From: Actinosynnema sp. ALI-1.44
Lineage (GTDB): Bacteria > Actinomycetota > Actinomycetes > Mycobacteriales > Pseudonocardiaceae
Assembly (NCBI RefSeq): GCF_001984155.1
Contig: NZ_MTQO01000022.1
Span: 1 to 64,000, forward strand
Direction of reading: 5' to 3'
DNA length: 64,000 nucleotides
Below are positions 1 to 64,000 of this stretch, one piece after another; the first letter of the stretch is position 1, and the number at the start of each line of letters is the position of its first letter. Position numbers and translations under genes: made by a program. The notes below the pieces were generated by a model. It worked only from the letters and a program-made list of their open reading frames with translations. It was not told where the DNA came from and searched no databases.

Positions 1-98
1 GACTTGCTCACAAAGATGTTACGCATCCACTGTACGGTTTCTGAGATACCAGACCGGACGCTCCTGTGGTTTCGGGGTGTGGTCTGTTAATTTCATAG
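1..98 (+). other. 23S rRNA 3' end / 23S-5S spacer
   Basis: The first few bases resemble the terminal part of an actinobacterial 23S rRNA gene, and the rest is the short spacer before the 5S gene. The exact 23S end cannot be fixed without the upstream sequence. No coding sequence is visible. Confidence 0.5.
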
Positions 99-99
99 G

Positions 100-218
100 T
101 TTGCGGTGGTTATAGCGAAGAGGAAACGCCCGGTCCCATTCCGAACCCGGAAGCTAAGCTCTTCAGCGCCGATGGTACTGCACTGGGTACGGTGTGGGAG
201 AGTAGGACACTGCCGCAA
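100..218 (+). rRNA. rrf: 5S ribosomal RNA
   Basis: The segment has the conserved core of actinobacterial 5S rRNA (ATTCCGAACCCGGAAGCTAAG and GATGGTACTGC blocks, then GTGGGAGAGTAGGAC). The ends TTGCGG (101-106) and CCGCAA (213-218) pair to close the terminal helix. It is the last gene of an rRNA operon whose 16S and 23S genes lie to the left of the window. Confidence 0.96.
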
Positions 219-229
219 TTCGTTTGGGG

Positions 230-272
230 AGGCCTGTGTTCGCGGAAAGCGCGAACCAGGCCTTCTCTCATT
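230..272 (+). terminator. Rho-independent terminator after 5S rRNA
   Basis: A hairpin with arms 230-244 and 250-263 (AGGCCTG...CGCG paired with CGCG...CAGGCCT, one bulge) around a GAAA-type loop is followed by a pyrimidine-rich stretch. It ends the rRNA operon. Confidence 0.8.
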
Positions 273-280
273 GGTGTCTT

Positions 281-347
281 CTGGGGGCCGAGCCCCCAGA
301 CCCCCACGGTGCGTGTTCCTTCCGATCCAGCGCTGGGCACGACACGC
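281..347 (+). repeat. RNA-gene-associated repeat, copy A
   Basis: A perfect hairpin (CTGGGGGC-CGA-GCCCCCAG) is followed by a conserved tail with ACGGTGCGTG, CCTT and GATCCAGCGCTGGGC. Nearly the same sequence follows the terminators of initiator tRNA (28994-29070) and tmRNA (39407-39483). Copy A is the most diverged of the three. Confidence 0.8.
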
Positions 348-401
348 TGGAACCAACACGACTCCGACGTTAGTGCGGCCGTCGAAAGCGTTAACTTCCT
401 G

Positions 402-426
402 AAGGGCCCCGATGGGGCCCTTTTGC
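402..426 (+). terminator. GC-rich hairpin with T-run
   Basis: AAGGGCCCC-GAT-GGGGCCC is followed by TTTT, a textbook intrinsic terminator. It lies 180 bp after the 5S gene and may be a second stop for rRNA transcription. Apart from this hairpin and the two repeat elements, 273-834 contains no convincing gene. Confidence 0.8.
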
Positions 427-488
427 ATTTGACCAGTTCGCAACCCAAGCAAAGCCGCGCGCAGCGCAGAGGTGGGCTTCGGGGGTGT

Positions 489-620
489 CTCCTGCCCGTC
501 GGCCTGGGCGAAGCCAACCACGGGCTGTCAAGAGGTCGGCCTGCCCAAAGAGCCCCAGCGACAGCCATACCGATCCTCTTGATAGTCCGTGGTTCCCTGG
601 GGCAGGTCGACGGGCAGGAG
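489..620. repeat. Long palindromic element, copy 1
   Basis: Arms of about 50 nt (489-539 and 570-620) are largely complementary. The outer CTCCTGCCCGTCG and inner TCAAGAGG blocks pair well, and the middle is mismatched. A loop of about 30 nt separates them. Copy 2 (39718-39859) has the same layout and clear sequence similarity. It encodes no plausible protein and could be a MITE or a REP-like hairpin. Confidence 0.75.
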
Positions 621-834
621 GCGCCCGCGCCCTGAAACCCCGGAACAAGAAAAGCATGCGCGAGGACAAACACCCCGCGAAGACCTCCTGCCCAGAGGTC
701 TGCTCCCGGCGAGGGCCCTTCTTTTCACCCGGGGACACCGCGGCATGACCGTCACAGTGCTCCGAGGCTCGCAAGTGTCGAAACGAACAGGGGCCTCAGC
801 GAACGAGGCGAACAGAGGTTCTAACGTTGAAGGC

Positions 835-1581
835 ATGACACGCCTGCTCGTGATCCAGCCCGACGACTCCGACCCGGCCGCCAACCTCGGGGACTGGCTG
901 ACCGCGGCCGGTGCCGACCTGCACCTGGTGCGGCCTTTCGACGAGCCGCTGCCCGCGCTCGACGGCTACCAGGGCGTGGTCTGCCTCGGCGGCGAGATGG
1001 GTGCGCTGGACGACGTGAAACACCCGTGGCTCAAGGACGTGCGGCAGCTGCTGGCGTCCGCGACCGGCAACCGCGTGCCCGTGCTCGGTGTGTGCCTCGG
1101 CGGCCAGTTGCTGGCGGTCGCGACGGGTGGCCGTGTCGTCGTCGGCGAAGCCGGGCCCGAGGTCGGGCCGTCGCTGGTGGCCAAGCGGGACGCGGCGTGG
1201 ACAGATCCCCTTTTCGGTGAATCCCCGCTGATGCTGGACGTGATGCAGTTCCACCTCGACGCGATCGACCGGCTGCCACCGGGAGCGGAACTCATGGCGT
1301 CGTCGGGCAAGTACCCGAACCAGGCCTTCCGGCTCAACGGTTGCGCGTACGGCCTGCAGTTCCACATCGAGACGACCACCGACATGGTGCTCAAGTGGGC
1401 ACAGATGGGGCCGGAAGCGGCCGGTACCGCGCGGCCCGGTGCGCTGGAGCGGGAGAACCTCGACGCCGTGCACGCGGACATCGCCGAGACCTGGGAGCCA
1501 ATCGCTGTCAAATTCGTGCGACTTGCCTCCGGGGAGCTGCCGCTCGCCGACCGAGCTCGCAACACGCTTCCGCTGGTGTGA
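835..1581 (+). CDS. Class I glutamine amidotransferase domain protein
   Basis: A 248-residue cytosolic protein with the class I glutaminase triad: the nucleophile Cys87 in VLGVCLGGQLLA and His177/Glu179 in LQFHIE. Family members release ammonia from glutamine, and many stand-alone forms resemble the GATase domain of GMP synthetase or gamma-glutamyl hydrolases. The acceptor substrate cannot be read from the sequence. I chose ATG 835 because similarity to the family begins there. The longer in-frame extension to 589 runs through the palindromic repeat region and is implausible. The gene lies upstream of the phosphate transporter and glnE/glnA, a nitrogen-related setting. Function is certain at superfamily level only. 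Confidence 0.88.
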   Translation: MTRLLVIQPDDSDPAANLGDWLTAAGADLHLVRPFDEPLPALDGYQGVVCLGGEMGALDDVKHPWLKDVRQLLASATGNRVPVLGVCLGGQLLAVATGGRVVVGEAGPEVGPSLVAKRDAAWTDPLFGESPLMLDVMQFHLDAIDRLPPGAELMASSGKYPNQAFRLNGCAYGLQFHIETTTDMVLKWAQMGPEAAGTARPGALERENLDAVHADIAETWEPIAVKFVRLASGELPLADRARNTLPLV

Positions 1582-1649
1582 AGCGACAACATGCCCGGTT
1601 TGGGGTAATTCCCGGGCGTGTCACCCGTTCTCGCAGGTCCCGTCGTTGC

Positions 1650-1678
1650 GTTCACCCTCTGGTTAGGTAGCGTTCACG
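1650..1678 (+). promoter_or_regulatory. Candidate PhoP (PHO) box
   Basis: Three 7-mers occur at an exact 11-bp period: GTTCACC (1650), GGTTAGG (1661) and GTTCACG (1672). Direct repeats of GTTCACC-like units at 11 bp are the actinobacterial PhoP operator design. The box ends 32 bp before the GTG start of the Pit phosphate transporter. The middle unit matches poorly. Confidence 0.6.
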
Positions 1679-1710
1679 CGCAAGTGACCTTCAAAACCGG
1701 AGGGGCATGC

Positions 1711-2847
1711 GTGGATCCCACGCTTCTCGTCGTTGTGGTCGTGGCCACCGCCCTGGCTTTCGACTTCACCAACGGCTTCCATGACACGGCCAACGCGATG
1801 GCCACCTCGATCGCGACCGGTGCTCTGCGACCCAGAACCGCCGTCGCCTTGTCCGCCGTTCTCAACCTCGTCGGGTCGTTCCTGTCCGTGGAGGTCGCCA
1901 AGACCATCTCGGGTGGCATCGTCGACGACGCCAAGATCACCCCCGCGGTCATCTTCGGCGGCCTGATCGGCGCGATCATCTGGAACCTGATCACCTGGTA
2001 CGTCGGGCTGCCGTCCAGTTCCTCGCATGCCCTGTTCGGCGGCCTGATCGGGGCGACGTGGGTGGCGAGCGGGATCGACGCCGTGCACTTCGCCAAGGTC
2101 GTCGAGAAGGTCCTGGTGCCCGCGGTGGCGGCGCCGGTCGTCGCCGGGCTCGTCGCCGCCGGAGCGACCTACCTGACCTACCGCCTGACCAGGGGCGGTG
2201 ACGCCAAGACCGTCGCGCGCGGCTACAAAGCCGGACAGGTGGTGTCGGCGTCGTTGGTCTCGTTGGCACACGGCACCAACGACGCACAGAAGACCATGGG
2301 CATCATCACCCTGACGTTGATCGCCTCCGGGTCGCTCGCCGCCGGATCCGGGCCGCCCGTGTGGGTGATCATCAGCGCGGGTGTGGCGATCGCGCTCGGG
2401 ACGTACCTCGGCGGCTGGCGGATCACGCACACGCTCGGCAAGAAGCTGACCACCATCGAACCGCCGCAGGGCTTCGCCGCCCAGACCAGCTCGGCCGTGG
2501 TGATCCTCGCTTCGTCACACGTCGGCTTCGCGCTCTCGACAACCCACGTGTGCTCCGGCGGCGTGATGGGCTCCGGGCTTGGCCGTGCGCCGGGCGGTGT
2601 GCGTTGGGGCGTGTTCGGGCGTATGGCGCTCGCGTGGCTCGTCACGTTGCCCGCCGCGGGAGCCGTGGGTGCCATAGCGGGCATGGTGGCGCAGAAGGGC
2701 ACGGTTGGTGTTGTCGCTGTGGCTGCGGTCGGAGTCCTGGTGTCGGTAGGGATCTGGCTCGCGTCGCGGCGGCGCCCGGTCCGGCCGGAGCACGTGGTCG
2801 ACGAGATCGCGCCGCAGGCCGAGCCGCACGAGATCAAGGCGGCCTGA
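1711..2847 (+). CDS. pit: Pit-family inorganic phosphate transporter
   Basis: A 378-residue polytopic membrane protein of the PiT family (low-affinity phosphate/metal-phosphate:H+ symport). The two family signatures are present: FDFTNGFHDTANAMATS near the N terminus and LAHGTNDAQKTMG in the second half, each followed by hydrophobic helices. GTG 1711 is the chosen start because GGAGGGGC (1699-1706) is placed as its ribosome-binding site and the family N terminus (DPTLLVVVVVATALAFDF) begins there. A 31-codon upstream extension is less likely. The stop overlaps the ATG of the next gene (TGATGA), so the two are translationally coupled. A candidate PHO box upstream suggests phosphate control. Confidence 0.93.
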   Translation: MDPTLLVVVVVATALAFDFTNGFHDTANAMATSIATGALRPRTAVALSAVLNLVGSFLSVEVAKTISGGIVDDAKITPAVIFGGLIGAIIWNLITWYVGLPSSSSHALFGGLIGATWVASGIDAVHFAKVVEKVLVPAVAAPVVAGLVAAGATYLTYRLTRGGDAKTVARGYKAGQVVSASLVSLAHGTNDAQKTMGIITLTLIASGSLAAGSGPPVWVIISAGVAIALGTYLGGWRITHTLGKKLTTIEPPQGFAAQTSSAVVILASSHVGFALSTTHVCSGGVMGSGLGRAPGGVRWGVFGRMALAWLVTLPAAGAVGAIAGMVAQKGTVGVVAVAAVGVLVSVGIWLASRRRPVRPEHVVDEIAPQAEPHEIKAA

Positions 2848-3032
2848 TGACCATCAACTGGGCAGCTTTCGGCAGCGTCTTCCTGGTCAGTGTGCTCGCG
2901 ACGCTGTTGGTCACCGTGCTGTTCGCGGTCGGTGTCGTGGCGAAGGGCCGGGGCAAGCTGGTAGTGGCCTACGGAAGTTTCGCCGTGTGCGGAGCGGTGA
3001 CCTTGCTCGGGATCGCGGTCATTCTGGCGTAG
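2847..3032 (+). CDS. Small membrane protein coupled to pit
   Basis: A 61-residue protein with two predicted transmembrane segments (about residues 6-30 and 40-60) separated by a short basic loop (KGRGK). Its ATG overlaps the pit stop codon. Small two-helix proteins directly after pit are common in actinomycetes (the pitH2 partner of Streptomyces is an example), so it is probably an accessory subunit. No enzymatic motif is visible. Confidence 0.8.
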   Translation: MTINWAAFGSVFLVSVLATLLVTVLFAVGVVAKGRGKLVVAYGSFAVCGAVTLLGIAVILA

Positions 3033-3043
3033 TTTCTACGGTG

Positions 3044-5974
3044 ATGGCTGATCGCGCGCGTACCGTCACGTCCCCCGCCCGCTTCGGGCTCACGGACGAC
3101 CGTGCCGACGCTGCGTTGAGAGCGGTCGGGTGGTGGGGCGACGGCGGTCCTGTACCGGGTGCGGAACGCATGCTGGCCGCGTTGTCCCGCAGTCCCGATC
3201 CGAACCTCGCGCTGCGTGGGATCGACCGGATGCGGGAATCCGGTCCGTGGACCGAGCTCGATGCCGCACTGCGCGACGACGTGCGCCTGCGCGGCAAACT
3301 GATCGCCGTGCTCGGCGCTTCGACCGCCCTCGCGGATTTCCTCGTCGCGAATCCCGACAGCTGGCGAACGCTGAGCACCGGCGTCCGGCCCGATCTGATC
3401 GCGGTCGTCGACGGCGTGACGGGGCCGGACGCGGTCAAAGCGCTGCGGGCGGCCTACCGCGAACAGTTGCTGCTGATCGCGGCGGACGACCTCGGGCACC
3501 TCGTCGAACCGGAACTGGCTGCGCCCGCCTACGACGACGTGGCCGCGCGTCTGACCACGCTCGCCGAAGAGGCGCTGCGGGCGTCGCTTGTGGTCGCGCA
3601 AACCGAGCAGGGCCCGAACGACGCGCGGCTCGCGGTCATCGCCATGGGCAAGTGCGGGGGCCACGAGCTCAACTACGTCAGCGACGTCGACGTGGTGTTC
3701 GTCGGCGAAGACGACCTGGACGTGGCGACCCGGCTGGCCAGCCGGATGATGACGGTCGCGGGCGCGGCCTGCTTCGAGGTGGACGCGGCGCTGCGACCGG
3801 AAGGCAAGGCGGGCGCGTTGGTACGCACCCTGGAGGGGCATACCGCGTACTACCGCCGCTGGGCGCGGACATGGGAGTTCCAGGCGCTGCTCAAGGCCCG
3901 GCCGGTCGCGGGCGACGCCGAACTCGGCGCGGCCTATTTGGACGTTGTCCGGCCGATGGTGTGGACCGCGGCCGACCGCGACGGTTTCGTGGCCGACGTG
4001 CAGCAGATGCGGCGCCGTGTGGAGGAGCACGTGCCCGCGGAGCTCGTCGAGCGCGAGCTGAAACTCGGCCGCGGCGGGCTGCGTGACGTCGAGTTCGCCG
4101 TGCAGCTGCTGCAACTGGTGCACGGCCGCAGCGACGACACCTTGCGCCTCGGCTCCACCACCGCCGCGTTGGCCGCGTTGGGTGCGGGTGGTTATGTCGG
4201 CCGTGCGGACGCGGCGGGCCTAGGGGAGTCGTACCGGTTCCTGCGCACGTTGGAGCACCGTCTGCAGCTGCAGAAGCTGCGGCGCACGCACCTGTTTCCT
4301 GACGAGAACGACATTTTCGACCTGCGCTGGCTCGCACGCGCCGCGGGAGTGCGGCCCGACCGCGGCCGCGCCGTGGAGCAGGTGCTGCTGTCCGAGTTCA
4401 GACGGCACGCCAACCGTGTGCGCCGGCTGCACGAGAAACTGTTCTATCGGCCGCTGCTGGAGGCGGTCGCCAACGTACCGACCGAGACGTTGCGGCTGAC
4501 CGCGACCGAGGCCGCTGCCCGGCTCGGTGCGCTCGGCTACGCCAGCCCGGAAGGTGCGCTGAACCACATTTCGGCGCTGACCAGCGGTGTCTCCCGACGC
4601 GCGGCGATCCAGGGCGCGCTGTTGCCCGTACTGCTTGACCTGCTCGCACACACGCCGGACCCCGACGGCGGGCTGCTGTCGTACCGCAAGATGTCCGAGG
4701 CGCTTGCCACGACGCCCTGGTACCTGCGGTTGCTGCGTGACGAAGGCGCGGTTGTCGAGCGGATCGCCCTACTGCTGGGCACGTCCAAGCTCGTGCCGGA
4801 GATGGTCACGCGAGCACCGGAAGTCCTGCGTCTGCTCGCGGACACGAACGAGCTCGCTGGCCGTGACCCCGGAGAAGTGGCGCAGTCGCTGCGCACAGCC
4901 GTTGCACGACACCGTGACCTACGCGGTGCGGTCACTGCCGCTAGGTCACTGCGTCGCCACGAAATCGCGCGAGTCGCGTGCGCCGACCTGCTCGGACTGA
5001 TGGAGACACCGGCCGTGTGCGCGGCGCTGTCGAGCGTGTGGGTCGCTGTGTTGCAGTCCGCGCTCGCCGCCGCCGAGCGGGAGAAGGCCGTGGAGCACGG
5101 CGGTTGGCCCAAGGCGAAGATCGCGATCATCGGCATGGGCAGGCTCGGCGGCGCCGAACTGGGCTACAACTCGGACGCCGACGTCATGTTCGTGTGCGAG
5201 GCCGTCGAAGGAGTCCGAGACGACGACGCGGTGAAGTTCGCGTCGTCGGTCGTGGAGTCGATGCGCCGTGCTCTCGGTGCGCCGAGCCAGGACCCGCCGT
5301 TGGAAGTCGATGTCGGCTTGCGACCCCAAGGCAGACAAGGTGCGCTCGTGCGCACGTTGAACTCGTACGTCGCGTACTACCGCCAGTGGAGCGAAGTCTG
5401 GGAAGCACAGGCGTTGCTGCGGGCGACGTTCGTCGCGGGAGATGAGGACCTGGGTACGCGTTTCCTCGACACTGTCAACGAATTCCGTTACCCCCGTAAA
5501 GGTTTGGACGCCACGAGCGTGCGGGAGATCCGCCGGATCAAGGCGCGCGTGGACAATGAACGGCTGCCGCGCGGTGCGGACCCGACCACGCACACCAAGC
5601 TGGGCCGCGGTGGGCTCGCCGACATCGAATGGACTGTGCAGTTGTTGCAACTGCAGCACGCGCACGAGGTGCCGTCGCTGCGGACAACGGCGACGCTCGA
5701 AGGCCTTGTCGCCGCTGAACAAGCGGAGCTGATCACGTCCGACGACGCGGCGGAACTGCGTGCCGCGTGGCTGCTGGCGACCAGCGTCCGCAACGCCGCG
5801 ACCCTCGTCCGCGGCAAGCAGACCGACCAGGTGCCGACGTCCGGACGTGAGTTGTTCGCTGTGGCAAGCGCTTTGGGATACCCGAGCGACGCCGACCCTG
5901 GCGAGTTCCTCGACGCCTACCGGCGTACGACGCGCCGTGCCCGCGCTGTGGTCGAACGGATCTTCTACGACTAG
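3044..5974 (+). CDS. glnE: Bifunctional glutamine synthetase adenylyltransferase / adenylyl-removing enzyme
   Basis: A 976-residue cytosolic enzyme that attaches AMP to, and removes it from, the regulatory tyrosine of glutamine synthetase. It contains two nucleotidyltransferase modules. The N-terminal (removing) one has GKCGGHELNYVSDVDVVFV at about residue 200. The C-terminal (adenylylating) one has GMGRLGGAELGYNSDADVMFV at about residue 697. Each is followed by its own helical GlnD/PII-uridylyltransferase-like domain (LGRGGLRDVEFAVQLLQL and LGRGGLADIEWTVQLLQL). Length matches the mycobacterial enzyme. The start is ATG 3044, with an in-frame GTG one codon earlier also possible. Its substrate GlnA is encoded 1.2 kb away on the opposite strand. 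Confidence 0.97.
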   Translation: MADRARTVTSPARFGLTDDRADAALRAVGWWGDGGPVPGAERMLAALSRSPDPNLALRGIDRMRESGPWTELDAALRDDVRLRGKLIAVLGASTALADFLVANPDSWRTLSTGVRPDLIAVVDGVTGPDAVKALRAAYREQLLLIAADDLGHLVEPELAAPAYDDVAARLTTLAEEALRASLVVAQTEQGPNDARLAVIAMGKCGGHELNYVSDVDVVFVGEDDLDVATRLASRMMTVAGAACFEVDAALRPEGKAGALVRTLEGHTAYYRRWARTWEFQALLKARPVAGDAELGAAYLDVVRPMVWTAADRDGFVADVQQMRRRVEEHVPAELVERELKLGRGGLRDVEFAVQLLQLVHGRSDDTLRLGSTTAALAALGAGGYVGRADAAGLGESYRFLRTLEHRLQLQKLRRTHLFPDENDIFDLRWLARAAGVRPDRGRAVEQVLLSEFRRHANRVRRLHEKLFYRPLLEAVANVPTETLRLTATEAAARLGALGYASPEGALNHISALTSGVSRRAAIQGALLPVLLDLLAHTPDPDGGLLSYRKMSEALATTPWYLRLLRDEGAVVERIALLLGTSKLVPEMVTRAPEVLRLLADTNELAGRDPGEVAQSLRTAVARHRDLRGAVTAARSLRRHEIARVACADLLGLMETPAVCAALSSVWVAVLQSALAAAEREKAVEHGGWPKAKIAIIGMGRLGGAELGYNSDADVMFVCEAVEGVRDDDAVKFASSVVESMRRALGAPSQDPPLEVDVGLRPQGRQGALVRTLNSYVAYYRQWSEVWEAQALLRATFVAGDEDLGTRFLDTVNEFRYPRKGLDATSVREIRRIKARVDNERLPRGADPTTHTKLGRGGLADIEWTVQLLQLQHAHEVPSLRTTATLEGLVAAEQAELITSDDAAELRAAWLLATSVRNAATLVRGKQTDQVPTSGRELFAVASALGYPSDADPGEFLDAYRRTTRRARAVVERIFYD

Positions 5975-5988
5975 TCGCGTGTAAGGCT

Positions 5989-6038
5989 CGCCGGTCGGCC
6001 CTCGTGCTGCGCGCGTCGGTGAGGGTGGCCGACCGGCG
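5989..6038. terminator. Bidirectional hairpin between glnE and marR-type gene
   Basis: CGCCGGTCGGCC(CTC) pairs with (GAG)GGTGGCCGACCGGCG in the gap between two convergent genes. There is no T-run, so it may slow or define 3' ends rather than terminate strongly. Confidence 0.6.
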
Positions 6039-6047
6039 GGAGCCGGT

Positions 6048-6473
6048 TCACCACTCGGCCAAGATGGCGCGGTAGCGGGGCAGGATCTCGGCGACCCGCC
6101 GCAGATCGGCCTCGGGGTACTCGGCGAACAGTTCGACCATCGACTGGTACATGCCGTCGAAGAGCGCGAATGCCTGCTCGGTGCCCTCGGGCTGGACGGT
6201 GAGAAGCACCCGGCGCCGATCGGCGGGATCGACTTCCCTTGTCACGTAACGATTCTTCTCCAGCCGGGCAGCCATGGCGCTGATCGCGGCATTGGTGAGC
6301 CCGAGCTCGGAGGCGACCTCCCCTGGGCTCATCGGACCCCGCCGGTGGAGCAGGGTGAGGCAGATCAGGTCGGTCTGGTTGATGCCGAGCCGCGAAGCCG
6401 CGGCGTTGCCAACCCGATCCAAGGCCATGGACAGCTCGAACAACTCCCCGGCCAACTGGCGCGCCAACTCCAT
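6048..6473 (-). CDS. MarR-family transcriptional regulator
   Basis: A 141-residue dimeric winged-helix repressor. The DNA-binding region reads LTLLHRRGPMSPGEVASELG, then LTNAAISAMAARLEKNRYV, then the wing with the family DxRRR-type block (EVDPADRRRVLLTV). ATG 6473 is chosen, and a TTG four codons upstream is the alternative. Neither has a good ribosome-binding site. It is divergent from a membrane-protein gene, and a palindrome lies over the start region, so autoregulation and control of the neighbour are likely. The ligand is unknown. Confidence 0.9.
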   Translation of the reverse strand: MELARQLAGELFELSMALDRVGNAAASRLGINQTDLICLTLLHRRGPMSPGEVASELGLTNAAISAMAARLEKNRYVTREVDPADRRRVLLTVQPEGTEQAFALFDGMYQSMVELFAEYPEADLRRVAEILPRYRAILAEW

Positions 6474-6481
6474 GAAAATAC

Positions 6482-6494
6482 TCAAATCATTTGA
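6482..6494. promoter_or_regulatory. Palindromic operator candidate for the MarR protein
   Basis: TCAAAT-C-ATTTGA is an A/T-rich perfect 6-bp inverted repeat in otherwise GC-rich DNA, placed in the short gap between the divergent MarR gene and the membrane-protein gene. The position fits a MarR operator that covers both promoters. Confidence 0.5.
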
Positions 6495-6525
6495 CTATTA
6501 GACGGTTTGAAGAAACCCTAACAGC

Positions 6526-6888
6526 ATGCTGCCGATAGCCATCGCGCTGTCCTGGGTGGGGTTCGTCCTGCACAACGTGGCGGACCTGCCAGGCCAGACA
6601 CTGCTGAGCCCGGAAATCCTCTACCCGACGCTGGCCTACCTCATGGTGATCGCGTCGATGCTGTGGACAAGCTGGCCGCTGTTCGGCTGGGCGGTGCTTC
6701 AAGGTGTGGGCGGCGGAATCATCAGCGTCCTGCCGTTGCCCTTCCTGCCCTTCGACCCAGCGCAGACGCTGCACCACTACTCGTTCCACGTGATCTACAC
6801 GCTCACGCAGATCCCGCTGATGGTCCTGAGCTACCGAGCTGCCGTTCGACCCAGTCGAGGTACGCGGGAAGCTTCCGATCCACGCTGA
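6526..6888 (+). CDS. Small integral membrane protein, divergent from MarR
   Basis: A 120-residue hydrophobic protein with about four predicted transmembrane helices: residues 1-17, 31-48, 50-68, and a last one around the HYSFHVIYTLTQIPLMVLSY segment. I do not recognise the family. No clear Shine-Dalgarno precedes ATG 6526, so the mRNA may be leaderless. The divergent MarR regulator and the shared palindrome suggest it is the regulated target. The last ~85 bp overlap a possible antisense small gene (6803-6952). Confidence 0.7.
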   Translation: MLPIAIALSWVGFVLHNVADLPGQTLLSPEILYPTLAYLMVIASMLWTSWPLFGWAVLQGVGGGIISVLPLPFLPFDPAQTLHHYSFHVIYTLTQIPLMVLSYRAAVRPSRGTREASDPR

Positions 6889-6952
6889 ACGGATCGAGGT
6901 CGGTTTCGCGAAGCTGTCGGGCAAGCTCCGGGTACTCCTGGAATGTGGCCAT
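6803..6952 (-). CDS. Possible 49-residue hypothetical protein
   Basis: The reading frame starts MATFQEYPELARQLRETD and has normal charged/hydrophobic composition and GC-rich third positions. Its ATG overlaps, on the opposite strand, the ATG of the 70-residue ORF at 6951, and its end overlaps the 3' end of the gene at 6526. At most one of the two divergent start codons is likely to be used. No family is recognised. Confidence 0.35.
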   Translation of the reverse strand: MATFQEYPELARQLRETDLDPFSVDRKLPAYLDWVERQLGSSGPSAGSA

Positions 6953-7163
6953 GACGATAGCGCCGGACCGCGTCGGCTTCTGGCGTTGGCTGATCAGAGG
7001 ACCGCGCGTGCTGTGGTTCGTCGTCGGTGTGGCCGCAGCGGTGACCCTGCAGTACACCTGGGTCGGCCCGTCGGCGCCTGTAGTCCGGACGATCGCGCTG
7101 TCCGCTGTGCTTGTCCTGATCTTCCTCGTTATCACCTACCGCCATTGGCGCCAGACACGATGA
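6951..7163 (+). CDS. Small two-helix membrane protein
   Basis: A 70-residue protein with a short basic N terminus (FWRWLIRGPR) and two predicted transmembrane segments (about residues 19-36 and 44-63), ending YRHWRQTR. There is no obvious ribosome-binding site. The gene ends directly before a strong terminator hairpin. The function is unknown. Confidence 0.55.
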   Translation: MTIAPDRVGFWRWLIRGPRVLWFVVGVAAAVTLQYTWVGPSAPVVRTIALSAVLVLIFLVITYRHWRQTR

Positions 7164-7202
7164 AGGCCGGGTGATCGAGGAAGAACCTCGATCACCCGGC
7201 CT
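7164..7202. terminator. Bidirectional terminator hairpin
   Basis: A perfect 17-bp stem (7164-7180 with 7186-7202) and AAGAA loop lie between the convergent 70-residue ORF and glnA. It can stop transcription from both sides. Confidence 0.8.
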
Positions 7203-7225
7203 GGTGCCCTACGGCGTACTGCCGA

Positions 7226-8650
7226 TCAGACGTCGTAGTAAAGGGCGAACTCGTACGGGTGCGGACGCAGGCGCAGCGGGTCGATCTCGTGCTCGCGCTT
7301 GAAGGCGATCCACGTCTCGATCACGTCCGGTGTGAAGACGCCACCCTCCAGCAGGAACTCGTGGTCGGCCTCGAGCGTGTCCAGCACGGTGCCCAGGTCG
7401 GCGGGGACCTGCTTGACGTTCTTGGCCTCCTCCGGCGGGAGCTCGTAGAGGTCCTTGTCGATCGGGGCGGGCGGCTCGATCTTGTTCTTGATCCCGTCGA
7501 GTCCGGCCATCAGCATCGCGCTGAACGCCAGGTACGGGTTGCCGGACGAGTCCGGGCAGCGGAACTCGATGCGCTTGGCCTTCGGGTTGTTGCCCGTGAT
7601 CGGGATACGCACACAGGCCGAGCGGTTGCGCTGCGAGTACACCAGCGACACCGGGGCCTCGTAGCCCGGCACGAGCCGGTGGTACGAGTTCACCGTCGGG
7701 TTCGTGAACGCCAGCAGCGACGGCGCGTGGTGCAGGATTCCACCGATGTAGTGGCGTGCCGAGTCCGAGAGGCCCGCGTAGCCGGACTCGTCGTGGAACA
7801 GCGGCTCGCCGTCCTTCCACAGCGACTGGTGGGCGTGCATGCCCGACCCGTTGTCGCCGTACAGCGGCTTCGGCATGAAGGTCGCGGTCTTGCCCGCCGC
7901 CCATGCCGTGTTCTTCACGATGTACTTGAACAGCTGCAGGTCGTCCGCGGCGTGCAGCAGGGTGTTGAACTTGTAGTTGATCTCCGCCTGTCCTGCCGTG
8001 CCCACCTCGTGGTGACCGCGCTCGACCGTGAAGCCCGCGTCCGCCAGGTTCAGGGAGATCTGGTCACGCAGGTCGGCGAAGTGGTCGACCGGCGGCACCG
8101 GGAAGTAGCCGCCCTTGAACTTCGTCTTGTACCCGCGGTTGCCGCCTTCCTCGTCGGCTCCCGTGTTCCACCAGCCCTCGACCGAGTCGATCTCGTGGAA
8201 GGAGCCGTTCTCGGCGTTGTCGAAGCGCACCGAGTCGAAGATGTAGAACTCCGCCTCCGGGCCGAAGTACGCCGTGTCGGCGATGCCCGACTCGTTGATG
8301 TACTGCTCCGCCTTGCGCGCGATGTTGCGCGGGTCGCGGCTGTACGGCTCCTTGGTGAACGGGTCGTGCACGAAGAAGTTCAGGATCAGCGTCTTGTTGA
8401 TCCGGAACGGGTCGAGCCTGGCCGTGTAGGGGTCCGGGAGCAGCAGCATGTCCGACTCGTGGATCGACTGGAAACCACGAACCGACGACCCGTCGAAGGC
8501 CAGGCCGTCCTCGAACGCGGAAGCGTCGAAGGACTCGGCGGGCACCGTGAAGTGCTGCATGATGCCGGGCAGATCGCAGAACCGGACATCGACGAACCGG
8601 ACCTGTTCGTCCTTGATGAAGCGCAAGACCTCGTCGGGGCTGTTGAACAC
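7226..8650 (-). CDS. glnA: Glutamine synthetase type I (GlnA1-like)
   Basis: A 474-residue dodecameric enzyme forming glutamine from glutamate, ammonia and ATP. Visible hallmarks are the N-terminal beta-Grasp DGSS block (FDGSSVRGF, 53-60), the catalytic metal-binding region ([10 protein letters not shown], 130-139; [16 protein letters not shown], 213-228), the ATP-site [10 protein letters not shown] (267-276), and the adenylylation loop [10 protein letters not shown] with Tyr402, the residue modified by GlnE. The start is GTG 8650, with AAGGAG nine bases upstream. A GlnR operator lies 72 bp before the start, so both transcription (GlnR) and activity (GlnE) respond to nitrogen. Confidence 0.98.
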
Positions 8651-8722
8651 GCTCGTAGGCTCCTTACTCAGTGCTTGGCGCCGACGGGCGCCCCACTTCC
8701 GTCGTGAAGCTATGAGTGTGGT

Positions 8723-8760
8723 GTTGCCCGACCGTCACCCATGTGTTTCGCCGATGTTAA
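8723..8760 (-). promoter_or_regulatory. GlnR operator upstream of glnA
   Basis: Read on the minus strand: TTAAC-n6-GAAAC-n6-GTGAC-n6-GCAAC. This is the complete actinobacterial GlnR pattern (gTnAC-n6-GaAAC twice at 22-bp period), with one mismatch in the first half-site and one in the last. It lies 72-110 bp upstream of the glnA start codon. Confidence 0.78.
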
Positions 8761-8828
8761 CGAGCACCTCGATGTCGCAAATGTCGACCGTTGGACGCCG
8801 CCGCGTGACGGCGTTCTACTCTGGTGGG

Positions 8829-9302
8829 GTGACAAGGTGGACCGGATCGTGGTTGTCCGGGCCCCGCGCCGCGCTCGAGCCCGGCGCGGACGCCGGCGAC
8901 CGTCCCGAACAGAGTTACCCCGGTGAGCGCCTGGAGCTGCCCAAGGAAGGGCCCGGCTCGATCGCGGGCACGGGTGTCCGCGCGCTCGCGCTGCTCATCG
9001 ACGCCGTCCTGGCCGGCCTGGTCGCCGGTCTGTTCACGGCGCCTGAGCTGCCCCGCAACTGGAGCCTGCTGGCCTGGTTCGTCATCACGGTCGTCGCCGT
9101 GTCCTTCTTCGGGTTCACCCCCGGCATGAAGGTGCTCGGCATCCGCGTGGCGAGGCTCGGCGAGAAACCGATGGTCGGGCCGCTGCGCGCGGTGCCGAGG
9201 ACGTTGCTCGTCGCGTTGATCATCCCCGCCGTGATCTGGGACGCAGACCGCAGGGGACTGCACGACAAGCTCTTCGGCACGGTGGTCGTGCGCACCCGTT
9301 GA
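8829..9302 (+). CDS. RDD-family membrane protein
   Basis: A 157-residue protein. After a cytosolic N terminus of about 50 residues comes the RDD domain: R-A-L-A-L-L-I-D opening the first helix, a central hydrophobic helix, GFTPGMKVLGIRV, and the final DRRGLHDKLFGTVVV block. RDD proteins are small membrane proteins of uncertain (often transport-related) role. The GTG start at 8829 is divergent from glnA, as in mycobacteria where an RDD gene also neighbours glnA1. The next gene starts at the stop codon, which suggests coupling. Confidence 0.85.
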   Translation: MTRWTGSWLSGPRAALEPGADAGDRPEQSYPGERLELPKEGPGSIAGTGVRALALLIDAVLAGLVAGLFTAPELPRNWSLLAWFVITVVAVSFFGFTPGMKVLGIRVARLGEKPMVGPLRAVPRTLLVALIIPAVIWDADRRGLHDKLFGTVVVRTR

Positions 9303-11293
9303 CCGGCAGGCTGGTCGCCGCGGGCCTGGGCGTCCTCGGACTGGTCACCGGAGTGGCGGCGGCCGTCGTCACGGAGGCGATCCAGGCGTGGAGCTACTCC
9401 GGTTATGCCGCCATGCCGCTCGACGTGGAGATAGCGATCTTCTACGCCGCCATGGGCATCCTGGTGACTTGGCGCAAACCGGGCAATCTGGTCGGCTGGG
9501 CACTGGTCGCGATCGCCGCGTGGGACGGTGTGATGGCGTTGCTGACCGCGTTGGTCGGCGCGTTCGACTCGCCGGACGACCCGGTCGTCCGGGTCATCAT
9601 GCCGATCCAGCACGCGATGTGGGCGCCGCCGATCTGGGCGATCGCCACCCTGCTGCCGTTGATCTACCCCGACGGGCGGCTGCCGAGCAGGCGCTGGTGG
9701 TGGGCCGTCGGGTTCGCGGTGGTCGGGATCGTCGCGTACGTGGTCGGCGTGACGTTGGCCGAGGGTGTGCACGGCAGCAAGTACACAGTGCCCAACAACG
9801 CCGCTGTCCCCGAGTTGCAGGGGTTCGCGCACGCCTTGGCCGAGACGGGCGAATGGATCCTGATCGTCGCGTCGGTGATCGCACTGCTCGGCTTGGCGAT
9901 CAGGTGGCGTCACGCGACAGGCGTGCAGGCGCGCCGCCTCTCGTTGATGCTGTGGGTCCTGCTTTTCGCCGGGACGCAGGCGGTTGTGCGCGAGTTCGTG
10001 CCGATGCCGCAGGTCGTGCACCACATCCTCGAAGTGCTCGCGGCGGCGCTCGTACCGATGGCGGTCGCCGTCGCGGTGACGCGGGACCGGCTGTACGACT
10101 TGGACCTGGCGGTGCGCCGGGCGATCGCGAACCTGGTCGTCGCGGTCAGCCTGCTCGCGTTCTACCTCGGTTTCTTCGCCGTGTGGTCGTTCATCACGCC
10201 GGTGGACAGCGTGTTCGAAGCCGGGATCATGGGCGCGGCGGTGTTCCCGTTCGCCCTGCTGGTGACGCGATGGGTCCGGCAGGTGGCGTGGGGACGACGG
10301 GTCGACATCGTCGAAGCCGTGACCGCGTTGGGACAGCGGATGCGCGACAGGATCGAAGTGTCCGCGGTGCCCGCAGCGGTGTGTGAGGAGATCGTCAACT
10401 CGCTCCACCTGCGCCTCGCCCGGCTCGAACTGGACACCGTCGACGGCGTGCGGACCCTGGCCGAGGTCCGGAAATCCGTCGACGACGAAGCCGAACCGGT
10501 GACGTTCGACCTGTGGCACCGGGGCACGGTCGTCGGTCGATTGCTCGTCCTGCCGCGTGCGGGACGGACACACCTGGACGAGACCCTCGCTCAGGCGCTC
10601 GCGTCGCTGGCCGACCAGGTGGCGCCGGTCGTGGCCGCGCTCCGGTTGGACGAAGAACTGCTACGCAGCCGGGAACAGCTGGTCACGGCACGCGAGGAGG
10701 AACGGCTGCGGCTGTTGCGTGACCTGCATGACGACGTGGGACCGACCCTCGCGGGAATCCGCCTGCAGCTCGACGCGGTCCGGGCGAAACTGCCGGACGA
10801 CGCACCGGCGATCGAACTGATGGACCGCGCCGTGACCGCGATCCACGACGCGCTGGGCATCGTGCGCCGGGTCGCTTACCGGTTGAGGCCGCCTGAGCTG
10901 GAAACGCTCGGGCTGGTCGGAGCGCTTCAAGAGCTGGCGGTCTTCCTGTCCGGACCGACGTTGAAGGTCGAGACCCGGCTGCCGGACGACGTGTCCGCGT
11001 TGTCGCCGACCATCGAGGTCGCCGCGTACCGGATCGTCGCCGAAGCGCTGACGAACGTGGTCAAGCACGCCCGCGCGACCTCGGCATCGATCAGCCTGAC
11101 GATCAACGGCGACGCGGTGACGGTGGAGATCGAGGACGACGGGGTCGGGCTGCCGGACGAAGCCGACGGCCGCGGGATGGGACTGAGGTTCATGGCCCAG
11201 CGCGCGCAGGAGATAGCTGGCGAGTTCTCCTGCCGCGCCACAGGCCGCGGAACGACAGTCCGCGCTGTCCTTCCGTTACGAAATCGTGCCTAA
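9299..11293 (+). CDS. Orphan NarL-type sensor histidine kinase
   Basis: A 664-residue membrane kinase. The N-terminal ~330 residues hold about seven or eight hydrophobic helices. A GAF-like region follows, then the HisKA_3 dimerisation helix with phospho-acceptor His477 (LLRDLHDDVGPTLAG) and the ATPase domain (EDDGVGLP, GRGMGLRFMAQRA). A TTG at 9299, overlapping the RDD stop (TTGA), is the only start close to the beginning of similarity. No response regulator gene is adjacent, so the partner is unknown. The stop overlaps the convergent DUF4191 gene by four bases. Confidence 0.85.
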   Translation: MTGRLVAAGLGVLGLVTGVAAAVVTEAIQAWSYSGYAAMPLDVEIAIFYAAMGILVTWRKPGNLVGWALVAIAAWDGVMALLTALVGAFDSPDDPVVRVIMPIQHAMWAPPIWAIATLLPLIYPDGRLPSRRWWWAVGFAVVGIVAYVVGVTLAEGVHGSKYTVPNNAAVPELQGFAHALAETGEWILIVASVIALLGLAIRWRHATGVQARRLSLMLWVLLFAGTQAVVREFVPMPQVVHHILEVLAAALVPMAVAVAVTRDRLYDLDLAVRRAIANLVVAVSLLAFYLGFFAVWSFITPVDSVFEAGIMGAAVFPFALLVTRWVRQVAWGRRVDIVEAVTALGQRMRDRIEVSAVPAAVCEEIVNSLHLRLARLELDTVDGVRTLAEVRKSVDDEAEPVTFDLWHRGTVVGRLLVLPRAGRTHLDETLAQALASLADQVAPVVAALRLDEELLRSREQLVTAREEERLRLLRDLHDDVGPTLAGIRLQLDAVRAKLPDDAPAIELMDRAVTAIHDALGIVRRVAYRLRPPELETLGLVGALQELAVFLSGPTLKVETRLPDDVSALSPTIEVAAYRIVAEALTNVVKHARATSASISLTINGDAVTVEIEDDGVGLPDEADGRGMGLRFMAQRAQEIAGEFSCRATGRGTTVRAVLPLRNRA

Positions 11294-12018
11294 CGACGGC
11301 GGATGGTGCGCTGCACGTTGCGCATCTTCGCGCCCTGCGGCATCGGGCCCTTGGGCAGCGCGGCGCCCCGGCTGGCCAGCGCGGACAGTCGCTTCTCGAT
11401 CGCGTCGACCTGCTTGGGGTTGAGGTTGCGGGGCAGCTTCATCAGCCGCGACTGCAGCTTGCCCAGCGGGACCTGACCCTCTTCGTTGCCGATGATCAAG
11501 TCGTAGATCGGCGTGTCACCGACGAGCCGCGAGATGCGCTTCTTCTCCTGCGCGAGCAGCGTCTTGACCCGGTGCGGCGCGCCCTCGGCAACCAGCACGA
11601 CCCCAGGACGACCGAGGACGCGGTGCACGGCGTCCAACTGGGTCGTCGCGGCGACGGTCGGCGTGACACGCCAGCCACGCTTGAGGTTGTCCAACGCCCA
11701 CGCACCCGCGCCCGGCTGCCCGTCGGCCTTGGCGAACACGTTCTTCTGCACCCGGCGGCCGAACACGATCACAGCGCCGAGAACACCGAACATGATGCCG
11801 ACCGGCAGCGCCAGCCAGTGGATGTCGAACAGCATGCCGAGCAGGAAGACCACCGCGGTGATCACCAGGAAGACACCGAGCATCCACGGGATCAGCAGCT
11901 TGTCTTCCTTGCGCTGCATCTTGAAGGCCTGCCAGATCTGACTCCGCTTCGCCTTCGACTCAGCCTTGCGCGCGGCCTTGGCCGCCTTGAGGGCTTCCTT
12001 GTCCTGCTTACCAGCCAT
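11290..12018 (-). CDS. DUF4191 membrane protein
   Basis: A 242-residue protein. A lysine/alanine-rich coiled N terminus (residues 1-35) is followed by two transmembrane helices (about 44-66 and 70-88) and a cytosolic domain ending in a very basic tail (TIRRR). It is the homologue of the mycobacterial protein encoded beside glnA1 (Rv2219). ATG 12018 starts the conserved MAGKQDKEALKAAKAARK sequence. A longer frame upstream has no support. The function is unknown. The 280 bp between this gene and uvrD2 hold no other gene. Confidence 0.85.
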   Translation of the reverse strand: MAGKQDKEALKAAKAARKAESKAKRSQIWQAFKMQRKEDKLLIPWMLGVFLVITAVVFLLGMLFDIHWLALPVGIMFGVLGAVIVFGRRVQKNVFAKADGQPGAGAWALDNLKRGWRVTPTVAATTQLDAVHRVLGRPGVVLVAEGAPHRVKTLLAQEKKRISRLVGDTPIYDLIIGNEEGQVPLGKLQSRLMKLPRNLNPKQVDAIEKRLSALASRGAALPKGPMPQGAKMRNVQRTIRRR

Positions 12019-12298
12019 GAAGACCAGGATACGGGCCGGGCGAAACCACTCGAACGGACCGCTCCACCAGCCACACGCACCGAACCGAAAGCCGAAGCTG
12101 GTCACGCGCAGGAAACAGAGCCCGCACAGTCCCCCACCCGACCCGGGGGGCGTCCCTGCTCCAGTCTACCGGTGATAAGGCCTGGTCAAAGACCTACTGG
12201 TCGGTTGTGGACAACTGGATTTGACGATGGTCCATTCGCACCGACACGCCAGCGGATCGCGTTGACGGTGGCGTGGAGGCCTCTGTCAGGATGCAAGC

Positions 12299-14398
12299 AT
12301 GGTCGGCGAAGCAGAAAAGAACCTCTTGGAGGGCTTGGATCCGGACCAGCGTGCGGCAGTGCAGGCCCCGCGTGGTCCGGTCTGCGTGCTCGCCGGCGCG
12401 GGGACCGGCAAGACCAGGACGATCACCCATCGGATCGCCTACCTCGTGCACACCGGGCACGTTGCCGCTGGGCAGGTTCTTGCGGTGACGTTCACCAACC
12501 GGGCGGCGGGGGAGATGCGCACCCGGCTGCGTGCGCTGGGTATCCCCGCTGCCCAGGCTCGGACGTTTCACAGTGCCGCCTTGCGGCAGCTGCGGTATTT
12601 CTGGCCGCGGGTCGTGGGGGACGCGCCGTGGGATCTGATCGAGGGCAAGCTCCGCCTCGTCGGCCAGGCGGCGCACAAGGTCGGCGCGCCGACCGAGATC
12701 GAGGTCCTGCGGGACCTCGCCAGTGAGATCGAGTGGGCGAAGGCGTCGCTTGTCTCGCCGGACGACTACCCGGATGCCGTCAGCCGCCGTCACCGCACGC
12801 CACCGGTCCCGGCCGACCAGGTGGTGAAGGTCTACCAGGGCTACGAGCGGCTCAAGAACCAGGCGAAACTCCTCGACTTCGACGACCTGCTGCTGCACAC
12901 CGCCGCGGTGTTGGAGGACCATGCCCAGGTCGCCGAGGAGTTCCGGGAGCGCTACCGCTGTTTCGTCGTCGACGAATACCAGGACGTCACGCCCCTGCAG
13001 CAACGCGTGCTCAGTGGTTGGCTCGGCCAGCGCGACGATCTGACGGTCGTCGGCGACGCGAACCAGACCATCTACTCGTTCGCGGGCGCCTCGCCGAGGC
13101 CGTTGCTGGAGTTCACGCGGCGCTTCCCCGACGCGAGCGTGGTCCGGCTGGAACGCGACTACCGCTCGACCCCGCAGGTGGTCACGCTCGCCAACCAGGT
13201 CATCTCCGCGGCGCGGGACCGTCCCGCCGGTTCGCGGCTCAAGCTGATCGGCCAGCGTGCCGCGGGACCGGTGCCGCAGTTCCACGAATACGACGACGAG
13301 CCCGCCGAGGCGAACGCGGTCGTCAAGCGGATCAAGGACCTCGTCGACGCCGGGACGCCGCTGAGCGAGATCGCCGTCCTCTACCGGGTCAACGCCCAGT
13401 CCGAGGCCTACGAGCAGGCGCTGACCGAGGCCGGGATCCCGTACCTGGTGCGCGGCGGTGAGCGGTTCTTCGAGCGCCAGGAGGTCAGGCAGGCCATGTC
13501 GGTGCTGCGGATGGCCAGCGCCGATGCTCCCGACGGTGAGCTTCCGGAATTGGTACGTCGTTCGCTGGAGCGCGTCGGGCTGACAGCCGAACCACCATCC
13601 GGCGGGTCGGCGCGGGAGCGGTGGGAATCGCTGTTGGCCATCGTCGAGTTGGCCGAGGAGTTGACGGCCACTCTCGAAGGAGCGGACCTGCCGAGGTTCG
13701 TCGCCGAGTTGGAGACGCGTGCGGCCGCGCAGCACCCGCCGACTGTCGAAGGCGTCACCCTCGCCTCGCTGCACGCGTCCAAAGGGCTGGAGTGGGACGC
13801 GGTTTTCCTGATCGGGCTGGTCGACGGGACGCTGCCGATCCAGTTCGCGGACGGCGACGAGTCCGCGGTCGAGGAAGAACGCCGACTGCTCTATGTCGGC
13901 GTGACGCGTGCACGTGAACACCTGTGGCTGTCTTGGTCGTTGTCCCGCTCGCCGGGTGGACGGCGGCACCGGCGTCGCTGCCGTTTCCTCTACGGCCTGA
14001 TCCCCGACGACCACCCCACCGCCCGGGTCGCGCGGAGCAACAACAACCACAACCACAGCCACAACAAAGGTCCCGCGCCGAAGCTGTCGTGCCGCGTTTG
14101 CGGCCGCTCGCTTGTCGGCACGGTCGCGACCAAGCTCGGCCGGTGCACCGACTGCCCGTCGGACGTGGACGAGGAACTGCTCAGCAGGCTCCGCGACTGG
14201 CGGATGACCCGAGCCAAGGAGCTCAAGGTGCCCGCGTTCGTCGTGTTCACCGACGCGACGTTGATGGCGATCGCCGAGCAGCGCCCCACCAACACGGCCG
14301 GCCTGGTGTCGATCTCCGGGATCGGCGCGGCCAAGCTCGACCGGTTCGGCGGTGACGTGCTCGCACTCGTCAACGAGGGCCCGGCCCCCGCGGGGTGA
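12299..14398 (+). CDS. uvrD2: ATP-dependent DNA helicase UvrD2
   Basis: A 699-residue superfamily 1A helicase (3'-5', DNA repair). Walker A AGAGTGKT is at residues 32-39, followed by [11 protein letters not shown] (motif II), [13 protein letters not shown] (motif III), [16 protein letters not shown] (motif V) and [14 protein letters not shown] (motif VI). Two C-terminal features identify UvrD2 rather than UvrD1: a tetracysteine module (C598-x2-C601, C616-x2-C619) and a final HRDC domain ([19 protein letters not shown]...[13 protein letters not shown]). A His/Asn-rich linker (about residues 579-588) precedes the cysteines. As in mycobacteria, the gene lies near whiB7. Confidence 0.95.
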
Positions 14399-14719
14399 TC
14401 AGCCGAACTTCTCGATGGCGTCCGTGACCGTCTGGTCGGGCGCGTCGGGATCGGTCCCCGACCGCACGCGTTCGACCACGCGCTTGATGGCGGAGTGCTG
14501 ATCGGGGTTCGCCTGCCAATGGGACTGCGGCAGTCCCAGCACGGCGACCAGGAGGTCGCCGGGGTAGTAGGAGGAGTCGACCAGGGGCTCGTTCTCGAGC
14601 AGGTCCAGCGCGCGCGGTGTCAGGACGGCGACGCCTTCCTGCTGGCCGAGCAGTACCCGGATATCGCCGGGTTCCAAGGAACCGATCGGTCGTTGCCGCA
14701 GGCTGTACACCGTCCTCAT
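14399..14719 (-). CDS. CdiI-like contact-dependent inhibition immunity protein (orphan)
   Basis: 106 residues are read from ATG 14719. RPIGSLEPGDIRVLLGQQEGVAVL and the YYPGDLLVAVLGLPQSHW block match the family annotated as contact-dependent growth-inhibition immunity proteins. Family members usually have about 25 more N-terminal residues (LEQLDG-W-x-P-P-x-DATSL). Exactly this sequence is encoded upstream in frame (back to 14794) but without an ATG, GTG or TTG, and a strong GAGGAG lies seven bases before an ATC codon. The true start may therefore be ATC 14794. No CdiA-type toxin is adjacent. Confidence 0.75.
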   Translation of the reverse strand: MRTVYSLRQRPIGSLEPGDIRVLLGQQEGVAVLTPRALDLLENEPLVDSSYYPGDLLVAVLGLPQSHWQANPDQHSAIKRVVERVRSGTDPDAPDQTVTDAIEKFG

Positions 14720-14926
14720 CAGACTGGTCGCGTCCTCGGGCGTGGGGCCCCACCGTGCGCCGTCGAGCTGTTCGAGCGAGAGATTTTCGTTGATGGCGCT
14801 GCTCCTCTGTGGTTACGTTGTCGCCGCGATGGACGACCTGTGACCGGTCGGCGACCGTAAACGCCCTGGTTGGCGGCTTATGTCGCCCAATCGGGCGGTA
14901 CTGTGACCGGCGTCACGGGATTCTGT

Positions 14927-14965
14927 CAAAAACCTGTTGCGGGGACCCCTGTACCACCAATAACC
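14927..14965 (+). promoter_or_regulatory. Candidate whiB7 promoter
   Basis: A short A-tract (CAAAAA) precedes TTGCGG (14937-14942), and a weak -10 candidate (ATAACC) follows 17 bp later. An A/T-rich patch directly upstream of the -35 is the known WhiB7 autoregulation signal, bound by the AT-hook. The -10 assignment is uncertain. Confidence 0.35.
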
Positions 14966-15045
14966 TGCAGTAGCCGGGCCGAGAAGGTCCGAAGTTTTCG
15001 AAGTCTCCGGCGGAGACGACGGTCGAGAAGGGGGGCGAGTCCACG

Positions 15046-15273
15046 GTGAAGAACTACGCAGTCATCTGTGACGCTCCCGGCCTCCCGTTGTCCAAGGGTT
15101 CGCTGACGCACGCCGAGTGGCCTGCGAATGAGCGGCTGTCCGCGGGCAGGATCCGTGGAGGCGCTCTGATCGCGCCCAAGCAGATGACGACCCAGGGGAC
15201 CAGTGTGCGCACGGTCCAGACCGTCGATTTCCCATATCTTCCAGTCCGCGCTGAAGCGCAGGGCCTGACCTAG
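15046..15273 (+). CDS. Leader ORF (uORF) of whiB7
   Basis: A 75-codon GTG-initiated frame preceded by a G-rich ribosome-binding site (AGGGGGG near 15030). Its TAG stop sits at the centre of a 16-bp palindrome (15264-15279) just before the terminator hairpin. In mycobacteria and Streptomyces, whiB7/wblC transcription is controlled by translation of such a uORF: slowed ribosomes let the downstream terminator be bypassed. The peptide has no recognised domain, so the uORF is probably a sensor of translation rather than a source of functional protein. Confidence 0.6.
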   Translation: MKNYAVICDAPGLPLSKGSLTHAEWPANERLSAGRIRGGALIAPKQMTTQGTSVRTVQTVDFPYLPVRAEAQGLT

Positions 15274-15339
15274 GTCAGGACCCCTCAGGCTCACGAAGGC
15301 CGCGGACCCGGAAACGGATCCGCGGCCTTCGTGTTTTTT
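15264..15339 (+). promoter_or_regulatory. Transcription attenuator in the whiB7 leader
   Basis: The palindrome CCTGACCTAGGTCAGG (15264-15279), which can alternatively pair GCCTGA with TCAGGC at 15285-15290, is followed by a perfect 15-bp terminator stem (15292-15306 with 15319-15333) and a T6 run (15334-15339). The terminator lies 60 bp before the whiB7 ATG and after a uORF, so it is an attenuator and not the end of a gene. Confidence 0.8.
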
Positions 15340-15399
15340 GTTGTCCTACAAAGAAAAACAGCACCAACTCCACACATGAAACGACAGGAGCTCCACCAC

Positions 15400-15771
15400 A
15401 TGTCTCCGATCGCTGTCCCTCAAACCGAGGACAGATCACCTGACAACCCCATCGACCTGGCGGAGGCGGGAATGACCGGCCTGCTCGACGCTGCACCCTT
15501 GGCAGGGCTCGACCTGCCTTGCCGTTCAGCCATCAACCCTGACCTGTGGTTCGCGGAGGCACCTGCCGACCTCGAGCGGGCGAAGCAGCTCTGCGGAGCG
15601 TGCCCCGTCCGTGCCGAGTGCCTGGCCGGCGCGGTCGCACGGCACGAGCCGTGGGGTGTTTGGGGTGGCGAGATCTTCGAGCGCGGTGTCGTGATCGCGC
15701 GGAAGAGGCCCCGTGGCCGTCCTCGGAAGGACGCGACCATCGCGGCGAGCGCGCAGGGGGCAGCGGCATGA
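15400..15771 (+). CDS. whiB7: WhiB7-type redox-sensitive transcription factor
   Basis: A 123-residue Fe-S protein. Cluster ligands are C41, C65, C68 and C74 (C-x23-C-x2-C-x5-C), followed by the WhiB turn GVWGGE (86-91) and a C-terminal AT-hook RGRPRK (105-110), which distinguishes WhiB7 from other WhiB proteins. WhiB7 binds the primary sigma factor and activates intrinsic antibiotic-resistance genes. ATG 15400, with GGAG nine bases upstream, is preferred over the in-frame ATG 15376. Expression is expected to depend on the leader attenuator. The stop overlaps an ATG (ATGA) of a possible extension of the next gene. Confidence 0.95.
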   Translation: MSPIAVPQTEDRSPDNPIDLAEAGMTGLLDAAPLAGLDLPCRSAINPDLWFAEAPADLERAKQLCGACPVRAECLAGAVARHEPWGVWGGEIFERGVVIARKRPRGRPRKDATIAASAQGAAA

Positions 15772-15815
15772 CCCCGAAACCTGACTACACAGCCGTTCCC
15801 AAGGGAGCCAACACA

Positions 15816-15974
15816 ATGTTGCTTTATGAAGATCTCGCGAGAGCACGAATGCGCGAGGCGGAACAGGCAGCGAGCACGCTGCGTCTGGTCCGCCGTCTGA
15901 CCGCCGCGAAGCGGTGGAACCGGGTGTCGAACTGGGCGGCCAAGAGGGCCACCCGGATGGCATCCTCGCTGTAA
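15816..15974 (+). CDS. Small basic hypothetical protein downstream of whiB7
   Basis: A 52-residue protein, MLLYEDLARARMREAEQAA followed by an arginine-rich amphipathic helix (RRLTAAKRWNRVSNWAAKRATRMASSL). Similar short (L/F)LYE-DLAR proteins are common in actinomycetes without known function. ATG 15816 has AAGGGA nine bases upstream. An in-frame ATG at 15768 overlapping the whiB7 stop would give 68 residues. It is probably co-transcribed with whiB7. Confidence 0.75.
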   Translation: MLLYEDLARARMREAEQAASTLRLVRRLTAAKRWNRVSNWAAKRATRMASSL

Positions 15975-15985
15975 AGCGAACCTGC

Positions 15986-16018
15986 AAGCGGGTGCCCGCC
16001 TCCGGCGGGTGCCCGCTT
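15986..16018 (+). terminator. Terminator of the whiB7 unit
   Basis: The hairpin AAGCGGG-TG-CCCGCC / TCCG / GGCGGGTGCCCGCTT, with a two-base internal mismatch, directly follows the small basic protein gene. Confidence 0.65.
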
Positions 16019-16086
16019 TCGCGCGTCCGAACGCTCCACACTGGACATTCCGCGCGATCATCAGCCCTTCTTGGTTAAGTGGAGGC

Positions 16087-16974
16087 ATGGGCGAGCACAC
16101 GCACGACGACTTCGACTGGACCGCGCGGCTGGCTGACCTGCGAAGTCGTGATGCCATCGCCGCCGAGGCGTACCGCGGTACGGCGGCGCGGCTGGTCGGC
16201 ACGGTGAAGCCGGGCGCGACTGTCGTCGACATGGGTTCCGGCGCGGGAGGCATGGCCGCACACCTCGGCCTCGCCCTGCGCGCCCGCGGCGGCGGCAGAA
16301 TCATCCTGGTCGACGCGGTCGGCGAACTCCTCGACGCGGCAAACGATCATGTCCGCACAGCGCTGGCCGGTCCAGGTGCGACGGTCACAGTGGACACTGT
16401 GCTCGGCGACGCGGCGAGCGACCAGCTCGGCGACCAGATCCCGCCCGCCGACCTGGTCTGGGCGTCGGCGGTGGTGCACCACCTGCGTGACCAGCAGGAA
16501 GGCGTCAACCGGTTGGCAGGCCTGCTCGCACCGGGCGGCTGGCTGGCGCTGGCCGAAGGCGGCCTGGGAACCCAGTGCCTGCCGTGGGACCTCGGCGTCG
16601 GCGAACCGGGCCTGGTCGACCGAATGACGGCGGCCGGAAAAGCGTGGTTCGCCAAGATGCGCGCGGACATCCCCGGCTCGGTGCGCCTGGCGGTCGGCTG
16701 GACACGCGCACTGAAAGACGCGGGCCTGACCGAAGTCACCTCCTTCAGCTACATGATCGACCATCCGGCCCCAGTGACCGACGAAATCCGGACAGCGGTG
16801 ACGAAATGGCTGGAATATCTGGCGGAGGTAAGCATGGACCGCCTGGCGGAAGACGACCAGGCGGCGGTCAACCGCCTGCTCGACCCAGCCGACTCAGCCT
16901 TCGTCGGTGCCCGTGACGACCTCTTCTACCTGGCCTCGGCCACGGTCAACCTGGGCAAGGCAGCGCCGCTCTGA
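16087..16974 (+). CDS. SAM-dependent methyltransferase
   Basis: A 295-residue class I methyltransferase. The SAM-binding motif VVDMGSGAGGMAAHL follows an N-terminal helix (residues about 40-55). LVDAVGELLDAA supplies the acidic ribose-binding position, and ADLVWASAVVHHL and LLAPGGWLALAEGG are motifs IV and V. The C-terminal half probably contacts the acceptor, which is unknown. The start is ATG 16087, preceded by GGAGGC with short spacing. Stand-alone gene. Confidence 0.88.
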   Translation: MGEHTHDDFDWTARLADLRSRDAIAAEAYRGTAARLVGTVKPGATVVDMGSGAGGMAAHLGLALRARGGGRIILVDAVGELLDAANDHVRTALAGPGATVTVDTVLGDAASDQLGDQIPPADLVWASAVVHHLRDQQEGVNRLAGLLAPGGWLALAEGGLGTQCLPWDLGVGEPGLVDRMTAAGKAWFAKMRADIPGSVRLAVGWTRALKDAGLTEVTSFSYMIDHPAPVTDEIRTAVTKWLEYLAEVSMDRLAEDDQAAVNRLLDPADSAFVGARDDLFYLASATVNLGKAAPL

Positions 16975-17137
16975 CAGTCTGATGTGGACTAGTCCGGCCC
17001 CGGGTCGCCATTCCCGGCAACCGGCGCGCCATCCACGTCACCGACACCGACGACGGCCGAGCCGTCGTGCACCGCATGAGCGAGGCTGGCAGGGCCGGGG
17101 TGTTCCGGTGGGTGGGCATGTGTTCTATGTTCTGCGG

Positions 17138-17311
17138 GTGAGTGACGTGACGTGTTCTCGGTGTGGTACATCGAAGTCCTCTGCTGCTCCGGTTGAGGCG
17201 CTAGCTTGGGTATCCGAGCGTTCCGGTGGGCGTTTGACCTGGCTTTGTCCGGCTTGTGCGCGGACACACGTCAGGGATATCGAGGGCAAGTTGCCTGAGG
17301 AGTACTGGTGA
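17138..17311 (+). CDS. Small zinc-ribbon protein
   Basis: A 57-residue protein with two CxxC knuckles (CSRCGTS near residue 6 and CPACART near residue 41), typical of small actinobacterial zinc-ribbon proteins of unknown role. GTG 17138 is the start, and extension upstream has unlike composition. It ends DIEGKLPEEYW. Confidence 0.7.
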   Translation: MSDVTCSRCGTSKSSAAPVEALAWVSERSGGRLTWLCPACARTHVRDIEGKLPEEYW

Positions 17312-17459
17312 GCCGCTGAGCCGCCCGCCTGACGAACCTCGACCAGCCCTGCGCTCGCTGGTCGACCCCGCGGGCCGGGAATCGCATCCTGGTCCGCAAT
17401 GGACTGATCGATCCCCCGCGGGCGCAGCAACATCAACGGAAGTACAAGCGGTGACAGCG

Positions 17460-17760
17460 GGCCGAGCCGATGCACCTATGGCAGACACCGCAGCGTGCGC
17501 CGCTACGACGGGCAGTTCACCTGCCGCTACGTCAAGCCGCAACTGGTCGAGGCGTTGTTCGAGCGCTGACCCACCGACCACCACGGGAAGATCGAGCGTC
17601 TGCACCGGACGCTGCGGGGGCATCGATCACGTCGCCCCGTTCGAGTCGCTGGACACCGACCCAGACCTACAACCGCAACCGGCCGCACCAGGCACGACAC
17701 CCCTTGTGTCAACCTCAAGGCCCCAGCGCAGGCCACGTGACAGCCAACCGCACCTCAGGG
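17460..17760 (+). pseudogene. Decayed integrase-core transposase fragment
   Basis: Pieces of one transposase C terminus occur in different frames. RRYDGQFTCRYVKPQLVEALFER ends at a stop, then HHGKIERLHRTLRG, IDHVAPFESLDT and TYNRNRPHQARHP follow. Order and motifs (KIER-LHRTLR, HVAPFESL, NRPHQA) match the end of an IS481-like DDE transposase, broken by several frameshifts and a stop. The surrounding 17312-18042 has no intact gene and no inverted repeats that I could match. Confidence 0.6.
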
Positions 17761-18042
17761 GAACGTGGCGCAAACCAGCCATCGGTACGCACCGAACTGA
17801 ACGGTGCCAGCCGAAGGCGACCAAGCGTCGAAGTTTCGGAGAGGCGGAACTGTCATGACCATCCCGGCCAGCCGGTTCCGGCCCCACGGACCCACCCGCC
17901 TGGACACCGGCGAGACCGCCACACCGACGCGGCGGACCACGGCGCCGCACCAGGCGAGGCAGCATCACCCGCACCGCTGGTAGTCGACGTGATCGAACCA
18001 CCCACCTCCCAGGCCGTCGATCACGAAGTGCGGTCGCAACCA

Positions 18043-18393
18043 CTAGCAGTGGCCCCAGTGCATCGGGCGGACTTCGATGGGCAGGCCGATGACCTCTGTG
18101 AGCTTGCGGCCCCAGGTCAGCGCCGCGTCCAGGTCTGGTGCCTGGATCACGGTGAAGCCGCCGATGTGTTCCTTGCCCTCGATGTAGGGACCGTCGGTGA
18201 CGAGTACGTCGCCGTCCTTGTGGTGCACGACTGTTGCTGCTCCTGGTGGGTGTAGTCCGCCGGAGAAGACCCATGCGCCGGCTTGCCTGATCTCCTTGTT
18301 CAGCTCGTCGAGGTTTCGCATGATCGGGTCCAGGACCTCCGGTGGCGGGGGATCGCCGTCTGGCTGGTAGATGCTGAGCAGGTACTGCTGCAT
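18043..18393 (-). CDS. YCII-related (DGPF) domain protein
   Basis: A 116-residue protein, MQQYLLSIYQPDG at the start and VTDGPYIEGKEHIGGFTVIQAPDLDAALTWG in the middle, the typical DGPF/YCII fold. Such proteins are often encoded beside ECF sigma factors or act as small enzymes. No sigma-factor gene is adjacent here. The start is ATG 18393, with AAGGAGG seven to nine bases upstream, a very strong site. The role is unknown. Confidence 0.88.
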   Translation of the reverse strand: MQQYLLSIYQPDGDPPPPEVLDPIMRNLDELNKEIRQAGAWVFSGGLHPPGAATVVHHKDGDVLVTDGPYIEGKEHIGGFTVIQAPDLDAALTWGRKLTEVIGLPIEVRPMHWGHC

Positions 18394-18584
18394 GGGTGTT
18401 CCTCCTTGGACCAGTTGTATGTCACCTATACGAACGCGTTCGTGCCGGATCGACACGCGTCCGTGGAGAATTTCAGGCTGTCGCTGCCGGTGGCCTGGCT
18501 GGCCGCCGGTGTACGCCAGGTATCCGGGCGGGCCGGGTGTCCTGAGTTGTCCATAGTGGAGTCTCAGGGATGAGGGGATGTTCG

Positions 18585-19481
18585 TCACCCGATGACGTGG
18601 ACGGCTGGGCGCGGGCGGTTGGCCGCCTTGTAGTAGCCGCGGGCGAGGGCGAGGACGACACGGTCAGCATTCCCGCGTAGCTCTGCCACGTCGGTGCGCA
18701 CGACCATGACACCTGCTCGGCTGAAAGCCTCATGTCGCCGACGGGTGAGGGTGTCGTATTGGTTGCCGAAATCCCAGGCCAGGCCCACCGTGTCCCACCA
18801 TGCGTCGGCGACGCCCAATGGTTCGCCGCTGTTCGTGTGGAGTGGGACGTTCCATTCAGGGGCGGGAAGGGGCGCGTCACTGAGCAGGCGTTTGGCCCAG
18901 CTGTGTGGCACCGTGTTCGCCAATGGCGGCGGCAGTACTTCGTCGAGCATCGCGCGCAATGCGGCAGTTCCGCGTTGGGCACCCGCGTCGATCTCGGCGC
19001 GGACCTGGTCGATTGTGCACAACCCGGCCTCCATCGGCGCGTAAAGCACAGCTCGTTGTTCCCCCGGGTCACGCAGATTGCGGGCGGCGTCGACGGCCGC
19101 GCGATATGGCGGCGCGAAGCTGATGCCTCTGATGTTCCGGGCTCTGGGCATTCGGGACGTGCGCTCCACGCGTACGTAATCACGGGAGGACAATCTGCGG
19201 TTGCTGGGGATGAGCATGTGCAGGTCGTCCGCGTCGAATGCGTGCATGCCGTGGGCGCGCAACGATTCGATCCCGGTGATCTGCGCTTCCGGGCCGGCGT
19301 ACAGAACCGCGGCTTTCAGTCGTTGTCGCCTGGTCGGCTGCCCGCTTTTCAACAGCAGCACTCCCGGCAGGAGTTGCTGCCACGGGCCATCGGGGCGGCA
19401 TCGGACCGCCACCGAGTAGTTCGAGTGGCCCGCGGCCATCAGGGTGCTGCGTCGGACTACTGCTTCGGTGCTTGTCGGCAT
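18585..19481 (-). CDS. AbiEi-like antitoxin-domain protein (hypothetical)
   Basis: A 298-residue protein. The N-terminal ~85 residues look like the HTH of AbiEi-type proteins (AAGHSNYSVAVRCRPDGPWQQLLPGVLLL, then RLKAAVLYAGPEAQITGIESLRAHG). The C-terminal part (WWDTVGLAWDFGNQYDTLTRRRHEAFSRAGVMVVRTDVAEL) resembles the DUF559/PD-(D/E)xK-like end seen in the same group. Such proteins are widespread, often single, in actinomycetes. No AbiEii nucleotidyltransferase toxin gene is adjacent, so a toxin-antitoxin role is not shown here. Confidence 0.65.
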   Translation of the reverse strand: MPTSTEAVVRRSTLMAAGHSNYSVAVRCRPDGPWQQLLPGVLLLKSGQPTRRQRLKAAVLYAGPEAQITGIESLRAHGMHAFDADDLHMLIPSNRRLSSRDYVRVERTSRMPRARNIRGISFAPPYRAAVDAARNLRDPGEQRAVLYAPMEAGLCTIDQVRAEIDAGAQRGTAALRAMLDEVLPPPLANTVPHSWAKRLLSDAPLPAPEWNVPLHTNSGEPLGVADAWWDTVGLAWDFGNQYDTLTRRRHEAFSRAGVMVVRTDVAELRGNADRVVLALARGYYKAANRPRPAVHVIG

Positions 19482-19584
19482 GGGTTCGATCTTGCGGAAT
19501 TGGGCTTCACCGCGACAGGTGAGGGGATTTTCCTGTGGACAACTCCGTTTTGGCTATGGCTGGTTCGTTCTGGTTTTTCGCTGG

Positions 19585-20895
19585 TCAGGCCTTGAAACCT
19601 GGTTGCCAGCGTTCGACGATCTCGCGGGCTGGCAACTCCGCGTCGAGCTGGCAGAGGATCCCGGTCGAGCCGGCCAGCACCCGGTGGATCATCAGGTACT
19701 GCGGCGGCAGGTTCAGCGACCGGCCGGTGCGGAAGTCCTGGCCGCCGAGATCACCGACCCGCTCGGCCTGCGCCTGCATCCACTTCCTGGTGAACCGGAA
19801 CCGCTCGGTCAGCAGCGGCTCCACGAACGGCGCCAGGTAGGCGTGCACGTGTTCGGCGGGCACCTGCGTGCCCGGACGCACGAAACCCTCGTCGCGGAGG
19901 GTCTGGAACAGGCTTTCCGAGTCGTCGGCCATGGCGAACCGCATCAGCTTCCCCAGCGGCGCGGGCAGGCCGTCCGGCAGCTTGGCCACGCCGCCGAAGT
20001 CGATCACGCACATCCGGCCGTCCTCGGCGATCATGAAGTTGCCCGGGTGCGGGTCCGCGTGCAGCATCCCGGCCCGCGCGGGCGCGGAGTAGTGGAACTC
20101 GGCCAGCAGGTACCCGGCCGCGTCCCGTTGCTCCCGCGTGCCCGCGCGGATGATCTTGGCGAGCGGTGTGCCGTCCGTCCATTCGCTGACCAGTACCTTC
20201 GGTGCGCTGGCGACCACCTTCGGGACGATGAAGTGCTTGTCGCCGTCGTACGCCGCGGCGACCGCGCGCTGGTTGGCGGCTTCCTGGCGGTAGTCCAGCT
20301 CCTCGGTCATCCGGTCGGTCAGCTCGGCGAGCAGGGGCTTGATCTCGGTCCCGGGCACCAAAGCCTGAAACAACCGGCTGAAGCGGGACAATTGCCTTAA
20401 ATCGGACATCAACGCCTCGTCGGCGCCCGGATATTGGACTTTCACCGCGACCGGCCGTCCGTCGTGCCAAATGCCGCGATGCACCTGGCCGATGCTCGCC
20501 GACGCCGCGGGCGTGTCGTCGAATTCCGCGAATCTCGACTGCCACGACCGGCCCAGCTGCTCGGCGAGCATGCGATGGGTCGCCTTCGCGCTCATCGGCG
20601 GCGCGGCCGTCTGCAGCTTGGTGAGCGCCTCGCGGTAGGGCGCGGCCAGCTCGTCCGGTACGGCTGCCTCGAACACCGACAGCGCCTGGCCGAACTTCAT
20701 GGCACCGCCCTTGAGCTGCCCCAACACCGAGAACAGCTGCTCGGCGGTCTTCGCCGACATCTGGGCGTTCACCTCGGCGGCGTCCTGGCCCGCGAGGCGT
20801 TTGCCCCAGCTGCCGACCACCCGGCCGGCGACCCCCAACGGGAGGCTGGCGAGCCGTGCCGTTCTGGCGACGGTCTTGCGCGGCATCTCGTTCAC
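19585..20895 (-). CDS. ABC1/UbiB-family atypical kinase
   Basis: 436 residues from GTG 20895, which has GGGGAG nine bases upstream (ATG 20886 is the next choice). ABC1 hallmarks are the KxGQ motif (MKFGQALSV), the alanine-rich nucleotide loop (AASASIGQVHRG), the ATP-site lysine in VAVKVQYPG, the catalytic HADPHPGNF and metal-binding IDFGG. Family members act as small-molecule-directed or ATPase-like kinases in quinone and lipid homeostasis. It corresponds by content and position to mycobacterial Rv3197, which lies next to whiB7. Confidence 0.9.
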   Translation of the reverse strand: MNEMPRKTVARTARLASLPLGVAGRVVGSWGKRLAGQDAAEVNAQMSAKTAEQLFSVLGQLKGGAMKFGQALSVFEAAVPDELAAPYREALTKLQTAAPPMSAKATHRMLAEQLGRSWQSRFAEFDDTPAASASIGQVHRGIWHDGRPVAVKVQYPGADEALMSDLRQLSRFSRLFQALVPGTEIKPLLAELTDRMTEELDYRQEAANQRAVAAAYDGDKHFIVPKVVASAPKVLVSEWTDGTPLAKIIRAGTREQRDAAGYLLAEFHYSAPARAGMLHADPHPGNFMIAEDGRMCVIDFGGVAKLPDGLPAPLGKLMRFAMADDSESLFQTLRDEGFVRPGTQVPAEHVHAYLAPFVEPLLTERFRFTRKWMQAQAERVGDLGGQDFRTGRSLNLPPQYLMIHRVLAGSTGILCQLDAELPAREIVERWQPGFKA

Positions 20896-20936
20896 TAGGT
20901 GATTCTCCCCTGTAGAACGCCTCTGTCGCAGCCATT

Positions 20937-21941
20937 TCACAATCGAGCGCCACACCCGCAGTGCGCGTGTGGCGGCCAAGGCCGCTGTTCCAACTTGCCA
21001 TGGAACGGGTCCAGTTCGATCGTGGTGTTCCAGACAGTTGGTCGTCCACCCCCTGCGGACAGCCATTCGAGCGCACGCATGGCTTGCTCCGCGCCGAGCG
21101 CGGCTGTCGCGTGCGCGCACATGAGATCGGCGTGCTGCCGCTGGCCGACCAGCTGTGCTGCCACCGACGGCCAGTCCTGGTCGAGATCCGCTCGATGCAG
21201 GTCCGCGCAGCCGAGGCAGCTGCTGCGCCCCGGCACGACGAACGGCCCGACGATCCCGGTGCCCTCACGAACCCGCACGCTCAGGTGTGGCGTCCCGTCA
21301 GCCAGCAGTCGCGCGACCAGTTCGGGAGCGGGAACGGCGGCGTCGGTCAGCACGACCAGATCCGGGCGTCCCGGTTGGACCTGCGGCAACAACGCCCGCG
21401 CCACGTCGGCGCGCGGCTTGCCGATGTCCTCGTCGCGGTATCCGCAGCCGGTGTCCTCGGGCTCGACGGCCCCGTCCGCGGTGAACCGCACCACACCGAC
21501 ACCGGCGGTGACGAGCAATTGCGCCATGGTGATGCCGACCCGGCCGGATCCGTGCACGAGCACCGACGAAGCGGACCGCTTCGCGGCCAACTGGCCCGGT
21601 CGTTTCCCCGTCCGCAACGACCACGTCGCCGCGTCCGCGGCCAGGCGTCCGGGGACTCCGGTACCGGTGACGTCCTCGACGAGGCCGAGCCCGTGCAGCT
21701 CCCGCAGCAGACTGGACAACGCGGGCCGGTCGTCCGGTGGCGCTTTGTCCAGCAGCTGTCTCGTTCTCGTCCGGCCGTCCAGATTCTGGATACTCTCCGC
21801 AACCGGTTTGGTTACTCCACCGATCACGACCCCGTGCCGGGGATCGAGGCCCAGCTGGATCTCGCCGTCGCCACGACGCAGGACCGGCAGGCCCGTGAGC
21901 ACCTTGGGCCGACGTGGCAACGACCTTCCACCATGCGACAT
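20937..21941 (-). CDS. ThiF/E1-like protein
   Basis: A 334-residue protein with an E1-like Rossmann region (VLVHGSGRVGITMAQLLVTAGVGVV, about 127-151) and Cys pairs CLGC and CGCG near the end that could bind zinc. An N-terminal segment (LDPRHGVVIGGVTKPVAESIQNLDG) resembles the leader-binding region of cyclodehydratase partners. The E1 adenylation residues are poorly conserved, so catalytic activity is doubtful. Position matches Rv3196 in the conserved block. It is transcribed with the ABC1 kinase, 41 bp upstream of it. Confidence 0.8.
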   Translation of the reverse strand: MSHGGRSLPRRPKVLTGLPVLRRGDGEIQLGLDPRHGVVIGGVTKPVAESIQNLDGRTRTRQLLDKAPPDDRPALSSLLRELHGLGLVEDVTGTGVPGRLAADAATWSLRTGKRPGQLAAKRSASSVLVHGSGRVGITMAQLLVTAGVGVVRFTADGAVEPEDTGCGYRDEDIGKPRADVARALLPQVQPGRPDLVVLTDAAVPAPELVARLLADGTPHLSVRVREGTGIVGPFVVPGRSSCLGCADLHRADLDQDWPSVAAQLVGQRQHADLMCAHATAALGAEQAMRALEWLSAGGGRPTVWNTTIELDPFHGKLEQRPWPPHAHCGCGARL

Positions 21942-22060
21942 ACCCTAAGGCTGACAAGGGATCCCGCGCGACACAAACGTTTGTCCACAGGGGGCTGTGG
22001 GTAGAAGGTCACCCTCATGGCAGGTCCCAAATTGTCGGTGGTTGGTCGTACCGTTGTCGC

Positions 22061-22591
22061 GTGGCCGAACCAGTCGTCGAAGTACGTCGCAGCAAGCGGC
22101 GTACTCGGACAGTCACCGCGTACCGGGAGGGCGATGCTCTGATCGTCCTGCTGCCTGCGCGGATGACCAAGAAAGAAGAAGTGCATTGGGTCGCTGAGAT
22201 GCAACGTCGCCTGCTGCGCAGCGAGTCCCGCCGCCGCTCCCCGGCGCGGACGTCGGACAACGCGCTGCTCCTCAGGTGCGCGGAGCTCTCGACGCGACAT
22301 CTGAACGGCGAAGCCGTACCGCTGAGTGTTCGTTGGGTGCCGCCGATGCGGACGCGTTGGGCATCCTGCACGCCCGTTGACCGGACGATCCGGATCAGCG
22401 AGCGACTGAGGGAGGTGCCGTCATGGGTCCTGGACTACGTGCTGGTGCACGAACTGGCGCATCTGCTCGTGCCGGGGCATGACAGTGAGTTCTGGGGTCT
22501 GGTGCAGCGTTATCCCAAGACGGAGCGGGCCATCGGGTATCTCGAGGGTCTCGCCGCCGCCGCGGGGTCGGGGCCGATGATCGAGGACTGA
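22061..22591 (+). CDS. YgjP/DUF45-type zinc metallopeptidase
   Basis: A 176-residue protein ending in the metzincin-like core: RWASCTPVDRTIRISERLREVP, then VLVHELAHLLVPGHDSEFW, with the HExxH zinc site and a third His eleven residues after the second one. It is likely cytosolic (no signal peptide) with a basic N terminus (RRSKRRTRT). GTG 22061 fits the family length. Upstream in-frame sequence is unlike the family. Physiological substrate unknown. Confidence 0.85.
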   Translation: MAEPVVEVRRSKRRTRTVTAYREGDALIVLLPARMTKKEEVHWVAEMQRRLLRSESRRRSPARTSDNALLLRCAELSTRHLNGEAVPLSVRWVPPMRTRWASCTPVDRTIRISERLREVPSWVLDYVLVHELAHLLVPGHDSEFWGLVQRYPKTERAIGYLEGLAAAAGSGPMIED

Positions 22592-22603
22592 CGCCCGGAC
22601 GAC

Positions 22604-22638
22604 CTGGAGGCCATCCCCGTCGCAGGGGTGGCCTCCAG
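22604..22638. terminator. Hairpin between convergent genes
   Basis: CTGGAGGCCA(T)CCCC pairs with GGGGTGGCCTCCAG in the 50-bp gap between the convergent YgjP-type and zinc-protease genes. It can serve both strands. Confidence 0.75.
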
Positions 22639-22643
22639 CCGGG

Positions 22644-23963
22644 TCAGGACTCCTTGTCGTCGTCCGCGTCCTTCTCGCCGTCCTTGCGCCGGGTCCGCTC
22701 CAGCTCGGCGATGGGGTCCATGTCCGAGGTCGCGCCGACGCGGTCGGCGAAGTCGAGCGGCTCGTCCAGGTCGGCGGCTGTGGGCACCAGGTCCGGGTGC
22801 GCCCAGATGCCGTCCCGCTTCTCGATCCCGTGCTTGTCGCCGACCAGCCGCCACAGCGCGGCGGCCGCCCGGAGCTTGCGCGGACGCAGCTCGAGGCCCA
22901 CCAGCGTGGCGAAGGTCTGCTCGGCCGGTCCGCCGGACGCACGCCGCCTGCGCAGCGTCTCGCGCAGCGCGTCGGCTCCGGGCAGCCGGTCGCCGACGGC
23001 GTCCGCGACCACCACGTCGACCCAGCCCTCGACCAGGGCGAGCAGGGTCTCCAGACGGGTGAGCGCGGCCTGCTGCTCCGGCGTGGTCTGGGGCTCGAGC
23101 ACGCCGGACTGCATGGCCTGCTCGATCGACTGCGGGTTGGCCGGGTCGATCTGGGTCGCGAGCTGCTCCAGGGCAGAGGTGTCCACGGTGATGCCGCTGG
23201 CGAACTCCTCGACCGTGGCCAGCAGGCGCTGCCGCAGCCACGGGACGTGCGCGAACAGGCGCTGGTGTGCGGCTTCGCGCGCCGCGAGGAACACGAGGAC
23301 CTCGCTGGCCGGCCGCTCGAGGCCCTCGCTGAACTTCGAGATGTTCGCCGGAAGCAGAGCACCGGTCGTCTCGGGGCCGAGCGGCAGGCCGATGTCGGTC
23401 GAGGTCAGCACCTCCGCGCCGAGCTGGGCCAGTGCGTTGCCCAGCTGCGAGCCGAACGCCATGCCACCCATCTGGCCGACCATCGACAACAGTGGTCCGG
23501 CCGCGTCCTTCGCCTCGGCGGGCAGCGCCTCGACCCAGGCGCCGGACATCCGCCGCGCCACCGGATCGCACAGCCGCTGCCAGGTCGGCAGGGTCTTCTC
23601 GACCCAGTCCTTCGCGGTCCACGACTTGGTGGACTGCGCACCCGCTGGCAGGATCGTCGCGGCATCCAGCCAGACCTCCGCGAGGCGGGCCGCGTCGGCC
23701 ACCGCCTCCGGCGACTCGGCGCCTGCGGGTTCGGTCTCGGCGAGCCGCTGCATGGCGATCTGTTTCGCCAGGTCGTAGTTAACCGGCCCGGCCGACGTGC
23801 CCGCCTGGCTGAGCATCTGCCCCAGCTGGCTGAGCATCTGCCCGAGCTGGCTGAACGCGTCGAACGGGTTCTCCTGCCCGCCGCCCGGCTGCTTGCCGGA
23901 CGAATCCTTCTTGCCTTTGTCATCGGGCTCCGGCAGGTTGAAGCCGAAGGGGAGCTCGTTCAT
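22644..23963 (-). CDS. Zinc-dependent metalloprotease-like protein (DUF2342)
   Basis: A 439-residue protein, homologue of mycobacterial Rv3195. It has a low-complexity N terminus (GQMLSQ repeats near residue 45), a long helical body and the family core VFLAAREAAHQRLFAHVPWLR, an ExxH segment in which the first His of a classical HExxH is replaced. Hydrolytic activity is therefore uncertain. The C terminus is rich in Asp/Lys. It is divergent from the PDZ/Lon protease gene, with 44 bp between the starts. Confidence 0.88.
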   Translation of the reverse strand: MNELPFGFNLPEPDDKGKKDSSGKQPGGGQENPFDAFSQLGQMLSQLGQMLSQAGTSAGPVNYDLAKQIAMQRLAETEPAGAESPEAVADAARLAEVWLDAATILPAGAQSTKSWTAKDWVEKTLPTWQRLCDPVARRMSGAWVEALPAEAKDAAGPLLSMVGQMGGMAFGSQLGNALAQLGAEVLTSTDIGLPLGPETTGALLPANISKFSEGLERPASEVLVFLAAREAAHQRLFAHVPWLRQRLLATVEEFASGITVDTSALEQLATQIDPANPQSIEQAMQSGVLEPQTTPEQQAALTRLETLLALVEGWVDVVVADAVGDRLPGADALRETLRRRRASGGPAEQTFATLVGLELRPRKLRAAAALWRLVGDKHGIEKRDGIWAHPDLVPTAADLDEPLDFADRVGATSDMDPIAELERTRRKDGEKDADDDKES

Positions 23964-24007
23964 ACCTCCACGGTACGCGGGGTGTCGTCGTCGTAGGCTG
24001 TTGCCTC

Positions 24008-25108
24008 GTGAGTACTCCCAGCAAAGAGGCGACGCCTGAGACCGGCTCGACCGCGGACAAGCGGACGCGGGACGAGCGCTGGCAGATCTCCCGGCGTGGC
24101 TGGACTGTGCTGCTGAGCTTCCTGATCGTGATCACGCTCGGGCTGGTCGGGGCATTCGTGCCTGTGCCGTTCGTCGCGCTCGGGCCCGGTCCGACGTACG
24201 ACACGCTGGGCGCTGTCAACAAGACCCAGATCGTGCAGGTCGACGGAGCGCAGACCTACGAGACGACCGGTCAGCTGCGGATGACGACGGTGTCGCTCAA
24301 GCGCGAGGTCACGCTGTTCAGCGCGTTCGGTCTGTGGGTCAGCGGCCGGTACGCGCTCGCGCCGCGTGAGGAGTACATCAAGCCTGGACAGACCGAAGAG
24401 GACGTCCAGCAGCAAAACGTGAAAATGTTTCAGGATTCGCAGAGCGACGCCGAGACCGCCGCCATGCGCCACCTGAAGAAGCCGATGAAGGTCGTGGTCG
24501 CGGAGGTCACGTCCGGCGCGCCCGCCGACAAGGTCATCGAACCGGGGGACCGGCTGCTCAACGTCAACGGCCGCGCGATCACCCAGCAGGACGACGTGAT
24601 CGCCGCGATCGAGAACACCAGGCCCGGCCAGCCGATCCAGGTCGCGCTGCAGCGGGGCGGCCAGGACAAGACCGTGTCGGTCACCCTCGGCAAGGCACCG
24701 GACGACCGCGTGCAGGGCTTCATGGGCATCAAGGGCATCGACCGGCCCGACGTGCCGTTCAAGACCACCATCCACCTGCAGGACGTCGGCGGCCCGTCCG
24801 CCGGGCTGATCTTCTCGCTGGCGATCGTCGACCGGCTCACCCCCGACGACCTCGCCGGTGGCCAGCCCGTCGCGGGCACCGGCGAGATCGACGTCAAGGG
24901 CAACGTCGGCCCGATCGGCGGAATCGGGTTCAAGCTGGTCGCGGCCGCCGAGGACGGCGCGAAGACGTTCCTCGTGCCCGCCGCGAACTGCGCGGAGGCC
25001 AAGGCCGACCCGCCGCCGGGACTCCAGCTGATCAAGGTCGAGACCCTGGACGGAGCCGTCAAGGCGCTCGAGGACCGCAAGGCGGGCAGGCCCGTCCCCG
25101 GCTGTTGA
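24008..25108 (+). CDS. Membrane-anchored PDZ/Lon-type serine protease
   Basis: A 366-residue protein with an N-terminal anchor (WTVLLSFLIVITLGLVGAFV, 32-51), a PDZ domain (about 160-245) and a Lon-type S16 peptidase domain with catalytic Ser264 (DVGGPSAGLIFS) and Lys309 (GPIGGIGFK). The active site faces outside the cytoplasm. It is the YlbL/Rv3194c group, thought to act in envelope protein quality control. The start is GTG 24008. Confidence 0.93.
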   Translation: MSTPSKEATPETGSTADKRTRDERWQISRRGWTVLLSFLIVITLGLVGAFVPVPFVALGPGPTYDTLGAVNKTQIVQVDGAQTYETTGQLRMTTVSLKREVTLFSAFGLWVSGRYALAPREEYIKPGQTEEDVQQQNVKMFQDSQSDAETAAMRHLKKPMKVVVAEVTSGAPADKVIEPGDRLLNVNGRAITQQDDVIAAIENTRPGQPIQVALQRGGQDKTVSVTLGKAPDDRVQGFMGIKGIDRPDVPFKTTIHLQDVGGPSAGLIFSLAIVDRLTPDDLAGGQPVAGTGEIDVKGNVGPIGGIGFKLVAAAEDGAKTFLVPAANCAEAKADPPPGLQLIKVETLDGAVKALEDRKAGRPVPGC

Positions 25109-25116
25109 GATGCAGG

Positions 25117-25632
25117 TCAGTTGAAGGTGGCGTGCAGAGCCGCGGTCAGGTTCGGCGCCAGGTCGGCACCTTTCAGCAGGTCGTCGTGGTCACGCAGGCG
25201 CATCACGCACGCCTCACCGCCGTCGCGTAGCACCGCGGCGACCAGGCGCGCCTCCTGACGCTCGGGGTGGTCGGCCGCCAGTTGCCGCAGCCTGGCCTCG
25301 TCCTCGCCCGACTCGGTCATCTCGGCTTCCGCCGCAGGTGGGAGCACCACGATCTCCTGGACCAACGCACACCCCGCCACCGCGTCCGGCCACATGATGC
25401 CCGCGAGCGCCGCGCCGAGGTCACCATCCGGCAACGAATCCTGCGCGATGGGGGTCAGCGCCGATCCCTCGTCGAGCTGACCAGCCAATTCGGGTTGCAT
25501 CCGCAGCAGCTCGGCGGTCGGGACCAGGGCGAACAGCTGCGGAGGCTGGTCCCAGCCCGCCGCGGCCACGAACTGCTCGACCTCTACCGCGAGCGCGGGC
25601 AGGCCGTCTGTAGTGCTCGACACGGCGGTCAT
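25117..25632 (-). CDS. PPA1309-family protein
   Basis: 171 residues. EQFVAAAGWDQPPQLFALVPTAELL is the family N-terminal block, and EARLVAAVLRDGGEACVMRLRDHDDLL closes the domain. This is the Rv3192-type protein found beside the PDZ/Lon and UPF0182 genes, and its function is unknown. ATG 25632 has GGGGGA eight bases upstream. An in-frame ATG at 25689 lacks a binding site. It converges on the protease gene with an 8-bp gap. Confidence 0.85.
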   Translation of the reverse strand: MTAVSSTTDGLPALAVEVEQFVAAAGWDQPPQLFALVPTAELLRMQPELAGQLDEGSALTPIAQDSLPDGDLGAALAGIMWPDAVAGCALVQEIVVLPPAAEAEMTESGEDEARLRQLAADHPERQEARLVAAVLRDGGEACVMRLRDHDDLLKGADLAPNLTAALHATFN

Positions 25633-25756
25633 CGTCGCATTCCCCCAGCCGGTGACGGGAACCGGAACTCCGTCCGTAGAGTTGGACATCTAGGACAGCT
25701 GTTTTCAGTGCACGGCTGTCAGCCAGACTCAAGTTCGCTATCCAGGAGCGTGTCCA

Positions 25757-28700
25757 GTGGCCTCTCGGCCCTCGATCGGCTTGCCGAAGCTGTCTCGCCG
25801 CAGCCGCATCCTGCTGACCATCGCGGCGGTGATCGTCCTACTGCTCATCGTCGGAGCCCGGCTCATCGACACCTACGTCGACTGGCTGTGGTTCGGCGAG
25901 GTCGGCTTCCGGTCGGTGTTCACCACCGAGATCCTCACCAGGATCGGGTTGTTCTTCGCGGTCGCCGTCTTCGTCGGCGGCCTGCTGGCGGTCAGCCTGA
26001 CCATCGCCTACCGGACCCGGCCGGTGTTCGTGCCCGTGTCCGGCGCGGAGGATCCGCTCGCCAGATACCGCTCGACCATCGTGCAGCGGATCCGCCTGTT
26101 CGGCATCGGGCTGCCGGTCGTCACCGGAATCATCGCGGGCTGGGCGGCGCAGGGCGACTGGCAGCGCGTGCAGCTGCTGTTCAACGCCGTCCCGTTCGGC
26201 AAGGTCGACCCCGAGTTCGGCATCGACATCGGCTTCTACGCCTTCAAACTGCCGTTCTACGAGTGGCTGATCAGCTGGTTCTACGTCGCGCTCGTCGTCG
26301 CGTTCATCGGCGCGGTGATCACGCACTACATCTTCGGCGGCATCCGCCTGGCCGGTCGCGGCGGGCAGCTCTCCGGCCCCGCGCGGGTACACCTGTCCAC
26401 CGTGGCGGGCTTGTTCGTGCTGGTCTACGCGGTCGACTACTTCTTCGACCGCTACGAGCTGCTGTACTCCGCCCGCAACGACACCTTCACCGGTGCGACG
26501 TACACCGACCTCAACGCGGTGATGCCCGCCAAGCTGATCCTGATGTCGATCGCGATCTTCTGCGCCATCGCGTTCTTCGTCGGCGCGTTCCTGCGCAACC
26601 TGCAGCTCCCCGCGATCGCGTTGGTGCTGCTCGTGCTGTCCGGCCTGCTCGTGGGTGTGGCGTGGCCCGCCGTGCTCGACCAGTTCTCGGTCAAGCCGAA
26701 CGCCAACGAGAAGGAAGCGAAGTCGATCGAACGCAACCTCGTGGCCACGAAGGAAGCGTTCGGGCTGACCGACGACAAGGTCAAGATCGAGGACTATCCG
26801 AAGGCGGCCGCCTCCGAGCCGTCGTCGGCCGAGATCCGCAACGACAAGGGCACCATTCCGAACGTCCGGCTGCTCGACCCGGGCATCCTGGCACCGACGT
26901 TCACCCAGCGAGAGGCGCGAGCCAACTTCTACGGCTTCCCCGACAAGCTGGACGTCGACCGGTACAAGGTCAACGGCAAGGTGCAGGACTACGTCGTGGC
27001 GGTCCGCGAGATCAAGACGTCCGGGCTGACCGAGCAACAGAACTCGTGGATCAACCGGCACATGGTCTACACGCACGGCAACGGCTTCGTGGCCGCGCCG
27101 GCGAACACGATCGACCGTGCGCCCACCGCGGTCGGTGCGACCGGCGCCAACGCCAGTCAGCAGGGCGGGTACCCGCTGTTCACGGTCAGCGACCTGAACG
27201 CGATCGACAAAAAAGAGAAGATGGACATCCCGGTCACCGAACCGCGGATCTACTACGGCGAACTGGCGACGACGTACGCGATCGTCGGCGGCAAGCCGGG
27301 GGAGGCGCCGGGAGAGTACGACCCTGTCGGCGAGTCCAAATACCTGTACAAGGGCAAGGGCGGCGTCCCGATCGACGGGCTGTTCAACAGGCTGGTGTTC
27401 GCGGCCTACGAGGGCGAGCGCAACATCCTGTTCAACACCGGTATCGGTGAAGGCTCGAAGATCATGTACAACCGTGACCCACGCGAGCGCGTCAAGAAGG
27501 CCGCCCCGTGGCTGACGGTCGACACGGACCCGTACCCGGCGGTCATCGATGGGCGCATCCAGTGGATCGTCGACGGCTACACGACGCTGGACAACTACCC
27601 GTACTCGCAGTCGACCTCCCTCGGCCAGGTCACGTCCGACTCCCTCGCCGGAGTACCGCGCCAGCAGGACAAGAAGATCGGCTACATCCGTAACTCGGTG
27701 AAAGCCACAGTCGACGCGTACGACGGCTCAGTGACGCTGTACGGCATCGATGACAAGGACCCGGTGCTCAAAGCATGGTCCGGCGTCTTCCCCGGCACGG
27801 TGAAGCCCGCATCCGAAGTGCCCCAGTCGCTGAAACAGCACTTCCGCTATCCGGAAGACTTGTTCAAGGTCCAGCGCGACCTCCTGGCGCGATACCACGT
27901 GACCACGGCGCAGGACTTCTTCTCCCAGCTGAGCTTCTGGGACGTGCCCTCCGACCCGACCAAGGAAGGCAGCGACAGCGGCGCCGCAGCCAAACAGCCG
28001 CCGTACTACGTGCTCGCCCAGGCGCCAGGTCAGGACAAACCCACGTTCCAGGTAACCAGCGCGCTCACCGCGCTTCGGCAACAGTTCCTGGCCGCATGGG
28101 TCTCGGTGTCCTCCGAACCTGAGGACTACGGTCAGTTCAAGGTGCTGCGACTACCGACCCAGGGCAACCCGACACCAGGTCCCAACCAGGTCCAGAACCA
28201 GATGCGGACCACGGACAAGTTCACTCAGGAAAGAACCCTGTTCCAGAACACGGGCGTCGACGTGCGGTACGGAAACCTGCTGACCCTCCCCGTCGGCGGC
28301 GGCCTGATCTACGTCGAACCGATCTACTTGCAGCAGAAAGACGTCAACGCCTTCCCGCAACTGGCGCGCGTCCTCGTGGCCTACAAGAACAGGGTCGGAT
28401 TCGCGGCGACGCTGTCCGAAGCACTCGACCAAGTGTTCGGGCCGGGCAGCGGATCCTCCACAACCCAACCGGGTCAAGGAAACGAGTCGACCCAACCGCC
28501 GACAACAACGCCGCCACCATCAAGCAACACACCAGCCCCGCCCAACAACGGAGGCGGCGCATCGCCAGAGCTCAACGCGGCGATCAACGACATCACCTCG
28601 GCACTGGCGAAACTGAGGACGGCACAACAAGGCGGCGGAGGCCTCGCCGAAATCGGCAAGGCAATCGAAGAACTCGACGCGGCGACAAAGAAGTACGAGC

Positions 28701-28783
28701 AAGCCAAAGCCGCGAACACCCAACAACCACAACCCCCGGCAAGCAACCCACCGTCATCCCCAACCCCACCAGGTGGAGGCTGA
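25757..28783 (+). CDS. UPF0182 large membrane protein
   Basis: A 1008-residue protein. Seven or so transmembrane helices fill residues 15-310 (ILLTIAAVIVLLLIVGARLI is the first). A large extracytoplasmic domain of about 550 residues follows (YGELATTYAIVGGKPGE, TSDSLAGVPRQQDKKIGYIRNSVKATVDAYDG), then a Pro/Thr-rich tail with a short coiled region (residues about 900-1008). It is the conserved actinobacterial UPF0182 family (Rv3193c), of unknown function. The start is GTG 25757, divergent from the PPA1309 gene. Confidence 0.93.
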   Translation: MASRPSIGLPKLSRRSRILLTIAAVIVLLLIVGARLIDTYVDWLWFGEVGFRSVFTTEILTRIGLFFAVAVFVGGLLAVSLTIAYRTRPVFVPVSGAEDPLARYRSTIVQRIRLFGIGLPVVTGIIAGWAAQGDWQRVQLLFNAVPFGKVDPEFGIDIGFYAFKLPFYEWLISWFYVALVVAFIGAVITHYIFGGIRLAGRGGQLSGPARVHLSTVAGLFVLVYAVDYFFDRYELLYSARNDTFTGATYTDLNAVMPAKLILMSIAIFCAIAFFVGAFLRNLQLPAIALVLLVLSGLLVGVAWPAVLDQFSVKPNANEKEAKSIERNLVATKEAFGLTDDKVKIEDYPKAAASEPSSAEIRNDKGTIPNVRLLDPGILAPTFTQREARANFYGFPDKLDVDRYKVNGKVQDYVVAVREIKTSGLTEQQNSWINRHMVYTHGNGFVAAPANTIDRAPTAVGATGANASQQGGYPLFTVSDLNAIDKKEKMDIPVTEPRIYYGELATTYAIVGGKPGEAPGEYDPVGESKYLYKGKGGVPIDGLFNRLVFAAYEGERNILFNTGIGEGSKIMYNRDPRERVKKAAPWLTVDTDPYPAVIDGRIQWIVDGYTTLDNYPYSQSTSLGQVTSDSLAGVPRQQDKKIGYIRNSVKATVDAYDGSVTLYGIDDKDPVLKAWSGVFPGTVKPASEVPQSLKQHFRYPEDLFKVQRDLLARYHVTTAQDFFSQLSFWDVPSDPTKEGSDSGAAAKQPPYYVLAQAPGQDKPTFQVTSALTALRQQFLAAWVSVSSEPEDYGQFKVLRLPTQGNPTPGPNQVQNQMRTTDKFTQERTLFQNTGVDVRYGNLLTLPVGGGLIYVEPIYLQQKDVNAFPQLARVLVAYKNRVGFAATLSEALDQVFGPGSGSSTTQPGQGNESTQPPTTTPPPSSNTPAPPNNGGGASPELNAAINDITSALAKLRTAQQGGGGLAEIGKAIEELDAATKKYEQAKAANTQQPQPPASNPPSSPTPPGGG

Positions 28784-28858
28784 CAGAGTGACGGCGGACA
28801 CCTAAGAGCCACCCGATTTGCCCAACCCGCAACCCACCAGTAAGCTAAAAGCAACCAA

Positions 28859-28932
28859 CGCGGGGTGGAGCAGTTCGGTAGCTCGCTGGGCTCATAACCC
28901 AGAGGTCGCAGGTTCAAATCCTGTCCCCGCTA
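28859..28932 (+). tRNA. Initiator tRNA-Met (CAT)
   Basis: A complete cloverleaf is visible, with anticodon CAT in the loop CTCATAA. It is the initiator: the first base pair is a C1-U72 mismatch and the anticodon stem has the three G:C pairs GGG/CCC. The CCA end is not encoded. It lies 75 bp after the UPF0182 gene. Confidence 0.95.
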
Positions 28933-28941
28933 CGCGAGTGG

Positions 28942-28993
28942 GCGAGCCATGGTCGGTGCTTTCGCACCTTCCGTGGCTCGCTTCGTTTATTTT
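28942..28993 (+). terminator. Terminator of initiator tRNA gene
   Basis: GCGAGCCA pairs with TGGCTCGC (28942-28981), and an inner GGTGC/GCACC stem lies within it. The hairpin is followed by a T-rich TTCGTTTATTTT. Confidence 0.85.
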
Positions 28994-29070
28994 GAGGGGC
29001 CGAGCCCCCCAAGCCCCCCACGGTGCGAGCTCCTTCTGATCCAGCGCTGGGCGCGACTCGCTTTTACCAG
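28994..29070 (+). repeat. RNA-gene-associated repeat, copy B
   Basis: GGGGC-CGA-GCCCC hairpin, then CCAAGCCCCCCACGGTGCG, TCCTT, GATCCAGCGCTGGGCGCG and TCGCTTTTACCAG. It is nearly identical to copy C after tmRNA and similar to copy A after 5S rRNA. It starts directly after the terminator T-run. I see no gene or clear signal in 29071-29448. Confidence 0.85.
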
Positions 29071-29448
29071 CTTTTGGTGTGTGGGTGCGCGTTTTCCCGT
29101 TTTTCCCAGAGTTGTTCTCAATAGAGGGTCCCTCGCTGCTCCACTGTGACTGGTGGCGTTCGTCCATCCGGGTTGTTTCTTCCTCTGTGCGCCCGCACCG
29201 TGAGCGGCCCAGTCGCTTCGCGGGCGGACGGTGGTGGCGGGTGTGGCATCCGTACTTCGTCAAGTCGGCGTCCCATCACGACTGGTTCGGCGTTCGCTTG
29301 GGACGCAGCCGGTTCGCGGTGTTCCGAGTGGAAACCGTTGTCGGTTAACGCATTGGTATACCGTCGATCACCGAGGGCAATTGATGTCCACTGTGGAGTC
29401 CACAACGCTGACACGTGCGGTAATCGGCCGAACGCACTGCGCTACTTG

Positions 29449-30636
29449 ATGTTGTCCGGTCGACCGTTGGCCGTCGAACACGGGCCGACCGGCGCGCCGA
29501 CCATGTTCGGCGAGTGGCTGAGCTGGCACACTGAGCACATGGAGCTCGTGCCACCCTCACCGGAGATGGAGGCCTTGTTTTCCCGGCAAGAGGCTGAGTA
29601 TGAGCGCCTGGTCCGGGCGAGCTCGTTGCCGTTGCTCGGGATGGCCGAACCCGCGCCGCAGCCGCGTTTGGTCGGCGAGGCCGAGATCGACGACGGTGTC
29701 GTGGAAAGCGTCGGACTGGCCTATGGCGACCTGATGCGGCCGAGTGGACCGCTCGTCCAGGTGCACACCGCGCGCTGGCTGCGCACCCGCACCAGCCCGC
29801 CGGATCTCCGCTACTTCTTGGAGAACCTGCTGGACAGCATGGGTGACGACGGTCCGGTCGGCGGTGATCCGGTCCCCGCGCACATCGTCGTGAACGGAAC
29901 GCCGCGACCCGCTTCGCTGCTGCGCACCAGGCGCAAGATGTGGGCCGCCCGTTGCTGGCATCAGGATTCCGACGTCATCGTCGTCGCCAGGGAGTGGGAG
30001 CCCGCCGCGACGCACCTCGTCGCCGTGCCGGACATCGAGTCGTTCCTTCGCGGGCGTAGGGAGTATCTGCGGGATCTGCGCACCAACCCGCCGACGATGC
30101 CGATCATCGACCGGCCGTTTGACGTGGCCACAGCACATCGTTCGCTCATCGAAGCGACTCTCGCGCGCAGCAGGCAGCTGGAAGCCGCGGCGCGCCAGGG
30201 ACGCCCGCCGCGGCTGCGCGCGAACGCCCGCAAGCACGGAGAACTCTGGGAAGCGGCTGTCCGGGCGCAGATGCATCTGGCCGATCAGTCCAGACAGGAC
30301 GCTAACGAGGCAGTGACCATTCTGGTGAACCAGTTGGGCCGTTTGCAGGAGAAGGCGAGCTGGTTCGCCAACAAGCGACTCCGCGACGCCGCTGTTACGG
30401 AGACTCTCTTGTACTGGACCGGGATGCGCCTCGAACTGCTCTCCAGGCCCGCGCAGGAGACCTGGCGGACCGTGTGGGCGTCCCAACGCACCTGGACTCC
30501 GGACCCGTTCGCACATCAGGAAAGAAGTTCTTCACAGCACGATGATTCGTTGCGGCGCTGGCACGCGGAGCTCATGACGGGACAGGACGAATGGCTTCGT
30601 GCCTGGTCGGAGTGGGTGCGGCGGAAGGGCTACTGA
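29449..30636 (+). CDS. Hypothetical protein
   Basis: 395 residues from ATG 29449 (ATG 29503 is also possible). No ribosome-binding site supports either start, and the frame stays open further upstream with atypical composition. The body is helical and rich in Arg and Trp, with WAARCWHQDSDVIVVAREWEPAA in the middle and a Gln/Arg-rich helical stretch (QMHLADQSRQDANEAVTI) afterwards. No transmembrane segment or catalytic motif is seen. I do not recognise the family. Confidence 0.7.
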   Translation: MLSGRPLAVEHGPTGAPTMFGEWLSWHTEHMELVPPSPEMEALFSRQEAEYERLVRASSLPLLGMAEPAPQPRLVGEAEIDDGVVESVGLAYGDLMRPSGPLVQVHTARWLRTRTSPPDLRYFLENLLDSMGDDGPVGGDPVPAHIVVNGTPRPASLLRTRRKMWAARCWHQDSDVIVVAREWEPAATHLVAVPDIESFLRGRREYLRDLRTNPPTMPIIDRPFDVATAHRSLIEATLARSRQLEAAARQGRPPRLRANARKHGELWEAAVRAQMHLADQSRQDANEAVTILVNQLGRLQEKASWFANKRLRDAAVTETLLYWTGMRLELLSRPAQETWRTVWASQRTWTPDPFAHQERSSSQHDDSLRRWHAELMTGQDEWLRAWSEWVRRKGY

Positions 30637-30676
30637 GCCAATCGGGTGTACTTGCGACATCCGGGTGACGGTGAAG

Positions 30677-30711
30677 CCATTGTGGACAGATGCCCTGCCC
30701 ATTGTGGACAG
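30677..30711 (+). repeat. Two 13-bp direct repeats upstream of the PadR gene
   Basis: CCATTGTGGACAG occurs at 30677-30689 and again at 30699-30711, exactly 22 bp apart (two helical turns) and 29 bp before the GTG of the PadR gene. It is a candidate operator. The reverse complement is one base from a DnaA box. Confidence 0.5.
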
Positions 30712-30739
30712 CGAGCGAAATTCATGGCACGGTGGTTAC

Positions 30740-31240
30740 GTGTCTGAATTGAACGCAACAGCCGCGGCTCTGCTCGGCTTGCTCCATGACGGCCCGAAGA
30801 CGGGTGGCCAGCTGGTCGCGGTGGCCCGTGAGCGCTTTGGCGCGTTCTTCAGCGTCACGCGCAGCCAGGTCTACCGCGAGCTCCCCGCGCTGGCCGACGC
30901 CGGTCTCGTCCGACTCGGCAAGCAGGGCCCCCGCTCCAGCCAGCAGTACCTGATCACGGCCGCGGGCAAGAAGGCCTTCAAGACCTGGCTTGCCTCGGAG
31001 CCCGGTCCAGACCACCTGCGCAGCCCGCTGATCCTGCGCCTCGTGCACGCCAGCAACCTGACCGCCAAGCAGCGCACCGCGCTCGTCGACTCCGCCCGGC
31101 AGGCGTACAACGCCGAGCTGGAGGAGGCACGCAACTCGGTCAAGAGCACTGACGACACCTACGCGAAGGCGATTGGCGAGTTCGCGGTGGCCCGTGCCCG
31201 TGCGGCGCTGAAACTGCTCGACGCGGTCCCGAAAGACTGA
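30740..31240 (+). CDS. PadR-family transcriptional regulator
   Basis: A 166-residue regulator. The winged helix reads AAALLGLLHDGPKTGGQLVAVA...FFSVTRSQVYRELPALADAGLVRLGKQGPRSSQQYLITAAGKKAFKTWL, and a C-terminal helical dimerisation region follows. GTG 30740 is chosen because the conserved domain begins at once after it. It lies upstream of prfB with 75 bp between and may be transcribed separately. The inducer is unknown. Confidence 0.85.
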   Translation: MSELNATAAALLGLLHDGPKTGGQLVAVARERFGAFFSVTRSQVYRELPALADAGLVRLGKQGPRSSQQYLITAAGKKAFKTWLASEPGPDHLRSPLILRLVHASNLTAKQRTALVDSARQAYNAELEEARNSVKSTDDTYAKAIGEFAVARARAALKLLDAVPKD

Positions 31241-31315
31241 ACGAAAGGAGCCGGTCGGCGCCAAATGGCCGACCGGCAACGCACCGGCACGCGGTCTGAC
31301 GTAACCTTCTTGGCC

Positions 31316-32413
31316 GTGAACCCGGACGTCGCAGCAGACCTGAACGATCTCTCCGCCACGTTGTCGAGCATCGAGGCGGTGACGGATCTCGATGCGCTGC
31401 GCGCTCAGGTGACCGAGCTGGAGCAGCAGGCCGCGCGCCCCGACCTCTGGGACGACCCGGAGAAGGGGCAGCAGGTGACCAGCCAGCTCTCCCACAAGCA
31501 GGGAGAGCTCCGCCGGGTGTCCGAGCTGCGGCAACGCCTCGACGACCTCCCGGTGCTCTACGAGCTGGCTGAGGACGAGGGCGACGACGGCAGCCTCGCC
31601 GAGGCGGACGCGGAGCGGGACAAGCTGCGCTCCGACATCTCCTCGCTCGAGGTTCGTACGCTGCTGTCCGGCGAATACGACGAGCGTGACGCCCTGATCA
31701 CCGTCCGTTCCGAAGCGGGCGGCGTCGACGCGGCGGACTTCGCCGAGATGCTGTTGCGCATGTACACGCGCTGGGCCGAGCGGCACGGCTACCCGACCGA
31801 GGTCTACGACACCTCCTACGCCGAGGAAGCCGGGATCAAGTCCGCCACCTTCAAGGTCTCCGCGCCCTTCGCGTACGGCACGCTTTCCGTCGAACAAGGC
31901 ACCCACCGGCTGGTGCGGATCTCGCCGTTCGACAACCAGGGCCGCAGGCAGACCTCCTTCGCCGGTGTCGAGGTCGTCCCGGTGGTCGAGCAGTCCGACC
32001 ACGTCGACATCGACGAGAAGGAACTGCGCATCGACGTCTACCGCTCCTCCGGCCCCGGCGGCCAGGGCGTGAACACGACCGACTCCGCGGTACGCATCAC
32101 GCACATACCGACCGGAATCGTCGTCTCGTGCCAGAACGAGCGGTCGCAGCTGCAGAACAAGGCGTCCGCGATGGCCGTCCTGCAGGCCAAGCTGCTCGAG
32201 CGCCAGCGCCAGGAGGAGCAGGCCAAGATGGACGAGCTCAAGGGCGACGGCGGCTCTAGCTGGGGAAACCAGATGCGCTCGTACGTCCTGCACCCGTACC
32301 AGATGGTCAAGGACCTGCGCACCGAGTACGAAGTGGGGAATCCCTCCGCCGTGCTCGACGGCGACATCGACGGCTTCCTCGAGGCCGGAATCCGGTGGCG
32401 ACGCACTAACTGA
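31316..32413 (+). CDS. prfB: Peptide chain release factor 2
   Basis: A 365-residue protein that releases peptides at UGA and UAA. The recognition tripeptide SPF is at 203-205 ([16 protein letters not shown]), and the catalytic GGQ is at 248-250 ([17 protein letters not shown]). The frame is continuous from GTG 31316, so there is no programmed +1 frameshift as in enterobacteria. Followed by ftsE after 59 bp, the usual actinobacterial order prfB-ftsE-ftsX-smpB. Confidence 0.97.
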
Positions 32414-32472
32414 GGGTGTTGGACCCCACCAAGGCAACAGGCGGATAACGGTCGTGGGTAGACTCCGCGACC

Positions 32473-33162
32473 GTGATCCGGCTTGAACATGTTTCCAAGA
32501 ACTACAAGACGTCGACGCGCCCCGCGCTGGACGACGTCTCGGTGGACATGGACAAGGGGGAGTTCGTCTTCCTGATCGGCCCGTCCGGCTCGGGGAAGTC
32601 CACCTTCCTGCGCTTGCTGCTGCGCGAAGAAGTGCCGTCCAAGGGCAAGCTCTACGTCAACAACTTCGACATCACCCGGATGTCCCGCCGCCGGATCCCC
32701 CGGCTGCGGCAGTCCATCGGGTGCGTGTTCCAGGACTTCCGACTGCTGGTCAACAAGACCGTGGCGGAGAACGTGGCGTTCGCGCTCGAGGTGATCGGCA
32801 AGCCCTCGCACACCATCAAGAAGGTCGTGCCCGAGGTGCTGGAGCTGGTCGGGCTCGACGGCAAGGCGAACCGCATGCCCAACGAGCTGTCCGGCGGTGA
32901 GCAGCAGCGTGTGGCGATCGCGCGCGCGTTCGTCAACCGGCCGCTGATGCTGCTGGCCGACGAGCCGACGGGAAACCTCGACCCCGACACCAGCCAGGAC
33001 ATCATGCTGCTGCTGGAGCGGATCAACCGCACCGGCACCACAGTGCTGATGGCCACCCACGACCACTCCATCGTGGACTCGATGCGCCGCAGAGTCGTCG
33101 AGCTCGCGTTCGGCAGGGTCATCAGGGACGACGCCCGAGGCGTCTACGGCGTAGGCCGCTAA
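32473..33162 (+). CDS. ftsE: Cell division ATP-binding protein FtsE
   Basis: A 229-residue ABC ATPase. Walker A is GPSGSGKST at 36-44, the signature is [17 protein letters not shown], Walker B is [12 protein letters not shown], and the switch His is in MATHDHSIV. With FtsX it forms a complex at the division site that activates peptidoglycan hydrolases. GTG start at 32473. ftsX follows after 40 bp. Confidence 0.96.
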
Positions 33163-33202
33163 GCCTTAGTAAATCCCCCGACCTGCGAGGAAACCCGCAC
33201 CG

Positions 33203-34108
33203 ATGCGTTTCAGTTTCGTGTTGTCCGAGGTACTGACCGGGCTTCGGCGCAACGTCACGATGACCGTTGCGATGATCCTGACCACCGCCATCTCGCTCGG
33301 ACTGCTGGGGGGCGGTCTGCTGGTGGTGCGCATGATCGACCATATGCGCGACAACTTCGGCGACGAGGTCGAAGTGAACGTGTACCTGAACAAGGACATC
33401 AGCGGCACGGACAAGGGCTGCACGGCGCAGCCGTGTGCGGGCATCAAGTCCGCTCTCGAGCAGGACGCCAACGTCGAGGAAACCAGGTACGAGAACCAGG
33501 ACGAGGCCTTCGAACGGTTCAAGCGGGTCTTCTCGGGACAGCCCGAGCTGCTGGATCTGACCAGGAAGGAAGCGCTGCCCGGCACCTTCCACCTGAAGCT
33601 GAAGAACCCCGACCGGGCCAACGTGATCGTCCAGACCTACAGCAACAAACCGGGGATCAGCAGCGTCGAGGACCAGGGCATCTTCCTCGAACGGTTCTTC
33701 GGCGTGCTCAACGGCGTCCGGAACGCCACGTGGGTGGTCGCGGCCATCCAGGCCATCGCGGCGTTGCTGCTGATCTCCAACACGATCCAGGTCTCGGCGT
33801 TCACCAGGCGGACGGAAGTCGGCATCATGCGCCTCGTCGGTGCGACGCGCTGGTACACACAGCTGCCGTTCCTCTTGGAGGCGGTGGTCGCCGGCCTTGT
33901 CGGTGCGGTCCTCGCGGTCGCCGGTCTCGTCGGTATCAAGGGGATCTTCGTCGACAACGTCCTCGCCGAACCGATTTCCGCCGGCATCATCCCGAAGATC
34001 GAGATGCTGGACATCTTCTGGCCGGTCGCGCCGATCCTGGTGGCCGTGGCGATCTTGATCTCGGCCATCACCGGCTACGTCACCCTGCGGCTCTACGTGC
34101 GAACTTAA
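33203..34108 (+). CDS. ftsX: Cell division membrane protein FtsX
   Basis: A 301-residue membrane partner of FtsE with a short cytosolic N terminus ([20 protein letters not shown]), one helix, an extracytoplasmic domain (residues about 50-170, including a Cys pair GCTAQPC), and three further helices of the FtsX permease domain ([32 protein letters not shown]). Start ATG 33203. Confidence 0.95.
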
Positions 34109-34139
34109 CCGTTCGCGCGGTGTCGTAGAGTTCATAGTC

Positions 34140-34622
34140 ATGGCGAAAGAACGTGGTCAGAAGGTGATCGCGTCGAACCGGAAGGCGCGGCACGACTACG
34201 AGATCCTCGACACCTACGAGTGCGGGATCGTGTTGGTCGGGACCGAGGTCAAGAGCCTGCGGATCGGCCGCGCCTCGCTGGTCGACGCGTTCGCCACGGT
34301 CGACGACGGCGAGGTGTGGCTGCGTGGACTGCACATCGCCGAGTACGAGATGGGCACGTGGACCAACCACGAGCCCCGGCGGCGGCGCAAGCTGCTGTTG
34401 CACAAGGGCGAGATCCTCAAGCTGATCGGCAAGACCAAGGAGAGCGGCCTGAGCCTGGTGCCGTTGTCGATGTACTTCAAGGACGGCAAGGTCAAGGTCG
34501 AGCTGGCGCTGGCCAGGGGTAAGCGTGCCTACGACAAGCGGCAGGCGCTGGCCAAGCGAACGGCCGAGCGCGAGATGGTCAAAGCCGTCGGCCGCGCCCG
34601 CAAGCGCGGCGGTGGCTGGTGA
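34140..34622 (+). CDS. smpB: SsrA-binding protein SmpB
   Basis: A 160-residue protein that binds tmRNA and brings it to stalled ribosomes. Conserved blocks are [29 protein letters not shown], the [19 protein letters not shown] strand pair, and the basic C-terminal tail ([16 protein letters not shown]...RARKRGGGW). Its RNA partner is encoded at 38967. The stop overlaps the start of the next gene (GTGA). Confidence 0.97.
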
Positions 34623-35548
34623 GGGATTCCGAGCTCCGGTCGTTCGTGACCGGGCTCGGCCTGCCCGGCATCGTCGACATCCACGTCCACTTCATGCCGC
34701 AGTCCGTCCTGGACAAGGTGTGGGCGTACTTCGACAACGCCCGCGAGAACTACGGCCTCGAATGGCCGGTCCAGTACCGGTTCGACGAGGACGAACGGGT
34801 CCGGCTGCTGCGGTCGTTCGGCGTCACCCGGTTCGCGCCGCTGGCGTACCCGCACAAGCCGGGCATGGCGGAGTGGCTGAACGAGTGGACCCGCGACTTC
34901 ACCGCCCGCACCGAGGGGGCCGTGCTCGCCGCGACGTTCTTCCCCGAGCCCGAGGTCGACGCGTACCTGGCCAAGGCGCTGGACGCGGGGGCGCGGTGCG
35001 TGAAGGCCCACGTCCAGATCGGCGGCTACGACCCGAGGACGTCCGAACTGGACGGCGCGTGGGGGATGCTCGCCGAGGCGGGCGTGCCCGTGGTTGTGCA
35101 CTGTGGACACGGCCCGCTCCGCGGCGCGTTCACCGGTCTGGACATCTTCGGCGAGGTGCTGGCACGCCACCCGGAGCTCACCCTCGTCCTCGCGCACGCC
35201 GGGATGCCGGATTTCGACGCGGCGTTCGACCTGGTCAGCCGCTACCGGAACGTGTACGTCGACACCACCATGGTCGGGGTCGACTTCGGGGCGCCCGTGC
35301 CGGACGACTTCCCTGCCCTGCTGGCCCGTCACCCGGACCGGGTCGTGCTCGGCACCGACTACCCGAACATCCCGTACGAGTACGCACACCAGATCGAAGT
35401 GATCGCCGGTTGGGCTGCCCGGGACGAGCGGCTCGGCCCCGAGTTCCTCAGGGCCGTGCTGCACGACACCCCAGCGCGGTTGCTAGGCCGCGCCTCGAGG
35501 CCCCCGAGTCACGACCTAGGCATTGCGGACGAGGCTGACCGAAGGTAG
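34619..35548 (+). CDS. Amidohydrolase-family (amidohydro_2) protein
   Basis: A 309-residue TIM-barrel hydrolase. The metal-binding HxH occurs near the N terminus ([11 protein letters not shown]). His residues follow in [20 protein letters not shown] and [10 protein letters not shown], and the last strand carries the metal Asp ([14 protein letters not shown]). Such enzymes act on ring amides or decarboxylate aromatic acids, and the substrate is unknown. The start overlaps the smpB stop by four bases, suggesting coupling. The last 33 bp overlap the convergent acyltransferase gene. Confidence 0.88.
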
Positions 35549-36787
35549 CCGGTAGCGCACCGCGAGCAGTCCACTCAGGACGACCGCGCTCCACACCGAC
35601 GCGCCGACCGGCATCACACCGCTGCCGGGAGCGAACCCGGTCGCCGCGATCCCCAATGTGCCCGCGGCGATCACCGCCGTACCGAGCATGACCTGCAACG
35701 CGGGTGGCTGGAGCACGAGCGGCCCTGGTGCCTGGGCCTCGAACCGGCCGAACGCCCGCAGCAGGCCGTACAACACCGCGGCGCACGAACCGATCCACAG
35801 GGGCAGGACCGCGAACCAGAGGACGCTGCCGGGGGCCGGCGTGCTGTAGCCGAGGCCGATCGTCCACACACCGGCCACCGCGACCATCGCGGACATGTGC
35901 CACAGGTAGAGGCTCATCGACCGGGCACCGACCCAGGTCAGCGCCCGTGCGGCGGCGGGACGCGCGACCAGCGACCGGATCAACGGCCTGGCCAGCAGGA
36001 TGAGGCCGATCTGGCCGACGCCGAGCGTGATCAGGCACGTGGTCGGCGGGCCCGCGTTCGACACCGGAGCGCCCGGCATGCCGATCATGCTCAGCGGGTA
36101 CGGTCCGAACGCGACCAGCAAGGCGGTCAGGCCGAAGCCCGTCGCGGCCATCGCCCCGGCCGCCCGCATCGACGGCGGGTTGTTGGCGTAGTGGAAGCCG
36201 AGCTGGTGCACCGCGAGCCACACGAAGCCAGCGTTGAGGAACCCGGCCATCGGTACACCGCTGAAGCGCAGCACGTCGACGAGCACAGCCGCCCCGACCA
36301 GAGCCGCGAACACGCGCATGCCGTAGCGCTCCTGAGCCTTGATCAGCCACGGCGTCACGAGGATCGCTGCGAGGTACACGGCCATGAACCACAGCAACTG
36401 GCCGACCACCGCGCTGCCCACGTCCAACGGCTGCGACGGCACGTCCAGCATGGTCAGCAGGTGCGGCAGGAGCAGCCACACGCCGATCAACGGGAGCATC
36501 GGGACCGCGAGGCGGTGCACCCGGGCCGAGAGCCAGTCCCGGTCCGAGCCGCCCCGGCCGCGGTGCGACCGCAGCGACAACAGGTTCGCCGCACCACCGG
36601 CGAAGAACACCAACGGCATCACTTGGCCGACCCAGGTCAGTGCCCACCAACCTGGTGTGGCGTAAGCGTTCCCCGTGGTCAGTTCGGTGCCGTTCCAGCC
36701 GAGCACCGGCACGAGCCAGTGCTGGAACACCACCAGCACGATGGCCAGAACCCTGACCACATCAAGAAAAGGATCTCGCTTGGACAC
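35516..36787 (-). CDS. Acyltransferase 3 family membrane protein
   Basis: A 423-residue protein with about ten transmembrane helices. The N-terminal RDPFLDVVRVLAIVLVVFQHW carries the R/D...R...H pattern of acyltransferase 3 (membrane O-acyltransferases of sugars and lipids), and SMSLYLWHMSAM is the conserved later block. The acceptor is unknown. GTG 36787 is preceded by GGGGGAC. It is transcribed toward the amidohydrolase gene, overlapping its 3' end. Confidence 0.85.
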   Translation of the reverse strand: MSKRDPFLDVVRVLAIVLVVFQHWLVPVLGWNGTELTTGNAYATPGWWALTWVGQVMPLVFFAGGAANLLSLRSHRGRGGSDRDWLSARVHRLAVPMLPLIGVWLLLPHLLTMLDVPSQPLDVGSAVVGQLLWFMAVYLAAILVTPWLIKAQERYGMRVFAALVGAAVLVDVLRFSGVPMAGFLNAGFVWLAVHQLGFHYANNPPSMRAAGAMAATGFGLTALLVAFGPYPLSMIGMPGAPVSNAGPPTTCLITLGVGQIGLILLARPLIRSLVARPAAARALTWVGARSMSLYLWHMSAMVAVAGVWTIGLGYSTPAPGSVLWFAVLPLWIGSCAAVLYGLLRAFGRFEAQAPGPLVLQPPALQVMLGTAVIAAGTLGIAATGFAPGSGVMPVGASVWSAVVLSGLLAVRYRLPSVSLVRNA

Positions 36788-36901
36788 CGTGTCCCCCGTT
36801 TCGCTTGGCTGACAAAAGCTTCGCGAATGGGGGACGGAAGATCACTGGTGTCTGCTCCCAAGCGGGAGAGGGGGTTTTCCCTACCCCGACAGGGGAGTCA
36901 C

Positions 36902-37546
36902 CTACCTGCGTTCCAGGTACGCCAGCACGGCACGCACCCTGCGGTGCTCCTCCTGGCTCGGCTCGAGGCCGAGCTTGGCGAAGATGTTGCCGACGTGCTT
37001 CTCCACGGCGCCGTCCGAGACGGTCAGCGACTTCGCGATGGCGGCGTTGGACATGCCCTGCGCCATCAGCCCGAGGACCTCGCGTTCGCGCGGTGTCAGC
37101 GCGTCGATCGGATTACGTCTGCCCCGTGCCATGAGCTGCGAGATCACCTCCTGATCGATGGCCGTCCCACCGCGAGCGACCCGGTTGACCGCGTCGACGA
37201 ACTCGGCGACGTCGGCCACCCGCTCCTTGAGCAGGTAGCCGACGCCGCCGGCGCCGGACGAGATCAGTTCGACCGCGTAGCGCTCCTCGACGTACTGCGA
37301 GAGCACCAGCACCGGCAAGTCAGGCGTGCGTTCGCGGGCCCGCAACACGGCCCGCAGTCCTTCGTCGGTGAACGTCGGCGGCATCCGGACGTCCACAATG
37401 GCCAGATCCGGCCGGTGCTCGTCGAGGACCTCGAGCAGCCGCTCGCCGTCCTCGACGGCGGCGACGGTCTCGATGCCCTCGTCCGCGAGCAGTCGTTCGA
37501 TTCCGGCGCGCAGCAGTACGGAGTCCTCCGCGATCACCACTCGCAC
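36902..37546 (-). CDS. NarL/LuxR-type response regulator
   Basis: A 214-residue protein with receiver domain phospho-acceptor Asp52 (DLAIVDVRMPP), an acidic pocket at VIAEDSV and a conserved Lys in GYLLKERV. The C-terminal LuxR HTH reads LTPREREVLGLMAQGMSNAAIAKSL...VEKHVGNIFAKL. Its start overlaps the 3' end of the kinase gene by 13 bp, so the two form a coupled two-component pair. The signal and targets are unknown. Confidence 0.93.
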   Translation of the reverse strand: MRVVIAEDSVLLRAGIERLLADEGIETVAAVEDGERLLEVLDEHRPDLAIVDVRMPPTFTDEGLRAVLRARERTPDLPVLVLSQYVEERYAVELISSGAGGVGYLLKERVADVAEFVDAVNRVARGGTAIDQEVISQLMARGRRNPIDALTPREREVLGLMAQGMSNAAIAKSLTVSDGAVEKHVGNIFAKLGLEPSQEEHRRVRAVLAYLERR

Positions 37547-38823
37547 GGCAGGTCCGCCCGGATCACTGTCGGCCCGCCCACGGGGCTCACCACGGTCAGC
37601 ACGCCGTCAATGGTGGCAGCCCGGTCGGCCAGCCCAGCCAGGCCACCCCCACGCTGCGTAGACGCGCCGCCTACACCGTTGTCAGTGATCTCGACGACAA
37701 CCTTGCTGCTGCCTTCCCGGTACACGTGGACGGACGCCTGAGACGCGTCGGAGTACTTCGCGACGTTCGTCAACGCCTCGGCCACGGTGAAGTAGGCAGT
37801 GCTCTCGACGGCCGCGGGCGGGCGGTTGTCCGACGACAGGCCGTCCTCCACCCGCACGTCCACAGGCACGGGCGACTTCGCGGCGAGCGACGACAACGCC
37901 GCGTCCAGCCCACGGTCACCCAGCACGGCCGGGTAGATGCCACGCGCGAGGTCACGCAGCTCCGCGACCGCCTGCTTGGCGTCCGCGTGCGCCTCGTCGA
38001 TCAGCGCCTTGGCGCCCTCCGGGTCCCGCTCCATCTTGCTCTTGGCCCGGCCGAGACCCATCGCGACCGCGACCAGCCGCTGCTGGGCCCCGTCGTGCAG
38101 GTCACGCTCGATCCGGCGCCGCTCGGCCTCGGCGGCGTCCACCCCACGCGCCCGGCTCGCCTGCAGGTGAGCGGCCTCCGCGGCGAGCAACATCGCCTTG
38201 CTCGGCCCCAGCAACGCCCTCGCCAGCTTGCCGCGCACCTGCCCGAGCCACTTCGTCGTCACCAGGGCGAGGCACAGAACCAGCACCCCCACCAACGCGG
38301 GGATGAGCGTGTCATCGAGCGAGTTCACCAGGTAGGAAGCGCCGCGGACGTCGCCGAAGAGGATGACCCCGTTGTCGACCCACCGGTACCAGATGGGCAG
38401 CGTCGCCAGGCCGAGGCCGACCGCCCAGAACACGACCATCCACCCGAACGACGCGATGGACACCGGCAGCAACAGCACGAGGTAGAGCAGGTCACGCCAC
38501 GTCGCGGGATCGGTGAACCGGCCCTTGAACACCCCGACGAGGCCCGACGGCACCGGCCGGTAGGGATCAGGCACGTAGTAGCCGAGCGAGGCGTACACCA
38601 GCCGACGCTCGAACCGGGCGAAACCCCTGATCAGCATCATGGTCAAGATCAGAAGCGGGAACCCCACCCACACGACCAGCGTGCCGAAGGAAACCCCGAG
38701 CAACCCCATCACCAGCGGGAACCAGGCCACAGCCATGACGAAGCTGGTGAACAGGTAGACGTTCGCCCCCACGGCACCTGGCTGATGCTGACGCCCGTCA
38801 ACCTGCTCCACCTGAGTGTTCAT
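37534..38823 (-). CDS. Sensor histidine kinase of the two-component pair
   Basis: A 429-residue kinase. The N-terminal half has about four to six hydrophobic helices (FVMAVAWFPLVMGLLGVSFG and others) forming a membrane sensor domain. HisKA_3 follows with His243 in RIERDLHDGAQQRLVAVAMG, then the ATPase domain (EITDNGVGGA, GGGLAGLADRAATIDG). ATG 38823 is the chosen start, and sequence upstream of it is less plausible. It resembles actinobacterial envelope-stress or drug-sensing kinases. Confidence 0.92.
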   Translation of the reverse strand: MNTQVEQVDGRQHQPGAVGANVYLFTSFVMAVAWFPLVMGLLGVSFGTLVVWVGFPLLILTMMLIRGFARFERRLVYASLGYYVPDPYRPVPSGLVGVFKGRFTDPATWRDLLYLVLLLPVSIASFGWMVVFWAVGLGLATLPIWYRWVDNGVILFGDVRGASYLVNSLDDTLIPALVGVLVLCLALVTTKWLGQVRGKLARALLGPSKAMLLAAEAAHLQASRARGVDAAEAERRRIERDLHDGAQQRLVAVAMGLGRAKSKMERDPEGAKALIDEAHADAKQAVAELRDLARGIYPAVLGDRGLDAALSSLAAKSPVPVDVRVEDGLSSDNRPPAAVESTAYFTVAEALTNVAKYSDASQASVHVYREGSSKVVVEITDNGVGGASTQRGGGLAGLADRAATIDGVLTVVSPVGGPTVIRADLPCEW

Positions 38824-38966
38824 GGCACAAGCATCCCAAGCCCAGCTCACAGAGGCGATGGAGCAAGCTGCCATCCCCGGGGTAGGGCCAGCCCCACCCC
38901 GGCCCGGTAACCGGAATGAACCACCAGCCCGGGCGCGTTATGCTTGGCGGGTACACACCACAACCA

Positions 38967-39344
38967 GGGGGTGAACGGTTTCGACTCTGGACGTTGATTC
39001 AAGGGAAGCGTGCAGGTGCAGGCGAGAGACCACCTCAAGCGTCGCCGCAAAAAAAATAAGCGCCAAGACTGAAACCAGTCAGGCGAACTACGCTCTTGCT
39101 GCCTAAGTAAAAGCGTAGTTTCCTTGTCGGCCCGGGAGTGCCTTCGGCCCGGTTTGCCGGCATCATCCAGAAGGCTCACCGCCGTACTCGGTCGCGGAGT
39201 GCGGTTGGGAAGCAAACAGCGACTGGGCCCGTCACACCGGCTAGTTCACGAGACCGGCGGGGTCAAGCAGAGGCACAGTGGACTGCGCACGGAGAAGCCT
39301 TGGTGAGGCGGCAGAGGACCCGGGTTCGATTCCCGGCACCTCCA
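38967..39344 (+). ncRNA. ssrA: Transfer-messenger RNA (tmRNA)
   Basis: The 5' end GGGGGTGAACGGTTTCGAC and the 3' end GGTTCGATTCCCGGCACCTCCA form the tRNA-Ala-like domain (GGGGGTG pairs with CACCTCC). The tag ORF (39062-39106) reads AKTETSQANYALAA followed by TAA, and the LAA end is the proteolysis signal. It works with SmpB, encoded 4.3 kb upstream, to rescue stalled ribosomes. CCA is not encoded. Confidence 0.97.
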
Positions 39345-39351
39345 CTCGCTC

Positions 39352-39406
39352 TGGGCGACCCTGCTCGGTTGCTTCGCAACCTCGCCGGGTCGCTCGTCAT
39401 TATTTT
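39352..39406 (+). terminator. Terminator of tmRNA
   Basis: GCGACCC...GGTTGC-TTC-GCAACC...GGGTCGC forms a two-part hairpin followed by CGTCATTATTTT. Confidence 0.85.
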
Positions 39407-39483
39407 GGGGGGCCGAGCCCCCCAAGCCCCCCACGGTGCGTGCTCCTTTCGACCCAGCGTGGGCGCGTTTTGCTTTTACCAGC
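39407..39483 (+). repeat. RNA-gene-associated repeat, copy C
   Basis: GGGGGGC-CGA-GCCCCCC hairpin followed by AAGCCCCCCACGGTGCGTG, CTCCTTTCGACCCAGCG, TGGGCGCG and TTGCTTTTACCAG. It matches copy B (after initiator tRNA) at nearly every position. It starts at the end of the tmRNA terminator. Confidence 0.85.
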
Positions 39484-39507
39484 GGGCGGCTTTGCCGCCG
39501 GGCGCGG

Positions 39508-39617
39508 GCGCCGGAGGCGCCCCCCTGGGCACTCAGCGCCGGAGGCGCCCTTGGGCGCTCAGCGCTGGAGGCGCCCCTGGGGGCACAGGTGCAGGGATGC
39601 CAAGCGCCGGAGGCGCT
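39508..39617. repeat. Short GC-rich palindromic repeats
   Basis: The 14-mer GCGCCGGAGGCGCC occurs at 39508 and 39536, and one-base variants occur at 39562 and 39604. Each can fold (GCGCC-GGA-GGCGC). The first three are 26-28 bp apart with a GGGC(A/G)CTCA-type spacer. The 39484-39717 stretch has no convincing gene. Confidence 0.75.
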
Positions 39618-39717
39618 GTGTGTGGGGGGTGAGGTCCGCCCACGGCAGCCAGCCACGGCGACAGTCTTACGGACCTCGCCCATCCCAAAGCGCGTCAGCG
39701 CAGTCCCCGCCTTCGTG

Positions 39718-39859
39718 TCCCCTTCCTCCCGTATGGCCTGGGCGCAGCCCAACCATGGGTGTCAAGGGGTCCGCCCACCCAAACCAACCCGGCTGGGAAC
39801 CACACGGATCCCCTTGACGCCCATGGTTGCCTTTGGCAGGCCATACGGGAGGAAGGGGG
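39718..39859. repeat. Long palindromic element, copy 2
   Basis: Two 55-nt arms (39718-39772 and 39805-39859) are complementary except for about eight central bases. The outer CCTTCCTCCCGTATGGCCTG and inner AACCATGGG-GTCAAGGGG blocks pair fully. Copy 1 (489-620) shares the block order. No coding potential is credible. Confidence 0.8.
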
Positions 39860-39921
39860 CGCGGCCCCCTCTCCTCTTGGCGGCCAGCCCGCCGGCGAGG
39901 CACCCCCGCCCAGCGACACCC

Positions 39922-39965
39922 TTGACATAGATAGTAGCTAGCACCACTATTAGATAGTGGCACTA
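39922..39965 (+). promoter_or_regulatory. Promoter and operator of the DUF4188 gene
   Basis: TTGACA (39922-39927) is followed after 17 bp by CACTAT (39945-39950), a good vegetative promoter. A 12-bp inverted repeat, TAGCACCACTAT / ATAGTGGCACTA (39939-39950 and 39954-39965, two mismatches), covers the -10 and the expected transcription start. It is a repressor-type operator. Confidence 0.65.
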
Positions 39966-39971
39966 TCCAGA

Positions 39972-40442
39972 ATGACGCACCAACATGATGGCGAACTCGT
40001 GGTCTTCCTGATCGGGATGACCATCAACAAGCCGTGGCGACCGGACCTGTGGCTGCCTACGGCTCGGGCTATGGGTCCGATGATCAAGGAGCTTGTGCGG
40101 GATCCCGAGCTCGGGTTGCTCGGCTACGAACAGAGCATCAGCAGCCGGGGCCCGGTTCTGATCCAGTACTGGAGCTCGCTCGAGAAGCTCTACGCTTACG
40201 CGTCCGCCCAGGACGCCGAACATCGTCCGGCCTGGGCGAAGTTCAACCGGAGGGCGGCTAAGGCCAACGGGGTCGTCGGTATCTGGCATGAGACGTTCCT
40301 CGTGGACAAGGCCGAGTCGGTGTACAACGCCACGCCGCTGATGGGGCTGGCCAAGGCGACCGAGCTGGTTCCTGTCACCAGGAACTCGGCGCGGGAACGG
40401 ATCGGCCTCGACACGTCGCGTAAGGCTACGCAGGCGGTGTGA
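39972..40442 (+). CDS. DUF4188 protein
   Basis: A 156-residue protein with GMTINKPWRPDLWLPTARAMGPMIKEL and a later GLLGYEQSI...VLIQYWSSLEKLYAYA, the DUF4188 (monooxygenase-like dimeric alpha-beta barrel) pattern. It is cytosolic and its function is not established. ATG 39972 lies about 15 bp after the predicted transcription start. The operator over its promoter implies tight control by an unidentified regulator, and no regulator gene is adjacent. Confidence 0.85.
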   Translation: MTHQHDGELVVFLIGMTINKPWRPDLWLPTARAMGPMIKELVRDPELGLLGYEQSISSRGPVLIQYWSSLEKLYAYASAQDAEHRPAWAKFNRRAAKANGVVGIWHETFLVDKAESVYNATPLMGLAKATELVPVTRNSARERIGLDTSRKATQAV

Positions 40443-40458
40443 CCCCTAGGCTGGTTTC

Positions 40459-41175
40459 ATGCGCATCGAGTGGTTGTTGCAGCAGACGAAGGCGTTCGCT
40501 GACGCGGTTGTCGGCGTTGGTCCTGACGAGCGGGTTCCGACGTGTCCGGAGTGGGCGGTGCGGGACCTCGTCGGTCACGTCGGTCACATCCAGCGCCGGG
40601 CCGCGGAGATCGTTCGGACCGGGGAGGCGGTCGCTTTCGAGAAGACCGTCGAACCGCGGGCCGACTGGTCGGAGTGGCTGCTGGAGGGCGCCACCGAGTT
40701 GGCGGACGCGGTCGGTCGGGACGCGGCCAAGGAGGTCTGGACGTTCCTCGGCGACCGGCAGCCCGCGTCGTTCTGGCTGCGCCGGATGCTGCACGACACC
40801 ACGATCCACGCCGTCGATGCCGCGTTGACCGCCGCTGTGCCGTACGACATTCCCGCCGCGCTCGCCGAGGACGGCATCGACGAGGGGCTCGACCTGGTGG
40901 TGCGGATGCGGACGATGAACCCGGACCTCGCTCGGTTGCGCGGTGATGGCGAAACGCTGCGCCTGGTGTCAGCGGAGGGTGACGGCTGGTTGATCACCCG
41001 CACGCCGGACGGGCCGACGTGGGAGCGCTCCGTCACCGGCGGGGCGGATGTGACAGTGTCGGGTCCTGTCCAGGATCTGTTGCTGCTTTTCTACCGCCGC
41101 GTTGGTCTTGACGGTGTCACGGTTTCCGGCGAGCGGGACCTCATCACCCATTGGCTGGCGCACACGGCCCTCTGA
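40459..41175 (+). CDS. Mycothiol-dependent maleylpyruvate isomerase-family protein
   Basis: A 238-residue protein of the MDMPI group, with the N-terminal DinB-like metal site (CPEWAVRDLVGHVGHIQRRAAEI; His residues in GHVGHI and later in MLHDTTIHAVDA) and a C-terminal domain of the same family. Relatives use mycothiol, the actinobacterial thiol, for isomerisation or detoxification. The substrate is unknown. Starts 16 bp after the DUF4188 stop, so it is probably co-transcribed. Confidence 0.87.
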   Translation: MRIEWLLQQTKAFADAVVGVGPDERVPTCPEWAVRDLVGHVGHIQRRAAEIVRTGEAVAFEKTVEPRADWSEWLLEGATELADAVGRDAAKEVWTFLGDRQPASFWLRRMLHDTTIHAVDAALTAAVPYDIPAALAEDGIDEGLDLVVRMRTMNPDLARLRGDGETLRLVSAEGDGWLITRTPDGPTWERSVTGGADVTVSGPVQDLLLLFYRRVGLDGVTVSGERDLITHWLAHTAL

Positions 41176-41221
41176 CCGAGGGATATCGTGCAGCCGTAAG
41201 GGTTTCACCTACTGGGCCGCA

Positions 41222-41251
41222 TTGACAGGGAATTTCGCCGCCGCTTACGTT
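41222..41251 (+). promoter_or_regulatory. Promoter of a probably leaderless gene
   Basis: TTGACA (41222-41227), 18 bp, TACGTT (41246-41251). The expected transcription start coincides with GTG 41258, and there is no Shine-Dalgarno. This fits a leaderless mRNA. Confidence 0.55.
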
Positions 41252-41257
41252 CGCTGG

Positions 41258-42121
41258 GTGGTGACACCGGAACTGCTGGCAGCGGGGCCGTTCCACGAGG
41301 CACTGCGGGCGGCGATCAGTGCGAGCGGACTGGCACTCGACCGGATCCGCTACCGCCTGCGGCTACGGGACGTGTCCATCAGCGTGCCTACGCTGAGCAA
41401 CTGGCAGTCCGGCAGGCGCAGGCCGGAGCGCCCGGAGTCACTGCGTGCGCTGGCCGAGCTCGAAGCCGTGCTCGACCTGCCGCCGCAGGCGTTGCGGTCG
41501 TTGCTCGGCCCGCCGCGGCCGCGGGGCAGGGCCGCACACCCCAAGGGGCCCGAGGCGATGCTCAAGGCGTGGGGCAAACCGATCGAGCACTTGCTCGCCG
41601 GTATCGACACCTCGTCCGACGGCAGGCTCACGCGGCTCAGCCAGCACGACCGGATCGAGGTCGACGCGGGCGGCAGGCTCGTCGAAGTGGCCAACCGGCA
41701 GGTTCTGCGTGCCAGCCACGACGGCGCCGACCGCTGGATCCTGGTGTGGGACACCGACGGCGCGGCGCGGATGCCGGAGGTCGTCGCGGGTCAGCACTGC
41801 GTGCTGCGCACCCTGAACACCGACGACGAGACCGGGATGATGGTGGCCGAGCTGGTGTTCGACGCCCCGCTGGCGCGCGGGGAGACGATCATCATGGAGT
41901 ACAGGATCGTCGGCACGGCCCAACCGGATCGGTTCGTGCGCAGACTGCACCGCACAACAAGGGACTACGTCCTGGAAGCCCGGTTCGACCCGGCGGCTGT
42001 CCCGGCCCGCTGCGCGCGGATCTCGTCGCCGTCCTGGGACCTGGCGGCCGGCCCGGCGGGCGCGGTGCACCTGATCGAGTTCAACGCGACGGGCACGATT
42101 GGCATCCGCTGGATGATGTGA
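41258..42121 (+). CDS. XRE-like HTH protein with unknown C-terminal domain
   Basis: 287 residues from GTG 41258 (a second GTG follows directly). The N-terminal ~70 residues contain a helix-turn-helix (ISASGLALDRIRYRLRLRDVSISVPTLSNWQSGRRRPERPESLRALAELEAVL). The C-terminal two thirds form a beta-rich domain with GADRWILVWDTDGAARMPEV and GETIIMEYRIVGT, which I do not recognise. It is possibly a ligand-responsive regulator or a developmental one. Confidence 0.8.
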   Translation: MVTPELLAAGPFHEALRAAISASGLALDRIRYRLRLRDVSISVPTLSNWQSGRRRPERPESLRALAELEAVLDLPPQALRSLLGPPRPRGRAAHPKGPEAMLKAWGKPIEHLLAGIDTSSDGRLTRLSQHDRIEVDAGGRLVEVANRQVLRASHDGADRWILVWDTDGAARMPEVVAGQHCVLRTLNTDDETGMMVAELVFDAPLARGETIIMEYRIVGTAQPDRFVRRLHRTTRDYVLEARFDPAAVPARCARISSPSWDLAAGPAGAVHLIEFNATGTIGIRWMM

Positions 42122-42352
42122 TGGTCGACGGCACGGACACTGTCGTCGCGCCGATGCCACGGTCGTGTGGTCGCCCGCGGAGTTCGGTGCGATGGGCTGG
42201 AGCACGCGGTCGAGCTCGGCTTTCGGCGTGAGTTCGAGGAGATTGCGGATCCGCTGCGGCGCAACGAAACCCGCGAGTAGATGATCGCCCGCGAGGCGCC
42301 AGGGCGACGGGGGTGCGTGGTAAAAGTGATATCAGTTTGCTAGGCTGTCGAT
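42122..42352. other. Gene-poor gap with TGATATCA palindrome
   Basis: On the minus strand (about 42280 to 42150) a short open frame (RIRNLLELTPKAELDRVLQPIA) looks like a gene remnant but has no start or partner. At 42327-42336 a perfect palindrome GTGATATCAG precedes the SPFH gene, and a related CGATATCG lies just inside that gene. These may be operator half-sites. Confidence 0.4.
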
Positions 42353-43276
42353 ATGAACGATATCGCAGTCGACATGCCCACACCCCGGGTGCGGGAACGC
42401 AACGCGGTCGAGCGGGGTGGCCTGCCGGTCGCCGGGATCGCCTTCGTCGTCGACCTCGCCGCGGCGGGTCTGCTGGTTTGGGGCGTGCTGCAGGCCGCCG
42501 ACGGCGCGAGGTCGCTCGGCGTCACCCTGATCGTGATCGCCGCCGTGCTGATGCTCGTGGCGACGGTGTTCGCGATCGGGCTGACGATCGTCGCGCCGGG
42601 CGAGGCCAGGGTGCTGCAGTTCCTCGGCCGGTACGTCGGGACAGTGCGGACCGCCGGGCTGCGCTGGGTCAACCCGTTCACCACGCGCGTCAAGGTTTCC
42701 ACGAGGATCCGCAACCACGAGACCGCCGTGATGAAGGTCAACGAGTTGGACGGCAACCCGATCGAGATCGCGGCCGTGGTCGTCTGGCAGGTGCAGGACA
42801 CCGCGCGGGCGATGTTCGAGGTCGACGACTTCGTCCAGTTCGTCAGCATCCAGACCGAGACCGCGATCAGGCACATCGCCAACAGCTACCCGTACGACTC
42901 ACACGGCACGGAGGTGCTTTCGTTGCGGGACAACGCCGACGAGATCACCGAGAAGCTGTCGGCGGAGATCAGCGCGCGGGTCGAACCGGCAGGCGTCCGG
43001 GTGATCGAATCGAGGCTGACGCACCTGGCGTACGCTCCGGAGATCGCGCAGGCGATGCTTCGCCGCCAGCAGGCGGGTGCGGTCGTCGCCGCCCGGCAGC
43101 TGGTCGTCGAAGGCGCGGTCGGGATGGTCGAGCTGGCGCTGGACCGACTGGCCCAGAACGATGTCGTCGAGCTCGACGAGGAACGGAAGGCCGCCATGGT
43201 CAGCAACCTGATGGTGGTGCTATGCGGTGATCGCGACGCCCAACCTGTCGTGAACACCGGCTCGCTCTACCAATGA
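42353..43276 (+). CDS. SPFH/stomatin-like membrane protein
   Basis: 307 residues. Two hydrophobic segments (about 24-45 and 53-77) are followed by the SPFH domain ([42 protein letters not shown], then [17 protein letters not shown]) and a helical region ([37 protein letters not shown]). Such proteins oligomerise in membrane microdomains. ATG 42353 is followed at 8 bp by the small Arc-like gene, a common pairing in actinomycetes. Confidence 0.9.
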
Positions 43277-43283
43277 GGTTGTT

Positions 43284-43484
43284 GTGGCGGAACGCAAGAG
43301 CGTCCTGTTGCGACTGGATCCCGCGGTGCACGACGCACTGGCCCGGTGGGCGAACGACGAGCTGCGCAGCACCAACGCGCAGATCGAGTTCCTGCTGCGC
43401 CGGGCCCTGTCGGAAGCCGGCCGGATGCCGAGTGACGCGGCCCGGCAGCGGCGTCAGGGCAGGCCCCGCAAGGACGAAAAGTGA
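43284..43484 (+). CDS. Arc-like ribbon-helix-helix protein
   Basis: A 66-residue protein. SVLLRLDPAVHDALARWANDELRSTNAQIEFLLRRAL is the ribbon-helix-helix fold, and the tail QRRQGRPRKDEK is basic with an AT-hook-like GRPRK. It is probably a DNA-binding autoregulator of the SPFH operon. GTG 43284 lies 8 bp after the SPFH stop. Confidence 0.82.
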   Translation: MAERKSVLLRLDPAVHDALARWANDELRSTNAQIEFLLRRALSEAGRMPSDAARQRRQGRPRKDEK

Positions 43485-43528
43485 GCTTTGCTACTTTGCG
43501 CAACACGGCGAGCGCGCGGCTTGGGCCG

Positions 43529-43563
43529 GACGGGCAGGATTCTGACTTTCCGTAACCTGCCCG
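43529..43563 (+). terminator. Hairpin after the SPFH/Arc pair
   Basis: CGGGCAGG and CCTGCCCG are separated by about 16 nt of A/T-richer sequence. There is no T-run. Nothing else is recognised before 43685 except a GGTATACC palindrome near 43570. Confidence 0.5.
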
Positions 43564-43684
43564 TAATTGGTATACCAGCTCCCATCTACCTCTCAATACC
43601 GTACGTGACCAGCGAGTTTCCTCCTTTTGCGAAGTGATTCCAGCACCCGGTTCTGCCAAAGTTGGTACTGGGAGGTGGTGCGCT

Positions 43685-44053
43685 GTGTCACCGACATCCA
43701 ATGACCGTGCGCACGTGCGCGCACTGTTGCAACCGGGTGAAGAGATCAGCTATTTGTTTCCGGCCTCGATGGTCGGCGGACCGTACAGCTCGTCACACTT
43801 CCTCGTCGCCGTCACCGATTCCTCGATCACCGTGCTGGACACCGGGCTGGGTGGCCGCACGAGGCCGAACGCGGTGTGGCGCAGGTATCCGAGGCACACC
43901 AAGCTAGGCCCGGTCGACCTGACGGTGATCCCCGAGTTCCAGCTCGGCGGCCGGGTGTACGAGGTGGACGAGGAGTACGTGGCGGAAATCAACGCCGCGG
44001 ACGCGGAGTGGTCGGCTGATGCCATGCCGCCGGATCCGCTGCCACACCTGTAG
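43685..44053 (+). CDS. Hypothetical protein
   Basis: A 122-residue protein. VRALLQPGEEISYLFPASMVGG...HFLVAVTDSSITVLDTG suggests a small beta-rich (PH-like) domain, and the C terminus is acidic. No signal peptide. GTG 43685 has a GGAGGTGG site eight bases upstream. The next small gene follows after 14 bp. The function is unknown. Confidence 0.78.
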   Translation: MSPTSNDRAHVRALLQPGEEISYLFPASMVGGPYSSSHFLVAVTDSSITVLDTGLGGRTRPNAVWRRYPRHTKLGPVDLTVIPEFQLGGRVYEVDEEYVAEINAADAEWSADAMPPDPLPHL

Positions 44054-44067
44054 GTAGATTGACCGCC

Positions 44068-44286
44068 GTGGAGGAAGAGTCTGAGCTCGACGACCTGATG
44101 GGCGCCGGGGACAGGGTGGCCGGGGCGCGAAAGGCGCAAATGCCGAAAGCGCGCGCGTTCTGGCACGCGGCCACCCGTGGCCGCTACTGGCCTGCGACCG
44201 TCCTCGTGGCGCTCGTGGTCGTCGGCTTGCTGATCTATTTCGCGGTCCTGCTCATCGCCGGGATGTTCGCCGGGATCGTGGAGTAG
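44068..44286 (+). CDS. Small single-helix membrane protein
   Basis: A 72-residue protein with an acidic N terminus (EEESELDDLMGAGD), a basic stretch and one transmembrane helix near the C terminus (ATVLVALVVVGLLIYFAVLLIAG). GTG 44068 is preferred, and a TTG at 44059 is in frame. The last 35 bp overlap the convergent hrpB gene. Confidence 0.65.
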   Translation: MEEESELDDLMGAGDRVAGARKAQMPKARAFWHAATRGRYWPATVLVALVVVGLLIYFAVLLIAGMFAGIVE

Positions 44287-46591
44287 CGGTCAGCGGGTCG
44301 GCAGGCCAGTCGTGTTTGGGGTACCGGCCGCGCAGCTCGGCCCGGACCTGCGGGTACCCGTTCACCCAGAACGACTCCAGGTCGTCGGTGACCGCGGCGG
44401 GGCGACCCGCGGGCGACAGCAGGTGCAGCAGCACGGTCACCTTCCCGTCCGCGATCACGGGTGCCTGGCGCCAGCCGAAGACCTCCTGCAGGCGTACGGC
44501 CAACACGGGCCGTTGGCCTTCGTAGTCCACCGTGATCCTCGATCCGGACGGCACCTCGATGCGTTCCGGCGCGAGTTCGTCCAGCCGTGTCGCGGCGGGC
44601 CACGGGAGCAACGCGCGCAACGGGTTGATCCTGGCGAGATCTCGCCGGTGGCGCGCGCCCGTCACATCCACAGTGGACAGGATGTCCGCTTCGGCGACGG
44701 ACGGCCACGGGTCGCCGATCGTCCGGTGCAGCAACGCCATCCTGGCGTGCAGCCGTGGGTCCCAGTCGAGCAGCGACAGGCCCTCGGTCCGCACGCCGTC
44801 GCGCAGGGCGGCTTCGACGGCGGCCGGATCCGGGTCGGCCAACGGCCGCTCCGACAGGGTGATCGCGCCGATCCTGCGCACCCGGCGCGCGACCACGTCG
44901 CCGTCCCAGGTCACCTCGTCCACTTCGGACACACCGACGATCTCGGCCGCCAGGTCGGCGTCGGCGGACGCGGCCAGCCGGACGCGGCCGTGTTTCTCGC
45001 CCGGTTTGCGGTCGGCGACCGCGATCGCGAGCCATTCCCTGTGGTCGAGACCCGTGCCCGGTGGCAGTTCCACCGCTGTCCCGCCGGTCATCAGGTAGAC
45101 GCGTGACTCCGCTGACCTCTTGCGGGCCAGCCGTTCCGGATACGCCAACGCGACCACTCGTGCGGGGTCGCCGGGCTCCTGCGACCGCGGCGCCAACGCT
45201 GCGAGGCGTTGTGACTCACGGCGCCAACGCTGCGAACTGCCCACCTTGCGCAGCGCGGTGTCGATGTCGACGTCGTCGGTGAGCGTGTCGTCGTCGAGCA
45301 AGGCGACCACGTCCGCGGCCTGCTTGCCGCCGTCCAGCAAGGCCCTGGCCAGTCTCGGGTGCAGGCCGACGTCGGCCATCGCGCGGCCTCGATCCGTTGG
45401 TGTGCCGTCGTTGTCCAGCGCATGGAGGTCGTGCAGGACCGACTGGCCCGCTTTGAGCGCGCCCTCCGGCGGTGCGTCCCACCACCGCAACGCGGTCCCG
45501 TCCGGCGTGCCCCAGCAGGCCAGTTCCAGCGCCAGCCGAGTCAGGTCGGCGACTTTGATCTCCGGTTCGGGATAACGCGGCAATGTCGCGTGCTCGTGCT
45601 CGGGCCAGCACCGGTACACGTGACCCGGCCCTTCTCGTCCCGCGCGGCCGGCTCGTTGATCGGCGACAGCGGCCGACGTGCGAACCGTGGCCAGCCCCGG
45701 CAGTCCGCGCCGGTGGTCGACCCTCGGCACCCTGGACTGGCCGGAGTCGACGACGGCACGCACGCCGGGCACAGTCAGGCTCGACTCCGCCACGGCGGTG
45801 GCCAGGACGACCCGTTGGTGGTTCGCCGGTTTCAGCGCCGTGTCCTGGTCCCGGGTCGCGAGGCGGCCGTGCAGCGTGACCACGTTCACGCCGTCGAGCA
45901 GTTGCCGTACCCGGTTGATCTCGGCGGCGCCGGGTAGGAACACGAGCACGTCACCGTCCGTTTCGGACAGTGCACGGCGGGTCGCGCGGGCGACGCATGC
46001 CTCAAGTCGCTCGCCACGCATCGGCGGGAGATAGGTCGTTCCTGTCGGGAACGTGCGGGCGTCGACCGTCAGAACCGGGGCGTCGCCGAGCAGTTCGGCC
46101 AGCCGCTGCGCGGCCACGGTCGCACTCGTGGCCAGCAGTTTCAGCTCCGGCCGCAGCGCCATCGCGTCGGTCACCAGCGCGAGCAGCAGGTCGGCGTCCA
46201 GGTGCCGTTCGTGGCACTCGTCGAGCATCACGACATCGACACCGGACAGTTCGGGGTCGTGCTGGATCCGCCGGACGAGCAGGCCGGACGTGACCACCTC
46301 GATCCGGGTGTCCTTCGACGTCCTGCGGTCGCCGCGCACGGCGTACCCGACCGTGCGGCCGACCGGCTCGCCCAGCAGCGACGCCATCCTGGCCGCCGCC
46401 GCGCGGGCGGCCAGCCTGCGCGGCTCGGCCACCACGATCCGGCCCTCCAGTGACGGATCCAGCAGTGCCAACGGAACCACTGTGGTCTTGCCCGTGCCCG
46501 GCGGCGCCACCAGGATCGTCGTGCCGTGGTCGGTCAGCGCTCGGGTCAGGTCCGGCAGGACGGCCCGGATCGGCAGATCGGGAAGGTTCAT
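44252..46591 (-). CDS. hrpB: ATP-dependent helicase HrpB
   Basis: A 779-residue DExH helicase. Walker A is APPGTGKT (29-36), motif Ib lies in the VVTSGLLVRRIQ region, the DECH box is MLDECHERH, SAT is in LLATSATV, and motifs V/VI are VVLATAVAESSLTVPGV and QRAGRAGREGPGHVYR. The C-terminal HrpB-specific domain ends with FWVNGYPQVRAELRGRYPKHDWPADP. The cellular role in bacteria is poorly defined (RNA helicase-like). Length matches the family. Confidence 0.95.
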   Translation of the reverse strand: MNLPDLPIRAVLPDLTRALTDHGTTILVAPPGTGKTTVVPLALLDPSLEGRIVVAEPRRLAARAAAARMASLLGEPVGRTVGYAVRGDRRTSKDTRIEVVTSGLLVRRIQHDPELSGVDVVMLDECHERHLDADLLLALVTDAMALRPELKLLATSATVAAQRLAELLGDAPVLTVDARTFPTGTTYLPPMRGERLEACVARATRRALSETDGDVLVFLPGAAEINRVRQLLDGVNVVTLHGRLATRDQDTALKPANHQRVVLATAVAESSLTVPGVRAVVDSGQSRVPRVDHRRGLPGLATVRTSAAVADQRAGRAGREGPGHVYRCWPEHEHATLPRYPEPEIKVADLTRLALELACWGTPDGTALRWWDAPPEGALKAGQSVLHDLHALDNDGTPTDRGRAMADVGLHPRLARALLDGGKQAADVVALLDDDTLTDDVDIDTALRKVGSSQRWRRESQRLAALAPRSQEPGDPARVVALAYPERLARKRSAESRVYLMTGGTAVELPPGTGLDHREWLAIAVADRKPGEKHGRVRLAASADADLAAEIVGVSEVDEVTWDGDVVARRVRRIGAITLSERPLADPDPAAVEAALRDGVRTEGLSLLDWDPRLHARMALLHRTIGDPWPSVAEADILSTVDVTGARHRRDLARINPLRALLPWPAATRLDELAPERIEVPSGSRITVDYEGQRPVLAVRLQEVFGWRQAPVIADGKVTVLLHLLSPAGRPAAVTDDLESFWVNGYPQVRAELRGRYPKHDWPADPLTATPRSRRTSRR

Positions 46592-46601
46592 GCGGGCGGA
46601 T

Positions 46602-46637
46602 CACGTCGCTTCGGTCACGTCGATTCGGTTACGTCGG
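46602..46637. repeat. 14-bp direct repeats upstream of hrpB
   Basis: CACGTCGCTTCGGT (46602), CACGTCGATTCGGT (46616) and a partial TACGTCGG (46630) follow one another without gaps in the 110-bp divergent promoter region between hrpB and the MauE gene. Confidence 0.55.
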
Positions 46638-46701
46638 GAACTCGCCTGGCGGGTGTTCGTCGCTCAGGTAACCCTCAGTTTGCCCGGGTATCGTCCGTCG
46701 C

Positions 46702-47205
46702 GTGGTTCGACCGTCACCTCGTGTGCTTGACGGGATCGGCACAGTGGCGCGGCTCGGGCTGGCGGCTGTGTGGTTCGTGTCGGGCGCGATCAAGGCAGCA
46801 GACCTGAACCAGGCCTACATCGCGGTGCAGGCGTATGACCTATTGCCGCAAGGCGTGGTCAGTGTCGTGGCGGCGGCCGTGCCGTTCATCGAGATCGCAC
46901 TCGGCCTGCTCCTGCTGCTCGGACTGGGCACGCGGCTGGTCGCGGTGCTGTCGGCGGTCGTGATGCTCGGGTTCGTCATCGCGATCTCGCAGGCGTGGGC
47001 CCGCGGGCTGACCATCGACTGCGGCTGCTTCGGCGGCGGCGGGCAGGTGACCGCGAGCGAGACGGCGTATCCACAGGAGATCGCACGGGATATCGGGTTC
47101 CTGGTGCTGATGGGCTGGCTGATCGTCCGCCCGCGTACCTGGCTGTCCATGGACGGCTGGCTGACCAGGCGCCCGGCTGAAGCGGCAGTAGTGGGAGAGG
47201 ACTGA
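46702..47205 (+). CDS. MauE/DoxX-family membrane protein
   Basis: A 167-residue protein with four predicted helices (WFVSGAIKAADLNQAY at the end of the first) and the MauE cysteine motif LTIDCGCFGGGG between helices 3 and 4. MauE-type proteins pass electrons for disulfide formation. The gene is 6 bp upstream of a DsbA-like gene, which supports a redox partnership. GTG 46702. Confidence 0.88.
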   Translation: MVRPSPRVLDGIGTVARLGLAAVWFVSGAIKAADLNQAYIAVQAYDLLPQGVVSVVAAAVPFIEIALGLLLLLGLGTRLVAVLSAVVMLGFVIAISQAWARGLTIDCGCFGGGGQVTASETAYPQEIARDIGFLVLMGWLIVRPRTWLSMDGWLTRRPAEAAVVGED

Positions 47206-47210
47206 AGGAC

Positions 47211-48014
47211 GTGGGAGGAGCCCAGCGCAACGCGCGCAAGCGCAAGCAGGAGCTCGCCGCGCAGCGGGCGGTACTGGCCGCGCGCAAGGCAAAGAGCGAC
47301 CGCAACAAGATCATCATCACCGTGGCGGTCGTCGTGGTGATCGCGGCGGCGGTGGTGACCGGCATCCTGATCACCAACAACCAGAAGAACAAGACCGAGG
47401 GCATGCAGATCCCGGTCAACAAGGCCTCCGAGCAGGTGCAGGTCAAACGCGACGGCGCGACCGTGCTGGTCGGCAAGGACAGCGCGAAGGTGACCCTGGA
47501 TGTCTACGAGGACTTCCTCTGCCCGGCGTGCGGTCAGTTCGAGGGCGCGTACGCCACGCAGATCGACAAGAAGGTCGAAGAGGGCTCGGTCCGCGTCCGC
47601 TACCACATGCTCACCCTGCTCAACGACCGCTCCGACCCGCCCGGCTACTCGCTCGACTCCGCGAACGCCGCGCTGCTGGCCGCCGACGAGGGCAAGTTCC
47701 CCGCGTTCCACGCGAGCCTGTTCAAGGCCCAGCCGGAAGAGGGCGCGCGCGGCTACGACAAGGACCAGTTGATCAAACTGGGCCAGGACATCGGCATCGA
47801 CTCGCCCGCGTTCGCCGACGGCGTGCGCACCGGCAAGTACAACCAGATCGTCGAGGACGCCTACCAGCAGGTCGCCAAGGACCCGAAGCTCCAGCAGGAC
47901 TTCGGCAAGGGCCAGCGCGGCTTCGGCACGCCCACCCTCGCCGTCGACGGCCGGATCGTGCAGACCGACGACCCGGAGTGGTTGAACAAGCTCACGTCAC
48001 AGCAGACCGGCTAG
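47211..48014 (+). CDS. DsbA-like membrane-anchored thioredoxin-fold oxidoreductase
   Basis: A 267-residue protein. A basic N terminus precedes one anchor helix (about 33-55), followed by an extracytoplasmic thioredoxin fold with C104-P-A-C107 (EDFLCPACGQFE) and a helical insertion (residues about 130-210). The cis-Pro loop is GFGTPTLAVDG. It introduces disulfides into exported proteins, probably re-oxidised by the adjacent MauE-type protein. GTG 47211. Its last 18 bp overlap the convergent PaaK-type gene. Confidence 0.92.
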   Translation: MGGAQRNARKRKQELAAQRAVLAARKAKSDRNKIIITVAVVVVIAAAVVTGILITNNQKNKTEGMQIPVNKASEQVQVKRDGATVLVGKDSAKVTLDVYEDFLCPACGQFEGAYATQIDKKVEEGSVRVRYHMLTLLNDRSDPPGYSLDSANAALLAADEGKFPAFHASLFKAQPEEGARGYDKDQLIKLGQDIGIDSPAFADGVRTGKYNQIVEDAYQQVAKDPKLQQDFGKGQRGFGTPTLAVDGRIVQTDDPEWLNKLTSQQTG

Positions 48015-49316
48015 CGGCGGTTCACCCTGGTTCCAGCGAGCCAGGCGGCGTGCCTTGCCCACCTCGGTACGGGGCACGCTGCCTGGCTCGAGTGCTGTCA
48101 CAGCACAGGTGATGCCCAGCCGTTCCCGCAGCGCCACCACGAGATCTCGCTCAAGCGCGGCCGTGTTCACGCTGTCGGTGAACGGTTCGACCGCGACCCG
48201 CAGTTCGCTGCGCCGCGGGTCCCTGCGGTCCTCGACGACGAGGTAGTGCGGGCTGACCCGCTCGTCGGCGAGCAGGACAGCCTCGACCTCGGTGGGGAAC
48301 ACGTTGACGCCACGGATGATGAGCATGTCGTCCGTGCGGCCCTTGAGCTTGCTCATCCGCTTGAGGGTCCGCGGACTACCGGGAACGGGGTCGGCGAGCG
48401 CGGCGACGTCACCTGTGCGGTAGCGGATGAGCGGCATCCCGGTCTTGGTGAGCGTGGTGAACACCAACTCGCCCGGTGTGCCGTCCGGGACGGGAACGCC
48501 CTGCGCGTCGACGGCTTCGACGAGGAAATGATCCTCGGCGACGTTGAGCATGCCCGCGGAATCCAGCGACTCGCACGCCACCCCAGGCCCGATGATCTCC
48601 GAAAGCCCGTAGATGTCCAACGCACGGATGTCCAGCAAGCCCTCGATCTGCGCCCGCATCTCGTCGGTCCACGGCTCGGCGCCGAAAACACCGACCTTGA
48701 GCGACGTCGGCTCGCCTTTGAGCGCCTCGCCGAGATGGATCGCGTACGACGGCGTGCACGTGAGGACATCCGGCCGGAGATCCTGGATGAGTCGGATCTG
48801 CCGATCGGTCATCCCACCGGAAACGGGGATGACGGTAGCGCCCAGGTGCATGCCCCCGTGGTGCACGCCGAGGCCGCCGGTGAACAGCCCGTAGCCGTAC
48901 CCGTTGTGGATGACACTCCGCCGCGTCGCCCCCGCCCCGCCGAGCGCCCGCGCCATCACACTGGCCCACACCTCGATGTCGGAAGCGGTGTACGGGATGA
49001 GCGTCGGCCGGCCGCCGGTGCCGGAGCTGCCGTGCACACAGACAATGTCGTCGGACGCCTGCAACCCGGACGGGTAGTTCTCCCAGATGTCGGCCTTGGA
49101 GATAGTCGGCAGCCCAGGCAGGTCGTCGAGTGTGACATCCGTCCCACTGCCGACACCCGCCGCCCGCAACCGCTCGGCCTGGAGGTTCCCCGTCGCCAGC
49201 ACCCGGTCGATCACCCGTCCCAACCGGCGCTCCTGCACCAGCCGTCGCCGCTCGGGAGCGATCCCCTCGGCATCCGCGTCCACCAGGGGCACAACCACGT
49301 CATCTGCGCTGATCAC
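47997..49316 (-). CDS. Phenylacetate-CoA ligase-like adenylate-forming enzyme (PaaK family)
   Basis: A 439-residue ANL-superfamily enzyme. The phosphate loop is VHGSSGTGGRPTLIPYT (about 94-110), an adenine-binding block is IYGLSEIIGPGVACE, RYRTGDVAAL is the conserved Asp region and GRTDDMLIIRGVNVFPTEVE the hinge of the C-terminal domain. Members activate aryl or acyl acids to CoA thioesters. No phenylacetate degradation genes are nearby, so the substrate is open. Confidence 0.9.
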   Translation of the reverse strand: MISADDVVVPLVDADAEGIAPERRRLVQERRLGRVIDRVLATGNLQAERLRAAGVGSGTDVTLDDLPGLPTISKADIWENYPSGLQASDDIVCVHGSSGTGGRPTLIPYTASDIEVWASVMARALGGAGATRRSVIHNGYGYGLFTGGLGVHHGGMHLGATVIPVSGGMTDRQIRLIQDLRPDVLTCTPSYAIHLGEALKGEPTSLKVGVFGAEPWTDEMRAQIEGLLDIRALDIYGLSEIIGPGVACESLDSAGMLNVAEDHFLVEAVDAQGVPVPDGTPGELVFTTLTKTGMPLIRYRTGDVAALADPVPGSPRTLKRMSKLKGRTDDMLIIRGVNVFPTEVEAVLLADERVSPHYLVVEDRRDPRRSELRVAVEPFTDSVNTAALERDLVVALRERLGITCAVTALEPGSVPRTEVGKARRLARWNQGEPPLAGLL

Positions 49317-49414
49317 AGCAACGGTCTAGCACCCCCGTGCCCAGAACGCGACCCCCGGTTCCACTGCGTCATAGCGGGTCATGTACGGTATCCAAGCACT
49401 CGAAAGAGCGCGGC

Positions 49415-49487
49415 GGGGCTGTAGCGCAGTTGGTAGCGCACCACACTGGCAGTGTGGGGGTCAGGGGTTCGAATCCCCTCAGCTCCA
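49415..49487 (+). tRNA. tRNA-Ala (GGC)
   Basis: A complete cloverleaf with anticodon GGC in the CTGGCAG loop. Acceptor stem GGGGCTG / CAGCTCC includes the G3-U70 pair that is the alanine identity element. The CCA is not encoded. It marks the left edge of the accessory region. Confidence 0.95.
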
Positions 49488-49505
49488 CAGTTGTTGAAAT
49501 TTCGA

Positions 49506-49552
49506 AAATCAGCCTCCGACCTGCATGGACAGGTTTGGGGCTGATCTTTTTC
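49506..49552 (+). terminator. Terminator of tRNA-Ala
   Basis: ATCAGCC pairs with GGCTGAT, with an inner CTG/CAG stem, and a T-run (CTTTTTCT) follows. Nothing else is recognised between 49553 and 49862. Confidence 0.8.
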
Positions 49553-49862
49553 TGTGCCCTAAGTGGATGATCGGTGACGGATCTAGAGCAGATCTGGAGC
49601 ACGGTGATCAACACCGCGAAACAGGGTCACCCGCCTGCTCCAGGATGTCGACGTGAATCTTTGCGTCGGCTGCTGCCGACGTGGTGGTCCTGATCAGGGT
49701 GTGGGTCCGGTATGGCCGCCACGCTCGTCGTGTCGGCGACGTTGGGCCGTTTACAACGGCAGTCAGGATGATTCGTGAACCGGCTGTAACAGGCGCGACG
49801 CCCCGGTGACCTACATTGACGGCGTCGTGTAACAGTGTCAACTAACTATATCTGGCGACCCC

Positions 49863-50171
49863 CAGGTCGAGAGGCTCATCGCTGGCTACCAGGCCGGAGC
49901 AGCGGTGCACGAACTGGCCGACCAGTTCGAGATCGACCGCAAGACAGTCAGCTGAACACTCCGACGGCACCACATACCGATGCGCCGCACCGGCCTACTA
50001 CCCGAACTAGTCAACGAGGCCGCACGACCCTACGAAGCCGGATGGTCCACAGCACAGATCGCCGAACGCATGAACACCGACCAACGAACGGTACAGCGCG
50101 GCTCGGCGAGCAAGGGGTCACCATACGTGGAAGGCACGAGCCACCGCGATCTTGAACAACCGGATCGCTGA
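49863..50171 (+). pseudogene. Interrupted HTH gene (recombinase-type double HTH)
   Basis: A single frame encodes VERLIAGYQAGAAVHELADQFEIDRKTVS, a TGA stop at 49953-49955, then TLRRHHIPMRRTGLLPELVNEAARPYEAG and STAQIAERMNTDQRTVQRG. Two successive HTH units of this kind are typical of small actinobacterial proteins and of the C terminus of serine recombinases. The nonsense codon and the lack of an N-terminal catalytic domain indicate a remnant. Confidence 0.6.
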
Positions 50172-50293
50172 CGTCCGATTGGACGCTGGCATGTACTGCA
50201 ACGTGGCTTCGACGTCTGGCTCAGAAAGTGTCGGACCTTACCGCTAGGGTCACGTCCCATGAGCCGTACGGCCACGTCGAAAGGAAGCGGCAC

Positions 50294-51901
50294 ATGGCAG
50301 GCAGTGTGGCATCGGTGCGGGCGCTACACACCGGCACGGAGAGTCTGATCGACCTGGCACGTCGGATCAAGAGTGGTGACATCCTGCTGCCCAAGTTCCA
50401 GCGCGAATTCGTGTGGAACCGCAAGCAGGTTCTGGAACTGCTGGATTCCGTGGCGCGCGACTATCCGATCGGGAGCGTACTGCTATGGCAGAGCCGCGAG
50501 GAGTTGGCCAGCGACCGCGCGATTGCCAACCTGGAGGTGGCTGATCCACGGGAAGACTACCCACGCAACTACCTCCTCGACGGGCAGCAGCGATTGTCCA
50601 CGATTTGCGGGGCGCTGTACTGGACGCCTGAAGGCAACCCAGACAGCTATTGGAACATCGTTTACGACCTCGCCACTGAGGAGTTCGCCCACGCCTCCAC
50701 AATTGAGAACCCTCCAGTGCACCAAATCCCCGCACGGCTACTGTCCGACGGAGCCGCCTTCTTCCGGTGTCCAGGGGCGAATCTCGATGAGTACCGGGAC
50801 CGAGCCGACGCACTGTACAGGCGCTTCCAGGACTACAAGATCGCGGTCGCCACTATCAAAGACATGGACATCGATGAGGTGGCGCGAGTCTTTGAGCGGA
50901 TCAACAGCACCGCGACCACGCTTACCATCGCCGACCTGATCCGTGCCGCGACCTGGACCCGCGACTTCGACTTGGCCGACCTGCTTGACAACGCCTCGCT
51001 TAGTCTCGCACCGAAGCGCTTCGACACCGTCGAGCCCCCGACCCTCCTCCGCATCATTGCCGCTGCGGCCGGACATGGGTATGACCGCGAGGACATCGAC
51101 AAACTGCGCCGCCACAGTGCGGCCGAACTGCGTGAGATCATCACCAAGGCGTCCGAGGGAGCGCGCCGTGCGGCAGACTTCCTCGCTACCGACCTCACGC
51201 TGCCCAGCGCCGTGGCATTGCCCTACCAGAACCAGTTCACTGTCCTCGCTGACCTGTTCCACCGCATCGACAAACCGACTCCCTCTCAGATCGACGCACT
51301 CAAACGCTGGTTCTGGCGCACCTCGTTCACTGGCTACTTCAGCGGCTGGTCGGGACGGCAAATGATCGTGATCCGGGACGCGATCAGGGCGTTCGCCGCA
51401 GGCGCTATGGCAGACCTTCCGTCAGCGACCAGCATGCCCACCGTTGACGTGTGGAAGCGCACCCGATTCCGTCAGGGAGCAGCGTTCTCGAAGGCGCACG
51501 CGCTCCTACTCGCACGCGAACGGCCAGTCGACCTCCGCTCTGGCCGCCCGATCGACGTAGGCAAGGCGCTGTCGTGGAGTAACGATAAGGAGTACCACCA
51601 CTTCTTTCCCCAGGCATACCTGAAAAAGCAAGGCTACAGCGACGCCGCCATCAACTCGGTGGCGAACATCATCATGCTCACCTCGATCACCAATATCCAC
51701 ATCTCCGACCAGCGCCCCTCCGAGTATCTCCAGGACCTGATCGACATGCACGGGGAAGACACCGTCCGCGTACATTGCACGGCTAGCCTCGTCCCGAGCG
51801 CTGCGTTCGACGCCGCATTGGCCAACGACTATGACACGTTTCTCTCGGAGAGAGCCTCATTGCTCTGCGACAGCGCGCGAAAGCTGGCTGCCGATCTTTG
51901 A
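50294..51901 (+). CDS. DUF262/DUF1524 fusion protein (GmrSD-type type IV restriction)
   Basis: A 535-residue protein. The N-terminal DUF262 domain has DGQQR (96-100) in YLLDGQQRLSTICG, the ParB-like nucleotide-binding motif, and LPKFQREFVWNRKQVLELLDS at its start. The C-terminal DUF1524 domain has the HNH-like nuclease core with EYHHFFPQAYL (433 onward) and NIIMLTSITNIHISDQRPSEYL. This is GmrS and GmrD in one chain, an NTP-dependent enzyme that cuts modified phage DNA. ATG 50294 has AAGGAA seven bases upstream. It converges with hsdS (2-bp gap). Confidence 0.85.
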   Translation: MAGSVASVRALHTGTESLIDLARRIKSGDILLPKFQREFVWNRKQVLELLDSVARDYPIGSVLLWQSREELASDRAIANLEVADPREDYPRNYLLDGQQRLSTICGALYWTPEGNPDSYWNIVYDLATEEFAHASTIENPPVHQIPARLLSDGAAFFRCPGANLDEYRDRADALYRRFQDYKIAVATIKDMDIDEVARVFERINSTATTLTIADLIRAATWTRDFDLADLLDNASLSLAPKRFDTVEPPTLLRIIAAAAGHGYDREDIDKLRRHSAAELREIITKASEGARRAADFLATDLTLPSAVALPYQNQFTVLADLFHRIDKPTPSQIDALKRWFWRTSFTGYFSGWSGRQMIVIRDAIRAFAAGAMADLPSATSMPTVDVWKRTRFRQGAAFSKAHALLLARERPVDLRSGRPIDVGKALSWSNDKEYHHFFPQAYLKKQGYSDAAINSVANIIMLTSITNIHISDQRPSEYLQDLIDMHGEDTVRVHCTASLVPSAAFDAALANDYDTFLSERASLLCDSARKLAADL

Positions 51902-51903
51902 AG

Positions 51904-53046
51904 CTATAGCTTCCCAGTGAACGCGGCATTCAGCAGAGATACCCGGCATGCCTCGGCACGTTGCTCGTACTCGGAGCCGAAGCGCTGTGAGATTTGCTCG
52001 GCAGTCAGCAGCATGCGTGCGATCCGCTGCTGCTCCGGAAGTGGTGGCAGAGGGATCTGAGCGGCATGAAAAGACTTGATGCCAAGAGTCTTATTCCGCC
52101 CTGCGCCGCCCGGCGAACAACGCCGTAGCACTTCGAGACCAGATACGCTGAGGAAGAAGAACCGCAGGTAATCGGCGTCGGCCACCGCGTCATCAAGAAC
52201 ATAAGTCATGAATCTATGTGAACCAACCCGGCCTTGTTCGGCCTCTGCCGCGCGCGCCACGGCCCCCTCCCAAGCGAACACGCTGCTGAACAACAAGTCA
52301 CCCGCCTCGATTGCGAATATCTTCTTCGTCCCCAGAGACTGTCCAGTGACAGATGGCTTATGGAAGACGCCTCTGCCAAATGATCGGAGCCCTATCTCTC
52401 GATAAACGGCATCCGGCTCGACACGCACCGATCGACGCTTCAACTCCATGATAGAGCCGACCGTTCGCATAGTAGGATTTGACGCATGCGCAATCAATGA
52501 TTCCTGGAGTGCTTTGTAGGATACTTGCGCATTCCTTCGAAGACTACCAGCTTGAGTGAGCTTACTCATCGCCTCATCGAGTTTTGCCGCGACTCGACAT
52601 TGTTCCTCGATGCTAGGGAGAGGCACTTTGATTGCGAGGAACTGGGTTGGAGTCGTACGCTTACGTCGGGCCATCGAACCTTGTGTGACTAGTTGGCTCC
52701 GAAGCTTCGGCCACGTGACCAGGTGGGCGATATATCGAGGATCGTGATCGTCCTTGTTAACATTAAACACGGGATATTCTGACGATACATAGGTACCATC
52801 AAAGGACTCATCGACGAACGCGATGGCGCCTTCCCATGCTCCAAGCTTGCTCATGGTTACCTGACCAGCCGAGAGGCGACTCAGGGTATCATAGGCAGTT
52901 TGAGAGCCATTGATAGTTGCTCTACGAATCAACCCTTTCCCAAAACTGTACACACCTGCGATTCTATATTGTTGATCATCTATCACCCGTTCCGATGCGT
53001 CCACCAAAGAGAGCGCTTCACTCAGTGGCCGATTTGAATAAATCAT
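51904..53046 (-). CDS. hsdS: Type I restriction-modification specificity subunit
   Basis: A 380-residue protein with two target-recognition domains, each followed by the conserved helix start: PLPSIEEQCRVAAKLDEAM (about 142) and PLPPLPEQQRIARMLLTAE (about 333). Each half recognises one part of a bipartite DNA site. The gene is clearly lower in GC than the backbone, usual for fast-evolving specificity genes. ATG overlaps the hsdM stop (ATGA). Confidence 0.93.
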   Translation of the reverse strand: MIYSNRPLSEALSLVDASERVIDDQQYRIAGVYSFGKGLIRRATINGSQTAYDTLSRLSAGQVTMSKLGAWEGAIAFVDESFDGTYVSSEYPVFNVNKDDHDPRYIAHLVTWPKLRSQLVTQGSMARRKRTTPTQFLAIKVPLPSIEEQCRVAAKLDEAMSKLTQAGSLRRNAQVSYKALQESLIAHASNPTMRTVGSIMELKRRSVRVEPDAVYREIGLRSFGRGVFHKPSVTGQSLGTKKIFAIEAGDLLFSSVFAWEGAVARAAEAEQGRVGSHRFMTYVLDDAVADADYLRFFFLSVSGLEVLRRCSPGGAGRNKTLGIKSFHAAQIPLPPLPEQQRIARMLLTAEQISQRFGSEYEQRAEACRVSLLNAAFTGKL

Positions 53047-54626
53047 CGGTCACTCACCAGTTCCGCCTGTAGTTCTTCAAGCAATCCAAGTATCTGATGT
53101 TCAGTCTTGATGAGGTCTGCAACAAGCTCCACTGGGTCATGGTTGGCCAGATCGTCAGCACCGTGCGGGTTGGTGAGATCGAGATTATAGCCCCGTTCCT
53201 TGAGATCTTCGACAGAGACACACCAGGCTTGGGATGTCTCCACTCGACCCACCCTCTCCACACCTCCCCACCATCGCTGACATTCTTCAAATTCATCGAA
53301 AGCCAGTGGCTTACTCTTGGTGTAGCCGCGCCGCCCCTCTGGTAGAGGGAGTTCGTAGTACCATGTCTCGGTTGTCGCAACGCCTTTCTCGAAGAACAGC
53401 AGGTTCGCCGGAATGTCAGTATAGGGAGCGAAGACGCCTTGCTGGAGGCGGACGACTGTGTGCAGATTGCATTCTGCCAATAGCTTCTCTTTGATCTTCG
53501 TAGCCACGTTATCATTACCGAATAGAACGCCATTGGGCAGCACAATTCCACAGCGTCCGCCGCGCTTGAGTTTATCAATGATGGCATACAGGAAAAGCCA
53601 GGCAGTCTCTCGACTCTGAAACCCGACGTCAAAGGCGTCGCTGACCGACTTTTCCTCTTCACCGCCGAATGGTGGATTAGTGAGGATGACGTCAACCTTG
53701 TTCACAGCGCCGATTTCTTTGCGCATCTGAACCAGTGCGTTTGCGCGCAAGACGTGCGGCTGAGGGATGTCATGAAGTAGTAGATTCATGTTGCACAACA
53801 GGAACGGCAAGGACTTCTTCTCGATGCCACGCAGGTTGGCGTGCAGTTGATCGATTTGCTTATTGTCCAAGGCCTTTGGGGCCAGTTCAGCGAGCGCCTC
53901 GACAAGGAATCCGCCGGTGCCACAGGCGGGGTCGAGGATGGATTCGCCGAGCTCAAGGAACAGCTGCTGCACCATGAATCGGTTGAGAGGGCGAGGCGTA
54001 TAGAACTCTCCAGAGTCTCCTGCCGCGTCGCGCATCTCTCGCAGTATTCCCTCATAGAGAGCCGCCATCGTATGGACGTCCTCCTGCTGGGTGAAGTCGA
54101 CCTTATGCACTTGGTCGATCACTTCGCGCAGGAGAGCGCCATTGCGCATGCGGTTGGTAAGGTCCTTGAACACTGCGGATATCACTAGGCGTGGGTCGAA
54201 GCCAGCGCGGTCGTCCTCGTCGATTTCCTTCTCGAGGTTAGCCAGGTAGGGCAGCAACTCCGTGTTGACGAAGTTGATCAGCTCCTGCCCAGTCCGGCCG
54301 CGAGGATCGGCCGCCCACTTCTTCCACCGGTACTCGGGTTTGATCGCAGGTGTGAATGCCTCTCCTTCGAGGACCTCTCGCTCGTCCTCCTTGGCATCCA
54401 GACAACGCAGGAACAGCAGCCAGGCCAACTGGGGAAGGCGGTCGAGGTCTCCATTGAGACCTTCATCCGTGCGCATGATGTCGCGAGCGGACTTCACGAT
54501 AGCCGCCAGACGAGCAGGGGCCGACTTTGGAGCCGCTTGCTTCCGGGGCGCGCGTTCCCGAGGTTTGCGCTTAGGAGCTCGCGTTGACTCGCCGACGAAC
54601 AGCGCACCCTGGTTGTCTTCAGTCAT
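53043..54626 (-). CDS. hsdM: Type I restriction-modification DNA methyltransferase subunit
   Basis: 527 residues from ATG 54626, and a GTG ten codons upstream is possible. After a basic N terminus comes the HsdM_N helical domain, then the SAM motif DPACGTGG (about 232-239) and the catalytic NPPFGG (about 317-322), marking an N6-adenine methylase. With HsdS it modifies host DNA, and with HsdR it forms the restriction complex. Confidence 0.95.
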   Translation of the reverse strand: MTEDNQGALFVGESTRAPKRKPRERAPRKQAAPKSAPARLAAIVKSARDIMRTDEGLNGDLDRLPQLAWLLFLRCLDAKEDEREVLEGEAFTPAIKPEYRWKKWAADPRGRTGQELINFVNTELLPYLANLEKEIDEDDRAGFDPRLVISAVFKDLTNRMRNGALLREVIDQVHKVDFTQQEDVHTMAALYEGILREMRDAAGDSGEFYTPRPLNRFMVQQLFLELGESILDPACGTGGFLVEALAELAPKALDNKQIDQLHANLRGIEKKSLPFLLCNMNLLLHDIPQPHVLRANALVQMRKEIGAVNKVDVILTNPPFGGEEEKSVSDAFDVGFQSRETAWLFLYAIIDKLKRGGRCGIVLPNGVLFGNDNVATKIKEKLLAECNLHTVVRLQQGVFAPYTDIPANLLFFEKGVATTETWYYELPLPEGRRGYTKSKPLAFDEFEECQRWWGGVERVGRVETSQAWCVSVEDLKERGYNLDLTNPHGADDLANHDPVELVADLIKTEHQILGLLEELQAELVSDR

Positions 54627-54700
54627 CTTCTCCTGGCTCCCACTGTCTCCGCTCACACCAACGCGCTGGGCGACCAGCGCGGGGCCCCACCTTACGGGGG

Positions 54701-57166
54701 TCAGTTCGCGATGTCGTACAGGCGAGCGGTCAGGCTATCGATCGCATCATGGAGCTTGTCACCACCGCCGAAACGCCCTGCAAGGCTGACCACGCCGCCC
54801 ATGCCAGCGAAGGCTGGGGTCCGCAGCGCCATTGCCGACAGCTCCTCGATCCCGGACTGCTCATACTTGTCCAGGAGGATCTCCAAGATCTCCCTAGCCT
54901 CCTCGGCGAAGCCTGCAAGGAACGTCTTGTGTTCGTGACGCACCCGCGTAACACGCTCGCTCCTGGTGACCAGTGCGGTGTTGTACGCCAAGTTCAACAG
55001 TAGATCAACTTCGTCGACGTCCGCGTGCCCGAAGTGCCGGTAGACTTGCTCGGTGCCAATCCCTGCGTCGCGGAAGGCTTGAGCGAGCTTGCGGCGGGTG
55101 ACCGCGCGGGCCCACTGGGCACGCAGGTTGGTGGGTGTGAGATCCAGGCGGCGTACCTGCTCGCCGACCCATTGGCGGTACTCGGTTAGCCGCAACTCCT
55201 GGGTGCCGGCGTTGAGGATGTACAGCGAGTCGTTGAAGACGAATACTTCGACCCCGTCGACGTAGTACCGCTCGCGGCTCTGGCGGATCCTCGCCGCCTG
55301 CTGCGGATCGGTCACCGTCAGGCCAGCATCCGGCCCCGCTGCGGGAGCGTTGAGCGTCACCGCATGCTCAACCGATCCAGCGGGCACTTCTTCGGGCACG
55401 TAGTGCGCGTCTGGGTCAGGCAGGTCGATATCGACCAAGTGACCTTGTGTGTTAGTGACCGACACCGTGGGCCGCCCGAGAGGCACACCGTCAAAGTCAG
55501 GACGGCTGAAGTGCTTGGTGGCGTCAGTGAAATCGATGATGTCGAAGGCGAGCTTCCCGTCCTCCTCGAACAACCTGGTACCGCGCCCGATGATCTGCTT
55601 GAACTCCGGCACAGACCCAATGATCCGAAACAGCACAATATTGCGCACCGTTGGGATGTCCACCCCGGTGTTGAGCAGCCGGGAGGTGATCGCGATGACC
55701 GGACGTTCTGTGTCCACCTTGCGGAACGTCGACAGCATCGCCAGTCCTGCGCTCCCGTCATGAGATGTGATGCGGAATACATAGTCGTGGTTTGGGCCAG
55801 CTAGGTCGGCGTTGAGATTGGTCAAGGCTTCGCGCATCCGTGCGGCGTGGTCGATGTTCTCGCAGAACACGATCGTCTTGGACATAGGATCGGTGCTGCG
55901 CAGATGCTCGGTCAGTGCGCGTGCGGCCTCCTCGGTCCGCTCGGTGATCGCGAGCAGGCGCTCGTACTCCTTGCGGCCGTACACCTTGTCCGGGATCTCG
56001 CGACCATACCGGTCCAGCTGACCTAGCTCGGGTTTCCAGCCAGTGATGTCGACGTTCAGCTGGATCTTCCTGACCCGGTAGGGCGCGAGGTAGCCATCGC
56101 GGATGCCGTCACCAAGAGAGTACGTATACACGGGGTCGCCGAAGTACTCATAGGTACTGCGAGTCGAGTCGTCCACAGGGGTGGCAGTCATCCCAACCTG
56201 CACGGCCGGTTCGAAGTGGTCCAGGATTTCCCGCCATGCGGAATCGGCGCCGGCAGACCCGCGGTGACACTCGTCAACGATAATTAGGTCGAAGAAATCG
56301 GAGTCGTACTGGAGGAACAAGGCATCATCAGCACGGGTCTGGTCCAGCGACTGGTAGAGCGCGAAATAGAAGTGGCGACTCATCACCGCTCTGCCCTCAC
56401 TCAGCTTGCAGACAGCCTCATCGCCAAAGCCAGGGATGAAGTACTCGTCCTTCGGCTGGTCTACCAGGATGTTGCGATCAGCCAAGTACAGTACGCGCGG
56501 CCTATCATGCCCTCTGGGCCACTGAGTATCCCACAACTTGGCTGCGAGTAAGTACGCCACAAAGGTCTTGCCAGTACCGGTGGCCAACGTCAGCAAGATG
56601 CGTCTCTGGCCTGCTGCGATCGCGGTAAGCGCTTCGTCTACCGCGGCTTTCTGGTAATAGCGCGGCCTCTTGATCGTGCCGTCATAGTTGACCAACGCCT
56701 GACTGAACGGCGCACGTCGAAACTTCATCGCCAGCTCGTTATCCAAGCCCTTGGCATCCAAGAACCGCTGCCACAGCTGCTCCGGTGCTGGGAAGGCGCT
56801 GACCACCGTCTCCGTGCCCGCCAACATGTCGATCTCGCGGATCTCATGGCCGTTGGTGGCGTACGCGAACGGAAGGGCCAGACCGCGCGCGTAACGCTTG
56901 GCCTGCTCAACGCCGGTGGCTGCCGGCTCATTCTCTCGTTTGGCCTCGATGACTGCGATCGGGAACCCCGGCTCACGCTCCAGCACGTAGTCGGCCCGCA
57001 GGCGGCTGCTGCGGTAGGCGATTCCCCCAGCGTCCACGATCTGGCCATCGCCGACCCAGAACTCCCGGTTAATTTGCGCTTCTTCCCAGTTCGCCCGACG
57101 TAGCGCCGGGTCGATCAAGTCGGCGCGGGTTCCGGCCTCGTCGCGCCCGCCGGGCAGAGTAGACAC
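54701..57166 (-). CDS. hsdR: Type I restriction enzyme motor/nuclease subunit
   Basis: An 821-residue protein. The N-terminal PD-(D/E)xK nuclease has Asp59 and Glu74-Ala-Lys76 (FPIAVIEAKREN). The SF2 motor has Walker A LATGTGKT, IIVDECHRGS and VGMTATPVDD, then the helicase C domain (SRLLNTGVDIPTVRNIVLFR, QIIGRGTRL) and an EcoEI-type C-terminal domain. Complete length and intact motifs suggest it is functional. It is first in the hsdR-hsdM-hsdS unit, 44 bp before hsdM, and its promoter lies in the 90 bp between it and an IS element. Confidence 0.95.
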   Translation of the reverse strand: MSTLPGGRDEAGTRADLIDPALRRANWEEAQINREFWVGDGQIVDAGGIAYRSSRLRADYVLEREPGFPIAVIEAKRENEPAATGVEQAKRYARGLALPFAYATNGHEIREIDMLAGTETVVSAFPAPEQLWQRFLDAKGLDNELAMKFRRAPFSQALVNYDGTIKRPRYYQKAAVDEALTAIAAGQRRILLTLATGTGKTFVAYLLAAKLWDTQWPRGHDRPRVLYLADRNILVDQPKDEYFIPGFGDEAVCKLSEGRAVMSRHFYFALYQSLDQTRADDALFLQYDSDFFDLIIVDECHRGSAGADSAWREILDHFEPAVQVGMTATPVDDSTRSTYEYFGDPVYTYSLGDGIRDGYLAPYRVRKIQLNVDITGWKPELGQLDRYGREIPDKVYGRKEYERLLAITERTEEAARALTEHLRSTDPMSKTIVFCENIDHAARMREALTNLNADLAGPNHDYVFRITSHDGSAGLAMLSTFRKVDTERPVIAITSRLLNTGVDIPTVRNIVLFRIIGSVPEFKQIIGRGTRLFEEDGKLAFDIIDFTDATKHFSRPDFDGVPLGRPTVSVTNTQGHLVDIDLPDPDAHYVPEEVPAGSVEHAVTLNAPAAGPDAGLTVTDPQQAARIRQSRERYYVDGVEVFVFNDSLYILNAGTQELRLTEYRQWVGEQVRRLDLTPTNLRAQWARAVTRRKLAQAFRDAGIGTEQVYRHFGHADVDEVDLLLNLAYNTALVTRSERVTRVRHEHKTFLAGFAEEAREILEILLDKYEQSGIEELSAMALRTPAFAGMGGVVSLAGRFGGGDKLHDAIDSLTARLYDIAN

Positions 57167-57258
57167 GCCCTCTTTTTATCGGACTAACAGCGACTTCGCC
57201 ACCCAATCAGGTGACCATAGGTCACTCGGCGGCAGTTTCGCGAGTAGTTGATCAACGC

Positions 57259-58678
57259 GCTAGTACTACAGCCGCATGGCGTGATCTTGCTTGATGACCT
57301 GGTGGGGACGTGAGACGGCCACCGTGATCAACTTCGAGGTGTGTTGGGACTCGAAGCGAAACGGTGGCCGCGTTGCCGATCTTAGACCTGGACGCGTGGC
57401 GGGCCGGGTTCGACGACCTGTTCGCCCGGTTCGCGGGCCGGTTCGTGCAGGTCCAGACCCGCAGGCGGGCACGGGCTTATGTGCTGGGCCTGCTGTCACG
57501 GACCGAACGCAAGAACGGATGGACCTTAGCCGAGCAGGCAGGCGATGCCACCCCGGACGGTATGCAACGCCTGCTCAACCACGCGGCGTGGGACGCGGAC
57601 AAGGTCCGTGACGATCTGCGCGGATATGTGGTCGACCATCTCGGGCATGAGCAGGCGGTGCTGGTCGCTGACGAGACCGGGTTGCTGAAGAAGGGCGTCA
57701 AGTCCGCCGGGGTGCAACGGCAGTACTCCGGCACCGCCGGGCGGATCGAGAACTGCCAGCTCGGAGTGTTTCTGGCCTACGCCTGCCCGCATGGACGGGC
57801 GCTGATCGACCGTGAGCTCTACCTGCCCCAGGACAGCTGGTGCGCTGACCGGGACCGATGCCGTGAGGCCGGGATCGGCGACGAGGTCGAGTTCGCGACC
57901 AAGCCGGAACTGGCCCGCCGCATGCTCGAACGGGCCATCGACGCCGAGGTGCCGTTCTCCTGGTTCACCGCCGACGAGGCCTACGGCCAGAACCCCGGCC
58001 TGCGGTCCTGGCTGGAACAACGGGGTATCGCCTGCGTCATGGCGATCCCCTGCAAACAGGAAATCCCGACCGCCGCGGGCAAACGACGCGCCGACACACT
58101 GGCCAGGCTCGTGCCGAAGACGGCCTGGCAACACCGTTCCTGTGGGGACGGCGCCAAGGGACCACGGTTGTATGACTGGGCGCTGGTCGAGGCCGGTGAA
58201 CACCACAGTCTGCTGATCCGCCGGTCGCTCACCCCCGGCACCAAGGGCGTGCATGAGCTGGCCTACTTCCTCTGTCACACACCGAATCCGGTCCCGTTGG
58301 ACGTGCTGGTGCGGGTGGCCGGGAGCCGATGGGCGGTCGAGGAATGCTTCCAAGCGGCCAAGAACGAGGTCGGCATGGACCACTACCAGGTCCGCAAGTA
58401 CCACGCCTGGTACCGACATATCACCCTCGCGATGCTCGCCCACGCCTTCCTCGCGGTCACCACGAGGACCCAAAGGGGGCTCTGCATGTCCCGACGACGG
58501 CCTGATCCCGTTGAGCGTCAACGAGATCAGGGGCCTGCACGCCGCCCTAACCTTCACCCCGCATCCGCGTTCGCACACCGAGGCATGGTCACACTGGCGA
58601 CGACGCCACCAACACCGAGCCCGACAATGCCATTACCAGCGGAGACTCACAGATCACGGCCTGCGGCTGTAGTACTAG
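57259..58678 (+). mobile_element. IS701-like insertion sequence
   Basis: Terminal inverted repeats of about 27 bp are visible. CTAGTACTACAGCCGCA begins the left end (57259-57285) and its complement ends the right (58652-58678), with two mismatches further in. Both ends carry CTAG, which may be the target duplication. The element holds one transposase frame. It sits just upstream of hsdR, transcribed away from it. Confidence 0.85.
57364..58672 (+). pseudogene. IS701-family transposase, frameshifted near the 3' end
   Basis: DDE transposase with VLVADETGLLKKGVKSAGVQ and FSWFTADEAYGQNPGLRSWL carrying catalytic acidic residues, then AGSRWAVEECFQAAKNEVGMDHYQVRKYHAWYRHITLAML. The expected C-terminal sequence (ACPDDGLIPLSVNEIRGLHAAL to a TAG at 58670-58672) lies in another frame, and the break is at an AAAGGGGG run near 58472-58479. 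Without the shift, a 484-residue product with an unrelated tail would end at 58818, outside the IS. The cause may be a mutation, programmed slippage or a sequencing error. Confidence 0.75.
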
Positions 58679-58679
58679 G

Positions 58680-59440
58680 CCGGGTGCGCTGCGGTGGCCA
58701 TTTTTCAGATTGCCGGTTTCTTGAGAAACTACTACTGTCGGTTGAAACGGTTCGCGTACCCGCTCTCACTGGCGAGTCGTTGACAGCTCGACGGGTGTTA
58801 CAAGCCCTGGCTGCGTAGCTACTTCCGCTGTTTTGATGAGTTCTACGCGCAGCGAGATCTGGCCAAGCAGGATCACTTCAGACCTACATGGTCTTAGCGA
58901 CGGTTCTGTAAACGTGCCGTTGCTACACGGTCCTTCGGACGAGCGCTCTGGACTGGTGAGCTCAGCGGCAGTTGCTCGAAGTCGCGTCGAAACAAGGAAC
59001 AGGTTCTAAGTCCACCTCCGACGCGCTCACCATGTTCAACGAGAAGCACGCGAACAAAGTGACGCGACATGTCGATGAGTTCTACCCCGTTCGACGTTCC
59101 AAGAAAGTGAGGAACGAACACCAGGGAGCACTCGTCGCCGTCGCGCACCGCGCGGGTGCGCAACGACGCCAGCTCGGTCCCGGCTTCCGGCTCGGAGTAC
59201 CTGATCGAGAAGTGCGTTCGCCCGCCGGAGATGCCCGGCAGGTAGCGCGCACGCTGGTCGGGCGTGCCGTACCGCATGATCGTGGTCGAGCATCACGCGA
59301 AGGTACGTCTGGAGCATCCTCGCGTGGTGCGCTGCAGGGGCCATGTCCTGACCGGTGGTTTGCAGGAAAAGTTCACCCAGATGATCGGTACAACTCCTCA
59401 GTGTGACGTGCCAGCCTCGAAGGTTAGCCAGCGACGAGGG
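58680..59440. other. Patchwork of gene fragments
   Basis: No intact gene is visible. A plus-strand stretch near 58795-58895 reads CYKPWLRSYFRCFDEFYAQR and another near 59020-59110 reads [20 protein letters not shown]. Both look like real protein sequence but are unrecognised and short. The minus strand carries an acyl-CoA dehydrogenase fragment, listed separately. Confidence 0.5.
59130..59277 (-). pseudogene. Acyl-CoA dehydrogenase fragment
   Basis: [36 protein letters not shown] and [10 protein letters not shown] form the start of the middle domain of acyl-CoA dehydrogenases, where the flavin-binding SEPEAGTDLASL segment is diagnostic. Similarity stops abruptly after about 50 residues on the 3' side, and no N-terminal domain is seen in frame. 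Confidence 0.65.
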
Positions 59441-59446
59441 GGCACT

Positions 59447-61687
59447 ATGTCGACAGGCGAGGGCAATACCGACCGTGGCTTCAGCCGCGTCGAGGCACAT
59501 CGACTGGCGAAGGAATGGCTTCGCCGGCTGGAGCCCGTTGTAGTAGAAGCTGCGGCGATAGATCGGGACTGTCGCGATCAGGCGTTCCGTGCTCGAGCGC
59601 GACACCGGCGGAGTCGAGTGAATCGGCGCCTGGCCGACCTGCCGGTCGAGAAGCTCGGATCAGGCGTTCCAAAGAAGTTTCTCAACGACGGCGGCGTGAG
59701 CACCGCGTTTGACGTCTTCAAGTTGGGAGAGAGCCGGCTGCGGGAACTTCGCGGTATCGATCAGTGGGCGTCGAAGTTGATGGCTCTGGTGGAACATGAG
59801 CGGGATCGCGTGCAAGCCGATGACCTCCGCCCACCACGCGATCCACGCGATTGGTGGGAATCTGACGCCGATCTTGTGCGTGCGTTGCGCAGACTAGCGT
59901 CAATAGGTGCGATTCTTGGCATGCCCGAGCTGGCGACCGTGCGCGAGATCGTCAGCCTTCTTCGTTGGCTTAAGGGCGCGACCAGGTGGTGGCGTTGGTT
60001 GTTCGGGACTATGTCCCACAAGTTGCATACCCGATCTCGATACGAGGAAGCGCAGAGGCTGGCCCACTCCGCCGACGTCTCCGAGCAGGTTGGTCGAGCT
60101 GAACGAGTGCTTGAGTCTGCGCGCCCGCAGTTCGCTGCGCGGATGGATCGCGCCGAGGTTGAGCAGGACTGGCGCGGCAACAGCGCGGAGCTCTTGTCGC
60201 TGCTCGAGCGACTGGTCGCGGAAAATGGATCGCCAGATGAGCAGGCACTGATCCGTCATGGCCGTGCGCTGGCGCATCATCCGTCGGCCCTCGTTGAGCA
60301 GATCGAGCGGATGAAGCTCGACGTGCGATTCATTCGGCGAACATTGCGGATCTATCAGGAGTTCGGTGCGAAGTTTGCGCTTGTCGTGGGGCGCAGCATC
60401 CTCGGTGACGAGATGGGCCTCGGTAAGACGATTGAGGCGCTCGCCGCGATAGCCCATGCTGTCGCAGTCGAGGAACAACGCCACCACATCGTCATCTGCC
60501 CCGCTGCATTGGTCGACAACTGGATGAGTGAGATCGACGCGACGCTCCACGACGCTCCTGGTCTTAGAGGCGTTGCGTTCCGAGAGCCTGGCCGTCAGAA
60601 TGCGTTCGAGCAGTGGCGCGTCAGAGGGGGCATCTTGGTGAGCTCCTACCGCGTTCTCAACCATCTTCTCGATGGTGACGTCCCATCAGTTGGTTTCCTG
60701 GTGGTGGACGAAGGGCACTTCGTCAAGAACCCCAAAACTCAGCAGAGCGGCCGCACCGCGAGACTGAGCCGGTGTGCCAAAAGAGCCTTGCTGATGAGCG
60801 GCACGCCGATGGAGAACCATGCCGGCGACTTGGTGCAGATTACGAGAGTCGTCGACGAGGCTCGAGGAGATGATCTCGACCATCGGTTCGACGGAGGTCG
60901 AGCCGCCATGGCTCGTTCAGGTGAGTTCCGCAGGGTCCTAGGTGAGTTCTACCTCCGACGCAACCAGATTGAGGTGCTCGACGAGCTACCGACGATCGTC
61001 GGAACCGATCACCCCGTCAAGGTTGGTGGCAAGGAACTCGACGAGTACGAGGCTCGATGGAACGAAGGGAAGCTCGATCAAGCACGGTGGGGCCTTACCA
61101 TCGGCGCCGGGCCAGACTCCATGAAGCTGAGGCTGCTCAGTGAGATCGTCAACGAGTGCCGGCAAGAGGGGCACAAACTGTTGGTGTTCAGCCAATTCAT
61201 CGAAGTCGTCATTGCGGTTCAGAAGTTGATCGGCGATGAGTGCTCGGAGCTCCGCGGCGCGGTCTCGAAGGAGCAACGAGAGGACAACATTGAACTGTTC
61301 CAAGCCGCTGAGGGCTTTGCTGCGCTATCGATACAGATCGTGACCGGAGCTCTTGGACTCAACCTGCAAGCTGCTTCGGTGGTGGTGTTGATGGAGCCGC
61401 AGTACAAACCGAGCACGGAGTGGCAGGCGGTCAAACGCGCGCATCGTATGGGGCAGGCCAAGGTTGTCGTTGTGCATAGGCTCGTCGCACGGCATCCAGC
61501 AGACGAACGCATCGTCGAGCGCACGCGGTTCAAAGCGGAGCAGTTCGCCGAGTTGGCCGCGCGAAGCGACTTGGCTGATGCCTCGCTCGACGCGCTTGAT
61601 AATTCTGTCAACGAAGCCCAGCTCCTTGCGGAGTTGCAGGCTATTGAGCAGGACTTGCAGCAGGAAGGGGCGTCACCCCAGGCTTGA
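59447..61687 (+). CDS. SNF2-type DEAD/H helicase with unassigned N-terminal region
   Basis: A 746-residue protein. Residues about 310-720 form the SNF2 motor: GDEMGLGKTIEALAAIAHA (Walker A lysine about 327), FLVVDEGHFVKNP (DEGH), LLMSGTPMENH, the C-terminal KLLVFSQFIEV and VTGALGLNLQAASVVVLMEP, and motif VI QAVKRAHRMGQ. The N-terminal ~310 residues are mostly helical and include LRELRGIDQWASKLM, possibly a helix-hairpin-helix, but are otherwise unassigned. ATG 59447 has a GAGGGGG site. Neighbours are restriction genes and transposons, so phage defence is plausible. No partner nuclease or methylase is adjacent. Confidence 0.87.
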   Translation: MSTGEGNTDRGFSRVEAHRLAKEWLRRLEPVVVEAAAIDRDCRDQAFRARARHRRSRVNRRLADLPVEKLGSGVPKKFLNDGGVSTAFDVFKLGESRLRELRGIDQWASKLMALVEHERDRVQADDLRPPRDPRDWWESDADLVRALRRLASIGAILGMPELATVREIVSLLRWLKGATRWWRWLFGTMSHKLHTRSRYEEAQRLAHSADVSEQVGRAERVLESARPQFAARMDRAEVEQDWRGNSAELLSLLERLVAENGSPDEQALIRHGRALAHHPSALVEQIERMKLDVRFIRRTLRIYQEFGAKFALVVGRSILGDEMGLGKTIEALAAIAHAVAVEEQRHHIVICPAALVDNWMSEIDATLHDAPGLRGVAFREPGRQNAFEQWRVRGGILVSSYRVLNHLLDGDVPSVGFLVVDEGHFVKNPKTQQSGRTARLSRCAKRALLMSGTPMENHAGDLVQITRVVDEARGDDLDHRFDGGRAAMARSGEFRRVLGEFYLRRNQIEVLDELPTIVGTDHPVKVGGKELDEYEARWNEGKLDQARWGLTIGAGPDSMKLRLLSEIVNECRQEGHKLLVFSQFIEVVIAVQKLIGDECSELRGAVSKEQREDNIELFQAAEGFAALSIQIVTGALGLNLQAASVVVLMEPQYKPSTEWQAVKRAHRMGQAKVVVVHRLVARHPADERIVERTRFKAEQFAELAARSDLADASLDALDNSVNEAQLLAELQAIEQDLQQEGASPQA

Positions 61688-61709
61688 TCCGGCAGCATCG
61701 GACTTTCGA

Positions 61710-61731
61710 GATCAAGTTTGCTAGCTTGATC
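61710..61731 (+). terminator. Small hairpin after the SNF2 gene
   Basis: GATCAAG-TTTGCTAG-CTTGATC lies 20 bp after the helicase stop. It has no T-run, and termination is not certain. Confidence 0.4.
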
Positions 61732-61754
61732 GCCGTTGGCGGTGGTAGCGCTCA

Positions 61755-62240
<486 letters not shown>

Positions 62241-62242
62241 TC

Positions 62243-63337
62243 AGGCGGCGTGGTACTCGTTGAGGATGCCGCCCAATCGTTGGCGTTGGCGGATGTCGAG
62301 GCGGTTGATTTCGGTCCCGGTGATCGGTTGTGGCGGTGGTTGTAGTGGTCGGGCGTTGGCGATGCCTTGGTGGGGTTGGTGGTTGTTGTAGAACTGCTCG
62401 TATTCACGGAGTGTGTGGAGTAGGTGTCGCTAGTTTCAGATCAAGGTGCGGTCGAGCAGTTCGCGGCGACAGCTCTGTACCCAGCGCTCGACGATTGAGT
62501 TCATCCTGGGTACCTGAACACCACTGAGCACGACCTGGATACCTGCGTTGGCGAGGATGACGTCGAACAGATGAGGGAATTTGCCGTCCCTGTCACGGAT
62601 CAGGGACCGGACCGTGCTGGGCAGTGGGCGTCCTCAAGATCCATGAGGAGATTGCGGGCGGCTTGGGTCACCCATGCCGCGGTCGGATGTGGTGTGGCGC
62701 CGAGGATCCGAACCTGTCGGGTGGCGTGTTCGATCACTACCAGCACGTACGTGCGGATGCCGGTGAGGGTGGCTGTTTCGAAGAAGTCGCAGGCCAGCAG
62801 GATCTCTGCCTGAGAGCGGAGGAACTGGGCCCAGGTGCTGGATGCACGCTCAGGTGCGGGGTCGATACCGGCTTCGGTGAGAATCTGCCAGATAGTGGAG
62901 GGGGCGAGCTTGATGCCGAGGACGAGCAGTTCGCCGTGGATGCGGTGGTAGCGCCAGCTCGGGTTCTCTTTGGCCAGGCGCAGGACCAGGATTCGGATGG
63001 ACCGGATCGTGCGTGGTCGGCCTGGCCGTTTCGGCCGGGATGCCTTGGCGTGGCGTCGGCGGAGCATGTCGCGGTGCCAGCGCAGGATGGTGTCTGGGTG
63101 TACCAGCAGACGGAGCCTGCGCAAGGTCCGACGTGGTAGTCGGTGTAGGAGCGCGGCGAGTAACGCCCGGTCGGTCGGGTTGAAGCGCACTCTGGTGTCG
63201 CCGAGTTGGCGTTGTAGTACTGAGATCTGGTGGCGCAACGCGAGGCTCTCGATCTCTTTGTCCTGGTTGCTTATCGGGATCAGGCGGAGCAAGGCGAAGG
63301 TGTTGGTCAGGCCGAGGTAGGCCAGTCGCAGCAGCAC
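62243..63337 (-). pseudogene. Integrase-core transposase with frameshift and two nonsense codons
   Basis: The N-terminal two thirds are open (63337 to about 62625): the HTH region with LALRHQISVLQRQLGD, then LVHPDTILRWHRDMLRRRH and the start of the DDE domain (ILLACDFFETATLTGIRTYVL). After a frameshift, RSLIRDRDGKFPHLFDVILA and PRMNSIVERWVQSCRRELLD follow, then TLI-stop-N-stop-RHLLHTLREYEQFYN near 62430, then QRLGGILNEYHAA and the normal stop. The two stops replace the usual W and Q. It is one decayed element, separate from the fragment downstream. Confidence 0.8.
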
Positions 63338-63463
63338 GGTGGATTATCATGCCGTGGACTGGCAGCCGGAATGAACAGCGTCGACGTCATCATGTGTAGC
63401 TGCTGACCAGCACGGATGAGGTTTTCGGCTAGCGCAAGGTTTGTCTGATCAGGTCAGATGACC

Positions 63464-63504
63464 AACCGAGCCCTGGAGGAGCGACTGTCCTCCAGGGCTC
63501 GGTT
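63464..63504. terminator. Perfect 17-bp hairpin
   Basis: Arms 63464-63480 and 63488-63504 (AACCGAGCCCTGGAGGA with its complement, GCGACTG loop) lie 74 bp after the stop of the minus-strand hydrolase gene. Nothing else is recognised in 63338-63577. Confidence 0.7.
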
Positions 63505-63577
63505 TGGAAGAGGCGGGCGGCGGCACAGCTGTGTCCGTCGGGGTCACACACCTAGTAACTCCCGGGCTTTGTCGCCT

Positions 63578-64000
63578 CTAAAAGGTGATGGTCCCGTTAG
63601 TGATTCCGGTGTGGAAGGTTTGTGTGATGCGTTGGTAGTACGTGTCGTTGGGAACGTCGTTGGTGAGGTACGTGGGGTTGATGTTGGCTGGGTTGGCGCT
63701 GTCGCGTAGTGCTTGGTCGAGGTTGATGAGCTCGTTGGCGCCGTACTGGCCGTAGCGTCTGATGATGTCGGCGTTGAGTTGTTGCCGGTTCTTTTCTTGG
63801 GTGCTGTTGGGGTCGAGGCCGAGTGGGGCGATGGTGGAGAGGATGACGCGGATGCGGGTTCCGTCGGGTCGTTTGTAGCGGTTGTAGCCGTTGATGTCGT
63901 CGATGAGTTGCGTGAGTTTGCTTGTGGTGTTTTGGGGGGTGTCGCCGTTGAGGATGTCTTGGGCGCCGAGGGTGACGATGACGGTGCGGAGCCTGGGTCC
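63578..64000 (-). CDS. SGNH/GDSL-type hydrolase, C-terminal part (runs off the window)
   Basis: An open frame of 140 codons without stops enters from the right edge and ends with TAG at 63580-63578. TVIVTLGAQDILNGDTP resembles the block III region of SGNH hydrolases, IRVILSTIAPLGLDPNSTQEKNRQQLN the strand and helix after it, and the C-terminal region has the usual late helices, though the catalytic D-x-x-H is altered (NDVPNDTYYQRI). The N terminus with the catalytic Ser is beyond the window. Confidence 0.7.
   Translation of the reverse strand, partial: GPRLRTVIVTLGAQDILNGDTPQNTTSKLTQLIDDINGYNRYKRPDGTRIRVILSTIAPLGLDPNSTQEKNRQQLNADIIRRYGQYGANELINLDQALRDSANPANINPTYLTNDVPNDTYYQRITQTFHTGITNGTITF

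Follow-up and report, generated by a model that had tools for sequence, protein, structure and literature searches.

A conserved repeat behind the terminators of stable RNA genes in Kibdelosporangium and related genera, a possible second-stage transcription terminator

Three stable RNA genes are followed by copies of one element

The window, a stretch of 64,000 nucleotides from a Kibdelosporangium genome, contains genes for 5S rRNA, initiator tRNA and tmRNA, each of which is followed by a copy of the same repeat (Table 1). The initial annotation had placed copies behind these three genes, and our covariance model (R1) recovered all of them on the + strand. R1 detected no further copy in the window and none at tRNA-Ala(GGC) at 49415, where the repeat had been reported to be absent. 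The order of parts is a terminator hairpin (hairpin I), a U-rich gap, a second hairpin with a CGA loop (hairpin II), a second C-tract, the block ACGGTGCG and a tail, which ends in ACCAGC in many genera. Alignment of the three copies confirmed the common sequence blocks (GGGGCCGAGCCCCC, CCCCCACGGTGCG, TCCTT and a CCAGCG/TGGGC block). The tRNA and tmRNA copies begin, as described, where the T-run ends; the T-run ahead of the 5S copy is poor (GTGTCTTCT).

Table 1. Positions of the three RNA genes, their hairpins and the parts of the element in the window
Feature	Position	Strand	Basis or remark
5S rRNA gene ahead of copy A	102..218	+	Rfam RF00001, E 2.2e-21
Hairpin I after 5S rRNA, terminator-like stem ahead of copy A	230..263	+	AGGCCTG...CAGGCCT; sequence inspection, no fold
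Copy A, whole element	278..357	+	R1 E 2.3e-23; sequence
Copy A, hairpin II	283-297	+	stem extendable over 280-300
Copy A, second C-tract	301-305	+	
Copy A, ACGGTGCG	306-313	+	
Copy A, GATCCAGCGCTGGGC	324-338	+	
Copy A, end ACCAAC	352-357	+	
tRNA-Met(CAT) ahead of copy B	28859..28933	+	ARAGORN
Hairpin I after tRNA-Met, then U-rich stretch reaching the element	28941..28982	+	centroid fold; sequence
Copy B, whole element	28990..29071	+	R1 E 3.5e-29; sequence
Copy B, hairpin II	28994-29010	+	one A.C mismatch
Copy B, second C-tract	29014-29019	+	
Copy B, ACGGTGCG	29020-29027	+	
Copy B, GATCCAGCGCTGGGC	29038-29052	+	
Copy B, end ACCAGC	29066-29071	+	
tmRNA gene ahead of copy C	38967..39345	+	ARAGORN; Rfam RF00023, E 5.3e-49
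Hairpin I after tmRNA	39352..39396	+	RNA fold
Copy C, whole element	39403..39483	+	R1 E 3.5e-30; RNA fold
Copy C, hairpin II	39407-39423	+	
Copy C, second C-tract	39427-39432	+	
Copy C, ACGGTGCG	39433-39440	+	
Copy C, CGACCCAGCGTGGGC	39450-39464	+	
Copy C, end ACCAGC	39478-39483	+	
Copy C, possible hairpin III, CCCACG with CGTGGG		+	RNA fold

An Rfam scan of the window at the gathering threshold returned 5S rRNA, tmRNA and two tRNAs only, so the element matched no family, and when the copy B region was scanned permissively, every match fell under its gathering score. The block GATCCAGCGCTGGGC, exact in copies A and B, gave 8 matches in the window with up to three mismatches against 5.3 expected, which is chance level. 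A fixed-spacing pattern found no match in the window because its spacing suits neither 5- nor 6-base tracts. On the reverse strand of the block, AGGAGC-N-CGCACC-GTG resembles a ribosome site with a start codon; this antisense reading frame was rejected by inspection, since tract lengths vary (5/5/5, 6/6/6, 6/6/8) and break the frame. A Chi-like reading of the end, GCTGGT, which agrees with the Chi sequence in six bases, was dropped as well.

Copies are widespread and lie at a narrow distance behind RNA genes

The genome of the window (G000) holds about 30 copies, the three above included: BLAST found 27 (E 3.3e-34 to 1.2e-7) and R1 found 30 at E<=1.5e-4 and 32 at E<=1. The BLAST and R1 numbers rule out chance for the whole repeat. 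The initial annotation had made its case depend on conservation, and the spread extends far past the strain, to 8 of 8 Kibdelosporangium genomes (G000 counted) and 87 of 150 sampled genomes of the family, a group of antibiotic-producing soil bacteria. Actinoplanes-type genomes have a shorter core; across the order the core is present in 42 of 298 sampled genomes, of which 34 belong to the family of the window. Tandem arrays also exist.

When distance and strand were tabulated, the suggested association with RNA genes proved strong and strand-specific in G000 and in 11 other genera. R1 matched on the same strand behind 14 of the 45 tRNA clusters of G000, always after the last tRNA and at a spacing of 56-62 nt in 13 cases and 110 nt in one; these 14 include three short forms (L055-L057), and 31 clusters have no match. 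In the other genera, 54 of 95 copies begin at a distance of 46-63 nt from an upstream tRNA or tmRNA gene on the same strand, and the remaining 41 have neither gene within 250 nt in any arrangement. Other copies follow SRP RNA, an Ms1-like RNA (under the cut-off of that family), tRNA 3' fragments or recurrent unnamed stretches that resemble small RNAs. A minority follow protein genes, including those for S9, L27, L31, IF-2 and a sigma factor. One Amycolatopsis genome (G016) has four copies with hairpin II directly behind a stop codon. In the three copies measured the distance is 7-8 nt, too little to hold hairpin I; these stand behind genes for the ribonucleotide reductase beta chain, a YqgE-type protein and a SatS-like protein (under its cut-off). 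Among the copies examined, few are remote from RNA genes or gene ends.

The narrow spacing behind several classes of stable RNA would suit a 3' trailer RNA with a role of its own, such as a processing signal, a stability element or an sRNA sponge freed from stable-RNA precursors. Within genomes, the second C-tract has the length of the G-tract in 70 of 98 copies (permuted mean 52.9, maximum 65 in 20,000 permutations), which suggests alternative pairing or a triplex and would also fit such a trailer. However, some copies stand directly behind stop codons where there is no stable RNA, and hairpin I with its U-rich stretch should end most transcripts ahead of the element. We therefore regard an independent trailer RNA as highly unlikely, and the copies behind protein genes likewise weaken the 3'-processing signal that the initial annotation had considered.

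Hairpin II covaries and has no U-tract behind it

Covariation analysis supported hairpin II as a paired structure. Over 53 copies, 95.8% of cells pair against 82.1 in shuffled alignments, and the covariation score is 0.322 against 0.083 shuffled and at most 0.081 when slid; two of five covariation measures lay inside the shuffles (as high in 48 of 500 for pairs changed on both sides and in 56 of 500 for further pair types). Stem positions 7 and 8 are Watson-Crick in 189 and 187 of 210 distinct CGA-loop copies, where column composition predicts 79 and 83. Within-genome shuffling gave the same picture, with 83 of 89 (maximum 69) at position 7 and 79 of 89 (maximum 71) at position 8. Both of the 138-nt trailers that we folded were more stable than shuffles (z -3.9). 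The possible hairpin III is seen when copy C is folded but not, in this form, when copy B is; its 5' arm shows hardly any variation.

A stable G/C-rich stem-loop, as in intrinsic terminators, is thus evident from covariation and folds, but the U-tract directly behind the stem is missing. No U-run follows hairpin II in the three window copies or in any of the 53 rows of alignment A4, which were picked by a pattern that demands a C-tract there. A U-rich stretch is present after hairpin I, whereas hairpin II is followed by a short purine-rich spacer and then the C-tract. Hence, hairpin II is not a standard intrinsic terminator, and it may be that the conserved block brings in a factor. Both the CGA loop and ACGGTGCG are nearly invariant.

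Hairpin II contains few G.U pairs: the 210 distinct copies have 0 at position 7 and 3 at position 8, where 13 and 40 are expected. This rarity, together with the conserved loop and block and the placement behind RNA genes and some machinery genes, would fit an element that acts as DNA. Here the inverted repeat and ACGGTGCG would form a protein-binding, cruciform or gyrase site behind heavily transcribed genes, which would soak up supercoils or block polymerases. Escherichia coli REP/BIME sites and eukaryotic rDNA terminator elements are functional parallels. G.U makes up 4 of 582 paired cells at positions 6-8 of hairpin II, far below the 29 of 161 in hairpin I, although the hairpin I stems were chosen by a looser rule with loops of 3-7 nt. 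The within-genome deficit is small (0 against 2.5 and 1 against 5.8 expected), G/C-rich arms give G.U little room, and the orientation is tied to the sense strand of the preceding gene. We consider a DNA-level element possible, though unlikely.

Most filled tRNA loci carry the element in a second species

Of the 11 tRNA loci of G000 that bear a full copy, nine also have one at the same-named tRNA in a second species (G005); tRNA-His and tRNA-Val have the element in G000 and lack it in G005. Same-named elements of the two species are 0.70-0.90 identical, and the 60 nt past ACCAGC have a median identity of 0.34 (10 pairs).

These data bear on a small mobile or homogenised repeat of the MITE/REP type, which would insert behind RNA terminators or spread by gene conversion. 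The His and Val loci are compatible with it, as are the tandem arrays, the species-specific sub-sequences and the slightly higher median identity of copies at different loci of G000 (0.83) than of same-named copies across species (0.80). In G005, however, same-named pairs (0.80) are more alike than paralogues (0.75), most filled loci are common to both species, and few copies examined are distant from RNA genes or gene ends. PF01797 (Y1/RAYT) had no match in G000, G003 or G005, with 32 of 150 family genomes positive, and a REP/RAYT system was rejected for G000 on this ground. A mobile repeat is thus quite improbable. The initial annotation had left the choice between a transposable element targeting RNA terminators and a terminator or processing signal. 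Its terminator part fits best; the transposable element is disfavoured by the same-strand placement, the common loci and the lack of a Y1/RAYT gene.

Possible function in termination

The best fit is a second-stage terminator of transcription units that are highly transcribed and mostly untranslated, and we give it about an even chance of being correct. The four stop-codon copies of G016 lend it extra support. The repeat would complete a composite 3'-end module as its second half. Just past the mature RNA, RNA polymerase would first meet hairpin I and its imperfect U-rich stretch. Any polymerase that continues would then make the very stable G/C hairpin II with its CGA loop, the C-tract and ACGGTGCG, followed in many genera by a tail with a possible third hairpin and ACCAGC at its end. 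This second structure would most likely halt or release the escaped polymerase and insulate downstream genes. The nearly invariant CGA loop and ACGGTGCG are proposed to contact a factor, which could be NusA, NusG, Rho or a lineage-specific protein.

Several observations count against termination. The conserved loop and ACGGTGCG have no explanation in that model, the rarity of G.U in hairpin II was unexpected and is odd for a purely RNA-level hairpin, and many tRNA clusters have no match, with the His and Val loci differing between the two species. At tRNA-Ala(TGC), an ordinary-looking terminator (a GC stem and T-run) follows ACCAGC in G000 and the same kind follows the matching element end in G005, as if the element alone were insufficient there. 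More speculatively, the element might be a dedicated second stop for untranslated high-flux units, read as DNA or RNA by a putative lineage-specific factor that recognises the strict palindrome together with the CGA loop and ACGGTGCG. It would then be a bacterial counterpart of factor-dependent rDNA terminators, and its presence would mark non-coding RNA genes across the family; this is a doubtful proposal at present.

Relation to known systems

The initial annotation knew of no described element of this kind, and we found no description in the titles and abstracts searched. Tandem Rho-independent terminators such as E. coli rrnB T1-T2 place two stem-loops behind an RNA operon and lower read-through. 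Our element likewise offers two successive stem-loops after highly transcribed RNA, but its second one belongs to a conserved sequence family that recurs at dozens of unrelated loci, lacks a U-tract and has the conserved CGA loop and ACGGTGCG. REP/BIME sequences with RAYT transposases are also short palindromic repeats at the 3' ends of transcription units; the element differs in its fixed strand, its tie to RNA genes and the lack of a RAYT/Y1 gene in G000. TRIT of Mycobacterium tuberculosis, from the RNIE work, is reportedly a motif conserved in both sequence and structure that is enriched at gene ends. The element shares this combination at gene ends of an actinobacterium and, judged by description, is set apart by its concentration at non-coding RNA genes and by its core in 42 of 298 genomes of the order. 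A passage of PMC3526491 cites the RNIE/TRIT work (Gardner et al. 2011). In Methanopyrus kandleri, according to the relevant part of PMC5217627, a spaced palindrome lies ~10 bp behind about half of the tRNA genes and was proposed as a maturation signal. It too is a conserved palindrome downstream of part of the tRNA genes, but it is archaeal, short and adjoins the tRNA end, and as described in that part it has no counterpart of hairpin I, the C-tract or ACGGTGCG.

We propose the element as a specific 3'-end signal of stable RNA genes for a clade to which Amycolatopsis, Saccharopolyspora and Actinoplanes belong. Recognition by a factor would make it a sequence-specific termination system for bacterial non-coding RNA. 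The element also serves as a beacon, as copies with no tRNA nearby point to the recurrent small-RNA-like stretches and to apparent scars of DNA inserted in tRNA genes. Inserted DNA seems to have come between three other tRNAs and their former terminator and repeat, and the missing copy at tRNA-Ala(GGC) would fit this pattern.

Copies in the window and in its genome

The initial annotation had described a repeat behind the 5S rRNA, tRNA-Met(CAT) and tmRNA genes, and all three copies are present as claimed. The element lies behind a terminator hairpin (hairpin I) and comprises a second hairpin with a CGA loop (hairpin II), a second C-tract, a ACGGTGCG block and often a tail ending in ACCAGC. We built a covariance model of the whole element (R1) on 23 copies from the window's own genome (G000; 11.7 Mb in 54 contigs), which holds 27 copies by BLAST and 30 by R1 (E≤1.5e-4). 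This genome has 63 tRNAs in 45 clusters. R1 found a same-strand match behind 14 of the 45, always 3′ of the last tRNA; the element started 56-62 nt behind that tRNA in 13 clusters and 110 nt behind it in one. Three of the 14 matches (loci L055-L057) are shortened to GGGGGG..CCCCCC AAA CCCCCC and lack a good ACGGTGCG. We saw such short forms (L055-L057, L131 and L151) behind tRNA-Ile, Ser and Glu, with G- and C-tracts of similar length and the good ACGGTGCG missing.

The remaining 16 of the 30 copies followed two 5S genes, the tmRNA gene and three tRNA 3′ fragments, or were a contig-start copy, preceded by a hairpin resembling that of tRNA-Ser, and nine others. Five of these nine lie behind stretches conserved at other loci by BLAST (L003, L007, L009, L013 and L015), and two more were matched by eye (L014 to the Ms1-like L230, and L027 to L113 and L229). 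For L021 and L025, no conserved upstream stretch was matched by BLAST or eye.

Upstream context in other genera

We analyzed 11 genomes from 11 genera, counting 95 of 98 copies (L085 was omitted, two fell outside the copies listed, and three further genomes, G118, G122 and G149, were not used). A tRNA or tmRNA gene with the same orientation preceded 54 of the 95 copies by 46-63 nt, and the other 41 had neither within 250 nt in any arrangement. An RNA-family scan of 20 of these 41 placed SRP RNA ahead of four copies and an Ms1-like RNA ahead of one, at 76.5 bits and thus below the cut-off of 162. tRNA 3′ fragments preceded five copies by a T-arm pattern that occurs 9 times in 59,436 nt of flank, and protein genes preceded another five (L234, L267, L277, L285 and L313). 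Small-RNA-like stretches recurring across genomes were found ahead of 22 copies; these stretches were grouped by visual comparison, which BLAST supported in part. Four copies (L226, L239, L241 and L272) were placed in no upstream class. In a pattern scan, 51/83 among the matches listed (80 loci) had a same-strand tRNA or tmRNA gene no more than 200 nt upstream.

The upstream protein genes include those for S9, L27, L31, IF-2, a sigma factor, a ribonucleotide reductase chain, YqgE and a SatS-like protein. In a relative from the window's genus, Kibdelosporangium, one copy (L074 in G004) is 127 nt 3′ of an open frame without clear family. In several genera, recurrent small-RNA-like stretches immediately precede the element (L003, L007, L009, L013, L015, L102, L111, L113, L229, L231, L232 and L257), several with C-rich loops, and those scanned had no good Rfam match. 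Some copies form tandem arrays, in which three or four elements follow one another at intervals of about 107-115 nt (L387; G005:C1:289881-290277; G003:C2:376809-377119).

Hairpin II and the possible role of the element

Hairpin II was aligned in 53 copies (alignment A4) out of 60 loci tried; seven failed the picking pattern. In this alignment 95.8% of cells were paired (82.1 shuffled), 64 cells were changed on both sides (21.7 shuffled), and covariation was 0.322 (0.083 shuffled, ≤0.081 slid). The numbers of double-change pairs (5 vs 3.6 shuffled) and of pair types (12 vs 10.2) stayed within shuffles (48 and 56 of 500, respectively).

A pattern search gave 288 distinct hairpin windows, 210 with the CGA loop; the other 78 may hold chance matches. 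At positions 7 and 8 of these 210 copies, Watson-Crick pairs numbered 189 and 187 (79 and 83 expected) and G.U pairs 0 and 3 (13 and 40 expected), with kinship uncorrected. The pairing signal held when permuted within genomes (83/89, maximum 69; 79/89, maximum 71), and the G.U deficit was then small (0 vs 2.5; 1 vs 5.8). Of 256 copies, 168 had a G-tract and second C-tract of equal length (permuted mean 100, maximum 126); in a test permuted within genomes the figure was 70 of 98 (mean 52.9, maximum 65 in 20,000). This equality may reflect pairing in an alternative form, a triplex or copying at the DNA level.

Because of its consistent position behind a terminator hairpin, its sense-strand orientation, the stem covariation and the copies directly adjoining stop codons in one Amycolatopsis genome, we favor a part for the element in ending transcription. 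Hairpin II lacks a U-tract, and its loop and the ACGGTGCG block are conserved; these features argue for something that would go beyond a plain intrinsic terminator. Rfam contained no family matching the element at its threshold, and our literature search turned up no account of it. Tandem terminators are the closest concept, and TRIT, judged by its description, is the closest motif.

Distribution

R1 matched all eight genomes of the window's genus, its own included (19-47 copies each), and 87 of 150 genomes and 28 of 46 genera in its family; 63 of the 150 had zero matches at E≤0.001. A model of the shorter core (R2), run on 298 genomes of the order, was positive in 42, of which 34 belong to the same family. 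Outside it, R2 found 17 copies in one f15 genome, four in one f9 genome and 1-2 in the six others. In a phylum sample of 396 genomes (E≤1e-4, strict filters), the window's genome alone matched; this informs on other lineages only, because no other member of its family was among those listed. Genera among the matches listed include Amycolatopsis, Saccharopolyspora, Actinokineospora, Actinophytocola, Crossiella and Pseudonocardia; those in Actinoplanes/Paractinoplanes and Mangrovihabitans are of a short form that lacks the CTCCT...ACCAGC tail. The JOAA01 record named Rhodococcus rhodnii NRRL B-16535 (L318, L357) is probably a mislabelled Kibdelosporangium genome.

Retention and apparent insertions at tRNA loci

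We compared G000 with its relative G005, matching loci by tRNA name. Full copies stand behind 11 tRNA clusters in G000, and for 9 of these G005 had one at the same-named tRNA. tRNA-His and Val had one in G000 and none in G005, and an Asn/Met pair had the element in G005 and none in G000. In 10 same-named pairs, median identity of the hairpin I region was 0.80 between species vs 0.59 and 0.52 between loci. Element identity was 0.80 in same-named pairs and 0.83 (G000) and 0.75 (G005) among paralogues, and the 60 nt behind ACCAGC were at background identity (medians 0.34-0.40). tRNA-Ala(TGC) is exceptional in that both genomes keep an ordinary-looking terminator immediately 3′ of the element. The sharing of loci and these medians suggest that constraint has mostly held the element in place; copies within G000 are also mildly similar to one another. 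No transposase of the Y1 family was present in G000, G003 or G005.

In the window's genome 31 clusters lacked a match. The element is missing behind tRNA-Lys(TTT), Pro(CGG) and Ala(CGC), and exact matches to 38, 43 and 44 nt of their 3′ halves occur on the same strand about 41, 5 and 15 kb downstream, respectively, each with hairpin I and the element behind it. We infer that inserted DNA may have parted these tRNAs from their original ends.

Features in the window and apparent insertions in its genome
Feature	Position or loci	Strand	Duplicated 3′ core (bp)
Element behind 5S rRNA (R1)	278-357		
Element behind tRNA-Met(CAT) (R1)	28990-29071		
Element behind tmRNA (R1)	39403-39483		
tRNA-Ala(GGC), then defence-type gene group	49415-58818		
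GmrSD-like gene	50228-51901		
Type I restriction genes hsdS/hsdM/hsdR	51904-57166	-	
DDE transposase gene	57364-58818		
Apparent insertion, tRNA-Lys(TTT)	L175/L026		38
Apparent insertion, tRNA-Pro(CGG)	L196/L020		43
Apparent insertion, tRNA-Ala(CGC)	L183/L017		44

The defence group behind tRNA-Ala(GGC) in the window is consistent with a like insertion history.
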